Shown here piece by piece: positions 1 to 50,479 of a DNA stretch of 50,479 nt. This DNA comes from Bacteroidales bacterium (GTDB lineage Bacteria > Bacteroidota > Bacteroidia > Bacteroidales > UBA932): contig JAFVVN010000039.1 in NCBI GenBank assembly GCA_017502125.1, positions 75,505 through 125,983 on the forward strand, given 5' to 3'. Every line of letters begins with the position of its first letter. Position 1 is the first letter of the stretch. A program made the translations under genes and the position numbers. The notes under the pieces were generated by a model, which was given only the letters and a program-made list of their open reading frames with translations, did not search any database and was not told the DNA's origin.

Positions 1-751
1 GCGCGAACCAGTTCTTGCAGTGGAAGGTCACGAAATCCACGCTCTGAGGGAAGATGATCTGGTAGTTCTCATCCACCTTTGTCGCAACGTTGGACCAATA
101 GAGAAGCGAATTGTCGTCAGCTGTGGAGTTGATCAGACGACCGTTGATCTCCATATAGGACTTGCCCGGACGGAGAGTGATGCCGATCGCCCACTGCATC
201 CTGTGACGGAACTCGACCTCGCCGACCCAGATGGTCTTGCTGCCGTCCTCGTTCTCCACGATCTTGCAGTCCACAGGCATGTTGGTCGTGTTGCGGTGGT
301 GATGGAACACATTCCACTCTACTCCACCTGATATCCACGAACCGAGCATGCCGACATTGGCAGGCTTCACCACTTCGTTGTGATAGAAGATATCATAGCC
401 GTTGGTCTTGTCCACGGCATAGAACAGACGGCCTCCGATCTCAGGAAGCACGCAGAGCTGCACATATTCATTCTCAAGGAAGAGAGCCTTGTAGGTACGG
501 TTCTCCTTCTGACGCTCCATGTTCTCGTTCACGACATACATATTGTCGTCGAGGACATATGGATACACACTTCGGCGGGCACGCTGGTATGACCAGTCAC
601 GCTCGAAGATCGGTGCAGATTCGGGAGCGGAGCCGATGTAGGTCGGCATCTCCAATGTTCCTTCCCAGGCCTTTACGCCTGCATCCTGGGCCCGGGCGAT
701 CATGGAGCCCAAGCCTAAAATCATTACAAATAGAATTTTTGATATTTTCAT
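1..751 (-). CDS. DUF5107-type secreted protein, N-terminal part (cut by window edge)
   Basis: The reading frame is open from the ATG at 751-749 to the window edge, giving the first 250 residues; the C-terminus lies outside. It begins with a hydrophobic signal peptide ending near Ala-Gln (about residues 1-22). The visible part is clearly paralogous to the N-terminal third of the protein at 33593-36937: both have a conserved 'IGGRLFYA' segment, a 'GGVEWNVFHHHR' segment and a 'TIWVGEVE' segment. That region resembles DUF5107, which I associate with galactose-mutarotase-like beta-sandwich folds (family memory, not tested). The full protein probably continues into TPR repeats like its paralogue. 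It starts 12 bp after the stop of the propeller gene at 764, so it looks like the last visible gene of that operon. Probably periplasmic; the reaction or ligand is unknown. Confidence 0.8.
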   Translation of the reverse strand, partial: MKISKILFVMILGLGSMIARAQDAGVKAWEGTLEMPTYIGSAPESAPIFERDWSYQRARRSVYPYVLDDNMYVVNENMERQKENRTYKALFLENEYVQLCVLPEIGGRLFYAVDKTNGYDIFYHNEVVKPANVGMLGSWISGGVEWNVFHHHRNTTNMPVDCKIVENEDGSKTIWVGEVEFRHRMQWAIGITLRPGKSYMEINGRLINSTADDNSLLYWSNVATKVDENYQIIFPQSVDFVTFHCKNWFA

Positions 752-763
752 GATATATTTACA

Positions 764-2551
764 CTACAAACCTTTGACATATTTCCAATTTGTCGTCAGA
801 CCACCCTCCATCGGTTCCGAGAGGAAGTCTTCACGTCCTGATGCGTTGTCATGCAGAACAGCATTCAGGGAGAGAGCGGAATCCTTGATGGTGAGGATGC
901 TGCGAGGGACCGCGATTTCCACAGCCCAGCCCTTGTCCACATCATCATTCTTATCCACCGTGCCGTCAACCATTCTGGCAGAAACTATGGAATCCACCTC
1001 GAATCCGCCCTTATCCGCGATGACAAGACCGTCCGCACTGACATTTACTGTCAGGGCATCTGAAACCCGGGAACCGGTCTCGGCAAGCATCAGAGCCACA
1101 TAGTCCGATGTCGCCATGTCCGCATCCGAAACTTCCACGAGGAAGTATATGTTATCCTTGTCCTGAGAGGCGCGCACTGTAGCACTTGCATCTGAGAACT
1201 CGCCGAGGAAGAGTGCCTCGTCGGTATTCTTCCACTCGCATCCCCTTCCATTGACCCTTACGCGTCGAGGAGTCGCCGTGATGTCGTGGTTCAGGGCCAG
1301 ACGGACCACTCCGATGGTCTTTTCACCGCCTCCCGGGCGCTGGACTGTGGTTGCAAGCATGGTGTGAGCGGATTCCATCTCGGCACCCGGCCATCCTGCC
1401 CAGTCAGGGAATATAGGTCTCGGACTTGTCTCTGACCAGTTATGAGCCCTCTCATCACCGACCTTGGTGTAGATCTTTCCTCTTGTCGTGAGCAGGAGGA
1501 CAGTTTCACCGGAGTGGAACTGCACAAGATACGGTCCGGATGCATTGCCGTTTTCATCGACATTGTCAAGCCTGTATGTAGGGCTGTCGCTGGTCTCCTC
1601 ATCTTCCACAGGAATCCACTTGCCGTCCTCAGGAGAGAATACTATGGATGTCGAGAACGACTGCTTGTTCTTCACGCGGCCGGTCACGGTCTCCATGGCA
1701 AAAGCCATCTGATCGGTTCCGTTGAGCCTTATGCCCACAGGCATCTGGTCTGTCAGGAGATTGCGTCCCAGATCCTCGCACCACCAGTTCTTTCTCATCA
1801 CTCGAAGCGGCTTCTCTCCAAGCTCAGGCTGCCAGGTCCTGCCGCCGTCTCTTGAATAGACGAGAGAGGTTCCTGAATGGCTCCAGCTGGTCCACGGACG
1901 GCTTTCCGAGAAATACACCTGGATTTCGCCGTCGCGGGTTTCCATGAGATGGGCTTCCCAGTTCGGTCCGTGATAGATGGTCTGCTCACCGTACCAGGTC
2001 AGACCTCCGTCCTTTGAGAACTTGACCTTGAGTCCCTGCTCGGACTTGTATTCGGGCTTATTGTAGGTGTAGACGGTGCGGAACGAGCTGCACACCATGA
2101 GTTCCCCTGTGCTGAGCACGAGGCCGTTGGCGTTGGTATAGACCCTGATGTCCTCATTTCCCAATCCGTTCACCACATTCTCGCACTCCCAGAGATAACC
2201 CATATGTTTCCAGTTCACAAGGTCATCGCTCTTGGCATAGCGGGTATGGCGGCCGTTGCCGTCACCTGCCTTCAGTCCTTCCTGCCAGAAGAGGATATAT
2301 GATCCGTCCGGAAGCACCCTCACTCGAGGGTAGGAAGGCCATTTCAGGCTGACTGTGTCCGCAGGGAGAAGGTTGAAGGTGGAATGCATGAGCTTGACGC
2401 TTGAACGGTCGCACACCCCTGCATGGGAGTTCAGCGGAGATTCCCCCTGATTCAAGTCCTCGAACGGAGTCAGTTTCAGTCTGTTGCCACAGGCCGCGCA
2501 AAGGAGCACGGCCAGGGCCATTGTCATCAATCTATATACTTTCATATTCAT
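764..2551 (-). CDS. Asp-box beta-propeller lipoprotein with C-terminal CBM9-like domain (sialidase/GH93-like)
   Basis: A 595-residue protein with a lipoprotein signal (lipobox LCAAC near residue 21). After an 'NSHAG' signature near residue 43 comes a propeller of about 380 residues with two Asp-boxes (SKDGGLTW and SRDGGRTW). About 150 residues at the C-terminus resemble a CBM9/DOMON-type sandwich (EWKNTDEALFLG, then YFLVEVSD). Database-style naming would be 'sialidase family protein'. However, no FRIP motif is visible, while two Glu are conserved in all five paralogues here: Glu199 in NWE and Glu287 in FAME. Their context (WE, then DQMP, then FxxE) recalls GH93 exo-arabinanases, which is inference. 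It is the split partner of the lipoprotein gene just upstream (gap about 7 bp). An alternative start is the Met at 2545. Expected at the cell surface as a glycan hydrolase or binder. Confidence 0.85.
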   Translation of the reverse strand: MNMKVYRLMTMALAVLLCAACGNRLKLTPFEDLNQGESPLNSHAGVCDRSSVKLMHSTFNLLPADTVSLKWPSYPRVRVLPDGSYILFWQEGLKAGDGNGRHTRYAKSDDLVNWKHMGYLWECENVVNGLGNEDIRVYTNANGLVLSTGELMVCSSFRTVYTYNKPEYKSEQGLKVKFSKDGGLTWYGEQTIYHGPNWEAHLMETRDGEIQVYFSESRPWTSWSHSGTSLVYSRDGGRTWQPELGEKPLRVMRKNWWCEDLGRNLLTDQMPVGIRLNGTDQMAFAMETVTGRVKNKQSFSTSIVFSPEDGKWIPVEDEETSDSPTYRLDNVDENGNASGPYLVQFHSGETVLLLTTRGKIYTKVGDERAHNWSETSPRPIFPDWAGWPGAEMESAHTMLATTVQRPGGGEKTIGVVRLALNHDITATPRRVRVNGRGCEWKNTDEALFLGEFSDASATVRASQDKDNIYFLVEVSDADMATSDYVALMLAETGSRVSDALTVNVSADGLVIADKGGFEVDSIVSARMVDGTVDKNDDVDKGWAVEIAVPRSILTIKDSALSLNAVLHDNASGREDFLSEPMEGGLTTNWKYVKGL

Positions 2552-2558
2552 TCAAAGG

Positions 2559-4985
2559 TCAGTTTCCGGCCCAGGTGTTGCCTTCTTTTACCAGCATTGA
2601 AGTTGCTGATCCAAAGGTACTATTAATATGTGAAGTAAAGTTCTCTGATGTGAGAGTTGGGTTGGTCAATTGATTGCCGCTTGTCTTGTTTGTAATTACA
2701 TATGACTTCGGCGCTATGCTGACATTCTTGATCGAACTTGCAGTGACCTGATACATCGCAATACCAAGGCAGATTCCGGCTCTTGGAGTAACCTTCATTT
2801 TTGAATTCTCAAAAAGGAGCGAGAGATTTCCTGTCACTTCTCCGCCAGAGATGTTGACACCATTAACAGCCACTCCGACCACTCCACCACCGGCACCAAG
2901 AATGCTCGCACCCTGAGTACCATCTGCTGATTTTACTGTTCCCGAAACAATATTGTCTGACAGATTCGTATAAGATGCAATTCCGGCAATACCGCCAAGG
3001 ACTATAACATATTGATCTGAACTCCATGAAGCACCGCTCGCAACACCTGTATTCTTGCAGTTTGTCACCTGCGCCATATGATCAGTGCTGTTTCCGACAA
3101 TAGCACCGACAATACCGCCGACTGCAAGATTACGATTTGCATTATTGTTTGCATTTACACCATTGCTTACAGTTCCCGATGATGCAACTCTCGCCTTCAA
3201 TATGACTTCACCGGCATTTTCGCAACCTGTTATCACTGTGTTAAAGCCCTTTCCTGACGCTGTTGTCTTTGCCTCACGTGCATCTGGCGATCCCACATAC
3301 CAGCTTGCACCCTGGCCAAGGATTCCACCCAGAGACATCGAGTTATTGATAGCCGCTGTTCCAAGATAGCGATATCTCTCCAGTTTTCCTGTGTTCTTAC
3401 ATTCTGTGAATTCTACGCCATCAAGGTAGGAAAGTCCGCAGATTCCACCCATAGCGTCACGGCCTGCCTTGTTTGTGTTTGTCTGTACCTTGATATTGGC
3501 CTTGTTTTCACAATTGATGAATTTTCCAGGTTTGCAAGTGCCATCTGTATTGATCGCTCCTGCACCTGTGTAAGAAATCACAGTATGTCCCAATGCTGCA
3601 AATCCGCCACCATAGCAAGCATCCAATGAACTTGCTGGCTTATATGCAATATTTATGGTTCCATTCATTGTACTGTTCTGGATGGTACCGCCGTTTGCCC
3701 ATACGAAACCTCCGAATGCAAGACCTGCAGAAGTGTGGTCGAATTCCTGATCGGTCGCAAAGTCCGCATCCTCAAGGCTCACTGTGTGTGAACAGCCGTC
3801 GATAAGACCGAGATTCACCTTTGCAAATCCGCTGAACGCGCCCTCGCCGAACTGGGTGAATGCCTTGAATGTGCTCACAAGGTTGAGATTCTTCACCACA
3901 CCGGTTGCTCCGATGGTATGGAACATAGGAAGGCTTCTGTCGGTGGAAGTGATCGTGTGGCCGTTTCCATCAAATGTACCGTCGAAGGCCTCAGACTCAA
4001 CAAATACATAATCCTCATCTGTAGTGATGTCTGCATAGAGGTTGACCTCATCGTCATCCGGATTCACCCATGCAGAATAGTCACCTGCCTCGACAGCCTT
4101 TGCAAAGGCATTGTAGCCGGCCACATTATAGATTCCGGGAGCTGCGACACGGAGGTTTGCAGTGTAGACGAAACCAGGCTTGAAGACAAGCTCGGTGGCT
4201 GCAGTCTGAGTGGTGACGTCATCGTTCACGTCTGTGATGGTGATGACCAGACCTGAAGCGTAGGTGCCTGCAGGGATGGCAATCACTACAGGAGTGCCCT
4301 TTGCCACACCGGCCTCTCCGCAGTCAAGAGTGACTTCTGTAGAAGCCGTACCCTCAGCAGGAACCATGGTGCAGGACTCTGCACCAAAGGCAGCATCGAA
4401 GGCGCCGCTCATAGGCTCTGTGCCGAGAGACTTCACATTCACCGACTTGATGTTGTCTGTGTCATAGTCACTGACCGTGTTGATGGTGAGGTAGAGATAT
4501 GACATCGCGTGCGAGAATGCAAGCGTGCCCTCTTCTTCCATATAACCGAGCATCACTGACGCAGCCGGATCGAAGGAACCGGCAACATAATCCTGGGTTG
4601 CAGGAAGAGTCACGGTGGCTGAAGCCGCATCAAAGCCGGATGCCACGGCAGCCGGATAGACAGTGCAGAAAGGTGCGCTCACGCCGGAAACGGTGAAGGT
4701 AGCGTTCTTGGCATTGTCTTCTGCCACTTTGATTGCTGTGGAAGCCGTTCCATTCACGGAAATGGCATCGGTTTCAGTCCAGTTCACGGCATAGGCCTCG
4801 TTTTCCGGAACCATGACCGTCTTGGTGCCGAGAGCGCCCACTGTCACATCAGCCGGCGCAACAGCCTGAAGTTCAAACTCTCCCACAGGAGCAAGGGACG
4901 CGTCTGTCTGAGGAGCATTCTCCTTCACACAGGAAACTGTCATTACAGCCAGGGCTGCAAGAAATATATTGAAACTCTTTTTCAT
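2559..4985 (-). CDS. Fimbrillin-like lipoprotein with GLUG-type repeats
   Basis: 808 residues. I place the start at the Met at 4985, because MKKSFN begins a lipoprotein signal with lipobox TVSC; the frame is open further upstream but overlaps the small peptide gene. The N-terminal third has the fimbrillin-like pattern: a TKT motif, 'VNWTETDAISVNG', 'TVYPAA' and 'LAFSHAMSYL'. A DGNGH segment follows near residue 345. From about 380 to 770 there are repeated blocks of the form GG-[IV]-x-G followed by C-x-N-x-G, typical of GLUG-like right-handed beta-solenoids. It carries no propeller, and the propeller is encoded separately right downstream at 764-2551. Together the two equal the single fusion protein at 5353-9321. 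Probably surface-exposed, acting as a scaffold, adhesin or glycan binder; no enzymatic motif is seen. Confidence 0.85.
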   Translation of the reverse strand: MKKSFNIFLAALAVMTVSCVKENAPQTDASLAPVGEFELQAVAPADVTVGALGTKTVMVPENEAYAVNWTETDAISVNGTASTAIKVAEDNAKNATFTVSGVSAPFCTVYPAAVASGFDAASATVTLPATQDYVAGSFDPAASVMLGYMEEEGTLAFSHAMSYLYLTINTVSDYDTDNIKSVNVKSLGTEPMSGAFDAAFGAESCTMVPAEGTASTEVTLDCGEAGVAKGTPVVIAIPAGTYASGLVITITDVNDDVTTQTAATELVFKPGFVYTANLRVAAPGIYNVAGYNAFAKAVEAGDYSAWVNPDDDEVNLYADITTDEDYVFVESEAFDGTFDGNGHTITSTDRSLPMFHTIGATGVVKNLNLVSTFKAFTQFGEGAFSGFAKVNLGLIDGCSHTVSLEDADFATDQEFDHTSAGLAFGGFVWANGGTIQNSTMNGTINIAYKPASSLDACYGGGFAALGHTVISYTGAGAINTDGTCKPGKFINCENKANIKVQTNTNKAGRDAMGGICGLSYLDGVEFTECKNTGKLERYRYLGTAAINNSMSLGGILGQGASWYVGSPDAREAKTTASGKGFNTVITGCENAGEVILKARVASSGTVSNGVNANNNANRNLAVGGIVGAIVGNSTDHMAQVTNCKNTGVASGASWSSDQYVIVLGGIAGIASYTNLSDNIVSGTVKSADGTQGASILGAGGGVVGVAVNGVNISGGEVTGNLSLLFENSKMKVTPRAGICLGIAMYQVTASSIKNVSIAPKSYVITNKTSGNQLTNPTLTSENFTSHINSTFGSATSMLVKEGNTWAGN

Positions 4986-5004
4986 ACTTCTTCTTTTTAA
5001 AGGA

Positions 5005-5142
5005 TTAGCAGAATATGTCACCCAGGTTTTCCTTTCCCATGCCTGGGGCTGAACCGTCACTCTGTGAGCCGCACAGAATGCCTTCCATGTACATTTCGAT
5101 CTCTCTCATCTGAGGAGTCTGATAGTTGTTGTTCTCTTTCAT
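5005..5142 (-). CDS. Small conserved peptide B (EGILCGS family, 45 aa)
   Basis: A short ORF between the fimbrillin/GLUG lipoprotein and peptide A, starting at the ATG at 5142-5140 and ending at TAA 5007-5005, 19 bp before the lipoprotein start. There is no signal peptide or membrane segment. Residues 7-26 fit the signature Y-[QE]-[ST]-P-x9-E-G-[IL]-L-C-G-S shared exactly, with identical spacing, by peptides at 5181-5330 and 37148-37294. The tail is Gly/Ser/Asp-rich and ends LGDIFC, close to peptide A's LGDIFA. Conservation of the motif among three otherwise diverged copies, each beside a fimbrillin-like gene, is the evidence that it is real. Function is unknown. Possibilities are an unmodified secreted or signalling peptide, a precursor cut near Gly-Ser, or a leader peptide controlling the next gene. 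Confidence 0.7.
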   Translation of the reverse strand: MKENNNYQTPQMREIEMYMEGILCGSQSDGSAPGMGKENLGDIFC

Positions 5143-5180
5143 ATGTCATCTGTTTTATTGTTGTTATTTCTGTGGTGTAA

Positions 5181-5330
5181 TTATGCGAAGATGTCTCCAA
5201 GGTCCTCGGAAGGCATGTCGTCGTTCCCGTCCCAGTCAAAGGTGGAACCGCAAAGCAGTCCTTCCATATTCAGAATCAGAAGAGAGGTCCTCGGTGATTC
5301 ATATTCATTGATTGTATATTTCTTATTCAT
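5181..5330 (-). CDS. Small conserved peptide A (EGLLCGS family, 49 aa)
   Basis: A short ORF in the 210-bp gap after the big fusion gene ending at 5353. I chose the ATG at 5330, 22 bp after that stop. The frame is open further upstream, but that would overlap the preceding gene. The shared 20-residue signature lies at residues 10-29 and ends EGLLCGS. The tail contains an acidic stretch with Trp (FDWDGNDD) and ends LGDIFA, nearly the same as peptide B 38 bp downstream. A and B are tandem duplicates that have diverged except in the signature and the LGDIF tail. No signal peptide and no modification enzyme or peptidase-containing ABC transporter is visible in the window. Function unknown. Confidence 0.7.
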   Translation of the reverse strand: MNKKYTINEYESPRTSLLILNMEGLLCGSTFDWDGNDDMPSEDLGDIFA

Positions 5331-5352
5331 ATGATTTCGGTTTTTCTGCGGT

Positions 5353-8300
5353 TTATAGTCCCTTGACATAGATCCAGTCCTCAGAAGAAGCTGAGTCGGA
5401 GATGGAATCTTCAGTACCTGTCGAGGATTCGTAGAGATGAGCGTTGAAGAGGAGCTTGCCGGAAACTGTTCCGAGAGAAGACTTGCTCACCCTGACCTCT
5501 GCAACATATCCCTTTGAGGATGCTGAAGAATCGAGCTCACCGTCATAAGCCACTGAGCAGGAAACTCCTGACACATTCTCCACAAGACCGCGAGCATTGA
5601 GCGACACCTTCATGCCGGTTCCGAGGTCGAGCGTGATCCTGTCAGAAGAGTGGAGTGACCTGTCCTTGACTTCTATGAGGAAATACAGATAGGAAGCATC
5701 GTCCGAGCAGCGGATCACTGCGCTTGCCTGAGATGAAGCTCCGAGGTAGAGGGCTTCGTCTGTGTCTGCCCACTCAGATGAAGAGGCATCCACGGTCACA
5801 GTCCTTGATGAGGATGTGATGCTGTGGTTGAGGGCAAATCTGGCAAGGGTGACGGTTGCATCTGCTGCATCGCCAGAGGCATTCCTGTCAACCGCCACAA
5901 GGCTGTGGTTTCCATCCACCATCAGGGAACTCCAGGTGGCGGCACTGAGATTCTGCATAAGGACTCTTTCGGCTCCGAAACCGGAAGCTGTCGCGTTTCC
6001 GATCTTGTGATATATGGTGTTAGGTATGTCCTCTGCGGCATATGAGAGCACGGTCTCTCCTGAAGGGAACTGAACGAGGCATGGTCCTATGCCGGATGCG
6101 AGATTGTCCTGACGGTCGGAAGCAGGAGTGGTCTCCTCACCCTGAAGGTTCTTCCAGCTGCCGTCTGAAGAAGAATGCACGACAGCTATCTTATGGTCGA
6201 GGTTGCCTATGCTTCCCTCCACGCACTCAAGGGCAAAGGCCATCCGGGACGAGCCGTTGAGGATCACGCCCACAGGCATCTGATATGTGAACTTGTTCTG
6301 GACACCGCCTCTGTTGGAAGCGTCCACCCAGAACTTACGCATCACCCTGAACGCCTTGTTTCCGAGGGAAGGTGTCCATGTGACTCCGTTGTCCTTGGAT
6401 TCGATCATGGATGTTCCGGAGTGGCTGTCGCTGATCCGTGGACGGCTTTCCGCAAAATAGATCTGGATGTGTCCTGCAGAAGGTTCCATGATGTGGCACT
6501 CCCAGTTAGGACCGTTGTATACGATCTTGGAAGAAGTCCAGCTGGCACCGTTGTCGCTTGAGAACTTGATGCGTATTCCATGCTCAAGGTTAGCCTCCTG
6601 GCCGGCCTGGTCTGTAGGGAATGCATCGTTCATGTCTACTCCTGACTTTGAATAATAGTCCTTGTTCCAGAAAGAAGACACTGCCATTAGCCTGCCGTCT
6701 TTCAGAAGCTTCACATTTGCGTTGGTCTGGAACTGATTGCCGGTGCGGGCAAAGAGTGCACCCTTATATGTCCAGGTCTCAAGGTCATTGCTGAGGGCGT
6801 AGTAGGTGTCGGCTCCGTTGTTGTTGCCGCCGTCACCGTTCTGCCAAGTCATTATATAGCCTCCGTCCTTCCTCTGAGAGATTCGAGGATAGCGTGGTCC
6901 GGTGCCGTTGCAGTCGACGTTCACAAGTTCATCATACATGAGATGGAGATGAGAGCGTCCTGCCTCGTCTGCATGCGAGTTTGTGGTCTGCGTGCCCTTG
7001 TTGAGATCGTCAAACGAGCTGAGTGTCAAGGATGTACCAGTCACTCCTTCCCAGGTGTTGTTTGAGAATGACGGAGTGGTGGTCTTGAAGTGCATTGTCT
7101 TGCGGATATAATCCTGACAGTTGGACGAGTTGACCTGCTCGGTGCCGTCCACCTTAATGGAACCTCCGAGGCGCACATTCGAGACTGTGAGAGCTGAGGT
7201 TCTTGTCGTACCGACCACCAGTCCGTAGCTCCAGTTGGACACTGTTTTCTTGATGATGGAGATCTGAGGCTTAGCTGCACCGCCTGTTATGTTCACTCCG
7301 TCAAGGGCAAAGCCTACGAAACCGCCCACAGGGCCTGTGATATAAGTCGCATAATTGGATATCTTTCCTGAAGACGCGCAGTCTGTGAAAGTAGCAAGGC
7401 GTGCCATTCCGACAAGTCCGCCTATGACGTGACAGTTGTTTTCGGCATTATATCCGGCCTTCACGGTTCCGTGGTTTGAGCATCTCACAAGGCTTGGGAC
7501 ACTTGAACCCTTTCCCACAAGAGCTCCCACGATTCCACCGGTACCGCATTTGGTGTTTCCTTTTTCATCATCTCCGAAATTATTGCCGTTGCGGACAGAG
7601 TTGATGACTTCACCGCTGTTCGAGCAGTCAGTGAATACGGTATTATAGCCTCCTACAGTGGAGTCCATATCGACATAGCAGTTGTTGTTGACGAACACTG
7701 CCGCGCTTCTTCCAAGGATACCTCCCACAGCCGAAGCACAAGTATTATTACTTGCACTGCCTGTCACGTCGATTCTGTGTACCTTGGCAGTCTCAGAGTT
7801 GACGCAGCCGTCGAACTCCACTCCGTTCAGCATCACGACTCCGCAGATGCCGCCGAAACCGGTCTTGGTCAATCGTCCGCCACCAGTCACGGTCACAATG
7901 ACATCGGCATTGTTGACACAGTTGATGAATTTTCCCGGAACAGAAGAAGAGGTCGGAGCACCGCCTGTCACTGTATGTCCCCAGGCAGCGAATCCACCGC
8001 CATAGCATACAACGGATTCAGTCTTGATGGTCAACAGAATATCACCATTGTTCACACAATCCTTGATGACACCGCCGTTCTGGCCCACAAAGCCGCCGAA
8101 GGCTGTCGAAGCTATGGTCTCGATGGTTCCGCTTACATTGTTGACACAGTTCTCGATGGTTCCGAGATTGACACGGGCGAAATTGGCGAAAGCGCCCTCG
8201 CCCTGAGCCTCGAGAGCGATGTAGGTGCCGGCTGCAGTAAGGTTCTTGATCACTCCGCCGGCAAGGAGGTTCTCGAAGAACGGACGGTTCTTTTCTCTTA

Positions 8301-9321
8301 CCCTTATCATGTGGCCGTTTCCGTCAAAGACTCCGTCGAAGTTCTCAATGTTAGGGAAGCTCTTGGATGAGGTGATGTCTGCATAGAGGTTGACCTCACC
8401 GTCCTTGCCCTTGAATCTGTCATAGTTGCCGCCCTTGACAGCGTTAGCAAAGGCAGTGAATCCTGCTGTGTTGTAGATTCCCGGAGCTGCGACCCTGAGA
8501 GAAGCCGTGTACACGCGTCCCGGGGTGAAGGTCAGAGGTGTGGCAGTCTGGAGATTGACCACATCACCATTGACATCTGTCACGGTCACTGCGATACCTG
8601 AAGCATATTCACCGGAAGGAATGGCGATGACAATCGGGGCTCCCTTCTCCACACCTGTTCCGCAGTCGATGGTAATATCTGATGACAGGTTGCAGGAAGC
8701 TGGAGCCATTGTGCAGCCTTCCGCTGAGAAGGAGGCTGTGAACTCACCGCTCATAGGCTCGGTGCCCAGAGAGCTCACTGTCACGGACTTGATCTTGTCG
8801 CTGTCGTAACCGTCCACATCCCTTGCGAGAACAAAGAGATATGACATGGCATGAGAGAATGCGAGCTGCTGTCCTTCTTCTGCAACATGGCCGAGCATGA
8901 CAGCTGCAGCCGGGTCGAAGGTGCCTGCATGATAAGTCTGTTCTGCAGGGAGTGTCACAACCGCTTTTCCGGATTCAAAACCGGAAGCAAGAGCAGAAGG
9001 ATAGACCGCATTGCACGGATAGTTGATTCCGTTCACCACAAAGGTGGCGGACTTCGGATCGGAAGGGTCTATGGTGATTGATGAGGATGTCCTGCCATTC
9101 ACCGAAATGGCATCACCGGGATTCCAGAGAACGGAATATCCGCCGGCGATCACAGACATGGATGTCTTGGTGCCAAGTCCGACAGACTCGACATCGGAAG
9201 GTGCTGATGCCTGGAAAGAGATGGTGATGCCCTCTTCGGTCACCCCGTGTCCAGCCTCCTCCTCTATGCATGAAATGCATAACGCCAGGGCGGACATCAG
9301 CAGAAAGGTCAGTTTTTTCAT
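5353..9321 (-). CDS. Fimbrillin-like / GLUG-repeat / Asp-box propeller fusion lipoprotein
   Basis: 1322 residues from the Met at 9321 (MKKLTF, lipobox CISC, then acidic IEEE residues suited to surface export). Domains in order: fimbrillin-like, about 20-285 (GTKTSM, VLWNPGDAISVNG, AVYPSA, LAFSHAMSYL); GLUG-like solenoid, about 310-745, with repeated GG-x-x-G and C-x-N-x-G blocks; propeller, about 765-1130, opened by FDDLNKG and NSHAD and carrying Asp-boxes SSDNGASW and SKDNGVTW plus NWE and FALE; CBM9-like sandwich, about 1150-1322. It is a one-gene version of the pair at 2559-4985 plus 764-2551. First gene of its transcript: it follows the terminator at 9458-9486 and has a -7 type element at 9356-9363. 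Likely a surface anchor with a glycan-active head; substrate unknown. Confidence 0.87.
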   Translation of the reverse strand: MKKLTFLLMSALALCISCIEEEAGHGVTEEGITISFQASAPSDVESVGLGTKTSMSVIAGGYSVLWNPGDAISVNGRTSSSITIDPSDPKSATFVVNGINYPCNAVYPSALASGFESGKAVVTLPAEQTYHAGTFDPAAAVMLGHVAEEGQQLAFSHAMSYLFVLARDVDGYDSDKIKSVTVSSLGTEPMSGEFTASFSAEGCTMAPASCNLSSDITIDCGTGVEKGAPIVIAIPSGEYASGIAVTVTDVNGDVVNLQTATPLTFTPGRVYTASLRVAAPGIYNTAGFTAFANAVKGGNYDRFKGKDGEVNLYADITSSKSFPNIENFDGVFDGNGHMIRVREKNRPFFENLLAGGVIKNLTAAGTYIALEAQGEGAFANFARVNLGTIENCVNNVSGTIETIASTAFGGFVGQNGGVIKDCVNNGDILLTIKTESVVCYGGGFAAWGHTVTGGAPTSSSVPGKFINCVNNADVIVTVTGGGRLTKTGFGGICGVVMLNGVEFDGCVNSETAKVHRIDVTGSASNNTCASAVGGILGRSAAVFVNNNCYVDMDSTVGGYNTVFTDCSNSGEVINSVRNGNNFGDDEKGNTKCGTGGIVGALVGKGSSVPSLVRCSNHGTVKAGYNAENNCHVIGGLVGMARLATFTDCASSGKISNYATYITGPVGGFVGFALDGVNITGGAAKPQISIIKKTVSNWSYGLVVGTTRTSALTVSNVRLGGSIKVDGTEQVNSSNCQDYIRKTMHFKTTTPSFSNNTWEGVTGTSLTLSSFDDLNKGTQTTNSHADEAGRSHLHLMYDELVNVDCNGTGPRYPRISQRKDGGYIMTWQNGDGGNNNGADTYYALSNDLETWTYKGALFARTGNQFQTNANVKLLKDGRLMAVSSFWNKDYYSKSGVDMNDAFPTDQAGQEANLEHGIRIKFSSDNGASWTSSKIVYNGPNWECHIMEPSAGHIQIYFAESRPRISDSHSGTSMIESKDNGVTWTPSLGNKAFRVMRKFWVDASNRGGVQNKFTYQMPVGVILNGSSRMAFALECVEGSIGNLDHKIAVVHSSSDGSWKNLQGEETTPASDRQDNLASGIGPCLVQFPSGETVLSYAAEDIPNTIYHKIGNATASGFGAERVLMQNLSAATWSSLMVDGNHSLVAVDRNASGDAADATVTLARFALNHSITSSSRTVTVDASSSEWADTDEALYLGASSQASAVIRCSDDASYLYFLIEVKDRSLHSSDRITLDLGTGMKVSLNARGLVENVSGVSCSVAYDGELDSSASSKGYVAEVRVSKSSLGTVSGKLLFNAHLYESSTGTEDSISDSASSEDWIYVKGL

Positions 9322-9355
9322 TGCTGCTATAATTATGGTGGTTAAACTTTTAGCA

Positions 9356-9363
9356 CAAAAATA
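9356..9363 (-). promoter_or_regulatory. Bacteroides-type -7 promoter element
   Basis: On the minus strand this reads TATTTTTG, matching TAnnTTTG. It lies about 35 bp upstream of the ATG at 9321 and just beyond the terminator of the upstream operon, the right place for the operon 9321 to 1. No clear TTTG -33 element is seen at the usual distance, so it may need an activator. Confidence 0.45.
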
Positions 9364-9457
9364 GACTAATGCTGACATCTATCCCCCCGATGGTCATATA
9401 GCGGCATTTTTTGAACGAATTTTACGACTATGCAGCAAGCATGAGGCACATATACGC

Positions 9458-9486
9458 AAAAAGGAGCCTGACTCGCGTCAGACTCC
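9458..9486 (-). terminator. Intrinsic terminator after the SusCD operon
   Basis: Read on the minus strand, a ten-pair stem (9463-9472 with 9477-9486, one G-T wobble) closes a four-base loop and is followed directly by a run of five T (9462-9458). It lies about 25 bp after the stop of the lipoprotein gene at 9511. Confidence 0.8.
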
Positions 9487-9510
9487 CATTACCACATATA
9501 AAGAAAATCA

Positions 9511-11106
9511 TTACTTGTTTCTTACGTGAGCAAAAACGCGAAGCTCAGCAACTCCCCACTGGCTCTCAGGCATCTCCTTTGCGAGGTTCATGAACTGTAC
9601 GCCGTCGATGGCATCCTTTTCCATAAGTACGCCGTCCACGTTGTCACGGGTTCTGGTGCAGCAGAGAATGAGAGATCCAAAATCAAATCCCTGAGGAGCC
9701 TTAGATTCATAAGGCTTCTTGATGGTTGTGGATACATAGTAGTTATTGTACTCCCATGTCCAAGGAAGAGCATCCTCCTCTACTGTAAGGCTCTGGATAG
9801 TACCATAAGCAAGACTTCCATCCTCTTTCTTATAGCAGTCGTACTCACGTACGTCAAGAGTCCAAGGCATCCAGTCGTGTCCGCCTGTCAGCTCCACATT
9901 GTCAGGTGCATAGATACCCTCATACTCGAAGATGATCTGATCCACTCTGTTAGGACAATTCTCCTTGCTTGGTCCCTGAGAAGACAGGTTGAAATTAAGT
10001 CTCAGATATGCACCTCTGACAGTTTCGTTGCCATCGATATCATATGCCTTGCTCTTTCCCCAGTTGTTTTCAGGGAATGATGGGATTCTCCAGTAAGTAG
10101 TGAGGTCACCGTCACCTGCATGCCAGAGGTTGTGAGGGGCTACGTCGATATTTGGCTGAGAACCGAACTCGCGGTAACATCCGTCAAATCCTGATGCGTC
10201 GCTTGAGATGACAAACTCTGTGAACTTGGTGAATGAGCCGCCAGCAGAAAGACTTCCGAGGTCAGCAACACCTGTGCGGTCGAGAGTCACTGCAGGCATA
10301 TCCTGAACATACATAAATCCTTCTGTCTTGAAACGTACTGACACACCCTCAGCCATTGCTGCAGGAACTGCAGGGATATAGTACACACCCGGAGCGATGG
10401 TCTCCTGACCTTCAGCCGGAGTGAGGATCACGTGAGGAACACCGTCAAGGACAGTTACTTCAGGAGCTGCATTGTCGTTGATGACAACTGTTGCCTTACC
10501 TGCAAGCGAGTTCTTCGCATTGAGGCTTCTGATGACAACTTCCTTCACATCTGAGTCAGTCACGTTCACCTTCATGTAACCGAGAACGTTGTAGAAATTG
10601 AGGGTCTTGTCAGTCGAAACTGCAACACGGAGGTTGGTAGCAGTCGAAGGAGCACCCACCTTGTCAGCAACATGCTTGTAAGGAAGGATGAGCTCGAGCT
10701 CGTTACCTACGAGGATAACATCTTCTGCATATGGGTATACTGCATATACCTTTTCTGCCTCGAAATCCTCACCGTCGAACTGAGCCTTCTTTCCTTCTTC
10801 TGTGATGGCCTCAGGTGTTGTGAGATATGGAAGAGCAGCTCCTTCGTCAGGATAGATACCGATGGTATCAAGCTCATGCCATACTACAGGAAGATTGTCG
10901 ACTGCCTCGAAGTTGACAGCAGTGTAACCTTCAAGCACTGGTTCCGGTTCTGGCTCGTCATTCGGGTCGTCAGGCTTGTTATTAGGGTCATCAGGCTGCT
11001 CCTGAGGATCCTTGTTTGGATCATCCTGAGGTTCGTCCACAGGATCGCAGGCCAGCAACATCACCGATGTCATGGCCATGAGTGCAAAAAGTCGATTGAA
11101 TTTCAT
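9511..11106 (-). CDS. SusE/F-position surface glycan-binding-type lipoprotein
   Basis: 531 residues with lipobox LLAC at about residue 20. An Asp/Pro-rich spacer (about residues 21-57, repeats of DDPN and PDDP) would hold the protein away from the membrane. Residues of about 60-290 look fimbrillin-like (VVWHELDTIGIY, YAVYPYA, a DRTGVADLG segment). The C-terminal half (about 295-531) has features of an F5/8-type C or related discoidin-like sandwich (WHAGDGDLTTYWR, then YLRLNF and WTLDVREYD). It is the last gene of the SusCD operon, before a strong terminator, the usual place for SusE/SusF-like or SGBP proteins. It probably binds glycan at the cell surface and has no catalytic motif. Family assignment of the C-terminal domain is moderate. 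Confidence 0.8.
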   Translation of the reverse strand: MKFNRLFALMAMTSVMLLACDPVDEPQDDPNKDPQEQPDDPNNKPDDPNDEPEPEPVLEGYTAVNFEAVDNLPVVWHELDTIGIYPDEGAALPYLTTPEAITEEGKKAQFDGEDFEAEKVYAVYPYAEDVILVGNELELILPYKHVADKVGAPSTATNLRVAVSTDKTLNFYNVLGYMKVNVTDSDVKEVVIRSLNAKNSLAGKATVVINDNAAPEVTVLDGVPHVILTPAEGQETIAPGVYYIPAVPAAMAEGVSVRFKTEGFMYVQDMPAVTLDRTGVADLGSLSAGGSFTKFTEFVISSDASGFDGCYREFGSQPNIDVAPHNLWHAGDGDLTTYWRIPSFPENNWGKSKAYDIDGNETVRGAYLRLNFNLSSQGPSKENCPNRVDQIIFEYEGIYAPDNVELTGGHDWMPWTLDVREYDCYKKEDGSLAYGTIQSLTVEEDALPWTWEYNNYYVSTTIKKPYESKAPQGFDFGSLILCCTRTRDNVDGVLMEKDAIDGVQFMNLAKEMPESQWGVAELRVFAHVRNK

Positions 11107-11138
11107 ATCAACAGTTTTTTAGTTAATAATATGGTGGT

Positions 11139-13040
11139 TTAAAGATTGTTCAGATAAACGACCTTTTCAAGTTCGCCGGTCATGTTGGCGGCCGCGTCAT
11201 AGACCGAAGCATTGAAGGCTGCCACTCCGTCAGAGAGGTTCAATTCATCCTTAGGGATGCTCAGCTCAAGGATATAGCCCTCATCCTCGTCGCTGTTGTC
11301 GTCGATTGTTCCGCCAAGGGCGATCTTCAGAACGGCGGCCGATTCGATGACAGACCATTTGCCGGAGTTGTAACGGCTTATAGACGATTTTCCGTCAGGC
11401 AAGATGGTCAATCTCAGTGCGCCATTTGTCACGACGTCTCCAGGAGCAAGCGGAGAAAGGACGAGAGTGACCTTGTCCCTCTTGGATATTGTCTTGTCAT
11501 GAGCCTCCACAAGGAGATATACATTGTCTGAATCACTCGAAGAGCGCACATTGGCAAAGGTGGTCTCTCCCGCATCAAGGTACAAGGCCTCATCAGTGTC
11601 AGCCCAGTCTGAATTGGAAGCATCCACCACCGGTGTCCTCTTGGTGGCACTTATGTCGTGATTGAGGGCGAACTTGGCAAGTGCGATACCTCTTCCGCCG
11701 TCCTGTGAATATTTGTTGGTCATCACAAGAATATGAGGGGCAGTTACAGTCTCGGATGACCATCCGCCATACTTAGGGAAAGGAGAGGAAGCACATACCT
11801 TCTGCCAATTACGAGCCTTATGGTCTCCGATCCTGTACATAAGTCTGGAGTTGCCATTCTGAGTATAGGTAAGCACTGTCTCGCCCGAAGGGAACTGAGC
11901 AAGAGCAGGGCCTATGCCATCCTTTCCTCCGTCAAGGTCATCGATTCTCTTGCAATCAGCCGGCACAGTGTGGTCTTCAGGAAGGTGCACCCAGTTGCCA
12001 TCCTCCGGAGAGAATACCACAGAGATGCTGTGCTTCTGTGCGCTGTTGGTCCATGAATCCACAACCTCCACTGCGAATGCAAACTGCTTGGAGTCATTGA
12101 GCAGGACTCCGACCGGCATCTGGTCACTTGCCAGATTCTGCTGTTTCTTCTCTGACCAATACACAGACCTCATGACAAAGTAAGGATATTCTCCGCGACC
12201 CGGCTCCCATGTCTTGCCTCCATCCTTCGAGATGACAAGGGCTGTACCGGAGTTCGCATCTGAAATCCACGGACGAGGATAGGCGAAATAGCAGTGGATG
12301 TCTCCATTTGGCAACTGAATCATGTGAGGCTCCCAGTTAGGGCCCTTGAAGAGATGGAACTCCTCACCCCAGGTCTGTCCGTTGTCCTTGGAGATCTTGC
12401 CGATGATGCCGTGGTCAAGCCAGCCGTCCAGCTTGTAATAAGACCCCACACTTCTGTAGGAGCTGATCACGAGCAGGTCACCGTTTGAGAGGACTATATG
12501 ATTGGCATTGGTGTAGTCATGTGAGTCCTCCTTTCCAAGGCTGTTGGTCACAAACCTCTGCTTCCAGAGAACACCCTTGCATTCCCAGTTGATGAAGTCC
12601 TTGCTTGTCGCATAGTAGGTGCTGTGACCGTTTCCGTTATTTGATCCCACTGCCGCCTGATATGTAAGGAAATATGTCCCGTCCTTGAGTATAGACACAC
12701 GAGGATAGGCCGGATAGTTGACCTTAAGTGACTTATATGGAATCTCGACATATGCCGATGACATCTTCACAATGGAAGACCTTGACGTGAGTCCTGCATG
12801 AGAATTGACCGCAGCCTTACCCTGATTCAGTTCCTCAAAGAGGGACAGGTTCAGAGACTGAGGTCCCTGAAGGGAATCCTGGGGTTCGTCCTGAGGATTA
12901 TCGGGAAGGGAGTCATTCGGCTGGTCCTGAGGCTCATCCTGAGGGTCCTCAGGAAGAGGAGGCCTCTCACAGGAGCTTACTCCGGTCAACAGGGCGAAAG
13001 CCAGACTGAAAATTCCAAAAGTTATAAGAGTCTTCTTCAT
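11139..13040 (-). CDS. Asp-box beta-propeller lipoprotein with CBM9-like domain, in SusCD operon
   Basis: 633 residues; the lipid Cys is at 24 (VSSC) and is followed by acidic/Pro-rich repeats of the PQDEPQD type (residues 25-60), a flexible surface spacer resembling the one in the next gene. The 'LSLFEELNQG' and 'NSHAG' signatures start the propeller near residue 65. Asp-boxes SKDNGQTW and SKDGGKTW are present, with conserved Glu237 in NWEPH and a second Glu in FAVE. The C-terminal 150 residues are CBM9-like (DWADTDEALYLD, VYLLVEAHDK). It sits 15 bp after susD. As with its four paralogues, GH93-like or sialidase-like hydrolysis, or pure binding, are all possible. Its place next to SusD suggests the first cut at the surface. 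Confidence 0.87.
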   Translation of the reverse strand: MKKTLITFGIFSLAFALLTGVSSCERPPLPEDPQDEPQDQPNDSLPDNPQDEPQDSLQGPQSLNLSLFEELNQGKAAVNSHAGLTSRSSIVKMSSAYVEIPYKSLKVNYPAYPRVSILKDGTYFLTYQAAVGSNNGNGHSTYYATSKDFINWECKGVLWKQRFVTNSLGKEDSHDYTNANHIVLSNGDLLVISSYRSVGSYYKLDGWLDHGIIGKISKDNGQTWGEEFHLFKGPNWEPHMIQLPNGDIHCYFAYPRPWISDANSGTALVISKDGGKTWEPGRGEYPYFVMRSVYWSEKKQQNLASDQMPVGVLLNDSKQFAFAVEVVDSWTNSAQKHSISVVFSPEDGNWVHLPEDHTVPADCKRIDDLDGGKDGIGPALAQFPSGETVLTYTQNGNSRLMYRIGDHKARNWQKVCASSPFPKYGGWSSETVTAPHILVMTNKYSQDGGRGIALAKFALNHDISATKRTPVVDASNSDWADTDEALYLDAGETTFANVRSSSDSDNVYLLVEAHDKTISKRDKVTLVLSPLAPGDVVTNGALRLTILPDGKSSISRYNSGKWSVIESAAVLKIALGGTIDDNSDEDEGYILELSIPKDELNLSDGVAAFNASVYDAAANMTGELEKVVYLNNL

Positions 13041-13055
13041 AGATCTGTCAAACTG

Positions 13056-14828
13056 CTAGTTAATCCATCCGTCATTCTGCTTGAGGGCATCGTTCTTCTC
13101 TACTTCCGAACGAGGTATAGGCCAAAGCTGATAGTAGTCTCCTCCGAGGTTGTATTTCTGGATCATACCGCCCCAGGCATGCATGAGACCGTTATCATTG
13201 CCGAACTTGTCCTCCTTCCATGTCCCCCATCTGAGCTCGTCGAAATAGAGCACCTGCTCTCCGGCAAGTTCCCATTTCCTTTCCATACGTATCCTTTCGC
13301 GGAGTTCATCCTGGGAAGTGACCTGAGCACCCTTATAGTCAGCAGAATTGATTTCAGCCACGCCGGCACGGGCTCTGACCTGATTGACACAGGCAAGTGC
13401 CTCATCAAACTCGTTCTGTTCAATATGGGCCTCTGCAAGTCCGAGAAGCACATCGGCATAGCGGATAAGAGGAATATCCAGAGGGTTATAAGTGACACTG
13501 GTGAACTCGACTCCGACTGCAACAAATTTTCTCAGAGGATAAGAAAGGTTGGTTGGAGCAGCTGTCTCAAGATCCAGAACCGGCTCATTCTTGGAGTCGA
13601 ACGGGAATCTATACACATATGTGAGTTCCGTACCAGTGACTCCACCTACATACTCGGAATAAGGAGTTATGGCAAGAGCTGCAAGACGAGGGTCACGGTT
13701 CGCATAGGCCGCCTTGATACGGTCTTCATTGCCTGATTCGAGGTAAAGGCTCATATCAGCTCCGAGATCTGCCTGATTGGTCTTCTCAGATGAAGACAGA
13801 CCGTCACGAAGGAAATATGCACGTCTTTTTGCAGGCTCCACAGAGCTGTAGCCAGGGATTATGTCATCCCAGTTGAATGGAGATCCGTCCACATTCTCAT
13901 ATGAGTCTGCAAACCTTGCATTCAGATTATATGCATTCTGACCTGTTCCTGCTGTACAGTGGTTACCATAATTATAGCTATATGCCTGACCATAGCCCTT
14001 TTCCTCAGCCATCTGCACAGAGAATATCATCTCGTTGCACTTCTCGTTTGCCTCGGTGAAAAGCTCGGCATAGGTTCCATTGGTATAGAGACCATAACCA
14101 CAGTCTGCCACCTTCTTGAAGTCAGCCTCTGCATTCTCCCACTCCTTCAGCCACAGATAAACCTTTCCTCTGAGAGCATAGGCCGCACCCTTGGTCACAC
14201 GTCCCCAGTCGCCTCCTCCCTGCTCATATTTGTCAGGAAGTGACTCACAGGCGATGCAGTCGTTCAGGTCATTGAGGATAACCTGCCATACACCGGCCTT
14301 GTCTGTGCGGCCGACAGTGAAGTAATATTCAGGAGCATAGTTCTCAAGGAAGACCGGCACTCCACCGTAGAGACAGTTGAGCCTGTAGTACCACCATGCC
14401 CTGAGGAACTTGGCCTCGGCAATTCTCTTTGCCTTAGCCTCCTCAGTCATATCCGGAACCTGATGGAAGTTGTTTATGACGTCATTGGCACGATATATTC
14501 CTTCATAGAAGTTCTGCCACATGGAATTGTACATTCCATCGCCCGTTGTAGCCGCTCCGGTGAGATGCATGTAAGAAGTTCCCACACGGCTGGCATTAGG
14601 ATCGAAGATCTCAGTGAAACAGTCAAGGTTGGTCGCCCACTGGGCCACATGACCGTAACGCAGAGAGTTATATGCTCCCACCACCACTGACTCCGCAGTT
14701 TCTGCTGCAGTGTACATTGTTCCTGAGCTAAGGGATCCTGTAGGTACTTTTGTCAGAAAGTCTTCACACGAGACAAGTGTGATCATCATTGTGACTCCCG
14801 CTGCTATATGTTTCAAATATCTTTTCAT
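13056..14828 (-). CDS. susD: SusD-family glycan-binding outer-membrane lipoprotein
   Basis: 590 residues, lipobox LVSC at about 21 followed by the very typical EDFLTKVPTG. The SusD pattern includes 'AEAKFLRAWWYYRLNCLYGG', a TPR-like helical scaffold, and the usual C-terminal block with 'IPLIRYADVLLGLAEAH', 'VNQVRARAGV' and 'RMERKWELAGE', ending near a 'YQLWPIPRSE' motif. It caps the SusC barrel and binds the oligosaccharide before import. It follows susC by 12 bp. Full length for the family. Confidence 0.97.
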   Translation of the reverse strand: MKRYLKHIAAGVTMMITLVSCEDFLTKVPTGSLSSGTMYTAAETAESVVVGAYNSLRYGHVAQWATNLDCFTEIFDPNASRVGTSYMHLTGAATTGDGMYNSMWQNFYEGIYRANDVINNFHQVPDMTEEAKAKRIAEAKFLRAWWYYRLNCLYGGVPVFLENYAPEYYFTVGRTDKAGVWQVILNDLNDCIACESLPDKYEQGGGDWGRVTKGAAYALRGKVYLWLKEWENAEADFKKVADCGYGLYTNGTYAELFTEANEKCNEMIFSVQMAEEKGYGQAYSYNYGNHCTAGTGQNAYNLNARFADSYENVDGSPFNWDDIIPGYSSVEPAKRRAYFLRDGLSSSEKTNQADLGADMSLYLESGNEDRIKAAYANRDPRLAALAITPYSEYVGGVTGTELTYVYRFPFDSKNEPVLDLETAAPTNLSYPLRKFVAVGVEFTSVTYNPLDIPLIRYADVLLGLAEAHIEQNEFDEALACVNQVRARAGVAEINSADYKGAQVTSQDELRERIRMERKWELAGEQVLYFDELRWGTWKEDKFGNDNGLMHAWGGMIQKYNLGGDYYQLWPIPRSEVEKNDALKQNDGWIN

Positions 14829-14840
14829 AAACTACAGTTG

Positions 14841-17800
14841 TTAAAAAGTGAGATTCAGACCGAGAGAATACTGGCGCAGTGAGGAATAGAGATTATTGTA
14901 ATTGGTATATTCCGGATCGACACCAGGATATGTGGTGAGACAGAAGAGGTTGTCACCTGAAACATATATTCTCAGATTCTTTATCTTGACCTTGTTCATC
15001 CACTTTGACGGCAATGTATAACCGAGGGTAACAGCCTTCAGTTTCATATAGTCCGTGTTGTACAGCCAGAAGGCACTTGCACCACCGTTCTGTTCCGCAC
15101 CATAATTCAATGTCAGACGTCCGTACTTGGAAGTGAGGTTCGTACGTGGGTCATCAGGATTCTCAGGATCATAGAAATAGTGGTCGTAGGCTACTCTGGC
15201 AGGGAAAGTGACTGACGGGCTGGACATGGCATTACAGTTATATGCCTCAGCCTTCCAGAACCTCACTCCACCAAGAGCTCCGATGAAGTTGACTGACAGG
15301 TCAATACCCTTCCATCCGAAATTGAAGTCAAGTCCAAAGAAAGCCAGAGGGTTGAAAGAGCCCATGAATACCCTGTCATTATCATTTCCATAGAAACGGT
15401 CACCGTTGGTATCCGACAGGAGATAGTCTCCGTACCATATTCCATTCTTTCCAATGTCCATATTCTTTGGTCCGAAACGGTTTCCGGCTGCAAACATCGC
15501 CTTGAGCCATTCCATATCCTCAGGAGTACGGATCATACCGTCCTTAGGTCCACCGTCAGGATTGACGGAGCCGTCAGGGAAGAAGTATTCTCCGGTTCCC
15601 TGATATACAGGTACGAGATAGACCTCTCCAAGTGTCCTGCCTTCAACAACGCGGCTTGTTGTATTCTGGTGATAGCTTGTAGTTGAGTATCCGGTCGCTG
15701 TGGTCGCCTCACCGTAGTTGGTCTTGTACTCCCTGACGCCGTTCTCATCTGTAACCCAACCGGCCTCGTATGCGCCACGATATTTGACAACCTTGTTCCA
15801 GTTGCGTGTGATGTTTCCGGAAATGCCATATGTGAAGTCTCCCTTGGAATCCTTCCATCCCAAAGTGAACTCTATACCCCTGTTGAGGATACTGTACATA
15901 TTGGTCTTAGGGGCAGTCTTTGTTCCGAGCGACGAGCTGAGAATAGCCGAAGCAAGGATTCCATCCGTGTATTTGTTATAGAAGTCGGTCTCAAAAGTCA
16001 GTCTGTTGCCGAATGCCGCAAAGTCGAGACCTATGTCAGTGGTCGTGGTGGTCTCCCACTCGAGAGCATTGTTGGACAAGGTCGACACATAACCGGATGT
16101 CAGGACTCCGTCACCGTAGACATAGTTGTAGCCCGAACCGTAACGGGAGATATAGTCATAGTTTCCGATGGAGTGGTTTCCGAGCTTACCCCATGATGCA
16201 CGAAGCTTGAGGTTGTCGATGAAGGCAATGTCCTCCATCCAAGGCTCCTTGTTGATTCTCCATCCTGCAGACACTGAAGGGAAGAAACCCCAACGTGATT
16301 CGCTTGCAAAACGTGAAGAACCGTCATATCTGAAGTTGACCTCAGCCATATAACGGCCGTCATATGCATAGGATGCTCTTCCGAAGAGGGCAGCTGTGGA
16401 ATATGAACTGTAACTTCCGGTGATGGAACTCATATCCACGATATTGTTGAATTCGGAAAGGATGGAATTGGAGAAATGATTCTTGGACATTGACGATGTC
16501 CTGTAATGGTAGTCATAAGCTTCAAAACCCACAATGGCACTCACATCATGCTTTCCGAAAGTCTTGGCCCAGCTGAGATTGGTGGACAGAGTCCAGTCAT
16601 AGGCATTGGTATTGGTCTCTGAGGCTCCTGTTCTTGAAAGGTCACGCTGGTCATAGACAATCTCTCCCTTGCTGAAAGAGAAGGCGCATGAAGGATAGCG
16701 CTTGAAGGTGGAGCGAAGGTCATTCCACTTATAGTTGGCCGATGCGCTGTATCTGAAGCCCAAAGGCAGAGTGATGTTCACGTAGGCTGTAGCATTGACA
16801 TCGTGACTGATATCCATACCATTCGCCTGATGGATGAAGTACCATGAGTTTCGAACCATCGAGTCATCCTCAGTGTTCTCATACCAACCGAACTTGCCAT
16901 CGTAATATGGATAAACAGACGGCAGGGATCTGGCTATCATTCCCACCTGAGAGCCCCAGTCGGTAGTTTCCCTTTCATTCCTATAGCCAAAGAATCTTGC
17001 TCCGATTTCGAGCCAGTCATTGATCTGAGAACTCACATTCGTACGGAACTGGAATCTCTTCACACCCATAGACGCGAATACTCCAGGGTTGTCCATATAG
17101 TCGAGGCTGACACGATACTTGGTCTTTGCACTTGATCCTGTAGCTGACAAGGAGTGCTTCTGATAGATTCCTGGGGTGAACATCTGCTCCATCCACGCCA
17201 CATTCGGATAAGCGACATAGTTCGGATAGCCTGAGGGCGAAATTCCATATGGATCCTTCTCAGCCTCACGCCACAGGTCGATCTTGGCCTGAGAATAGAC
17301 TGCTTCCTTATCTATGTTGTATGCAGCCTCATTGGTGAATTCCATATAGTCCGCGTAGTTGCTCACCTGCTCAAGGGTATTTGCAGGCTCCTGATAAGCG
17401 AATATGGCATTGTACTCGATTGTGGATGAACCTTCCTTTGCACTCTTGGTGGTCACGAGCACGACTCCGTTTGCACCTCTGTTACCATAGATGGCACATG
17501 AAGCTGCATCCTTAAGGATGGAGATGGTCTCGATATCGGTCGGATTCACCTTGGAAAGCGATGATTCGAAGCCGTCGACAATCACCAGAGGTGAAGAATC
17601 ATTGAGAGTACCTATACCTCTGACTCTGATGTCGATAGTTTCGGCACCAGGCATACTTGATGTCTGAGACACCTGCACACCGGCACTTGCACCACGAAGC
17701 ATGGCTGCAGTCGTGGTCACCGGTCTTGACTCTGCGATGTCCGAGTAGTTCACAGTGGCCACAGCACCGGTCACATTGACCTTCTTCTGGACACCGTAAC

Positions 17801-18122
17801 CCACGACCACCGTCTCTTCCAGGAATTCCGAAGAGACTTTCATGATCACGTCTATCACGGCCTTGTCACCGACAGCGATACGCTGCGGCTCAAAACCGAT
17901 GAAGTCGAAAAGGAGGACAGTACCCTTGGCTGCATTGATGGTGTATTTACCGTCGACATCAGTGATGGTACCTGTGGAAGAACCCTCGATCAGAACCGAA
18001 GTTCCAGGAAGAGGATAACCAGCGTCATCCAGAACGGTTCCACTGATCCTGTTCTGGGCATATGCCGCCACTCCTGTGAAGAGGACAAGCAGCATGGTAA
18101 AGCATCTGTATATCTTGTTCAT
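14841..18122 (-). CDS. susC: SusC-family TonB-dependent outer-membrane transporter
   Basis: 1093 residues. Signal peptide about 1-22, then a carboxypeptidase-regulatory-like domain (about 24-105; ISGTVLDDAGYPLPGTSV), the ETVVVGYGVQKK TonB-box-like segment, and a plug domain with 'RGIGTLNDSSPLVIVDGFE' and 'SILKDAASCAIYGNRGANG'. The rest is a 22-strand-type barrel ending YSLGLNLTF. No STN domain precedes it, so signalling to an anti-sigma factor is not indicated; regulation fits the adjacent hybrid regulator. Start at 18122, 20 bp after the fimbrillin-like gene. Imports oligosaccharide with its SusD partner. Confidence 0.97.
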   Translation of the reverse strand: MNKIYRCFTMLLVLFTGVAAYAQNRISGTVLDDAGYPLPGTSVLIEGSSTGTITDVDGKYTINAAKGTVLLFDFIGFEPQRIAVGDKAVIDVIMKVSSEFLEETVVVGYGVQKKVNVTGAVATVNYSDIAESRPVTTTAAMLRGASAGVQVSQTSSMPGAETIDIRVRGIGTLNDSSPLVIVDGFESSLSKVNPTDIETISILKDAASCAIYGNRGANGVVLVTTKSAKEGSSTIEYNAIFAYQEPANTLEQVSNYADYMEFTNEAAYNIDKEAVYSQAKIDLWREAEKDPYGISPSGYPNYVAYPNVAWMEQMFTPGIYQKHSLSATGSSAKTKYRVSLDYMDNPGVFASMGVKRFQFRTNVSSQINDWLEIGARFFGYRNERETTDWGSQVGMIARSLPSVYPYYDGKFGWYENTEDDSMVRNSWYFIHQANGMDISHDVNATAYVNITLPLGFRYSASANYKWNDLRSTFKRYPSCAFSFSKGEIVYDQRDLSRTGASETNTNAYDWTLSTNLSWAKTFGKHDVSAIVGFEAYDYHYRTSSMSKNHFSNSILSEFNNIVDMSSITGSYSSYSTAALFGRASYAYDGRYMAEVNFRYDGSSRFASESRWGFFPSVSAGWRINKEPWMEDIAFIDNLKLRASWGKLGNHSIGNYDYISRYGSGYNYVYGDGVLTSGYVSTLSNNALEWETTTTTDIGLDFAAFGNRLTFETDFYNKYTDGILASAILSSSLGTKTAPKTNMYSILNRGIEFTLGWKDSKGDFTYGISGNITRNWNKVVKYRGAYEAGWVTDENGVREYKTNYGEATTATGYSTTSYHQNTTSRVVEGRTLGEVYLVPVYQGTGEYFFPDGSVNPDGGPKDGMIRTPEDMEWLKAMFAAGNRFGPKNMDIGKNGIWYGDYLLSDTNGDRFYGNDNDRVFMGSFNPLAFFGLDFNFGWKGIDLSVNFIGALGGVRFWKAEAYNCNAMSSPSVTFPARVAYDHYFYDPENPDDPRTNLTSKYGRLTLNYGAEQNGGASAFWLYNTDYMKLKAVTLGYTLPSKWMNKVKIKNLRIYVSGDNLFCLTTYPGVDPEYTNYNNLYSSLRQYSLGLNLTF

Positions 18123-18141
18123 ATCCGAATCCTTTTATTTT

Positions 18142-19017
18142 CTACTTCATTGTATAGGTGTATGACGAACCTGCTTCAAAGGTCTGACGGGCGTTATACA
18201 TTTCCTTGACAGTGGTGACACCGTCGATGTCGGTAACCGCCAGCTTCACACCTCCTGTGACATACTTGGCCTCTCCCATAAGGAAGGACACGGTAAGATA
18301 TCCCGGCTTCATTTCATGACCGGAAGGTCCGAAGTCCACGGTTATGCTCTTGCTGACTGTCGCCTCGTCCTCGGTTATTTCCTTGGTGAAGGCGTCATAT
18401 GTGCCGGAAAATGCGAATCTTCCCTTCCACGAAGTATTGCCCGGATACATTTTGATGGATTTGATGACCTTGCACGCCGTGTCAGGAATCCTTATAGTCA
18501 TCTGGCAGGATGCAGGGGCTGAAAATGTCATTGGCACCGGAGCGATGATGGAAGTCACCGTAGCGCTGGCAACGATGAGCGGAGAAAGAGCCGGAGCATT
18601 CTCATCATATGTGATCACAGATGGAATGTTCACAGGGATCGCTGCAATATCGGTGCACGAAGGATCATAAGGATAATAAGCATAGAATCTGTAGTTGTGG
18701 TCTCCTTTCAGGCCCACGATGGCATCTTCGTCCGTCTTCGAGAAGAAATAATATGGTGCTGCCATTGTATGCGCCATCTTCGAGACAGGAGCAGCCGACA
18801 TGTTCACATCGGTCTGACCGTCTCTGGTGCATGTTCCATAAGCACCGAATGACATTTCTTCGTTCAGGTTGTACTGAAGAGGCAGGGTTGCCTTGAAAGA
18901 CACATCCAGACTTTCGTAATCGAGAGATGTGTTGCCACAATCATCATAGTTCATGCAGCCGGAGAAAAGGGGCAAAGCCGCCACACACAGCCACAGTCTA
19001 TTCAAAACGCGTCTCAT
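18142..19017 (-). CDS. Fimbrillin-like lipoprotein preceding susC
   Basis: 291 residues from the Met at 19017 (MRRVLN, then lipobox FSGC); the frame is open 11 codons further, but the start inside gives a proper signal peptide. After the cysteine comes MNYDDCGN, similar in style to Mfa2/FimB-like lipoproteins. The body has fimbrillin-like elements: 'FKATLPL', 'YRFYAYYPYD', 'MTFSAPASCQMTIRIP' and a final 'FEAGSSYTYTMK' strand. Single domain, about the size of one fimbrillin module. It lies between the regulator and susC, an uncommon slot, so it may be an extra surface glycan-binding or anchoring subunit co-expressed with SusCD. No catalytic motif. Confidence 0.78.
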   Translation of the reverse strand: MRRVLNRLWLCVAALPLFSGCMNYDDCGNTSLDYESLDVSFKATLPLQYNLNEEMSFGAYGTCTRDGQTDVNMSAAPVSKMAHTMAAPYYFFSKTDEDAIVGLKGDHNYRFYAYYPYDPSCTDIAAIPVNIPSVITYDENAPALSPLIVASATVTSIIAPVPMTFSAPASCQMTIRIPDTACKVIKSIKMYPGNTSWKGRFAFSGTYDAFTKEITEDEATVSKSITVDFGPSGHEMKPGYLTVSFLMGEAKYVTGGVKLAVTDIDGVTTVKEMYNARQTFEAGSSYTYTMK

Positions 19018-19047
19018 AAATAATAGGATATTAGTTTTTGTTTTCGG

Positions 19048-19055
19048 CAAATTTA
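19048..19055 (-). promoter_or_regulatory. Possible -7 element for the SusCD operon
   Basis: The minus strand reads TAAATTTG, matching TAnnTTTG, 31 bp upstream of the fimbrillin-like gene start and just past the 19062 stop of the regulator. No good -33 TTTG is seen about 19 bp upstream, as expected for an activator-dependent PUL promoter. The gap is AT-rich and only 44 bp long. Confidence 0.4.
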
Positions 19056-19061
19056 TTATAA

Positions 19062-22000
19062 TCAGTTATCGCTCAGACCGGCCTTAGGCGAGTTGGGCAT
19101 TTTCTTGTACTTTTTGAGCTTTTTTCTATACTCTGCAGGAAGAACGCCATAGACCTCCTTGAAACATTTGGTGAAGTAGGAAGGATACTTAAAGCCCACG
19201 GCATAACAGATTTCATTCACTCTAACATTGTCTTCTTCAAGCATTTTCGCAGCTATGACAAGACGTTTCTGCTTGACATATTCGTTAGGAGTGGTGTCCA
19301 GGAGGGACTTCATCCTTCTCACAAGGGAACTCCTGCTCATTGCCATGGAAGTCTCAAGGTCCGAGGATGAGAATTCTGTGTTACTCAGGTTGTCGATGAC
19401 AGTTTTCTCCAGAAGATTCAGGAAATCCTCATCCTTGCTGTCGAGTTTGAGACGGTGGATCTTCATCGAGACGATCGACTGGGAGATGGCGGACTCGATG
19501 GACATCTCCTTGTTGAAGAGATTCCGTATCGCCGACAGAAGATATTCCCCTGACAACGGTTTCTCCATGAAGAGGGCAGCTCCCCTGTCCATATATGCGA
19601 TCTTCCTTTTTGTGGAAGCATCGGAAGACAGGATGACTACAGGTATCCTTGAATATGCCTTGTCCTCACGTATCTTCCTGCAGAATTCCTCTCCCTCGAA
19701 GTGACGGGTGTCGATATCTGCGATTATCAGATTGACCTTCACTGTCTCGAGGATCACAAAGCCCCTCTTCCCGGTCATTGCCGAGACCACATTGCATTCC
19801 TGTTCAAGACAGGTCTTCACCTGCTGGCGGACAGAAACATCATCAGCGATGAGAAGGACATTGACAAGCTTGTCCGAATGCACTCCGATCTCCATCTCGT
19901 TCTCGAAGGCCTCCAGACGTTCCCTTTCCTTCTTTTCGAGACGACGGGAATAGAGTTCCGCAAGGATGGAGAAAACGGCCAGAAGCAGGACCACATAGAC
20001 CACTATAGCTCCCGGACTTGCGAGAAGAGGTCTTTCGACGGTAATCAAGATGGGTTTATGGGAGACGTTCCATTTGCCGTTGGTGTTCGATCCACGCACG
20101 AGAAGGCGATATGTGCCGGCAGGGACATTATACCAGAATACAGACTTGTCTCCGGAAACTATCCTCGGGGACTTGTCGTAACCTTCAAGGAAACAGAGTA
20201 TCCTGTTATTGGCTCCGGTGGAGAAGCTGAGAAGGGAGGCACTGATTCCGAATGAGTTCTGTCCTGGCTTGAGGTGTATTTCATCAGCAATATCCACATT
20301 GCAGTCCAGAGGGGAGTCCGGTCCAGGCTTCATTACGTCATCCCCCACCCTGAAGTCAGTTATGACGATATTCGGGGAAATGTCTCCTACATGAAACTGT
20401 TCGGGATTGAAACGCACGAACCCGTTCTGGGAGGCAAAGAAGATGTTTCCACGTGAGTCCCTCAGCGCTCCCTTCTTCATCACATCATCCAGAAGACCGG
20501 TCGAGGTGGTATAGAGGGACACATCCTTTGTATCGGGATTGAAACATATGATGCCCACATCGGATGAGACCCACATGTTGCCTTCCCTGTCATCCGCCGC
20601 ACTGAAGAACACGTCCGAAGGAAGGTCAGGCACAGTCTTCCTGCTGAACTGCTCGAAACTGCCGTCCGTCCTGTCGAACAGGTAGAATCCGAAACTGAAT
20701 CCCATGACCCAGACCCTGTCGCGTCCGTCGATATGGACACCTGAAAGCTTGTTGGTGGGAAGTCCGTCCGGATAACGGTAGGAGTTCATCATCGTGCCGT
20801 CGGCCGGATCGTAATGCCATAGTCCGTCCGCATAGGTCGACACCCACAGACACCCCTTGCTGTCCTCATCGATTCCGGTTATGAAGTGGCCGCTGAACTC
20901 CTTGACCTGCACAAATCCGTCATTGGCAGCATCATATCTCATCAGTCCCAGAGTCGTACCCACATAGAGTTCACCGGAATCCGTGGCATAGACCACGAAG
21001 CATTTGTTGTCCTCCACCGAGGCTGTGGCAAAGGAGGCATAACGTCTGACACGACCTGTGAGAGGATCCAGCCTTATCAGCCCGTTAAGAGAGCCTATCC
21101 ACAGGTCCCCGCCATAAAGGCAAGGTGAGCATAGAGTCTCCTTGAACTCATGAAATTCGTAACGGAACAGCCTGTCCCTGGCCACATCATATCTGAACAG
21201 TCCCTCCTTCTCTGTGGTCACCCAGACCGTACCGTTGCCGTCATCCGCAAAACCGCTCACGATGCTGTTTTCGAGAGATTTCCCGGCACATGAATAATAC
21301 TTTGCAAAATTCTTCTGTTCAGGACCGGAATAATTCAGTCCTCCATCCTTCGTTCCCGCCCAGATTCCGCCTTCATTGTCCACGTAGACCGCAAATACAT
21401 AATTGTCCGAGAGGGAGAAACGGTTGTTCTTGTCCTCATTCAGCACAATGTGGCTTCCGTCCACAAGGTCATATCTGTAAAGTCCCTTTGTCGTAGGTAT
21501 CCATATGCATCGGCCGGAATCAAGGCAAAGTTCAAGTGGCACTGCATCATCCGGAAATTCGAGAAGCCTCCTGACGCTTCCGCGCTTGAAGTCAATCTCG
21601 CACAGACCGTTACGGACCGTAACCATATATATTATATGGCCGGCCTCCTTACTCCGGGCCATGCCCTCAACATTATCATCTACAAAACTGCCCCCCCCAA
21701 GTGAAAGAGTCTGAAGGCTGTCCAGAGACGGAGCGGCCTTATAAAGATCGGTATAGTAAAGGGCGATCCAGAAATCCCCGTTGCTGTCCATTATGAAACG
21801 TCTGATGCCTTGAGGCAGCGTATAGCTTCCGTCCTCCACAAAGTAGTTTGCAAGTTCGTGGCTCCTGAGGTCATAGGAGAACATTCCCTGATGGTTGACG
21901 GTGAGCCAGACCTTGCCGCGGTCGAAGGATATGTTGTTGACCTTGTTGTCGATGAGCGTTCCTGCATTGCTCACCTGACGGAACGGGATGAAGGAGTCGG

Positions 22001-22334
22001 AACGGAAATCATAGACCGTCACTCCCCTGTCTGTTCCCACCCAGACATTTCCGTCAGAGTCCTCAGCCAGACTGTGGATGAAGTCGGAAGCCACGCCAAG
22101 GTCATCCTTGTCGTATACTGTGAAACGCTCACCGTCAAACCTGTTGAGTCCCTTGAATGTGCCTATCCACAGGAATCCTCTCGAATCCTGGAATATCCGG
22201 CTGATTCCATCATATGAGATGCCGCTGTTCGAACGGTTGATATGTACAAACGGGAAATCATCTTCCTTCACCCCTGCCCAGAGAGCGGACTGGAGCAGAA
22301 AGATGCCGGCAATTATTGACAAGGCCCTTCTCAT
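19062..22334 (-). CDS. Hybrid two-component-like regulator lacking the histidine kinase
   Basis: 1090 residues. Signal peptide about 1-20; two-component regulator propeller repeats about 30-690 (DSRGFLWIGTFKGLNRFDG, DSDGNVWVGTDRGV and many more); Y_Y_Y domain about 700-768; one membrane segment about 774-795. Only about 28 residues of coiled, charged linker separate it from a receiver domain at about 824-945. No H-box, N-box or G-boxes exist, so the roughly 240-residue kinase normally present is missing. The receiver looks intact: Asp831/Asp832, phospho-acceptor Asp873, Ser903 at the Thr/Ser site and Lys925. An AraC-type HTH fills about 985-1070 (SSLVRRMKSLL, then ICYAVGFKYPSYFTKCFKE). It lies directly before the SusCD operon and likely controls it. 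It senses a glycan in the periplasm, but how the signal reaches the DNA-binding part is unclear. Confidence 0.9.
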   Translation of the reverse strand: MRRALSIIAGIFLLQSALWAGVKEDDFPFVHINRSNSGISYDGISRIFQDSRGFLWIGTFKGLNRFDGERFTVYDKDDLGVASDFIHSLAEDSDGNVWVGTDRGVTVYDFRSDSFIPFRQVSNAGTLIDNKVNNISFDRGKVWLTVNHQGMFSYDLRSHELANYFVEDGSYTLPQGIRRFIMDSNGDFWIALYYTDLYKAAPSLDSLQTLSLGGGSFVDDNVEGMARSKEAGHIIYMVTVRNGLCEIDFKRGSVRRLLEFPDDAVPLELCLDSGRCIWIPTTKGLYRYDLVDGSHIVLNEDKNNRFSLSDNYVFAVYVDNEGGIWAGTKDGGLNYSGPEQKNFAKYYSCAGKSLENSIVSGFADDGNGTVWVTTEKEGLFRYDVARDRLFRYEFHEFKETLCSPCLYGGDLWIGSLNGLIRLDPLTGRVRRYASFATASVEDNKCFVVYATDSGELYVGTTLGLMRYDAANDGFVQVKEFSGHFITGIDEDSKGCLWVSTYADGLWHYDPADGTMMNSYRYPDGLPTNKLSGVHIDGRDRVWVMGFSFGFYLFDRTDGSFEQFSRKTVPDLPSDVFFSAADDREGNMWVSSDVGIICFNPDTKDVSLYTTSTGLLDDVMKKGALRDSRGNIFFASQNGFVRFNPEQFHVGDISPNIVITDFRVGDDVMKPGPDSPLDCNVDIADEIHLKPGQNSFGISASLLSFSTGANNRILCFLEGYDKSPRIVSGDKSVFWYNVPAGTYRLLVRGSNTNGKWNVSHKPILITVERPLLASPGAIVVYVVLLLAVFSILAELYSRRLEKKERERLEAFENEMEIGVHSDKLVNVLLIADDVSVRQQVKTCLEQECNVVSAMTGKRGFVILETVKVNLIIADIDTRHFEGEEFCRKIREDKAYSRIPVVILSSDASTKRKIAYMDRGAALFMEKPLSGEYLLSAIRNLFNKEMSIESAISQSIVSMKIHRLKLDSKDEDFLNLLEKTVIDNLSNTEFSSSDLETSMAMSRSSLVRRMKSLLDTTPNEYVKQKRLVIAAKMLEEDNVRVNEICYAVGFKYPSYFTKCFKEVYGVLPAEYRKKLKKYKKMPNSPKAGLSDN

Positions 22335-22460
22335 AGCTTTAGTGTTATGCTCAGTAAATTTCGCTTATAAAATCTATCGTCACTATCCGTTGACCGTATT
22401 TTATTATGATTTGAACGGATTTTAGCACTTACCACGCAGTGACAGGGGATAATAATAGCA

Positions 22461-22510
22461 AATTTGTGCCGTATCCTCATCCCGATAAGACAAAAGACAC
22501 GGCACAAATT
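22461..22510. repeat. Perfect 12-bp inverted repeat with 26-nt loop
   Basis: AATTTGTGCCGT at 22461-22472 and its exact reverse complement at 22499-22510. It sits between higA (stop 22541) and the regulator start at 22334. On the minus strand the right-hand arm ends in an AT-rich stretch, so it could terminate higBA; otherwise it may be an operator for the regulator gene. The rest of 22335-22460 shows no gene. Confidence 0.6.
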
Positions 22511-22540
22511 ATAATTATGAACGTATTCTTACAACACTAT

Positions 22541-22900
22541 TCAGACACCTAACATAGCTGATGCAGTAATTCCAAGACTCAGACAGAGACGCTTGGCAAT
22601 CTCCAAGGATGGCACTGACCTTCCGTTGACATAATCATTTACACGAGACGGACTCACGCCTATTTCCTTTGCAAGCTCCTTCTGAGTCATATGATTTTCT
22701 TCCAAAGCCAGATCGATCAATTCTGCAACAGATGGCTTTTCTATAGGAAAGTGAGTGTTCTCATATTCTATGACAACTTCAGAGAGGAGAGACAATTCTA
22801 CAGAACTTCTATCCACAACTGAAGCCGAATCATCCACGATGGGGAGGAGCTCCTCAATGCGAGAAAGAGCAAACTCATATTGTTGTTTCGTCAATTCCAT
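22541..22900 (-). CDS. higA: HigA-type antitoxin (XRE helix-turn-helix)
   Basis: 119 residues from the Met at 22900, preceded by a good GGAG ribosome site 8 bases upstream; an earlier Met in frame would lie inside the toxin gene end. The N-terminal half is helical and acidic. The C-terminal half is an XRE/HTH_3 domain: MTQKELAKEIGVSPSRVNDY, then RSVPSLEIAKRLCLSLGI. It starts 11 bp after the toxin stop, the toxin-first order typical of higBA. Expected to bind and neutralise HigB and repress the operon promoter at 23227-23257. Confidence 0.9.
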   Translation of the reverse strand: MELTKQQYEFALSRIEELLPIVDDSASVVDRSSVELSLLSEVVIEYENTHFPIEKPSVAELIDLALEENHMTQKELAKEIGVSPSRVNDYVNGRSVPSLEIAKRLCLSLGITASAMLGV

Positions 22901-22911
22901 AATTTCTCCTA

Positions 22912-23211
22912 TTAAATATTTGAACAATCTATCATATCGTACTCAGAGTGTGAACCAACAAACCGGATGAAGACATATCCCATAACAAACTTGACCACGA
23001 CTACCAGACGATACCTGTTACCACGTATGTTGAAGACATATCTCTGGTTTCCTACATAATCTACGGAGGGAAAACTCATTCTCATCTCTCCAAAATTCTT
23101 CCACTGAGCCTCCACCGCAATATGATACCATCGTTCCAATGCAACCTTCGCATCTTCATTTCCCGGTCTTGTGTAGAACTCCTTTAATTTCCTATGTGAC
23201 ACAATCCTCAT
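22912..23211 (-). CDS. higB: HigB-type toxin (RelE-superfamily mRNA interferase)
   Basis: 99 residues. The order of elements fits the HigB_toxin family: MRIVSHRKLKEFY at the start, a helical 'ALERWYHIAVEAQWKNFGEM' stretch, then 'NQRYVFNIRGNRYRLVVVVKF' and a terminal 'VFIRFVGSHSEYD'. Basic residues and the final His/Tyr match known ribosome-dependent endonuclease toxins. Start codon ATG at 23211 with GGAG about 10 bases before it; promoter at 23227-23257 gives a very short leader. Paired with the antitoxin downstream. Confidence 0.9.
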   Translation of the reverse strand: MRIVSHRKLKEFYTRPGNEDAKVALERWYHIAVEAQWKNFGEMRMSFPSVDYVGNQRYVFNIRGNRYRLVVVVKFVMGYVFIRFVGSHSEYDMIDCSNI

Positions 23212-23226
23212 GCTACAAATCTCCTA

Positions 23227-23257
23227 CAAATATAAATATTTTATAATTCAATACAAA
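23227..23257 (-). promoter_or_regulatory. Consensus Bacteroides promoter of higBA
   Basis: On the minus strand TTTG (23257-23254), a 19-bp spacer, then TATATTTG (23234-23227), an exact fit to TTTG-N19-TAnnTTTG. The predicted start is about 10 bases before the higB ATG. The remainder of 23258-23422 is AT-rich with no gene seen. Confidence 0.8.
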
Positions 23258-23422
23258 TCATCACAGAAATTGCGATTTACAATATTTAAAAAGCTAACCG
23301 CCCTGCAAATATGATTATTTGTGGATAATTGGCAATCTGATTTCGCCACATTTTTCTTTTTTTTATAAAGATTTCTTTATTTTAGTTTCGCAAGTCTCAC
23401 CAATCTTCAATATATCAACAAC

Positions 23423-23449
23423 TAATCACTTGCTAAACTTGAGTGATTA
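23423..23449 (-). terminator. Weak hairpin at end of the GH operon
   Basis: Eight-pair stem TAATCACT / AGTGATTA (23423-23430 and 23442-23449) with an 11-base loop. One arm contains the TAA stop of the receptor gene. No U-run follows on the minus strand, so termination here is uncertain. Confidence 0.35.
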
Positions 23450-25672
23450 AAATGTATAGGTCAGGAGGAAGTCCACGGTGAAAGGACGGATGTAGGAACC
23501 CGACATCACATAGTTCTGGAGGAGGGAGGCATCTGTGATCGTGTCAGCCACGTCGATGCTGCCCTTGGAACCGTTCTGGAAGAGAACGTTCACAAAGTTC
23601 ACGGAAAGCTTGAGCTGGTCGAGAAGTTTCCAGTCCACCCCGGCAAAAGTCTCCCAATGACCGGCAAAATATGCCAGATTCGTACGGCTGACATACTGAC
23701 GGCTGTAGTACCGGGCACTCGCCCAGACCTTCACCTTCTCCCACGAATATGAAGGGTCGATCTCCAGCATGAGCTGCGAGATTCCCGTCACATGATTTCC
23801 TGTGTAGTCGATGACCTCGGCAGTTCCGTCGCTGAAGACAAACTCGTTGCGGTAGTTCTTGTATCGCGGATCCTGCCAGGTGCCGAGAAGATGAAGGTTG
23901 AAGCCTCCAAGGTGGAGGTTGCCGTCGAGGGTGAAACCGAGGGTTCCGATTCCATACTGAGCCGTCCAAGGGATTGTCTCGCTGACTCCTCCTATCTGCT
24001 TGGTCACAGTCATCACCTTGGCATTGTTCCAGCTTGTGATATAGGAAACGAGAGCCGTCACATCCATCCATCTGTTGTCGTAGGTAAATCCGCCTCGTCC
24101 CAAAGCGTTACCGATCGGCCTGGTGCTCGGGATGGTCGCATTCTTGTAGTAGGATGCACTCTTGGTGGTCATGCTGTAGAATCCCTCAGCCATGAAGAAG
24201 AGACGGTCCACCAATCTGAAGTTTATGTGCTCAGAGAAGGCATAGTCCACAGCCGGAATGCTCAGATTATGTCGCTCGCAGAGGTCTGAATCGGCAAGAT
24301 TGAAGCCGTCCACCCTGATGTTCTTATCCTCACCGTCAAGCCTCGCCGCTGTCCACACACTCTGATATAGAGGTCGCACACGCGCTCCTGTGCGGAGAAG
24401 GAGACGGTCTGTAGGGTTGGCCTCGTATATGGCATATATCGGTGCATAGCACCTGTATGCATCATAATATAGACCGCTTGTGTTCATTCCCCATGTGGAC
24501 TGCTGACCCTTCAGGATGCGGGAAGGATTTGCCTCGACTGTATGGGCGTAATAGAAGGTGGAAGCATAATTATCCTGCTTTGAATAGACCAGCTCCATTC
24601 CGAGACGAAGCTTATGACGGCTGTTGAAACGTCTCTCTGCAGAAAGAAGAAGGTTAACATCCAGTTCCTCCTGATCCTCGACGGTCACAAGACGGTTCTG
24701 CATGTAGCCGGTGAAAGGTGTTCCGTCAGGATTGAAGAATCCCTTGTCAGCTGTCACATTGTCTATTCCTGCCAATGTCATCTTCACATACTGGCTCGGC
24801 TGCATATAAAGAAGATGCAGGTCAGCACCAAGAGACCAGCCGGAATGATGCTTATGATGGGCCTTGAAAGTGAGGTCATGGATATATCTCCTGTCCATAT
24901 TGCCAAGGTTGCCGGTCTTCATGCTGCCGTCCCTGATATCCATATATCTTACTGCATCGTCTGCAGTGACGTAACAGTCCCTTCCGAGCCTGAAGCCATT
25001 ATAGGCACTGATTGTACCGTCTCCATTATAGACGAACGGGGCAAATCCATATCCTCCTTCGACATTGTCACCACACATCGAGAAGCGGTAGATGGCATCA
25101 AATGTGGTGGAGTCCCATCTCTTGGACAGAGCCAGATTATATATCTGCTTCTGCTCGACGAAAGGACGGTTAGGTGCATTCACACTTGTGGGGTCATTGT
25201 TGACATACGCACCAAGGGCGAAATACCAGCCCTTTGCTCCCTTGACGGCTCCGCTGACAGCTCCGTCGAAACGGATCATGCCATTTGTGGACGAACCGAG
25301 GGTGAAGGTTCCCTGGGTCCTGTCTGTTCCAAGCTTCGTCCTGGAATCCACCAGCACGCCTATCTCACCGGATGTGATCACTGCCTCCATAAGGCTGATC
25401 GAACCCTGGGGCTCATAGGAGTTGCCTCCGGCCCAATGGAAACGGCTCCATGGAAGACCATGACCGTGCTTCAGCCCGTCCACATATACGATGGCTCCGC
25501 TGCCACCTTCGGGAAGGCCGATATTGATTTCACGCGGAGCAGTCGCAGATTCCGCATTGAGCATCATGTTGCGTTCGCTCTTCTTCTCAGCCACAGCCAG
25601 AGTATCTGCTGTCCGGGCACACAAAACCGTTCCCGCCATAAGGAGCGGGAACAAGATCAAAAGTTTCTTCAT
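23447..25672 (-). CDS. Compact TonB-dependent receptor-like outer-membrane protein
   Basis: 741 residues, signal peptide about 1-20. It has no carboxypeptidase-like N-terminal domain, and the plug (about 45-130) is short: 'GSGAIVYVDGLKHGHG', then 'LMEAVITSGEIGVLVDSR', a weak echo of the usual plug end. The rest has alternating aromatic/hydrophobic strands of a barrel and ends 'RPFTVDFLLTYTF', the terminal-Phe signature of outer-membrane barrels. Its ATG overlaps the stop of the upstream GH97 gene (TAATG), so translation is coupled. No SusD partner lies beside it. It probably imports a GH97/GH3/GH39 product or a ligand; the exact family is uncertain. Confidence 0.82.
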   Translation of the reverse strand: MKKLLILFPLLMAGTVLCARTADTLAVAEKKSERNMMLNAESATAPREINIGLPEGGSGAIVYVDGLKHGHGLPWSRFHWAGGNSYEPQGSISLMEAVITSGEIGVLVDSRTKLGTDRTQGTFTLGSSTNGMIRFDGAVSGAVKGAKGWYFALGAYVNNDPTSVNAPNRPFVEQKQIYNLALSKRWDSTTFDAIYRFSMCGDNVEGGYGFAPFVYNGDGTISAYNGFRLGRDCYVTADDAVRYMDIRDGSMKTGNLGNMDRRYIHDLTFKAHHKHHSGWSLGADLHLLYMQPSQYVKMTLAGIDNVTADKGFFNPDGTPFTGYMQNRLVTVEDQEELDVNLLLSAERRFNSRHKLRLGMELVYSKQDNYASTFYYAHTVEANPSRILKGQQSTWGMNTSGLYYDAYRCYAPIYAIYEANPTDRLLLRTGARVRPLYQSVWTAARLDGEDKNIRVDGFNLADSDLCERHNLSIPAVDYAFSEHINFRLVDRLFFMAEGFYSMTTKSASYYKNATIPSTRPIGNALGRGGFTYDNRWMDVTALVSYITSWNNAKVMTVTKQIGGVSETIPWTAQYGIGTLGFTLDGNLHLGGFNLHLLGTWQDPRYKNYRNEFVFSDGTAEVIDYTGNHVTGISQLMLEIDPSYSWEKVKVWASARYYSRQYVSRTNLAYFAGHWETFAGVDWKLLDQLKLSVNFVNVLFQNGSKGSIDVADTITDASLLQNYVMSGSYIRPFTVDFLLTYTF

Positions 25673-27807
25673 TATTTTATCGATATTGCAAATCCACCTG
25701 AAGGGGCCATCTTCACCTTGAGCTTAGTCTTTGAAGTGACCTTCATTTCCTTGATTTCATATTTTGCACAGGACTCCGAACCGGTCTCAGGAGTGTTGTT
25801 GACTCCATCGGCATCCTTTGCATCAGTATATATCCTTGCCATATACTTCCTTCCCGGTTCAAGAAAATCGAACGAGACGGTCATCTCACGGGCATTCTCA
25901 TCTGTCACACCACCCACGAACCACTCGCCGGAGCCCTTTGCCTTGCGGGCTGTGATGATGTAGTCGCCCGGTTCCGCAGCAAGATACACACTCTTTTCCC
26001 AGTCAAGAGCCACATCCTTGATGAACCTGAACGCTTCAGGATGCCTTTCGTAGTTCTTCGGCATGTCTCCGGCCATCTGGATAGGAGATGCCTGGGTCAC
26101 ATAGAGCGCCAGCTGCTTGCAGAGGGTCGAGTGGATCTGCTGGGTGGAATTAGGGTTATTCCGACTCATATCCATCTCGAAGATTCCCGGAGTGAAGTCC
26201 ATAGGACCGCCCTGAAGTCTTGTGAACGGAAGGATGGTCACATGATGAGGCAGAATGCGGCTTCTGAACTCCATACCCATGGCCGACTCGTTTCCGACAA
26301 GGTTAGGATAGGTGCGGCAGAGACCCGTAGGACGGACTGCCTCATGGCCGTTGACCATTATCTCATATTCCGCAGCCTTCTTGAGCACACGGTTGTAGTG
26401 GTTGATCATGAACTGACCGTAGTGATGTTCTCCGTATGGGATTATATCGCCCACATAGCCGGTCTTCACCGCGTCATAGCCGTATTTCTTCATCAGGGCG
26501 AAGGCATCGTCCATACAGCGCTCATAATTGACCACCGAGCTCGACGTCTCGTGGTGCATCATGAGCTTTATACCCTTTGAATGTGCATATTCATTGAGTC
26601 CCGGCAGGTCAAAATCAGGGAAAGGTGTGACAAAGTCGAACACCTCGTCCTTCTGATTTCCGAACCAGTCTCTCCATCCTTCGTTCCATCCCTCGACAAG
26701 AAGAGCGTCAAAGCCATGCTCAGCGGCAAAGTCTATATATTTCTTCACATTCTCGGTGTCCGCACCATGTCCGAGACGGGATCCGTGAGCCCAGGAGCGC
26801 CATCCGGTGATCATCTCCCACCAGACTCCCATGAACTTGACGGGACGGATCCAGGAGACATCTTCAAGAGCGCAAGGCTCGTTCAGATTAAGGATTATCC
26901 TGGATGCCAGCACTTTACGCGCATCATCCACCACCATGACAGTTCGCCATGGAGACGTGCATGGAGCACAGAGACGTCCTCTGCAGCCGACTGCGTCCGG
27001 GGTGAGGTCGGCCTTGAAACTCAGGTCCTCTTCATTAAGGATCAAGGTCATGGTCGGATAGTTGACCAGAGCTGCCTCATGAATGTTCACATAGAGTCCG
27101 TCGTCAGTCTTCATCTGCAAGGATGTCTGGACAGCCGTCGGTCCGACGACATGCTGGGAGGCATTGTTGAATATCATCTTCGGCAACGTCTCCCTGATTT
27201 CGGAAAGACGTGTCTGGGCATAGTTATACTCCTGAGTATCATAATCTCCTGCAATCCACCATGCAGTGTGGTCACCGGTCATCCTGAACTGAGTGAGCTC
27301 ATCCATGACTATGAAATACTTCAGATTGTCCTGAGCGGGGAACTCATATCTGAATCCCAGGCCGTCATCATACAGTCTGAATCTCAACACCATGACCACA
27401 TCCTTGCCGGCCTTGCCCTTGAAATCCTTCTTCAAGAGGGTCACGGCCAGTTCGTTGTAGTGGTTCCTGATATGAGACTCCTCACCCCACACAGGTTCCC
27501 AGGTTTCGTCAAACTCTGATTTCACAGCATCCACGAAGACAAAGCCGCTTCCCATATCCACGGTATCATAGGACACACGCATATATGTCTTCGGGTCCTT
27601 CGCAGACGCATCTCCCCTGAACGTATAGCCAAGAGGACTTGGCTTGATCACTTCCCTGTCAGAATATGACAAGGCATAGCCCGGGGTTCCGTCTTCAGAA
27701 AGAGAGAAGGTCAGTTCGAGATTGCCGTCGGGGCTTTTCAGAGTTTCTGTCCTGGCATTGGCAACAAGGGCGGTTGCCATGAGCAACAGAGTCAATATAT
27801 ATTTCAT
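25672..27807 (-). CDS. GH97 alpha-glucosidase, inverting (SusB-like) type
   Basis: 711 residues from the Met at 27807 (MKYILT; signal peptide to about Ala18); the longer frame start would overlap the previous gene. It matches the SusB pattern throughout: Glu193 in TQEYNY, Glu420 in MMHHETS, Glu489 in VNGHEAVRP, Glu507 in GNESAMG and Glu513 in GMEF. The spacing 420/489/507/513 equals that of the SusB base, calcium and acid residues I remember (439/508/526/532), so it should be an inverting, calcium-dependent enzyme acting on non-reducing alpha-glucosyl ends. Periplasmic. It comes 10 bp after the retaining GH97 gene and overlaps the receptor gene by one base. Confidence 0.93.
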   Translation of the reverse strand: MKYILTLLLMATALVANARTETLKSPDGNLELTFSLSEDGTPGYALSYSDREVIKPSPLGYTFRGDASAKDPKTYMRVSYDTVDMGSGFVFVDAVKSEFDETWEPVWGEESHIRNHYNELAVTLLKKDFKGKAGKDVVMVLRFRLYDDGLGFRYEFPAQDNLKYFIVMDELTQFRMTGDHTAWWIAGDYDTQEYNYAQTRLSEIRETLPKMIFNNASQHVVGPTAVQTSLQMKTDDGLYVNIHEAALVNYPTMTLILNEEDLSFKADLTPDAVGCRGRLCAPCTSPWRTVMVVDDARKVLASRIILNLNEPCALEDVSWIRPVKFMGVWWEMITGWRSWAHGSRLGHGADTENVKKYIDFAAEHGFDALLVEGWNEGWRDWFGNQKDEVFDFVTPFPDFDLPGLNEYAHSKGIKLMMHHETSSSVVNYERCMDDAFALMKKYGYDAVKTGYVGDIIPYGEHHYGQFMINHYNRVLKKAAEYEIMVNGHEAVRPTGLCRTYPNLVGNESAMGMEFRSRILPHHVTILPFTRLQGGPMDFTPGIFEMDMSRNNPNSTQQIHSTLCKQLALYVTQASPIQMAGDMPKNYERHPEAFRFIKDVALDWEKSVYLAAEPGDYIITARKAKGSGEWFVGGVTDENAREMTVSFDFLEPGRKYMARIYTDAKDADGVNNTPETGSESCAKYEIKEMKVTSKTKLKVKMAPSGGFAISIK

Positions 27808-27817
27808 AAAGCCTTTT

Positions 27818-29809
27818 TTACTTGGTGAATATTGCTGCAAAACCACCGCCCGGAGCCATTTCCACGGTCATGGTACCTTCAGCTGAGCCAAGAGTCCTCT
27901 TATAGTCCTCGGCATGACGGGTGGCGTTGATACCGTCCTTGAACAGTTCCACGTTCCAGTTACCTTCGCCAAGGAAGCTCAGGTCGAGGGTCACGGTGCG
28001 TGCCTTCTGGCCAGCAATGCCACCCACATACCACTTGTCACCGTGGCGACGGGCCATAACGATATATTCACCTACCTTTCCGTCAAGGGCAATGGTCTCG
28101 TCCCATACGGTAGGGATCTTTGCGATGAACCCGGTGCACTCCGCCTCCTGCTCATAATGCTGAGGAGAATCGCAGAGCATGTTGAACGGTGACTCGAAGA
28201 CCACGTACATTCCGAGCTGGTGGCAGCGTGTTCCCTGGCTGACAGGATCCACATAGCATGGCTTGTACCAGGTGTAATTGTAGTTCCTCATCGCACCCTG
28301 CGTGTAGTCCACAGGACCGGCAGCCATTCTTATGTATGGGAAGGTCACGTCGTAGGTCAGCTGGTCGGTACCCACCTTCGACCACTTCATCTGCTCCAGT
28401 CCGTGCACGCCTTCATAGTTGAGCACGTTAGGATAGGTCCTGTTGAGTCCGCATGGCTTGTAGGCTCCGTGGAAGTCCACGAACTGGTGATATTTCGCAG
28501 CCATTGCGGCAGCACGGGTGTAGAAGTCCACCATCATCTGGTCGTCACGGTCCATGAAGTCGATCTTCCATCCCTTCACGCCCATCTGGGCATAGTGGGA
28601 GCATATCTTCTCCATATCCTTGTCAAAGGCCCAGTATCCGGCCCAGAGCACGATTCCCACATTCCTCTGAGCGGCATAGTCGCAGAGCTCCTTGATGTCT
28701 ATTTCCGGAACCACATTGAAAAGGTCTGCCTTGCCCTTCACTGCCCAGCCCTCGTCGAGGATCACGTACTCGATTCCATACTTCGAGGCGAAATCTATAT
28801 AATATTTATACGTATCGTTGTTCACACCAGCCTTGAAGTCGACACCTGTTATATGCCAGTTGTTCCACCATTCCCATGCCACCTTGCCCGGCTTCACCCA
28901 TGACCAGTCCGTCTGGGAATCAGCCGGCTCGCCAAGCAGCCACACAAGGTCATTGTCCAGCATATCCTTGTCCTGAACGCTCACGTTCACGATTCTCCAA
29001 GGGAAAGAGACTGCACCTTCGTAAGCAGCGATGTAGTCCTCACGGCTCTGCACCTCACCCTGAAGGTTGTTGTGACCGCCCTGCCTGATCTCCTTAGGAT
29101 ACGGAGCGAACATGGCCTCAAGCGAAGAGTCGGCATCACCGTTATATAGATACATTCCCGGATAGTCCATGAGGGCTGACTCCATGATGTTGACCTTATA
29201 TCCTTCAGGACTTTCCACCATGAGAGGGACAAAGGCTATACGTCCGGCATCCCATGATGAGAGAGGACCATGCACATAGAGATTTTCGAAAGAATTATAG
29301 AACTGCTCCTCAAGGGTAGGCTTAGGGTCCTTCACATAAGGAACATACATGTTCCAGTCTGCCGGGAAGGCGAACTGGGCTGTCTCGGACACCACCTTGA
29401 AAGGAGTCTTCGAACGGGAAACGAAACGATAGGCCACTCCGGCATCATAAGCCCTGAACACAAGGTCGAAGGTCTTGAACCTGAGTGTCAGCTGGTTATA
29501 TTTCTCAGGGACCTGAGCCTTCTTATAGAACTGTGCGGCAAGCATTCCGTCGACAGAAGCCTTCATGGTCTTCTGAAGCTTCACATTGCCGTCATATGCA
29601 GTTCCGTCCGCAAGGTTCATAGCCACCTGGGACGGAGCCAGAATCAGGCTGCCGTTCTTGAGGACCGAATAGCGGATGTTTCCGTCGGCCAGGGTGATTT
29701 CTGCCTTGAGGGTACCGTCAGGCGAAACCAGTTCATAGTTCTTTGGTGCAGCATACAAGCTCATGCAGAAGAGCGATGCAGCGATAGCAAATATAAGATT
29801 ACGCATCAT
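27818..29809 (-). CDS. GH97 alpha-galactosidase-like enzyme, retaining type
   Basis: 663 residues from the Met pair at 29809/29806 (signal peptide ending YAAP). The N-terminal sandwich, TIM barrel and C-terminal sandwich of GH97 are all present (start 'ELVSPDGTLKAEITL', end 'MTVEMAPGGGFAAIF'). Here the catalytic residues are those of the retaining branch: Asp417 in GWKIDFMDR as nucleophile and Glu472 in HGLEQMKW as acid/base, 55 residues apart as in the characterised Bacteroides alpha-galactosidase (from memory, Asp415/Glu470). It differs from its neighbour, which has the inverting set. Periplasmic. Gene order places it after GH3, 7 bp from its stop. Confidence 0.9.
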   Translation of the reverse strand: MMRNLIFAIAASLFCMSLYAAPKNYELVSPDGTLKAEITLADGNIRYSVLKNGSLILAPSQVAMNLADGTAYDGNVKLQKTMKASVDGMLAAQFYKKAQVPEKYNQLTLRFKTFDLVFRAYDAGVAYRFVSRSKTPFKVVSETAQFAFPADWNMYVPYVKDPKPTLEEQFYNSFENLYVHGPLSSWDAGRIAFVPLMVESPEGYKVNIMESALMDYPGMYLYNGDADSSLEAMFAPYPKEIRQGGHNNLQGEVQSREDYIAAYEGAVSFPWRIVNVSVQDKDMLDNDLVWLLGEPADSQTDWSWVKPGKVAWEWWNNWHITGVDFKAGVNNDTYKYYIDFASKYGIEYVILDEGWAVKGKADLFNVVPEIDIKELCDYAAQRNVGIVLWAGYWAFDKDMEKICSHYAQMGVKGWKIDFMDRDDQMMVDFYTRAAAMAAKYHQFVDFHGAYKPCGLNRTYPNVLNYEGVHGLEQMKWSKVGTDQLTYDVTFPYIRMAAGPVDYTQGAMRNYNYTWYKPCYVDPVSQGTRCHQLGMYVVFESPFNMLCDSPQHYEQEAECTGFIAKIPTVWDETIALDGKVGEYIVMARRHGDKWYVGGIAGQKARTVTLDLSFLGEGNWNVELFKDGINATRHAEDYKRTLGSAEGTMTVEMAPGGGFAAIFTK

Positions 29810-29816
29810 AATAGTG

Positions 29817-32072
29817 TTATTTATCCATAACTTCAAGTTTCAATGTCTGGAGTGTGCGGCTGTCCGGTCCGACCATGATTTCAAACTCTCCGGGTTCAAG
29901 AACCGGTTGAGGTGCACCTGTCTGGAACGGATCCACATAATACCACGAGAGCATGTCCGGAGTGATGTCAAACGCGACTTCGACAGTCTCGCCTGCCTTC
30001 ACATGAACCTTCCTGAAGGCCTTAAGCTCCTTCACCGGACGGGTCATCGACGAATACACATCGTGGATATACAACTGGACGGTCTCGTCTGCGTCGCGTG
30101 AACCGGTGTTGGTCACCTTCACGGAAGCCGTCACAGAACCATCCGAAGACACGGCATCCGCACTAAGGGAGAAGTCCCCATATTCGAACGTCGTATAGGA
30201 GAGTCCGTATCCGAAAGGATAAAGAGGACTGTTAGGACTGTCCATGTAGCTGCTGCTGAAGCGCTTATAATAATCAACCTTTGCCGGACGGCCTCCGTTC
30301 TTCATATTATAATATATAGGTATCTGTCCCACGTTGCGAGGGAAGGTCATCGTCAGCTTTCCTGACGGATTCACCTTTCCATATACGACATCCAGGATGG
30401 CATCCGCCGCCTCGCTTCCTCCGTACCACACATCAAGGATGGCCGCCATATTGCTGTCCTCCCATTCGAGAGTCATCGGACGGCCGGAGAAGAGCAGAAG
30501 CACCACAGGTTTGCCTGTCTTCACAAGAGCCTCCAGCAGACGCTTCTGAGGCTGAGGAATATCCAGATTCGTGCGGCTTGAAGCTTCTCCCGTCATCCAT
30601 GCCGGCTCTCCGACAGCAGCAAGCACGACATCCGACTGTCCAGCTGCAGCGACAGCCTCGCGGATCATCTGAGACTCGCTGCGAGGATCACGGACATATT
30701 TCCTGTTGCGGCAGGCAGCCTGTTCCAGCTCCGCATCCTCAAGCATATTGCTTCCCTTGGCAAACACGAAATCGCATCCCGCCTCCTTCATGGCTGCAAG
30801 AAGGGACCTACAGTCATCAAATGCCGCTCCCTGCCACGATCCGGTGTATTGTGCTCCCGCATCGGCCAGCGGGCCGACCAGAGCCACCTTCTTCCCTTTC
30901 GAAAGAGGAAGTGTGCCGTCATTCTTCAGAAGGACGAACGACTCAGCGGCAATCTCACGGGCAGCCTTCCGGTGTTCATCGGTATATATCCTGTTTTCCT
31001 CACATCTGAGGAACTTGTATGGATCATCAAGCAATCCCAATTTCTCTTTTGCCTCCAGCACCCTGCGGCAGGCCTGATCTACAGTCTTCATGGAGATCCT
31101 GCCTTCCTTGACCGAGGCGGCAAGCTCGCCCACATAGCCTTCGGTCATCATATCGGAGTCGACTCCGGCATTCAGAGCCAGTTCGCTGACTGTCTTCCTG
31201 TCCCCGATTCCGTGACGGACCATCTCGCCCACAGCATTATAGTCCGAGACCACGAATCCGTCGAAGCCCCACTGGTTGCGGAGGACCTCTGTCATGAGCC
31301 ACCTGTTTCCGGTTGCAGGGATTCCGTTCACGTCATTGAAAGAGGACATCACGCTGGCCACTCCGGCATCCACGGCTGCCTTGTACGGCGGAAAATACTC
31401 ATTGTACATCCTGGCAGGTGACATATCGGTCTCACGATAGTCCCTTCCTGCCTCGGAAGCGCCGTAAAGGGCGAAATGCTTCACACAGGCCAGGACCTCG
31501 TCATCATCATTCAGGTCTCCCTGGATTCCGCGAACCATGGTTTCAGCATACACAGAAGCAAGATACGGATCCTCTCCGGCTCCTTCCACACAGCGTCCCC
31601 AACGGGCGTCACGACAGATGTCCACCATAGGGTTATACAGCCATGTCAGACCGTCCGAAGAAGCCTCCACAGTGCTTATGCGTGCCGCACGTTCCATCGA
31701 CTCAGGATTCCATGTTGCGGACAGGGCAAGCGGAACCGGGAAAGTCGTGCGGTATCCATGGATGATGTCGGCTCCGAACAGGAGAGGGATTCCCAGACGG
31801 GACTCCTCCACCGCCATCTTCTGCCATGCCATGAGTTCATCCCTGTCATGACGTCCGAACAGGCTTCCGACAGCTCCGGAGCGGACCTTATCCGCCACTC
31901 CGGTACTCTGCTGCTCACCCGTCACCGCTCCGCGTGGAGCCACAAGGCAGTTCAACTGTCCGAGTTTCTCCTCCAGAGTCATCCGTGACATCAGTTCATC
32001 GACCTTTGTCTTCTCGGGGACACAGGCAGACAGCAGAAAGACTGCCGAAAGGAATATGGATATGCCTTTCAT
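29817..32072 (-). CDS. GH3 beta-glycosidase lipoprotein (BglX-like)
   Basis: 751 residues; lipid Cys at about 17 (LLSAC). Contains the GH3 N-terminal TIM barrel (MTLEEKLGQL, 'GADIIHGYRTTFPVPLALSATW', 'VKHFALYG') with nucleophile Asp277 in GFVVSDYNA. Next come the alpha/beta sandwich ('SFVLLKNDGTLPLSKGKKVALVGPLA', 'GEAS') and a fibronectin-III-like C-terminal domain ('PFGYGLSYTTFEYG', then 'VTNTGSRDADETVQLY'). Length and order are normal for BglX-type beta-glucosidases or xylosidases. The exact sugar cannot be read from sequence. Starts 3 bp after the GH39-like gene. Confidence 0.93.
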   Translation of the reverse strand: MKGISIFLSAVFLLSACVPEKTKVDELMSRMTLEEKLGQLNCLVAPRGAVTGEQQSTGVADKVRSGAVGSLFGRHDRDELMAWQKMAVEESRLGIPLLFGADIIHGYRTTFPVPLALSATWNPESMERAARISTVEASSDGLTWLYNPMVDICRDARWGRCVEGAGEDPYLASVYAETMVRGIQGDLNDDDEVLACVKHFALYGASEAGRDYRETDMSPARMYNEYFPPYKAAVDAGVASVMSSFNDVNGIPATGNRWLMTEVLRNQWGFDGFVVSDYNAVGEMVRHGIGDRKTVSELALNAGVDSDMMTEGYVGELAASVKEGRISMKTVDQACRRVLEAKEKLGLLDDPYKFLRCEENRIYTDEHRKAAREIAAESFVLLKNDGTLPLSKGKKVALVGPLADAGAQYTGSWQGAAFDDCRSLLAAMKEAGCDFVFAKGSNMLEDAELEQAACRNRKYVRDPRSESQMIREAVAAAGQSDVVLAAVGEPAWMTGEASSRTNLDIPQPQKRLLEALVKTGKPVVLLLFSGRPMTLEWEDSNMAAILDVWYGGSEAADAILDVVYGKVNPSGKLTMTFPRNVGQIPIYYNMKNGGRPAKVDYYKRFSSSYMDSPNSPLYPFGYGLSYTTFEYGDFSLSADAVSSDGSVTASVKVTNTGSRDADETVQLYIHDVYSSMTRPVKELKAFRKVHVKAGETVEVAFDITPDMLSWYYVDPFQTGAPQPVLEPGEFEIMVGPDSRTLQTLKLEVMDK

Positions 32073-32075
32073 ATA

Positions 32076-33470
32076 TTATCTGATATCAATGTAAACAACA
32101 GAGTTCGGAGCTATCCACATCGAAGCCTTGCCCTCATTGAATTCGACAGGAACCTGCGTATAGACATGGAACTCGTCAGTCACATAGCTCACAGCCTCCT
32201 TTATCTCCTTGCCGGCAATCTCGATCTCCACCTTCCTGTGGGCAACCACATTCTTGTCGTTTGTGAAGAATGACATCAGCACTCCGCATCTTCCATCCTC
32301 ACCCACTGCAGATGTGACATACACATCAGGACAGTCAGTCACCACGGACTTCACCTGAGTGCCGAGGTTAACCAGATTCTTCCATGCATAGAGAGCATAA
32401 TACTGAGGAAGCGGAGCTCCCTTATAGAAGTCGAAAAGACCGTTGTATGACACTCTCGGGCGGGCATCATAGTACATGAGCATATCCACCGGGCCGTCCT
32501 GGCATGCAGACATCACGGATGCAAGGAAAGCTGCACCCTTATGGGAAGTCACCACCTCCATGGTCTCCTTCCACTCGGTCGTCCAGTTGGAAAGATAGTT
32601 CCACTCATCCAGGATCATCTCCACATCGGAATATCCGTACTTGTCAAGCAGGGCCTTGATGCGGTCGTTCTTCGCGATGAACTTGTCCGGTCCCGAAGCA
32701 TAAAGGTGATATGAGAAGAAATCCAGCTCCACCTTGTGCTCAGACATGTATTTGAGGAAATTGTCTGCCCAGGCATCATTCTCGCAGAGCGCAGGTCCGC
32801 CTATCTTGAGGTGCGGGAAGCACTTGTTGAGATGGTTCGCAGCAGTCTCATAGAACTTGAAGAAATCAGTGTCCGAACCGTTCCATGTAGGCGACATGTT
32901 CTTCTTCCAGCGTCCGTCCTTGAATCCGAGGTCAGGTTCATTCCATATCTCCCAGTACTCTATGTCATAATGGAAGCCGTCAGCCCATCCTTCAGTGTAG
33001 TGACGGATGATGTGCTCGCATATCTTAGCCCATTTCTTATAGTCCTTAGGCGGAATCACGCCATATTTCTTGCTCCACTTCTCGATGGACTGGCCCAGAC
33101 GGTAGAACACCTTGGTTCCCGCTGCCTGGATGTCGGACAGAAGCACGTCGGTCAGTTCAAAGTCATACGACTTCGGGTCGTTCACATCCGCGTCGAAATC
33201 AGGAAACACGCATGTGATGTCCACAGTATGTGCCCAACCCCAGTTGATAGGAGCATCATGAAGGCGGGCATATGGAAATTCCGCAGCCTTGTATGCCGGG
33301 AAATTTGTGGTGCTGGAATTAGGATTCGGGCTCTGAGGTCCGTTGTTGACAGCATTCATCAGCTTTATCTCACCAACCGGCTCATCTGCCTTCACAACAA
33401 TCTGCGCCATGGCAGAGACAGTAGAAACCGCCACACAAAGGGCAATCAGAAACAGTCTTTTTGTATTCAT
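32076..33470 (-). CDS. GH39-like clan-A glycosidase
   Basis: 464 residues with a signal peptide ending AMAQ (about 23). TIM-barrel features of clan GH-A: Glu178 in EIWNEPD (acid/base) and Glu289 in MILDEWN (nucleophile), 111 residues apart. It also has 'ARLHDAP' near residue 68 and a C-terminal beta domain. GH39 is the best fit (beta-xylosidase, alpha-iduronidase or related); other clan-A families with the same two motifs, such as GH30 or GH5, are less likely. Periplasmic. It begins a run of close genes (3-10 bp gaps, last pair overlapping) ending at 23447, but an intrinsic terminator separates it from the DUF5107-TPR gene, so it probably has its own promoter or receives read-through. Confidence 0.85.
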   Translation of the reverse strand: MNTKRLFLIALCVAVSTVSAMAQIVVKADEPVGEIKLMNAVNNGPQSPNPNSSTTNFPAYKAAEFPYARLHDAPINWGWAHTVDITCVFPDFDADVNDPKSYDFELTDVLLSDIQAAGTKVFYRLGQSIEKWSKKYGVIPPKDYKKWAKICEHIIRHYTEGWADGFHYDIEYWEIWNEPDLGFKDGRWKKNMSPTWNGSDTDFFKFYETAANHLNKCFPHLKIGGPALCENDAWADNFLKYMSEHKVELDFFSYHLYASGPDKFIAKNDRIKALLDKYGYSDVEMILDEWNYLSNWTTEWKETMEVVTSHKGAAFLASVMSACQDGPVDMLMYYDARPRVSYNGLFDFYKGAPLPQYYALYAWKNLVNLGTQVKSVVTDCPDVYVTSAVGEDGRCGVLMSFFTNDKNVVAHRKVEIEIAGKEIKEAVSYVTDEFHVYTQVPVEFNEGKASMWIAPNSVVYIDIR

Positions 33471-33505
33471 CGTGTCATCAATTATATGTTATGGATTGCT
33501 AAATT

Positions 33506-33545
33506 ATAAAAATGCGGGTGCCCAAGCAAGCAAAGGCCCCCGCAT
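33506..33545 (-). terminator. Intrinsic terminator after the DUF5107-TPR gene
   Basis: Stem ATGCGGG / CCCGCAT (33512-33518 with 33539-33545) with some inner pairs. On the minus strand the T-rich TTTTTATAATTT follows. It lies between the 33593 stop and the GH39-like ATG at 33470. Confidence 0.6.
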
Positions 33546-33592
33546 ATCAGATTTTTGGTTGAAATATATCGGTTTTTGGGCGGAAATTATAA

Positions 33593-36500
33593 TCACTCCG
33601 CAAGTTCGCCGAGATGATACAGAGACCACAGATGGTCGTTCCTTTCCTTGAGTGCCTTACGGAAAGCCCTTCTGGCCAGCCAGTTTCTTCCAAGCGCCTT
33701 GTATCCCACTCCCTGCATATAATATGCAGCTGCATTCACATCCTGCTCATAAGGTCCCCTGTCAAAGCTCTCCCAGAATCTCTGGACATAGGTGGTGATT
33801 CCAGCCTTGCCTGTCTTCACAATATCCTTATACATGGCCTTCACCGGAGCCTTCGGGTCAAGTTTTCTCATGGCAAGACCCTTTTCGAAATTATATATTC
33901 CGTCGGCAGGCTTGACAAATACCTCAGAAGCCATCTGATAATATCTTTCCGCACTTTCCGCATCACCGACCTTCTCATATGCAAGACCTATGTTATAATA
34001 GACCTGTGCATCGCGGGCATAGTACTCGAGATGGGCGTATCCGTGATTCTCAGGATATTCGTTCGCAAGAAGCATATACTTCAGGGCTTCTTCATTGTCT
34101 CCCCTGGTCCAGGCCTCGAAGCCTGACAGCAGACACACGTCCACATAGATGTCGTGCAGGTCCTCAATATGCTCGCGACGGCTGTAGAAACGTGTCTGAA
34201 GTTTCTCAAGCACAGGGGCATATTCGCCCTGAAGGATCCTCTGCTTGAGGGCCTTGGTCTCTGAATCATAGCGTTTTTCATAAAGAGCCTCCTTTCCATT
34301 GAAAAGATCATATCTTTCAGAAAGAGGTGCCTTCACGAATTCCATGATCTCGTCACATTCAGCGAGGAAGATGGCATTGCCGTCAGTATCCGACTCTATG
34401 GCCTGCTTGTAATAGCCTATCGCCTTTGCATAATCGGAGAAGTCCTTGTCCTTGTTTTCATTCCTGAACCTCCAGTACCATCCGAGATTACGCAGAGCCA
34501 TAGCGAAATCAGGCTTTGCCTCAACAGCCTTCTCCCAGCATGCACGAGCCTGGTCCGGCTGCTTGTGGTAGTAGAGATTACCAAGATAGTACCACGTGTT
34601 GTGGCTGTCAGGAATATATTCCAGAGCCTTCTCAAAAGCCTTTATGCTCTCAAGACGGAACGGGAACACGTAGTCTATGGTGCAGCTCTCCGCATTCCTG
34701 AAGTGAGCCAGAGCCTGCTGACTGTCACCTGCCTTGTCTGCAAGATAGCCGAGCCAGTACTCGACTGTAGGATATGGTCTGACCGCTTCCGATGAGGTCA
34801 GGACATCCTTCATCTCCTTGACAAAGCCATTGTTATAATAGTAGAGAGCGAGCTCAAGATATGACTCCGGCACCCCGCGGAGAAGGGCCTTGAGTTCCGT
34901 AGCCGGTTTTGCTCCCAGAAGCACGAGCTCATTGGTTGCATAATAGTTGAGCGGATCGAACTTCACCACTTCCCGGGCCAGTGCAACAGCCTCAGACTTC
35001 CTTCCGGCATGACGGAGAAGGGTCGTCTTGAGATTTCTGGCATCAATATTCATCCCGTTATAGTTCACGGCCATATCCACTTCCTCAAGAGCACGCCTGT
35101 CGTTCCCAAGCCTTGCCGATATCTGAGCCAGCTGATAGTAGGCAGCCGAAGCATATTCATAGTCCCATGCAGCTCTATAGAGCGTGTCTATTGCCGGCTC
35201 CCATTTTTCCTGAGCCTTGAGTATCAGACCGAGATTGTACATTGCTTCCCCGTCTGACGGGCGGGTATAATTTGCGGTCTGACGGCTGACAGCCCTGCGG
35301 AGATGCTCTGCTGCCCTGTCATAATCACCCGCCTTGCGAAGAAGGATACCCACCTGAGTGTTGGTCCTGACATCACCGGGATCGCGGCGCAGCACCTCAT
35401 TGAAATAGTCCATAGGATCCGTATGTGCCTGATGGAACTGGAGATTACGCATGCCCACATAGAAGAGTTCCTCGGTGTTCTCTATGCTCTTCGGATCAGG
35501 ATTCACAGGAAGCAGGTCCTCCGGATGAGGCTTGCTCAGGTCATGCTTGTACGGATGGTAGTCGATAAGCAGCTCTCCCTCTGCCGAATACAGACTCATA
35601 AGCACCTCTGCAGGTTCTGCCACCTCTGAAGCATCCACCTTGAAATCATCGGCGAAAGGTCTGTCAGGAGACATTGTAGCCACCTTGGAGTAGAGCACCT
35701 TGCCGTTATGGGAGACCTCGACCCTTGCATTACGACGGATCTGAGTCACATTTGCTGCGACATGGATGGCTCCGGAAGGGTCTATATCCATATTGACGGT
35801 AGCCTTCTCGTTTCCACGGTTGACATTATCGAGATCACGTATTCCATACCAATATGCAGTGAATTCCTTTGTCTCCTGCGGGTTGATCCAGCAGTAGTCA
35901 GGCTGGTTGTCGGAATAGGCCGCGGTCATAAGTTCCACATACGGACCATCCGAATCGGTGAGGGTCACACAGTCCCAGGCATGGCCATAGGCATGAGGGC
36001 CCCAGGTCCAGAATTTTCCACCTTTATTTATATTGTGGTTTCCGGCAAGCATCGTTCCGGCATCGACACCATGGTCATATCCTCCCACGAAATCATCCTG
36101 AAGATCATGGATGAAGACGGAATCTCCGGTAAGCGAAGGCAGATTCTTCCACCAGCTGATGTCAGTGCCCACATAGGCCGGATTGTTCTTGTATGGTGTC
36201 TGAGGAACAGGCCAATGTATATGACTGAGCTTGTGATGGAACATTCCGAACTCCGTGCACTCCGGGAAGATGATCTGGTAGTTCTCATTTGCATGGGTGG
36301 CCACATTGTTCCAATGGAGCATCGAGTTCCTGTCTATGGAGTTGTTGAAGAAACGTCCTGTAACCTCGATATAGGACTTGTCCGGGTGGAGTGTCAGACC
36401 CACAGCCCAGCTCATCCTATGACGGTTTTCCACTTCTCCCACCCAGATGGTCTTAGAGCCGTCGCCATTGTCGACAAGCTTGAAATCGATCGGATACTGG

Positions 36501-36937
36501 CTGGTCGCACGGTGGTGATGAAAGACATTCCACTCCACACCTCCCGAAATCCAGGCTCCGAGCATACCCACGTTTGCGGGCTTGATGACGCTCTGGCGAT
36601 AGAATATCTCATACCCGTTGGTCTTGTCCGTAGCATAGAAAAGACGGCCACCTATGTCAGGGAGCACACAGACCTTGACATAGTCATTCTCAAGGTAGAG
36701 TGCCCTGTGAGCGGAATCCACCTTTTCGATCGTAGGGTTGTCATTCATCGCGTACGGGTATACACCTCGTTTTGCACGCTGATAGGCAAAGTCCCTCTCG
36801 AAAAGAGGCGCTCTCTCAGGCGCATTCACTCTGTAGGTAGGCAGGTTTTCCACTCCTTCCCACATCTTCACCGGTCCGTTCTGTGCCGAAGCAGTCAGAG
36901 CGGCAAACAGCAGGATAATCGCATATGTCTTTTTCAT
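33593..36937 (-). CDS. DUF5107 domain protein with TPR repeats
   Basis: 1114 residues from the Met at 36937 (MKKTYA, signal peptide to about SAQ); the longer frame start at 36988 would add a non-signal stretch. The N-terminal part (about 40-400) carries the DUF5107-type sandwich with 'IGGRLFYATDK' and 'GGVEWNVFHHHR'. From about 490 to the end are TPR-like repeats ('AGDYDRAAEHLRRAV', 'NTWYYLGNLYYHKQPDQARACWEKAV'). A paralogue is cut off at the left window edge. Probably periplasmic, with the TPR part docking other proteins and the sandwich likely binding or cutting a glycan. No catalytic residue is assigned. It is separated from the next genes by a terminator. Confidence 0.85.
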   Translation of the reverse strand: MKKTYAIILLFAALTASAQNGPVKMWEGVENLPTYRVNAPERAPLFERDFAYQRAKRGVYPYAMNDNPTIEKVDSAHRALYLENDYVKVCVLPDIGGRLFYATDKTNGYEIFYRQSVIKPANVGMLGAWISGGVEWNVFHHHRATSQYPIDFKLVDNGDGSKTIWVGEVENRHRMSWAVGLTLHPDKSYIEVTGRFFNNSIDRNSMLHWNNVATHANENYQIIFPECTEFGMFHHKLSHIHWPVPQTPYKNNPAYVGTDISWWKNLPSLTGDSVFIHDLQDDFVGGYDHGVDAGTMLAGNHNINKGGKFWTWGPHAYGHAWDCVTLTDSDGPYVELMTAAYSDNQPDYCWINPQETKEFTAYWYGIRDLDNVNRGNEKATVNMDIDPSGAIHVAANVTQIRRNARVEVSHNGKVLYSKVATMSPDRPFADDFKVDASEVAEPAEVLMSLYSAEGELLIDYHPYKHDLSKPHPEDLLPVNPDPKSIENTEELFYVGMRNLQFHQAHTDPMDYFNEVLRRDPGDVRTNTQVGILLRKAGDYDRAAEHLRRAVSRQTANYTRPSDGEAMYNLGLILKAQEKWEPAIDTLYRAAWDYEYASAAYYQLAQISARLGNDRRALEEVDMAVNYNGMNIDARNLKTTLLRHAGRKSEAVALAREVVKFDPLNYYATNELVLLGAKPATELKALLRGVPESYLELALYYYNNGFVKEMKDVLTSSEAVRPYPTVEYWLGYLADKAGDSQQALAHFRNAESCTIDYVFPFRLESIKAFEKALEYIPDSHNTWYYLGNLYYHKQPDQARACWEKAVEAKPDFAMALRNLGWYWRFRNENKDKDFSDYAKAIGYYKQAIESDTDGNAIFLAECDEIMEFVKAPLSERYDLFNGKEALYEKRYDSETKALKQRILQGEYAPVLEKLQTRFYSRREHIEDLHDIYVDVCLLSGFEAWTRGDNEEALKYMLLANEYPENHGYAHLEYYARDAQVYYNIGLAYEKVGDAESAERYYQMASEVFVKPADGIYNFEKGLAMRKLDPKAPVKAMYKDIVKTGKAGITTYVQRFWESFDRGPYEQDVNAAAYYMQGVGYKALGRNWLARRAFRKALKERNDHLWSLYHLGELAE

Positions 36938-37147
36938 TTCACTGGTGGTATTAGATTTCTTGTGCAAAGGAAAGACTTTAAACAACACGATTTTTCACAA
37001 AAATCCCGACTTATGCAAGATTACTCCCAAATGCAATAAAAATCTCAAAACACGCAAAGGATATCCCATCAGTCGCAACACTTATATATATGAAAGGTTA
37101 AATCTTTCATTTTTGCCGGCAGAATAACATTAAAACAAAAACCGATC
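36938..37147. promoter_or_regulatory. Divergent intergenic region between DUF5107-TPR gene and peptide C
   Basis: 210 bp of AT-rich DNA with promoters needed on both strands. A perfect 7-bp inverted repeat ATGAAAG / CTTTCAT lies at 37090-37110. A CATTTTTG sequence (37108-37115, one mismatch to TAnnTTTG) could be the plus -7 element. GCAAAGGA occurs twice (near 36962 and 37055). No gene seen. Confidence 0.45.
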
Positions 37148-37294
37148 ATGAAAACCAAAATCTATCAGACTCCGGAGGTACAGACTCTGGAAATGCTACA
37201 GGAAGGAATATTATGCGGCTCCGACAAGGCAAATGCCGGAACGGGAGCAAGCTGGGGAGTCGAGAACGGCGACGACGTCGACTTCAATCTATAA
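37148..37294 (+). CDS. Small conserved peptide C (EGILCGS family, 48 aa)
   Basis: ORF from ATG 37148 to TAA 37292-37294, the first gene of the plus-strand operon. Residues 6-25 match the 20-residue signature Y-[QE]-[ST]-P-x9-E-G-[IL]-L-C-G-S seen in peptides A and B with identical spacing, though the three are on opposite arms of the window some 32 kb apart. The tail is Gly/Asn/Asp-rich and ends DDVDFNL, without the LGDIF of A and B. Its stop overlaps a strong AAGGAGGA site for the next gene, so the two are likely translated together. No signal peptide. Function unknown. Confidence 0.72.
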   Translation: MKTKIYQTPEVQTLEMLQEGILCGSDKANAGTGASWGVENGDDVDFNL

Positions 37295-37300
37295 GGAGGA
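37293..37300 (+). promoter_or_regulatory. Strong ribosome binding site at the peptide C stop
   Basis: AAGGAGGA begins inside the TAA of peptide C and lies 6 bp before the ATG at 37307. A near-perfect Shine-Dalgarno is unusual for Bacteroidota, where most starts here lack one, and it suggests high or coupled translation of the lipoprotein. Confidence 0.7.
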
Positions 37301-37306
37301 GTCGTC

Positions 37307-39301
37307 ATGAAAAGATTCCATATAGCAATCCTTGCCCTCGCTGTTGCATCGGTTTCATGCAACAAGATGGAGGAAATCGAGAATCCTGCAGAGAATCTGC
37401 CGGAGATCGAAGTTGCAGACGGCCAGCTCCTTTGTGCAATCCCTCAGACCAAGACAGCCCTTGACGGACTGAATGTGGTGTGGAGCGAAGAGGATGAAAT
37501 CATGGTGTTCGGAGAAGAGAACAGGACGGCTGTCTACAAGTTCAGTTCATTCGCTTCCGAGGACAACAAGACCACAGCCATCTTTGAGAATGTGGATCCA
37601 AGCGTAAAGGGCAGCCGCAGCGCGGTCTATCCCGCTTCAGCCTATGTCGAGGATTCATACAACGGCACCACCGCCCAGATCTCTCTCGGCGGCGTGGACG
37701 ATGTGACTCTCTCGTCCGGTACTCCTGACGAAGTCCTTGCAAAGACAGTGGTGTCATCGCTTCCTCTTGTTTCGACCCCATCCGAGGGAACCCTCTCGTT
37801 CGCAAACCTTTTCGGAGGAGTGATGTTCCGTCCATATGACTATATGGGCAGCGGCATCCAGATCAAGAAGATAAGAATATCATCGACAGACGGAAAGGCT
37901 CTTGCCGGAGTGGCTACGATCAACCTTTCTGACGGAAAGATCACCGCATTCGAGGGAACGGAGACCGAGCTCACCTTCACCTATAATGCGACTTCCATCA
38001 CCTCTGACAAGGGATTCATCGCCTATATTCCTGCAGGAACCTATGAAGGCCTGACAATCACTGCGATAGATGCCTCCGAGCGCAAGTTCCCTGTAACTAC
38101 AGGCGCAGTGACAGTGAACGCAGGTGTGGTGAAGAAGCTCTCACAGCTTCCTCTGACCATATATTTTGGAAAGGCAAACTGCTACAGGGTCGCTCCGGGA
38201 ACCACATCCCTGGACATTGACGCAACCCCGTTCTATACCTACAGAAGCGACTACGATGTCACCAAGGGACAGGTCATCAGATGTGAAAACGGCAACATGT
38301 CCGGACTTGGAGCTGATGTATCCGTGCTCTGGCAGCAGGAGGAAGGCAGTACTGCCACCGATCTCACCGGAACAGCCAGCGCTTCAAAGGAGGCCGATGG
38401 TGCGGTGGTGAAGGGAACTCTCAAAATCGACCGCAGGTATCAGGAAGGAAAGGCCATCATCACTGTTCCGCTCACAGGTGAAAAAGGAAATGCCGTGATT
38501 GCGCTCTGGGCAGTGAATAACGAAAACGAAAGAACAAAAATCGTCTGGTCTTATCATATCTGGGTGAGTGATGCAGAGGATGTGGCTTGCAGCACAACCG
38601 CCGGCACATATTCAATCCTGGACCGTAATATCGGAGCGACATCCACAGACGGAAGCCTGAATTCATTCGGAGTGAACTATCAGTGGGGAAGAAAGGATCC
38701 GTTCCCACGAGACTTCAACACACAGAGTGGAACTTCAGCTAACGGAGACCTGCTCAAGACTGCAGAAAGGACATCATCCACTAATGTAGCCTATTCGATA
38801 TCGAATCCTGCTACAAGAGTTGTATATACCAGCAACACAACAGGAGCAAAATGGTTGCCTGTAAGTATTAACGGACTCTGGGGATATGCTGGAGCTCATG
38901 GTGATTCAGGGGGAGCAAAGGGAGTAAAAAGCACAGTAAAGACAGTCTATGACCCATGTCCTGAGGGATATAAAGTTCCTGCATTGGTATATCTTACCTC
39001 TATTGGAGACAAGAACACAAAAGCAGCAGCAGTATCAGGAAAGGGTTACAATATGTCCACCGGTTCCTCAACCACCTTCTTCCCATACGGAGGATATGTA
39101 AGAATCAGCAAGACTGAAAGAGCAAATGACTACCAGCTGTATCGAGGATATATATGGACAGCCATCAACAGAAGCGACACACAAGGTGCATATATTTTCT
39201 GGTATAATGCTAACGGCATCCAGGCAAACAACAACTCCATTGGAGCAAACATCTACACATATTGTGGCGACGCACTTCCAGTTCGTTGCATCAAGGAATA
39301 A
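37307..39301 (+). CDS. Fimbrillin-like lipoprotein with C-terminal FISUMP domain
   Basis: 664 residues; lipid Cys near 18 (VSC) with acidic KMEEIEN following. Fimbrillin-like region about 35-290: 'TKTALDGLNVVWSEEDEIMVFG', 'SAVYPASAYV', 'TLSFANLFGGVMFRPY'. A middle region about 290-420 holds 'ATPFYTYRSDYDVTKG' and 'WQQEEGSTATDLTG'. The C-terminal FISUMP (Fibrobacter succinogenes major) domain spans about 425-664: LDRNIGATS, YQWGRKDPFP, YDPCPEGYKVP, a late 'PVRCIKE'. It is co-linear with the N-terminal 680 residues of the fusion at 41015-44779. It follows peptide C by 12 bp and is followed 3 bp later by a separate propeller gene. Likely a surface scaffold or binder, no enzymatic motif. Confidence 0.85.
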   Translation: MKRFHIAILALAVASVSCNKMEEIENPAENLPEIEVADGQLLCAIPQTKTALDGLNVVWSEEDEIMVFGEENRTAVYKFSSFASEDNKTTAIFENVDPSVKGSRSAVYPASAYVEDSYNGTTAQISLGGVDDVTLSSGTPDEVLAKTVVSSLPLVSTPSEGTLSFANLFGGVMFRPYDYMGSGIQIKKIRISSTDGKALAGVATINLSDGKITAFEGTETELTFTYNATSITSDKGFIAYIPAGTYEGLTITAIDASERKFPVTTGAVTVNAGVVKKLSQLPLTIYFGKANCYRVAPGTTSLDIDATPFYTYRSDYDVTKGQVIRCENGNMSGLGADVSVLWQQEEGSTATDLTGTASASKEADGAVVKGTLKIDRRYQEGKAIITVPLTGEKGNAVIALWAVNNENERTKIVWSYHIWVSDAEDVACSTTAGTYSILDRNIGATSTDGSLNSFGVNYQWGRKDPFPRDFNTQSGTSANGDLLKTAERTSSTNVAYSISNPATRVVYTSNTTGAKWLPVSINGLWGYAGAHGDSGGAKGVKSTVKTVYDPCPEGYKVPALVYLTSIGDKNTKAAAVSGKGYNMSTGSSTTFFPYGGYVRISKTERANDYQLYRGYIWTAINRSDTQGAYIFWYNANGIQANNNSIGANIYTYCGDALPVRCIKE

Positions 39302-39304
39302 CCG

Positions 39305-41008
39305 ATGAAAACATTAGCAGTAATCACAGCAATGTTATGTCTTACATGTCATGCAGGAGCGCAGGAGGTGCTTCTGCATGATATTTTCGACATGAACACC
39401 TCACCTGCACAGCTCAATTCTCATGCTGGGGAAGAGAAATGGAGCCGCCTCCAGCCGATGCATTCCTATACGAAGCTCATCGGCAACGACTTCCTTCTCG
39501 GCAGCCTGCCGGACTTCAATCCGAAGGAATATCCGTGCAGCTACCCTCGTCTGAAGAAGATGGCAGACGGCCGTTTCATTCTCTTCTACATGCCTCAGTC
39601 CCACGGATCAAGCATCTATTACACCATCAGCGAAGACCTTCTGTCATGGTCGGACCCTGTCCTGCTTCTTGAGTCCTACAGGACCGAAATCAAGGACAAG
39701 GAAGTGCAGATCAGATATGTGAACATGGATGCCGCCGTCCTTCCTGACGGAGACCTGCTCGGAGTGTGCCAGTTCTGGTGCAGGGAACACTACAGGGCCC
39801 AGCTCGGAACCGGTATAGTCACGGTCAGAAGCTCCGACAACGGAAAGACCTGGACATCGCCGCAGGTCATTTATGAAGGATCCAACTGGGAGCCTTATCT
39901 CCTGGTGCTGCCTGACGGAAAGATCCACTGCTATTTCACGGATTCCACTCCCGAGACCTGGAATTCAGGAGTTTCCGTGATGGTGTCCCAGGACAACGGA
40001 CACTCGTGGAGCCCTAAGATGAGGGTGTGCCGCAGCTATAAATATGAATATGACAAGGAAACCACCCTTGACAAGAGCATATACACCGACCAGATGCCTT
40101 CATTCCGCGTCCTCAACGACGGAAAGACACTGATAGGATTCCTTGAAGCCCGCCTTGCCAACCCGCCTTCGAACAGCGGAAAGACCTATCACAGGATGTC
40201 TGTCGTCTATAACGACGGCTTCGAGTGGAAGGACCTCGGGGAAGACAGCGAGGGACCGGCAGACAGGCACACATGGATCTTGGGTGGTGCCGCCGGATAT
40301 GTGGAGACCTTCCCTTCCGGTGAGGTGGCCATTTCATGCGGCAGAGGCAAAGGCTGGAGCATAAAGCTTCTTGACCACACCGGAGGTCGTGACGGCAAGG
40401 TGGATTGGGAAGAGGGATGGTTCGTTCCTTTCAACAAGAGAGGCGGCTGGGGTGCCATAGAGAGAATAAACGACAATATGCTCGTCTCCACAGCCGGAGA
40501 GAGCAGAGGCGGCATCTGGACCGGATTGTCGTACCTCAACAATACGATTACTGCAAGGAAAGAGCGTATAACCGTTGACGGCAATCCGAAGGAATGGCGC
40601 AATGACGACGCGCTTTATCTCGGCAGCAAAGGCGGCAGCGAGACTGTGTTCAGAGCCGCATATGGCAGAAAGCACATCCATCTGCTTGCAGAGACCCTGT
40701 CTCCGGACAAGGCAGATCCTGTGCAGGAGATCATACTTTGCAACGAGGCCGGAGAGAAAGTTACGGTCAGATATGATGAGAATGGCTGCGTGGAAGGGAC
40801 ATCAGAAGGTCTCGCAGTCAAGACCCGCAAGGGAAGGACTTTGAAAGGCACGGAGGGATATTGCGCGGAGATTTCCGTTCCACTCTCCATGCTGAAGGCA
40901 GAGAAGGGAGGATTCCTGAAAATATATGCTGAAACCGGAGACGGCGAGACATTCACCGACGCATCAAAGGAGGACTCCGGATCCTGGTTAAGAATTCATT
41001 TGAAATGA
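39305..41008 (+). CDS. Asp-box beta-propeller protein with CBM9-like domain (non-lipidated)
   Basis: 567 residues. Unlike its paralogues it has no lipobox; the signal peptide ends near AGAQ (about 20), so it should be soluble periplasmic or exported. The 'FDMN' and 'NSHAG' opening, Asp-boxes SSDNGKTW and SQDNGHSW, conserved Glu196 in NWEPY and Glu281 in GFLEARL, and the CBM9-like end ('EWRNDDALYLG', 'LRIHLK') all match the family. The WEP and DQMP-FLE contexts are the most GH93-like of the five. It is the split partner of the FISUMP lipoprotein upstream, and the pair equals the fusion at 41015. Substrate not known. Confidence 0.85.
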   Translation: MKTLAVITAMLCLTCHAGAQEVLLHDIFDMNTSPAQLNSHAGEEKWSRLQPMHSYTKLIGNDFLLGSLPDFNPKEYPCSYPRLKKMADGRFILFYMPQSHGSSIYYTISEDLLSWSDPVLLLESYRTEIKDKEVQIRYVNMDAAVLPDGDLLGVCQFWCREHYRAQLGTGIVTVRSSDNGKTWTSPQVIYEGSNWEPYLLVLPDGKIHCYFTDSTPETWNSGVSVMVSQDNGHSWSPKMRVCRSYKYEYDKETTLDKSIYTDQMPSFRVLNDGKTLIGFLEARLANPPSNSGKTYHRMSVVYNDGFEWKDLGEDSEGPADRHTWILGGAAGYVETFPSGEVAISCGRGKGWSIKLLDHTGGRDGKVDWEEGWFVPFNKRGGWGAIERINDNMLVSTAGESRGGIWTGLSYLNNTITARKERITVDGNPKEWRNDDALYLGSKGGSETVFRAAYGRKHIHLLAETLSPDKADPVQEIILCNEAGEKVTVRYDENGCVEGTSEGLAVKTRKGRTLKGTEGYCAEISVPLSMLKAEKGGFLKIYAETGDGETFTDASKEDSGSWLRIHLK

Positions 41009-41014
41009 TAAGTT

Positions 41015-44000
41015 ATGAAAAGACTATTGCTTTATATGTCCATACCGGCACTTCTCCTCTCCTGCAACAGGTTGGAGGAGATGGAGGCTCCGGAAAACAA
41101 TGACAGATTTGAAGATATCGATGTCACACTCGGAGAGAATCAGGTCCTGTGCGGCATACCTTCCACCAAGACCACCATGGATGAGGACCTGAATGTGATC
41201 TGGAGCGAGGAAGATGAGATAGAGGTGTTCGCTTCAGGTGCGTCAGGGGCATCTGCCACATACCGGTTCAGTTCTTATTCCACTGATGACAAGAAATACG
41301 CAGTCTTCGAGTGCGAGGGATCAGGTGTGGCTGAGGAAGGAAGAACAGCCATATATCCGGCTTCTGCATATGTAGAAGGCTCATGCAGGAACGGAAAGGC
41401 ACAGATATCTCTCGGAGGAATCACCTCCGTACCCACTTCTTCCAACGGTCTGTCACAGGGCTCGGACATATCAGCCCTGCCTCTGGTCGCTACACCATCC
41501 GATGAGCACCTGAGCTTCACCAACCTCTGCGGTGGAATCATATTCCGTCCTTATGAGCACACCGGGCTCGGAGTCAAGATCAGCAAGATCAGCGTATCTT
41601 CCGTAGACGGAAGGGCCGTTGCCGGAACAGCCACAGTCAATCTGAGCACCGGAAAGATAGAGTCGTTCTCAGGCACAGAAACGGCTCTGACCTACACCTG
41701 TCCCGAAACCGACATATCCAAGAGCAGAAAGGACTTCGTAGCCTACCTCCCTGCCGGAGAATATTCTCAGGGAATCACCATCACGATAATTGACAATCTC
41801 GGACGAATGTTCCCACTGAGCACCGGCTCGATAACGATCAACGCCGGAAAGGTGAAGAAACTTCCTGATGTCAACCTCACCATTTCATACGGTTCCGCCA
41901 ACTGCGTGGTCGTGGATCCGGGAACAATGTCAGTGAGAATAGATGCCACACCAAGGTATATGTGGAGGAGCGACTACGACATGACTGCCGGAAAACCTAT
42001 AGTGGTGGAGAACGGAAATCTCAGCCACTATGGAAAGGACGCCAAGGTGGTGTGGCAGCAGGAAGAAAACAGCACTGCCACTGACCTTACCACGTCAGGA
42101 ACAGAGAATATCATCGTTGCTTCCACTCCGTCCGTGTCATTCAATGACACAAAGGGCACTGCCACTCTGACCGTTCCCCTGACCGGAAGGACAGGAAATG
42201 CGGTGGTATCGATCGGTTACGGAAGTTCGGTGGCATGGTCATTCCACATCTGGGTAGGCACACCGGAAGAAACATCCATCGGAGGAAGAACCTTCCTTGA
42301 CAGGAACCTCGGTGCATCTTCCATCACCCCGGGTGACAGGGATTCATATGGTCTGTGCTACCAGTGGGGAAGAAAGGATCCTTTCCCAAGAATCCTGACA
42401 GACGATGCCGCAGCCGTAAGCTCCTACAAGTCTCAGGGAGACCTTCTCAAGACCGTGAACAAGGCCACGGGAGGAACCATCGCCTATACGATACAGAACC
42501 CGGACACAAGAATCACATCCAGCAAAAGCATCACACCTCAGAACGGAGACCACTGGTTTGTGGACAACACCAGAAAAAACACAAGGCTCTGGGGATGCAG
42601 CACCGCATACGGCAGTTCGTCAGGAAACAACGGAGCCAATACCGGAACCAGCATCAAGACAATTTTCGACCCTTGCCCGAAGGGATATAAGGTGCCGACA
42701 TACGGAGACCTTCTGGCCTGCACAAACGGAACTACAGGAAGTGCAACCAAAGGCCGCACACTGGACGGCAACTATTTCCCGTTCGGCGGGTTCATCAGGC
42801 TTGAGGAATCCTTTCTGACATCCGGAAAGACGGGCTGGATGACAGACACAAGAGGATATCTCTGGTCTTCAATCAGCCGTAGCTCCACCAACGAGCAGGG
42901 GGCATATATTCTGAAATACAACAAAGACTATTTCAACACCAACAATTCAAGTGCGACCGACCCCAACGGAACAGGACGTGGAGACCAGATCTTCGGTTTC
43001 ATGTGTGATGCCTATCCGGTCAGATGTGTCAAGGAAACCACTTCAGGCTCCGGTTCCGGCTCAGACGACATTCTGCCTCCTGCGCTGGAAGAGGGTGAAG
43101 TACTCCTGAACACAGTCTTCGACATAAATACAGAAAAGACTGTGGTAAACTCACATTCCGGTCTTGAGGCATACAGCGTGCTTCAGCCTATGCATAACAA
43201 CATATTCACCCTTGACAATTCATCGCTGACTGTCGGAGCTCCGTCCGACCAGAAAGCAGCCCATTACCCTCGAATCAAGCGTCTCAAGGACGGCGGTCTC
43301 GTGCTCTTCTATCAGGGAGGGGTCCAGTCATCCAGAATATTCACGATGCATGCTGACAGCTTCAACGGGCTCAAGAACGCGGATCCACAGATGATCTTTG
43401 CTCCTTACATTGACCAGGAACTGACTGAAGCCAACGGCGGAGCGGCAGTACACCAGAGATATATGAATATGGAGGCCGTTGTCATGCCTGACGGAGAGAT
43501 CATAGGAGTCGTGCAGCATCATGCGTGGGACCAGAAGGAAGTGGGATACTACAAGGGCCAAGGTACAGCCCTCGAGCTGACCAGGTCGAGAGACGGAGGA
43601 GAGACATGGACCATACCCGTGGAGATATATTCAGGTACCTGTTGGGAACCATATCTTCTCCTTCTTCCGGACGGCACCCTGCAGATGTATTTCACAGACT
43701 CAGAACCTTTCCTGTACAGTTCGCAGACTTCCATGATGTCCTCTTCTGACAAAGGAAAGACATGGTCTGAGAAGAAGGTGGTGGCCAGAAGATTCAAATT
43801 CGAATATGACGGAGCCAACACTGACCGTCATGGAGAAAACGTATATACCGACCAGATGCCTTGTTTCAGGCTCCTCAACGACGGCAAGACATATGCCGGC
43901 TTCCTTGAGGGCAGACTTGAGACTCCGATGAGCTATGCCGGTGAATATACCAGCTATCACAAGATGTCCCTGGTCAAGAGTTCGGCCAACGGTTGGATAG

Positions 44001-44779
44001 CCATAACCGGTCACTCACAGAATGCTCTTCCAAGCACACGCAGCACAGATGTGATGTCCGGAAACGGAGGTTACATCGAGAGCTTCCCTTCCGGTGAGAC
44101 CGTAATCTCATGTTCATCCCCTACAGGTCCGCTGGTGACCCGCATTCTGGACAGCCAGTGCAATTCCACTGCAGCCACATGGGCCAATCATGAAACCACG
44201 TGGTTCAAGCCGTTCGGAGAAAAGACAGGAGTCTGGGGCACGGTCGAGAGATATAATGACAACATCCTCATGGCAGCTGCCGGCAACAGCACTGAAGGGC
44301 TGAATCTTGGTCTGTTCTACCTCAACCAGCAGCAGACAGCCGGCACTGCGGTCATAACTCTTGACGGTAATAATACCGACTGGACCACCAGCAAGGCGCT
44401 CTTCCTGAGTTCAGAACAGGGCACGGAAATGATTCTGAGATTCGCCCATGACTCTGAAAAGCTTTATATTCTTTCCGAGAGCTGCTATAACACAGGAAAT
44501 GAGGCCATCTCCATAAGGCTGAAAGGAAGCGCTGAAGCATCGGTAAATCTCACGGCAGATGGATCGCTCAGCACCACCGGGGATATAAACGCTACCGTAC
44601 GACGTGGAAAGGCATATGATTCCCGCAACGGATTCTGCATGGAAGCTGGAATTCCTTTGAGCAGTCTCGGTGCAGCTTCCGGCAGTACGATATACGTCTA
44701 CGCCACCGTAGGAAACACATCCTTCACTTCAGCCAATGCCGGTTCCACCAGTACATGGCAGCGGGTGAAGATCAAGTAG
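41015..44779 (+). CDS. Fimbrillin-like / FISUMP / Asp-box propeller fusion lipoprotein
   Basis: 1254 residues; lipid Cys near 17 (LLSC). Fimbrillin-like part about 30-300 ('TKTTMDEDLNVIWSEEDE', 'TAIYPASAYVEG'), middle region about 300-420 ('WQQEENSTATDLTT'), FISUMP about 425-675 ('LDRNLGASS', 'YQWGRKDPFPR', 'FDPCPKGYKVP', 'PVRCVKE'). A Gly/Ser linker (SGSGSGSDD) around 680 leads into the propeller, about 690-1090 ('NSHSG', Asp-boxes SRDGGETW and SSDKGKTW, CWEPY, GFLEGRL) and CBM9-like end about 1100-1254. Reads as the two preceding genes joined. Its stop is one base from the convergent regulator's stop. Presumably surface-attached, glycan-active. Confidence 0.88.
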   Translation: MKRLLLYMSIPALLLSCNRLEEMEAPENNDRFEDIDVTLGENQVLCGIPSTKTTMDEDLNVIWSEEDEIEVFASGASGASATYRFSSYSTDDKKYAVFECEGSGVAEEGRTAIYPASAYVEGSCRNGKAQISLGGITSVPTSSNGLSQGSDISALPLVATPSDEHLSFTNLCGGIIFRPYEHTGLGVKISKISVSSVDGRAVAGTATVNLSTGKIESFSGTETALTYTCPETDISKSRKDFVAYLPAGEYSQGITITIIDNLGRMFPLSTGSITINAGKVKKLPDVNLTISYGSANCVVVDPGTMSVRIDATPRYMWRSDYDMTAGKPIVVENGNLSHYGKDAKVVWQQEENSTATDLTTSGTENIIVASTPSVSFNDTKGTATLTVPLTGRTGNAVVSIGYGSSVAWSFHIWVGTPEETSIGGRTFLDRNLGASSITPGDRDSYGLCYQWGRKDPFPRILTDDAAAVSSYKSQGDLLKTVNKATGGTIAYTIQNPDTRITSSKSITPQNGDHWFVDNTRKNTRLWGCSTAYGSSSGNNGANTGTSIKTIFDPCPKGYKVPTYGDLLACTNGTTGSATKGRTLDGNYFPFGGFIRLEESFLTSGKTGWMTDTRGYLWSSISRSSTNEQGAYILKYNKDYFNTNNSSATDPNGTGRGDQIFGFMCDAYPVRCVKETTSGSGSGSDDILPPALEEGEVLLNTVFDINTEKTVVNSHSGLEAYSVLQPMHNNIFTLDNSSLTVGAPSDQKAAHYPRIKRLKDGGLVLFYQGGVQSSRIFTMHADSFNGLKNADPQMIFAPYIDQELTEANGGAAVHQRYMNMEAVVMPDGEIIGVVQHHAWDQKEVGYYKGQGTALELTRSRDGGETWTIPVEIYSGTCWEPYLLLLPDGTLQMYFTDSEPFLYSSQTSMMSSSDKGKTWSEKKVVARRFKFEYDGANTDRHGENVYTDQMPCFRLLNDGKTYAGFLEGRLETPMSYAGEYTSYHKMSLVKSSANGWIAITGHSQNALPSTRSTDVMSGNGGYIESFPSGETVISCSSPTGPLVTRILDSQCNSTAATWANHETTWFKPFGEKTGVWGTVERYNDNILMAAAGNSTEGLNLGLFYLNQQQTAGTAVITLDGNNTDWTTSKALFLSSEQGTEMILRFAHDSEKLYILSESCYNTGNEAISIRLKGSAEASVNLTADGSLSTTGDINATVRRGKAYDSRNGFCMEAGIPLSSLGAASGSTIYVYATVGNTSFTSANAGSTSTWQRVKIK

Positions 44780-44780
44780 C

Positions 44781-47700
44781 CTACTTTTCGTCTTCATTTG
44801 GGGTGTATTCCGCTGGAAGCACCCCATATTGTTCTTTAAAGCACTTTGCAAAATACGACGGAGAATTGAATCCGACCCTATAGCAGATATCACTGACGCG
44901 GCTGTTCTTTCTGCCGAGCATCTGGGCAGCCAAGGCCAGCCTTCTCTTTCTGAGATATTCATTCGGAGACATGCCGAGAAGGGCATTAACCTTTCTGTTG
45001 AAAGAACTCTTGCTGAATCCGAGCTTCTGCTCCATTTCCTTGACAGTGAAGTCCGGATTTGCAATATTCTCCATGATCAGGGAATCGAACTTCTCAAGGA
45101 AAGCTTCATCTCTGTCCACAATATTGACTGCCCTTTCGGCAAGGTTCTGTCTCAACTGCACTGCATGGCTCTTCACTCTTGACCTGTTCTCGAGGATATT
45201 GTCAACACATGCCTTGAGATAGTCCATTGAGAAAGGCATTTCTATGCACTGGCTGGCTCCCTTCTTCATGCAGGACAGCCTTACATCAGCAGGCATGGAT
45301 GCAGCAATGACCACAAACGGGATATGCGATGTGGCATTATTAGCCTTTATCTTTGAGCAGAGTTCCATTCCGTTCATTCCCGGCAGACCAAGATCTGACA
45401 CTATCAGGTCTATATCCCATGTAATAAGGAACTGCAGAGCTTCTTCGGCAGAAGAGCATGAGAGGATATTGAACGATTTCTTCAGATGCTTCTTCATATA
45501 TGAAAGAAGTTTGGAGTTTCCCTCCACAATCAGAAGCATTGGAAGTGAAGAATTGGTTATGACTTCATCCCTCCTGACGATTTCCTGTTCCTTAGGCATC
45601 TCTATCGGAAGGGTTATGCAGAATGATGCGTTATGGCTCGATGAGTCGAGTGTGAACCGAAGGTCGCCTCCGTGAATCTGCACCAGGGTCCTTGCATAAG
45701 AAAGACCTATTCCTATGCTCCTGGTGGATGCATACTGCGAAAACGGCTTGAACATGAATTCCGCATGGCGCTCTCCCACAGGATAGGTGTCGTATTTCAC
45801 TTTTATGGAGAGTTCCTTGTCATTTTTTTCCATCGTGACATCCACCATGCTCACGGCATATCCCGACACATAGTTCATGATGGAAGTCAGCACCTTGCCT
45901 ATAGCCTTGGTGTCGAAAGGCATGATGAGCTGTTTCTCTTTGGACGCGAACTTCAGTCTGACACTCTTTTCTTCGAACACCTCCTTGAAGTTAACGCACA
46001 CGAAGCCCACCTTTTCGACAATATCCACACTCCTCTTCTGGAGTATATACCCGTTCTCTTCAGCACGGATGTAGTCCAGAAGGTCTCCTGTCATGCTGTC
46101 AAGCATGTCCGTTTCCGAAATCACGGTCTGCAGATCCTGATTGTCCGCCAGTGTCTCCATTCCGGACAGGTTGGCCAGCGGCGTCTTCATCAGAGTCAGA
46201 GGCGTCTTGATGTCATTGGCAATATTGGAAAGGAAGTCCATCTTCTCGGACAGGATCTGTTCCTCCCTCTTCTTCTCATATTCCTCCCTCTTGCGTTCGG
46301 CACGTTTCTTTTCGCGTTTTCTGATTATATAGAATATCACCAGAGCCAGCACTATGAACATGGATATGATCGTGATGACACCCAGAGCAGACTGAAAGAA
46401 CGGAGGGTTCACCACTATCCGGACCGGATAATGATGACTTTCTTCCTCATTTGTAGCTGACGCTGTCTTGATCCTCAGACGATATTCTCCGGGAGGGACA
46501 TTATGATAGTGGACCGACTTGGGAACCGTGACATCTCTCCATGTGCTGTCATGTCCTTCAAGCATACAGAAGAGATTGTATTTCACGAACAGCCCGGACT
46601 GGGGGACAGCAAAGTCGAAGGCGAACGAGCGCTGTTGTGCGTTAAATTCAAGCCCCGTCATCTGTCCGGCATTCCTGCTTATGATTCCATCCTCTGCCAG
46701 CACCTTCTTTCCGTGTGTATAGACATCGGTCACCACTGGTCTGTTCACCTTCTCATGATCAAGGATCCTCTGAGGGTCAAAGGAAACCAATCCCGAATTG
46801 AAGCCGAATGCAAGTTCTCCGGAAGACAGGCGCAGATGGCCGGCCCTCATGCTGTTTTCCAAGAGTCCTGAAGACTCCTCATACACCTTGACCGATCTTC
46901 TTTCAGGGTTGAAAAGCACAAGGCCGGCATCACTGGACAGCCACAGATTGCCCATGTCATCATGAAGGCAGGAATAGAAGAGATCGGAAGGAAAGGACGG
47001 AATCACAGCCTTGTTGTATGCAGAAAAGCTGCATGTTTCCATATCATATTTGAGAAGTCCGGAGGAAAAGCCTATGACCCAAAGATTTCCATCATTGTCC
47101 AGACTCAGCGAGGAGACCATCTCAGGAACGGGAGAATCGTCATACTTCGAGCAGTAGTGAGCGAGTCCCTTGTCTCCGGAACTGTTGTATGAATATATTC
47201 CGTTGCTGTAGGTAGCCATCCATATCGTTCCCGAATAATCTTCTGCAATGTCCTCGATGGCATCGATTCCGGTTCCCTCAATCTTGTCAGTACTGCGTGT
47301 GTGAGGGTCATATATATATGCACCCACTGCGGTTCCGACATACAGCATGCCGTCGCTACCCTTCAACAGATCAAGTATTCTTCTGTTATACAGTGGGTTA
47401 TCCACCGTGGAAGAAACCGGTTGCTGCAATCTTCCGGTCGCCAGGTCCAGCAGCCATAAACCTTTGTTTGTTCCTATCCACATCCGGTTGCCATCCACCA
47501 TCAGGGCCTTCACTGCACCCAGAGCATCCCCCGGTCCGTAATTCTGCAGCAAGGTGCTACCTCTCTCCGCATAAAGAAGACCTGTGTTTTCCGTTCCCAC
47601 CCACAATCTCCCGCGGTAATCCTCTGCAATGCATCTGGCGTTGCAACCCTCAAGAGAGGTTCCGTCACTCATCCTATAATATTTCCGGAAATCTTCGGAT

Positions 47701-48728
47701 GCAGAGCTGTACACATTTATGCCGCCCCCGGAAGTCCCGACCCATATCGACCTGCCCTCATCCGAGTACATCAGGCAGGTGGTATAATCATCAGACAGGG
47801 AATATCTGTCACTGGCGTCATTTGTATAGCATAGATAGTTTCCGGTCAACGGGTCATATTCATACAGACCCAGACTGGAAGTCGCCCATAATCTTCCGTC
47901 ATAATACTGCAAGGTTGTCGGGAAGACATTTTCCGGCAGCTTCATCAGAACTCTGGCACTCGAGGCCATATGATTCACTTCCACAAGTCCGTTTTCCTGA
48001 CTTAACACATACAGCAGATTGGCATTCTTCGGATTCACGGCAAGACCTTCCACGTCATCCTTGTCAAACATGTCAGCGACATACGGCATCTTCTCCACCT
48101 CAGCCACCGATTCCAGATTTCTCAGAGACACCTTGAAGAGATTGTCACAATAGGCTGCCAGATACATGGTGTTATCCTTGGCTATCACTATCCTGTATAT
48201 ATCTCTCAATGGCTCACCGTCCGGATTCACAAGCCTTAAGCTGGTTATCGTTCCTCCATCTGCATCATACACATAAAGGTCTTCCGACTTCACACCGAGA
48301 AAAATTCTTGAGCCGCCGTCACTGCACATTGTATATACCCTGCATGACAGTCCTTCAAGAGGGCTCATCGAGTCTGATTCATGATTATACAGGACCACGC
48401 CCCTGTCCGTTCCTATCAACACATTTCCCCTGCAGTCTTCACAAAGCGAATTCACATAGTCCGAGTCCACATGGAAGTCTTTCCTGTCAAACAGTTTGAA
48501 TCTCGCTCCATCGTATCTGCTGAGTCCCTTCTGAGTTCCAATCCAGACATATCCCCGGCTGTCTCTCATCATACAACGCACTCCGTCATAGGACAGGCCG
48601 CTGTTTCGTGTGGTTATATGCGAAAACCTGAGCACCCTCGCTTTAGATGCAGCATCATATCCCTGGGCGTCTGACAGACCGAGAGACACTGACAGCAAAA
48701 AGATAATAACAAGAAATGTTCTTCTCAT
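44781..48728 (-). CDS. Hybrid two-component regulator with degenerate kinase and receiver
   Basis: 1315 residues: signal peptide about 1-22, propeller repeats about 35-690 ('DSRGYVWIGTQKGLSRYDG' and others), Y_Y_Y about 700-770, membrane segment about 779-802, kinase region about 819-1050, receiver about 1062-1180, AraC-type HTH about 1225-1310. In the H-box the His is replaced by Asn838 (codon 46217-46215; FLSNIANDIKTPL). The N-box Asn are Lys945 and Ser949; the G1 glycines are absent (YDTYPVG near 979), while a GIGL G2-like motif remains. In the receiver the phospho-acceptor Asp1112 stays, but the acidic pocket reads VEGN (Gly1070), Thr is Ala1142 and the conserved Lys is Met1164. The HTH looks sound (FSKSSFNRKVNALLGMSPNEYL, ICYRVGFNSPSYFAKCFKE). 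Convergent with the fusion gene, it likely controls that operon. Confidence 0.92.
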   Translation of the reverse strand: MRRTFLVIIFLLSVSLGLSDAQGYDAASKARVLRFSHITTRNSGLSYDGVRCMMRDSRGYVWIGTQKGLSRYDGARFKLFDRKDFHVDSDYVNSLCEDCRGNVLIGTDRGVVLYNHESDSMSPLEGLSCRVYTMCSDGGSRIFLGVKSEDLYVYDADGGTITSLRLVNPDGEPLRDIYRIVIAKDNTMYLAAYCDNLFKVSLRNLESVAEVEKMPYVADMFDKDDVEGLAVNPKNANLLYVLSQENGLVEVNHMASSARVLMKLPENVFPTTLQYYDGRLWATSSLGLYEYDPLTGNYLCYTNDASDRYSLSDDYTTCLMYSDEGRSIWVGTSGGGINVYSSASEDFRKYYRMSDGTSLEGCNARCIAEDYRGRLWVGTENTGLLYAERGSTLLQNYGPGDALGAVKALMVDGNRMWIGTNKGLWLLDLATGRLQQPVSSTVDNPLYNRRILDLLKGSDGMLYVGTAVGAYIYDPHTRSTDKIEGTGIDAIEDIAEDYSGTIWMATYSNGIYSYNSSGDKGLAHYCSKYDDSPVPEMVSSLSLDNDGNLWVIGFSSGLLKYDMETCSFSAYNKAVIPSFPSDLFYSCLHDDMGNLWLSSDAGLVLFNPERRSVKVYEESSGLLENSMRAGHLRLSSGELAFGFNSGLVSFDPQRILDHEKVNRPVVTDVYTHGKKVLAEDGIISRNAGQMTGLEFNAQQRSFAFDFAVPQSGLFVKYNLFCMLEGHDSTWRDVTVPKSVHYHNVPPGEYRLRIKTASATNEEESHHYPVRIVVNPPFFQSALGVITIISMFIVLALVIFYIIRKREKKRAERKREEYEKKREEQILSEKMDFLSNIANDIKTPLTLMKTPLANLSGMETLADNQDLQTVISETDMLDSMTGDLLDYIRAEENGYILQKRSVDIVEKVGFVCVNFKEVFEEKSVRLKFASKEKQLIMPFDTKAIGKVLTSIMNYVSGYAVSMVDVTMEKNDKELSIKVKYDTYPVGERHAEFMFKPFSQYASTRSIGIGLSYARTLVQIHGGDLRFTLDSSSHNASFCITLPIEMPKEQEIVRRDEVITNSSLPMLLIVEGNSKLLSYMKKHLKKSFNILSCSSAEEALQFLITWDIDLIVSDLGLPGMNGMELCSKIKANNATSHIPFVVIAASMPADVRLSCMKKGASQCIEMPFSMDYLKACVDNILENRSRVKSHAVQLRQNLAERAVNIVDRDEAFLEKFDSLIMENIANPDFTVKEMEQKLGFSKSSFNRKVNALLGMSPNEYLRKRRLALAAQMLGRKNSRVSDICYRVGFNSPSYFAKCFKEQYGVLPAEYTPNEDEK

Positions 48729-48800
48729 ATTCCCTCAATTTTCTATCCTTAAAGATACAACATTTATTTCAAATATTATAAAGTCGAAGGACTTCTGTCG

Positions 48801-48836
48801 TTTCAATCAAAAATTCGGGAGATTCTTTGATCGAAA
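48801..48836. promoter_or_regulatory. Imperfect inverted repeat, TTTCAATCAAA box pair 1
   Basis: TTTCAATCAAA (48801-48811) and TTTGATCGAAA (48826-48836) face each other with a 14-bp gap, one mismatch between arms. It lies about 75-110 bp upstream of the regulator start at 48728. Its resemblance to pair 2 suggests repeated binding sites for one protein. Confidence 0.45.
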
Positions 48837-48882
48837 CTGCCGAAAACAGCGTCATATCCGTATTTTGGGAGGTAAATCAGGT

Positions 48883-48918
48883 TTTCAATCAAAAAAAAGA
48901 CTGATTTTTTGATTGAAA
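48883..48918. promoter_or_regulatory. Perfect 14-bp inverted repeat, TTTCAATCAAA box pair 2
   Basis: TTTCAATCAAAAAA (48883-48896) and its exact reverse complement (48905-48918) with an 8-bp centre. The stem is AT-rich, so an operator is more likely than a terminator. Upstream of the regulator gene at 48728; function inferred. Confidence 0.55.
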
Positions 48919-48947
48919 TCTTTGTGACCGGCTATAGGTCAGCGTCT

Positions 48948-49075
48948 TGAATTGTCTGCGGTGTACGGGGGTAAATTGTCAGCGATGCCGGGGTGAATTG
49001 GAGTTATATTGTCGGCAGTGTCCGGGGGTATATTGTCGGCGGTGTCAGGGGGTATATTGTCGGCAGTGTCAGGGG
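48948..49075. repeat. 24-bp minisatellite, about six units
   Basis: Unit consensus TATATTGTCGGCAGTGTCAGGGGG. Units: 48948-48971 (24 bp), 48972-48993 (22), 48994-49004 (degenerate, 11), 49005-49028 (24), 49029-49052 (24), 49053-49075 (23). The three right-hand units are nearly identical; the left ones are decayed. It lies in the gap between tsf terminator and the regulator upstream region. Together with the inverted repeats and terminator it fills the only gap longer than 300 bp in this window (48729-49135); no gene is seen there. Confidence 0.85.
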
Positions 49076-49111
49076 TATATACAAAGAAGCCGACCCGGAA
49101 GGTCGGCTTCT
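49076..49111 (-). terminator. Intrinsic terminator of the rpsB-tsf operon
   Basis: Eleven-pair stem AGAAGCCGACC / GGTCGGCTTCT (49085-49095 with 49101-49111), loop of five, followed on the minus strand by T-rich sequence. About 25 bp after the tsf stop. Confidence 0.85.
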
Positions 49112-49135
49112 CTATATGGATATGTATTATCCGGA

Positions 49136-50131
49136 TTAGTCAGCGAGTGAGATTCTCTTGAAGCAAAGGATCTTAGCCTCAGCATCAGCTGCCTTGACAA
49201 CATCCTTCACTGCAGTCTTGCCGTCACCCATCTGGTAGCCCTGCTCCTCGAGAGTCTGCTCCTTGAAGAACTTCTGGAGACGACCCTTGGCGATGTTTGC
49301 CACCATCTGCTCAGGAAGGTTGGCTGCCTTCTCTGCAGAAACGGTCTTGATGATCTCGCGAGCCTGCTGAGCCTGCTCTGCTGTGATCCAGCCCTTTGCC
49401 TGGTTAGACTCGATGTGGTCCTCGCTATCTACGTGTGCAGGGTTGATGCCAGCCTTTGTGAGAGCTGCATCCACTGCCTTCTGTACGAGTTCCTCTCTGG
49501 TCTTCTGCTCAGCTGTCTTAAGCTCAGTGTCGATAACGTTCTGAGGTACTGACTCTGCTGAAACAGCAACAGGGTTCATTGAAGCCACCTGCATTGCAAC
49601 ACCCTTAGCCACCTGTGCATCGAACTCCTTGCTGAATCCGACAACGGCAGCGAGCTTGCCGGTCACATTGTGGATGTAAGAAGCGATGTAAGGTGCCTCT
49701 ACAACCTCGTAACCTGCGATCTGGTGCTTCTCGCCTGTCTTACCTGTCTGCTCTGTAACTGCAGCCTCAACGGTTCTTCCGTCTGCGAGCTTGCAAGCCA
49801 TGAGAGCTTCCTTGTCTGCAGGGAAGTTAGCGATAGCTGCCTCAGCGATAGCCTCTGCAAGAGCCTTGAACTCATCGTTCTTAGCCACGAAGTCAGTCTC
49901 GCAGCCGAGACCTACCACGATAGCCTTTCCACCGTTTACCTTAGCGATAACACGGCCTTCTGAAGTCTCGCGGTCAGCACGCTTCGCTGCTACGAGCTTA
50001 CCTTTCTCGCGGATGATTTCCTTTGCGCGCTCGAAGTCACCCTCAGCCTCAACGAGAGCCTTCTTGCAGTCCATCATACCTGCGCCTGTCATCTGACGAA
50101 GTTTTGCAACTTCTGCTGCTTTAATCTCCAT
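49136..50131 (-). CDS. tsf: Elongation factor Ts
   Basis: 331 residues. The N-terminal UBA-like part contains 'VAKLRQMTGAGMMDCKKAL', followed by the classic 'CETDFVAKNDEF' nucleotide-exchange motif near residue 80 and 'NPAHVDSEDHIESNQAKGW' further on. It catalyses GDP/GTP exchange on EF-Tu in the cytoplasm. The C-terminal extension ('GDGKTAVKDVVKAADAEAKI') is like other Bacteroidales EF-Ts. It follows rpsB by 29 bp, the standard bacterial pair, and ends at the intrinsic terminator. Core housekeeping gene marking the chromosomal backbone beside the glycan locus. Confidence 0.98.
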   Translation of the reverse strand: MEIKAAEVAKLRQMTGAGMMDCKKALVEAEGDFERAKEIIREKGKLVAAKRADRETSEGRVIAKVNGGKAIVVGLGCETDFVAKNDEFKALAEAIAEAAIANFPADKEALMACKLADGRTVEAAVTEQTGKTGEKHQIAGYEVVEAPYIASYIHNVTGKLAAVVGFSKEFDAQVAKGVAMQVASMNPVAVSAESVPQNVIDTELKTAEQKTREELVQKAVDAALTKAGINPAHVDSEDHIESNQAKGWITAEQAQQAREIIKTVSAEKAANLPEQMVANIAKGRLQKFFKEQTLEEQGYQMGDGKTAVKDVVKAADAEAKILCFKRISLAD

Positions 50132-50160
50132 TTTCGATAGATGTTAAAGTGTTACACTAA

Positions 50161-50479
50161 TTACTCTGCAGGAGTCTCTTCAGCAGCTGGAGCCTCTACA
50201 GCCTCCTCAGCTGGCTTTGCACCTTTACGAGCGCGGAGCTTCTTGCCTGCTGGCTTCTCCTCCACCTGCTCTGGAGCCTCTTTCTCCTTCTCAAGCTTCC
50301 TTTCGTCCAATCCCTCTTTGATTGCGCCGCAAAGTGCTTCCATGATGTAAGCGATAGACTTTGCTGCATCGTCATTTGCCGGAATCACATAATCAATCGG
50401 AGTAGGATCGCAACAAGTATCAACCATAGCGATAACCGGAATGTTAAGACGATTTGCCTCTTTAACGGCGTTCATCTCC
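50161..50479 (-). CDS. rpsB: 30S ribosomal protein S2, C-terminal part (cut by window edge)
   Basis: About 105 residues visible; the frame stays open to the window edge, so the N-terminus lies outside. Recognised by '[30 protein letters not shown]', the conserved S2 core, then a Glu/Ala/Lys-rich tail ([18 protein letters not shown], ending PAAEETPAE), as in many Bacteroidota. Small-subunit ribosomal protein, co-transcribed with tsf. Confidence 0.97.

Follow-up and report, generated by a model that had tools for sequence, protein, structure and literature searches.

A dispersed family of YxxP peptides beside surface lipoprotein genes of Bacteroidales: probable precursors of a linear phosphopeptide pathway resembling that of Bacillota

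The closest described systems are Bacillota products known as linear polyphosphorylated peptides (LPPs), represented by the lpp cluster in Paenibacillus alginolyticus (Popov et al. 2026, PMC13381572). In that pathway an RRE binds the YxxP leader of the precursor, an HprK-like kinase adds several phosphates to Ser3 of the core, and a SipW-like signal peptidase, LppS (residues S29, H68 and D93), removes the leader, assisted by the RRE (PMC13381572). The precursors follow the consensus YxxPxVLxHQxIxFETxxS, and the genes are found near polysaccharide genes in Bacilli, in which the biological role of LPPs is reported as unknown (PMC13381572).

The present analysis started from a stretch of 50,479 nucleotides of a Bacteroidales genome (the window; assembly GCA_017502125.1). 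An earlier note on this DNA had pointed to three small ORFs with a common signature, and all three are present where the note placed them (peptides A, B and C, Table 1). The gapless pattern Y[QE][ST]P-x9-EG[IL]LCGS that they were said to share is found three times as an exact match in a six-frame translation of the window, as against 1.5e-8 matches expected from the amino-acid composition, and the LGDIF ending ascribed to A and B is real in both peptides. When the pattern was relaxed to a Met start, Y..P and a Ser 11-18 residues past the Pro, A, B and C were the only small ORFs outside larger genes of the window that fitted. None of them was matched by a Pfam or NCBIfam model. Compared over the whole peptide with their counterparts in the congeneric genome G032, B showed a dN of 0.27 and a dS of 1.29, and C a dN of 0.21 and a dS of 1.18, corresponding to a dN/dS of ~0.2 for both; three more peptide pairs gave dN/dS values of 0.06/0.10, 0.01/0 and 0.41/1.15, and the pooled pN/pS of the pairs compared was 0.42. 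Short as the sequences are, this comparison favours real, translated coding genes. An EF-Ts-like gene on the minus strand of the window (49136-50131) is closely followed downstream by short tandem repeats of period 24 (48948-49080), which yield several spurious Cys/Gly-rich ORFs.

Table 1 Peptide genes and neighbouring lipoprotein genes of the window
Feature	Position	Strand	Remarks
Peptide A	5181..5330	-	49 aa; precursor-like, YxxP...EGLLCGS; additional in-frame ATG upstream at 5369
Peptide B	5005..5142	-	45 aa; precursor-like; in tandem, 3' of A
Peptide C	37148..37294	+	48 aa; precursor-like; opens its gene run
Lipoprotein directly 3' of B	2559..4985	-	fimbrillin-like N-terminus; 808 aa counted from ATG at 4985
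Propeller-like lipoprotein, next after the 2559..4985 gene	764..2551	-	assigned by reading and from its resemblance to the fused protein
Fused fimbrillin-like and BNR-propeller-like lipoprotein, upstream of A	5353..9321	-	BNR_2 E 0.01, below cut-off
Lipoprotein directly 3' of C	37307..39301	+	fimbrillin-like N-terminus; C-terminus with weak Fib_succ_major match
Propeller-like partner of the 37307..39301 lipoprotein	39305..41008	+	by reading
Fused fimbrillin-like and propeller-like lipoprotein	41015..44779	+	no peptide ahead

A profile made from the three window peptides gave 16 matches in the 2.34-Mb genome to which the window belongs (G000), one of them false; the latter lies inside an efflux-pump gene (L015) and was left out of the alignment of 40 members. 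The profile of these 40 members detected 19 members at E<=1e-3 in the window genome, 27 in G032, the highest number in any sampled genome, and 11 in G057. The family is present in 46 of the 61 sampled genomes of the genus, and genomes that are at least 90% complete carry between 0 and 27 peptides each. The 40 members share one layout, which consists of a short Lys-rich start, the motif Y-x-x-P (40/40), a stretch with hydrophobic and acidic residues, the motif E-G-[VI]-[LI]-C-x-S (Cys in 37/40, Ser in 38/40) and a variable tail of ~18 residues with a net negative charge in 40/40, the last four residues of which include W, F, Y, L or I in 39/40. In a broad set of 34 peptides from several genera and from Fibrobacter records the Tyr and the Pro are invariant and the Ser is kept in 33. 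What is constant across genera is thus not the signature EG[IL]LCGS as such, as had been noted first, and the Gly preceding the Ser is not conserved across the family; the constants are the Tyr, the Pro and a Ser ~19 residues past the Tyr. Since the C.S motif is missing from 18 of the 34 peptides of the broad set, the shared residue is the Ser and not the Cys, and a reading based on the Cys was dropped. Both sets were gathered by motif-led searches, so that the conservation of the Ser is partly selected and YxxP itself served for collection. A pattern blind to the Ser was therefore applied to small ORFs that share the strand of the kinase gene described below and lie no more than 6 kb from it; 17 of the 20 ORFs obtained, which include a few spurious ones, have a Ser 16-21 residues past the Tyr.

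Several family members deserve separate mention. Three peptide-plus-lipoprotein pairs stand in tandem on contig C79 of the window genome (L053, 6676-10997), with very similar leaders and with LSAS or LQSS replacing LCxS. A region of lipoprotein, peptide and lipoprotein is duplicated on two contigs of G032 (L062 on C5, L063 on C13) with an identical peptide sequence. A common ending HLA, QLA or RLA occurs in YxxP peptides of both Prevotella and Fibrobacter records (L169:4050-4190 and 8702-8848; L177:3485-3634 and 8616-8759; L183:4156-4290), hinting at a common C-terminal function or at transfer between phyla.

The gap to the next lipoprotein gene measures 19 nt for B and 12 nt for C, and A has a fused lipoprotein-propeller gene on one side and B on the other. 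The claim that the peptides adjoin fimbrillin-like lipoprotein genes stands in that B and C precede one and A adjoins a fused one; the term fimbrillin-like applies mainly to the N-terminus, and Pfam Mfa_like_1 was matched by 8 of 59 partner proteins and by none of the window partners scanned. The propeller partners also claimed rest on sub-threshold BNR matches in the fused protein and elsewhere on reading. Of 64 distinct peptides, all but two (a spurious plus-strand ORF of L046 and a peptide of L140 cut by the contig end) are followed on their own strand, at a distance of up to 250 nt, by an ORF of 100 aa or more. The protein encoded downstream shows a signal-like start in 60/62 and a lipobox by a simple pattern in 56/62; the lipobox baseline, determined for same-strand neighbour genes in large fetched regions, is 98/316. 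In this count 14 of 78 pattern-matched ORFs were dropped by the overlap filter, several of them real members that overlap another ORF, and A was counted with its long start and so shares the partner of B. The check proposed in the earlier note, a search for the pattern beside fimbrillin-like genes elsewhere, thus confirmed both family and placement in other genomes. The median gap to the next gene is 11.5 nt (-23 nt at the 5th percentile, 15 nt at the 75th), often with an overlap of the next start. One peptide of the window genome (L004/L046) has a non-lipoprotein ORF downstream and a lipoprotein upstream instead. Outside the genus the rule is looser: the next gene passes the lipobox pattern in 4 of 10 loci from eight genomes, and in Prevotella-type loci the peptide is placed after a large secreted protein.

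The 59 partner proteins have in common a nearly invariant lipid Cys and one nearly invariant Trp within the fimbrillin-like N-terminal stretch; an AlphaFold model of this domain was too poor for fold comparison (pLDDT 46). The similarity of the tails tracks the similarity of the partners (Mantel r 0.49, p 2e-4, 53 units), as against 0.26 for the leaders. Without close pairs these correlations drop to 0.24 (tail) and 0.08 (leader), and part of the correlation is common descent of the peptide-lipoprotein unit.

The statement that no RiPP-type enzyme is visible holds for the window, in which no RiPP enzymes were found, and fails for the genome, in which genes for a PqqD-type RRE, an HprK-like kinase, a signal-peptidase-like protein, an NTP_transf_5 protein and an ABC exporter are present on other contigs. 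The RRE is a discrete protein, as is that of LPP pathways. It is itself a row of the RRE profile, so its E-value of 1e-41 is obtained by construction and PF05402 constitutes the independent test; a relative has the RRE fold. The HprK-like kinase was found at E 3.4e-85 with a profile that contains no sequence of the window genome, and the motifs SGTGKSTH and NDD are invariant. Against an LPP-like reading it counts that this kinase-like protein has no Pfam or NCBIfam match; a relative matched these models weakly (best Hpr_kinase_C 0.0061; ScmC/HprK-related 1e-5 to 7e-5). In the signal-peptidase-like protein S34, H74 and D89 are invariant in eight sequences including that of the window genome, and the best PDB matches are SEC11A/C (E 2e-4 to 2e-3). 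NTP_transf_5 (PF14907) was detected at E 2.2e-34 in the window genome and also in L266 and L268, and is absent from the runs of L143, L147 and L152. The exporter has PF00664 and PF00005 domains and is presumed to be MsbA-like. By reading and Pfam, kinase, RRE or NTP-transferase genes lie amid or beside polysaccharide genes (glycosyltransferase, Poly_export or ManC-like) in L110 (G050:C6), L268 (G282:C2) and L142 (contig C28 of the window genome). At L106 (G057:C3; 807-956 and 8135-12455, both minus strand), a radical SAM/SPASM-type gene and a second one identified by reading are found beside two PqqD genes; HprK-like and S24-like genes belong to the same group and a YxxP peptide of LLAGSG type is ~7 kb away. 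L106 is possibly a mixed RiPP cluster.

Peptides and enzymes occur together. Within the genus, any RRE was detected in 42/46 genomes with peptides and in 9/15 without (p 0.010), an RRE at E<1e-30, a threshold set once the list was known, in 39/46 and 4/15 (p 6e-5), and the kinase in 41/46 and 8/15 (p 0.006); the genomes are related, and these p values overstate their independence. The four peptide genomes that miss an RRE match are 61, 63, 88 and 85% complete, and five miss a kinase match. The links are weaker in the 25 genomes that are at least 90% complete, where the strong RRE (16/18 and 2/7, p 0.007) is the only significant cut (any RRE 18/18 and 5/7, p 0.07; kinase 17/18 and 5/7, p 0.18). 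Across 247 genomes (165 genera) of the order, taken to be Bacteroidales, the broad peptide profile was positive in 14, the RRE in 33 and the kinase in 36, and all 14 peptide-positive genomes have both RRE and kinase. After removal of the six genomes that had contributed to the profiles, the RRE is present in 8/8 peptide genomes as against 27/241 (9e-9), and the eight independent matches all read as YxxP peptides.

In five of these 14 genomes a peptide lies 84 nt to ~10 kb from the RRE gene. L266 encodes, in this order and in a single run, a YxxP peptide, a lipoprotein, HprK-like, SpI-like, PqqD and NTP_transf_5 proteins and an ABC protein; in L214 a window-type peptide, its lipoprotein and a PqqD gene are mutually adjacent; and Prevotella-type records (L164, L165, L169, L191 and L206) show a secreted protein, the peptide and then enzyme genes, L191 being without an SpI match. 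Precursors are clustered with enzymes in L266, L268, L164, L165 and L169. Among the best 80 of 591 loci, which are skewed to rumen Prevotella and Fibrobacter records, 25 contain a YxxP ORF, some of these being spurious. Besides the missing RRE and kinase matches and the weaker links among the more complete genomes, several observations count against an LPP-like reading: of the 33 genomes of the order with an RRE, 19 gave no peptide match; G032 has the most peptides and no HprK-like match in an assembly that is 91% complete; in the window genome precursors and enzymes lie apart (window, L103 and L142); the HQ and FET of the LPP consensus are absent; and the lipoprotein rule is looser outside the genus.

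We consider it likely that the peptides are dispersed RiPP-type precursors, that they feed a pathway to linear phosphopeptides similar to that of the Bacillota LPPs and that this pathway is tied to surface lipoproteins. The leader would comprise the Lys-rich start and YxxP up to about EG-[IVL]-[LI]-C, and the core the conserved Ser and the acidic, Gly/Asn/Asp-rich tail of ~18 residues. The stand-alone PqqD-type RRE presumably holds the YxxP of the leader, the HprK-like kinase would phosphorylate the conserved Ser and the ER/archaeal-type signal-peptidase-like enzyme would remove the leader by a cut just before this Ser. Phosphorylation of the Ser and the leader cut are proposed because the parts are the same as in the LPP pathway, the precursor has a YxxP motif and the Ser follows 19 residues past the Tyr. 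Of the options left open earlier, the evidence favours that of a precursor, which would be cut near the Gly-Ser. The phosphate may be decorated by the NTP_transf_5 enzyme, and the MsbA-like ABC transporter would export the core as an acidic linear phosphopeptide. In the genus the enzymes are usually encoded once per genome and apart from the precursors, which are scattered, mostly just before surface-lipoprotein genes. At the cell surface the mature peptide and its lipoprotein probably act together. A more specific version, which we regard as doubtful at present, is that each phosphorylated core is made for one lipoprotein and is either loaded onto it or anchored by its phosphate between the lipoprotein and surface polysaccharide. 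If this were true, a Bacteroidota RiPP pathway would equip a repertoire of fimbrillin-like surface proteins, numbering ~20 or more in some genomes, with the phosphopeptides cognate to them, and would not serve to make a free natural product.

The peptides might instead be small proteins that stay unmodified and serve the downstream lipoprotein as chaperone, secretion pilot or regulator, either in the cytoplasm or at the membrane, the link to the RRE being indirect. Their location directly before a lipoprotein gene in 56/62 cases and tails that vary with the partner (Mantel r 0.49) would suit such a function, but it leaves unaccounted for that RRE and kinase co-occur in 14/14 peptide genomes of the order, that peptides and enzymes are co-located in single runs and that a lasso-type YxxP leader motif is found in 40/40 and 34/34 aligned members (collected by that motif); we hold this explanation to be unlikely. 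Lower still we rate leader ORFs that regulate downstream translation by attenuation, arrest or coupling. The short gap and the frequent overlap with the next start are what such ORFs would show, yet dN is well below dS in B and C, the conserved residues are located mid-peptide and not at the terminus, and the Prevotella-type peptides follow large secreted proteins and precede enzyme genes. It is about as improbable, if not slightly more so, that the family consists of lasso peptide precursors with an unlinked cyclase: the YxxP leader and the lasso-type RRE point in this direction, but the ring-closing acid at core position 7-9, which should be obligatory, is found in at most 24/40 members with any of four core starts, and no cyclase or B2 gene is present between the genes of the runs examined (L266, L169). 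For want of a constant ring-closing Asp/Glu this reading was dropped. So was, as very improbable, that of double-glycine-type peptides exported via a C39-peptidase transporter, which would explain the Gly-Ser near the presumed junction of the three window peptides; Peptidase_C39 (PF03412) is found in 2/10 genomes and not in G000 (78% complete), G032 or G057, which carry 19, 27 and 11 peptides, and the Gly ahead of the Ser is not conserved. Chance resemblance of unrelated ORFs, all of them short, is practically negligible in view of three exact matches against 1.5e-8 expected, members in 46/61 genomes and a dN/dS of ~0.2 for B and C.

In the titles and abstract openings of the literature searched, neither a fimbrillin-linked small peptide nor a Bacteroidota LPP is described, and 'Bacteroid' and 'fimbri' are absent as word starts from the main text of the LPP paper (PMC13381572). 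As far as this search goes, three features are new, namely a branch in Bacteroidota, precursors dispersed in numbers of 19 and 27 over two genomes, and their pairing with surface lipoproteins. The LPP-like reading would extend the HprK/RRE/signal-peptidase RiPP pathway, reported in 2026 for Bacillota, to Bacteroidota, and it suggests that RiPPs of this kind, the role of which in Bacilli is given as unknown (PMC13381572), act at the cell surface. Cluster-based mining would miss precursors that are scattered beside lipoprotein genes with a distant set of enzymes. A large unnamed family of small genes is thus tied to a definite biosynthetic logic, and a testable idea for the function of these small ORFs is provided.

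Prochlorosins, in which many unlinked precursors are served by one enzyme, resemble the present family in having dispersed precursors and one machinery and differ in enzymes and chemistry. The lasso RREs TfuB1/FusB1 and TbiB1 are similar to the present RRE in fold and sequence, but the identity amounts to 17-24% and no lasso cluster surrounds the RREs examined here; LppB (9x8z) gave a non-significant profile match to the RRE (E 0.72). Phosphorylated lasso peptides of the paeninodin type share a [Y/W]xxP leader, an RRE, an HprK-like kinase and an NTP transferase, according to the LPP paper (PMC13381572); unlike these, the present system has no macrolactam cyclase or B2 peptidase in the runs examined and no constant ring-closing acid. 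With the LPPs, as described in that paper, it has in common the YxxP leader, the discrete RRE, the HprK-like kinase, an archaeal/ER-type signal-peptidase-like leader peptidase (Ser/His/Asp likened by residue set), an NTP transferase (LppN likened by description) and an MsbA-like ABC exporter, further a conserved Ser soon after the presumed leader, variable C-termini and polysaccharide genes nearby, here in L110, L268 and L142 (PMC13381572). The distance from Tyr to Ser is 19 residues in the EGxLCxS type and, by our own count, 18 in the LPP consensus; the HQ and FET of that consensus are absent from the present precursors, whereas Tyr and Pro (40/40) and Ser (38/40) are kept. LPPs are Bacillota products with one to three precursors per cluster, whereas the peptides described here belong to Bacteroidota (and Fibrobacter records), are mostly paired with a surface lipoprotein and are scattered through two genomes in 19 and 27 copies, the enzymes being unlinked from the window precursors. 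Because these precursors depart from the LPP consensus and are not clustered with the enzymes, we do not file the window peptides as LPPs; by analogy, they probably work like them.
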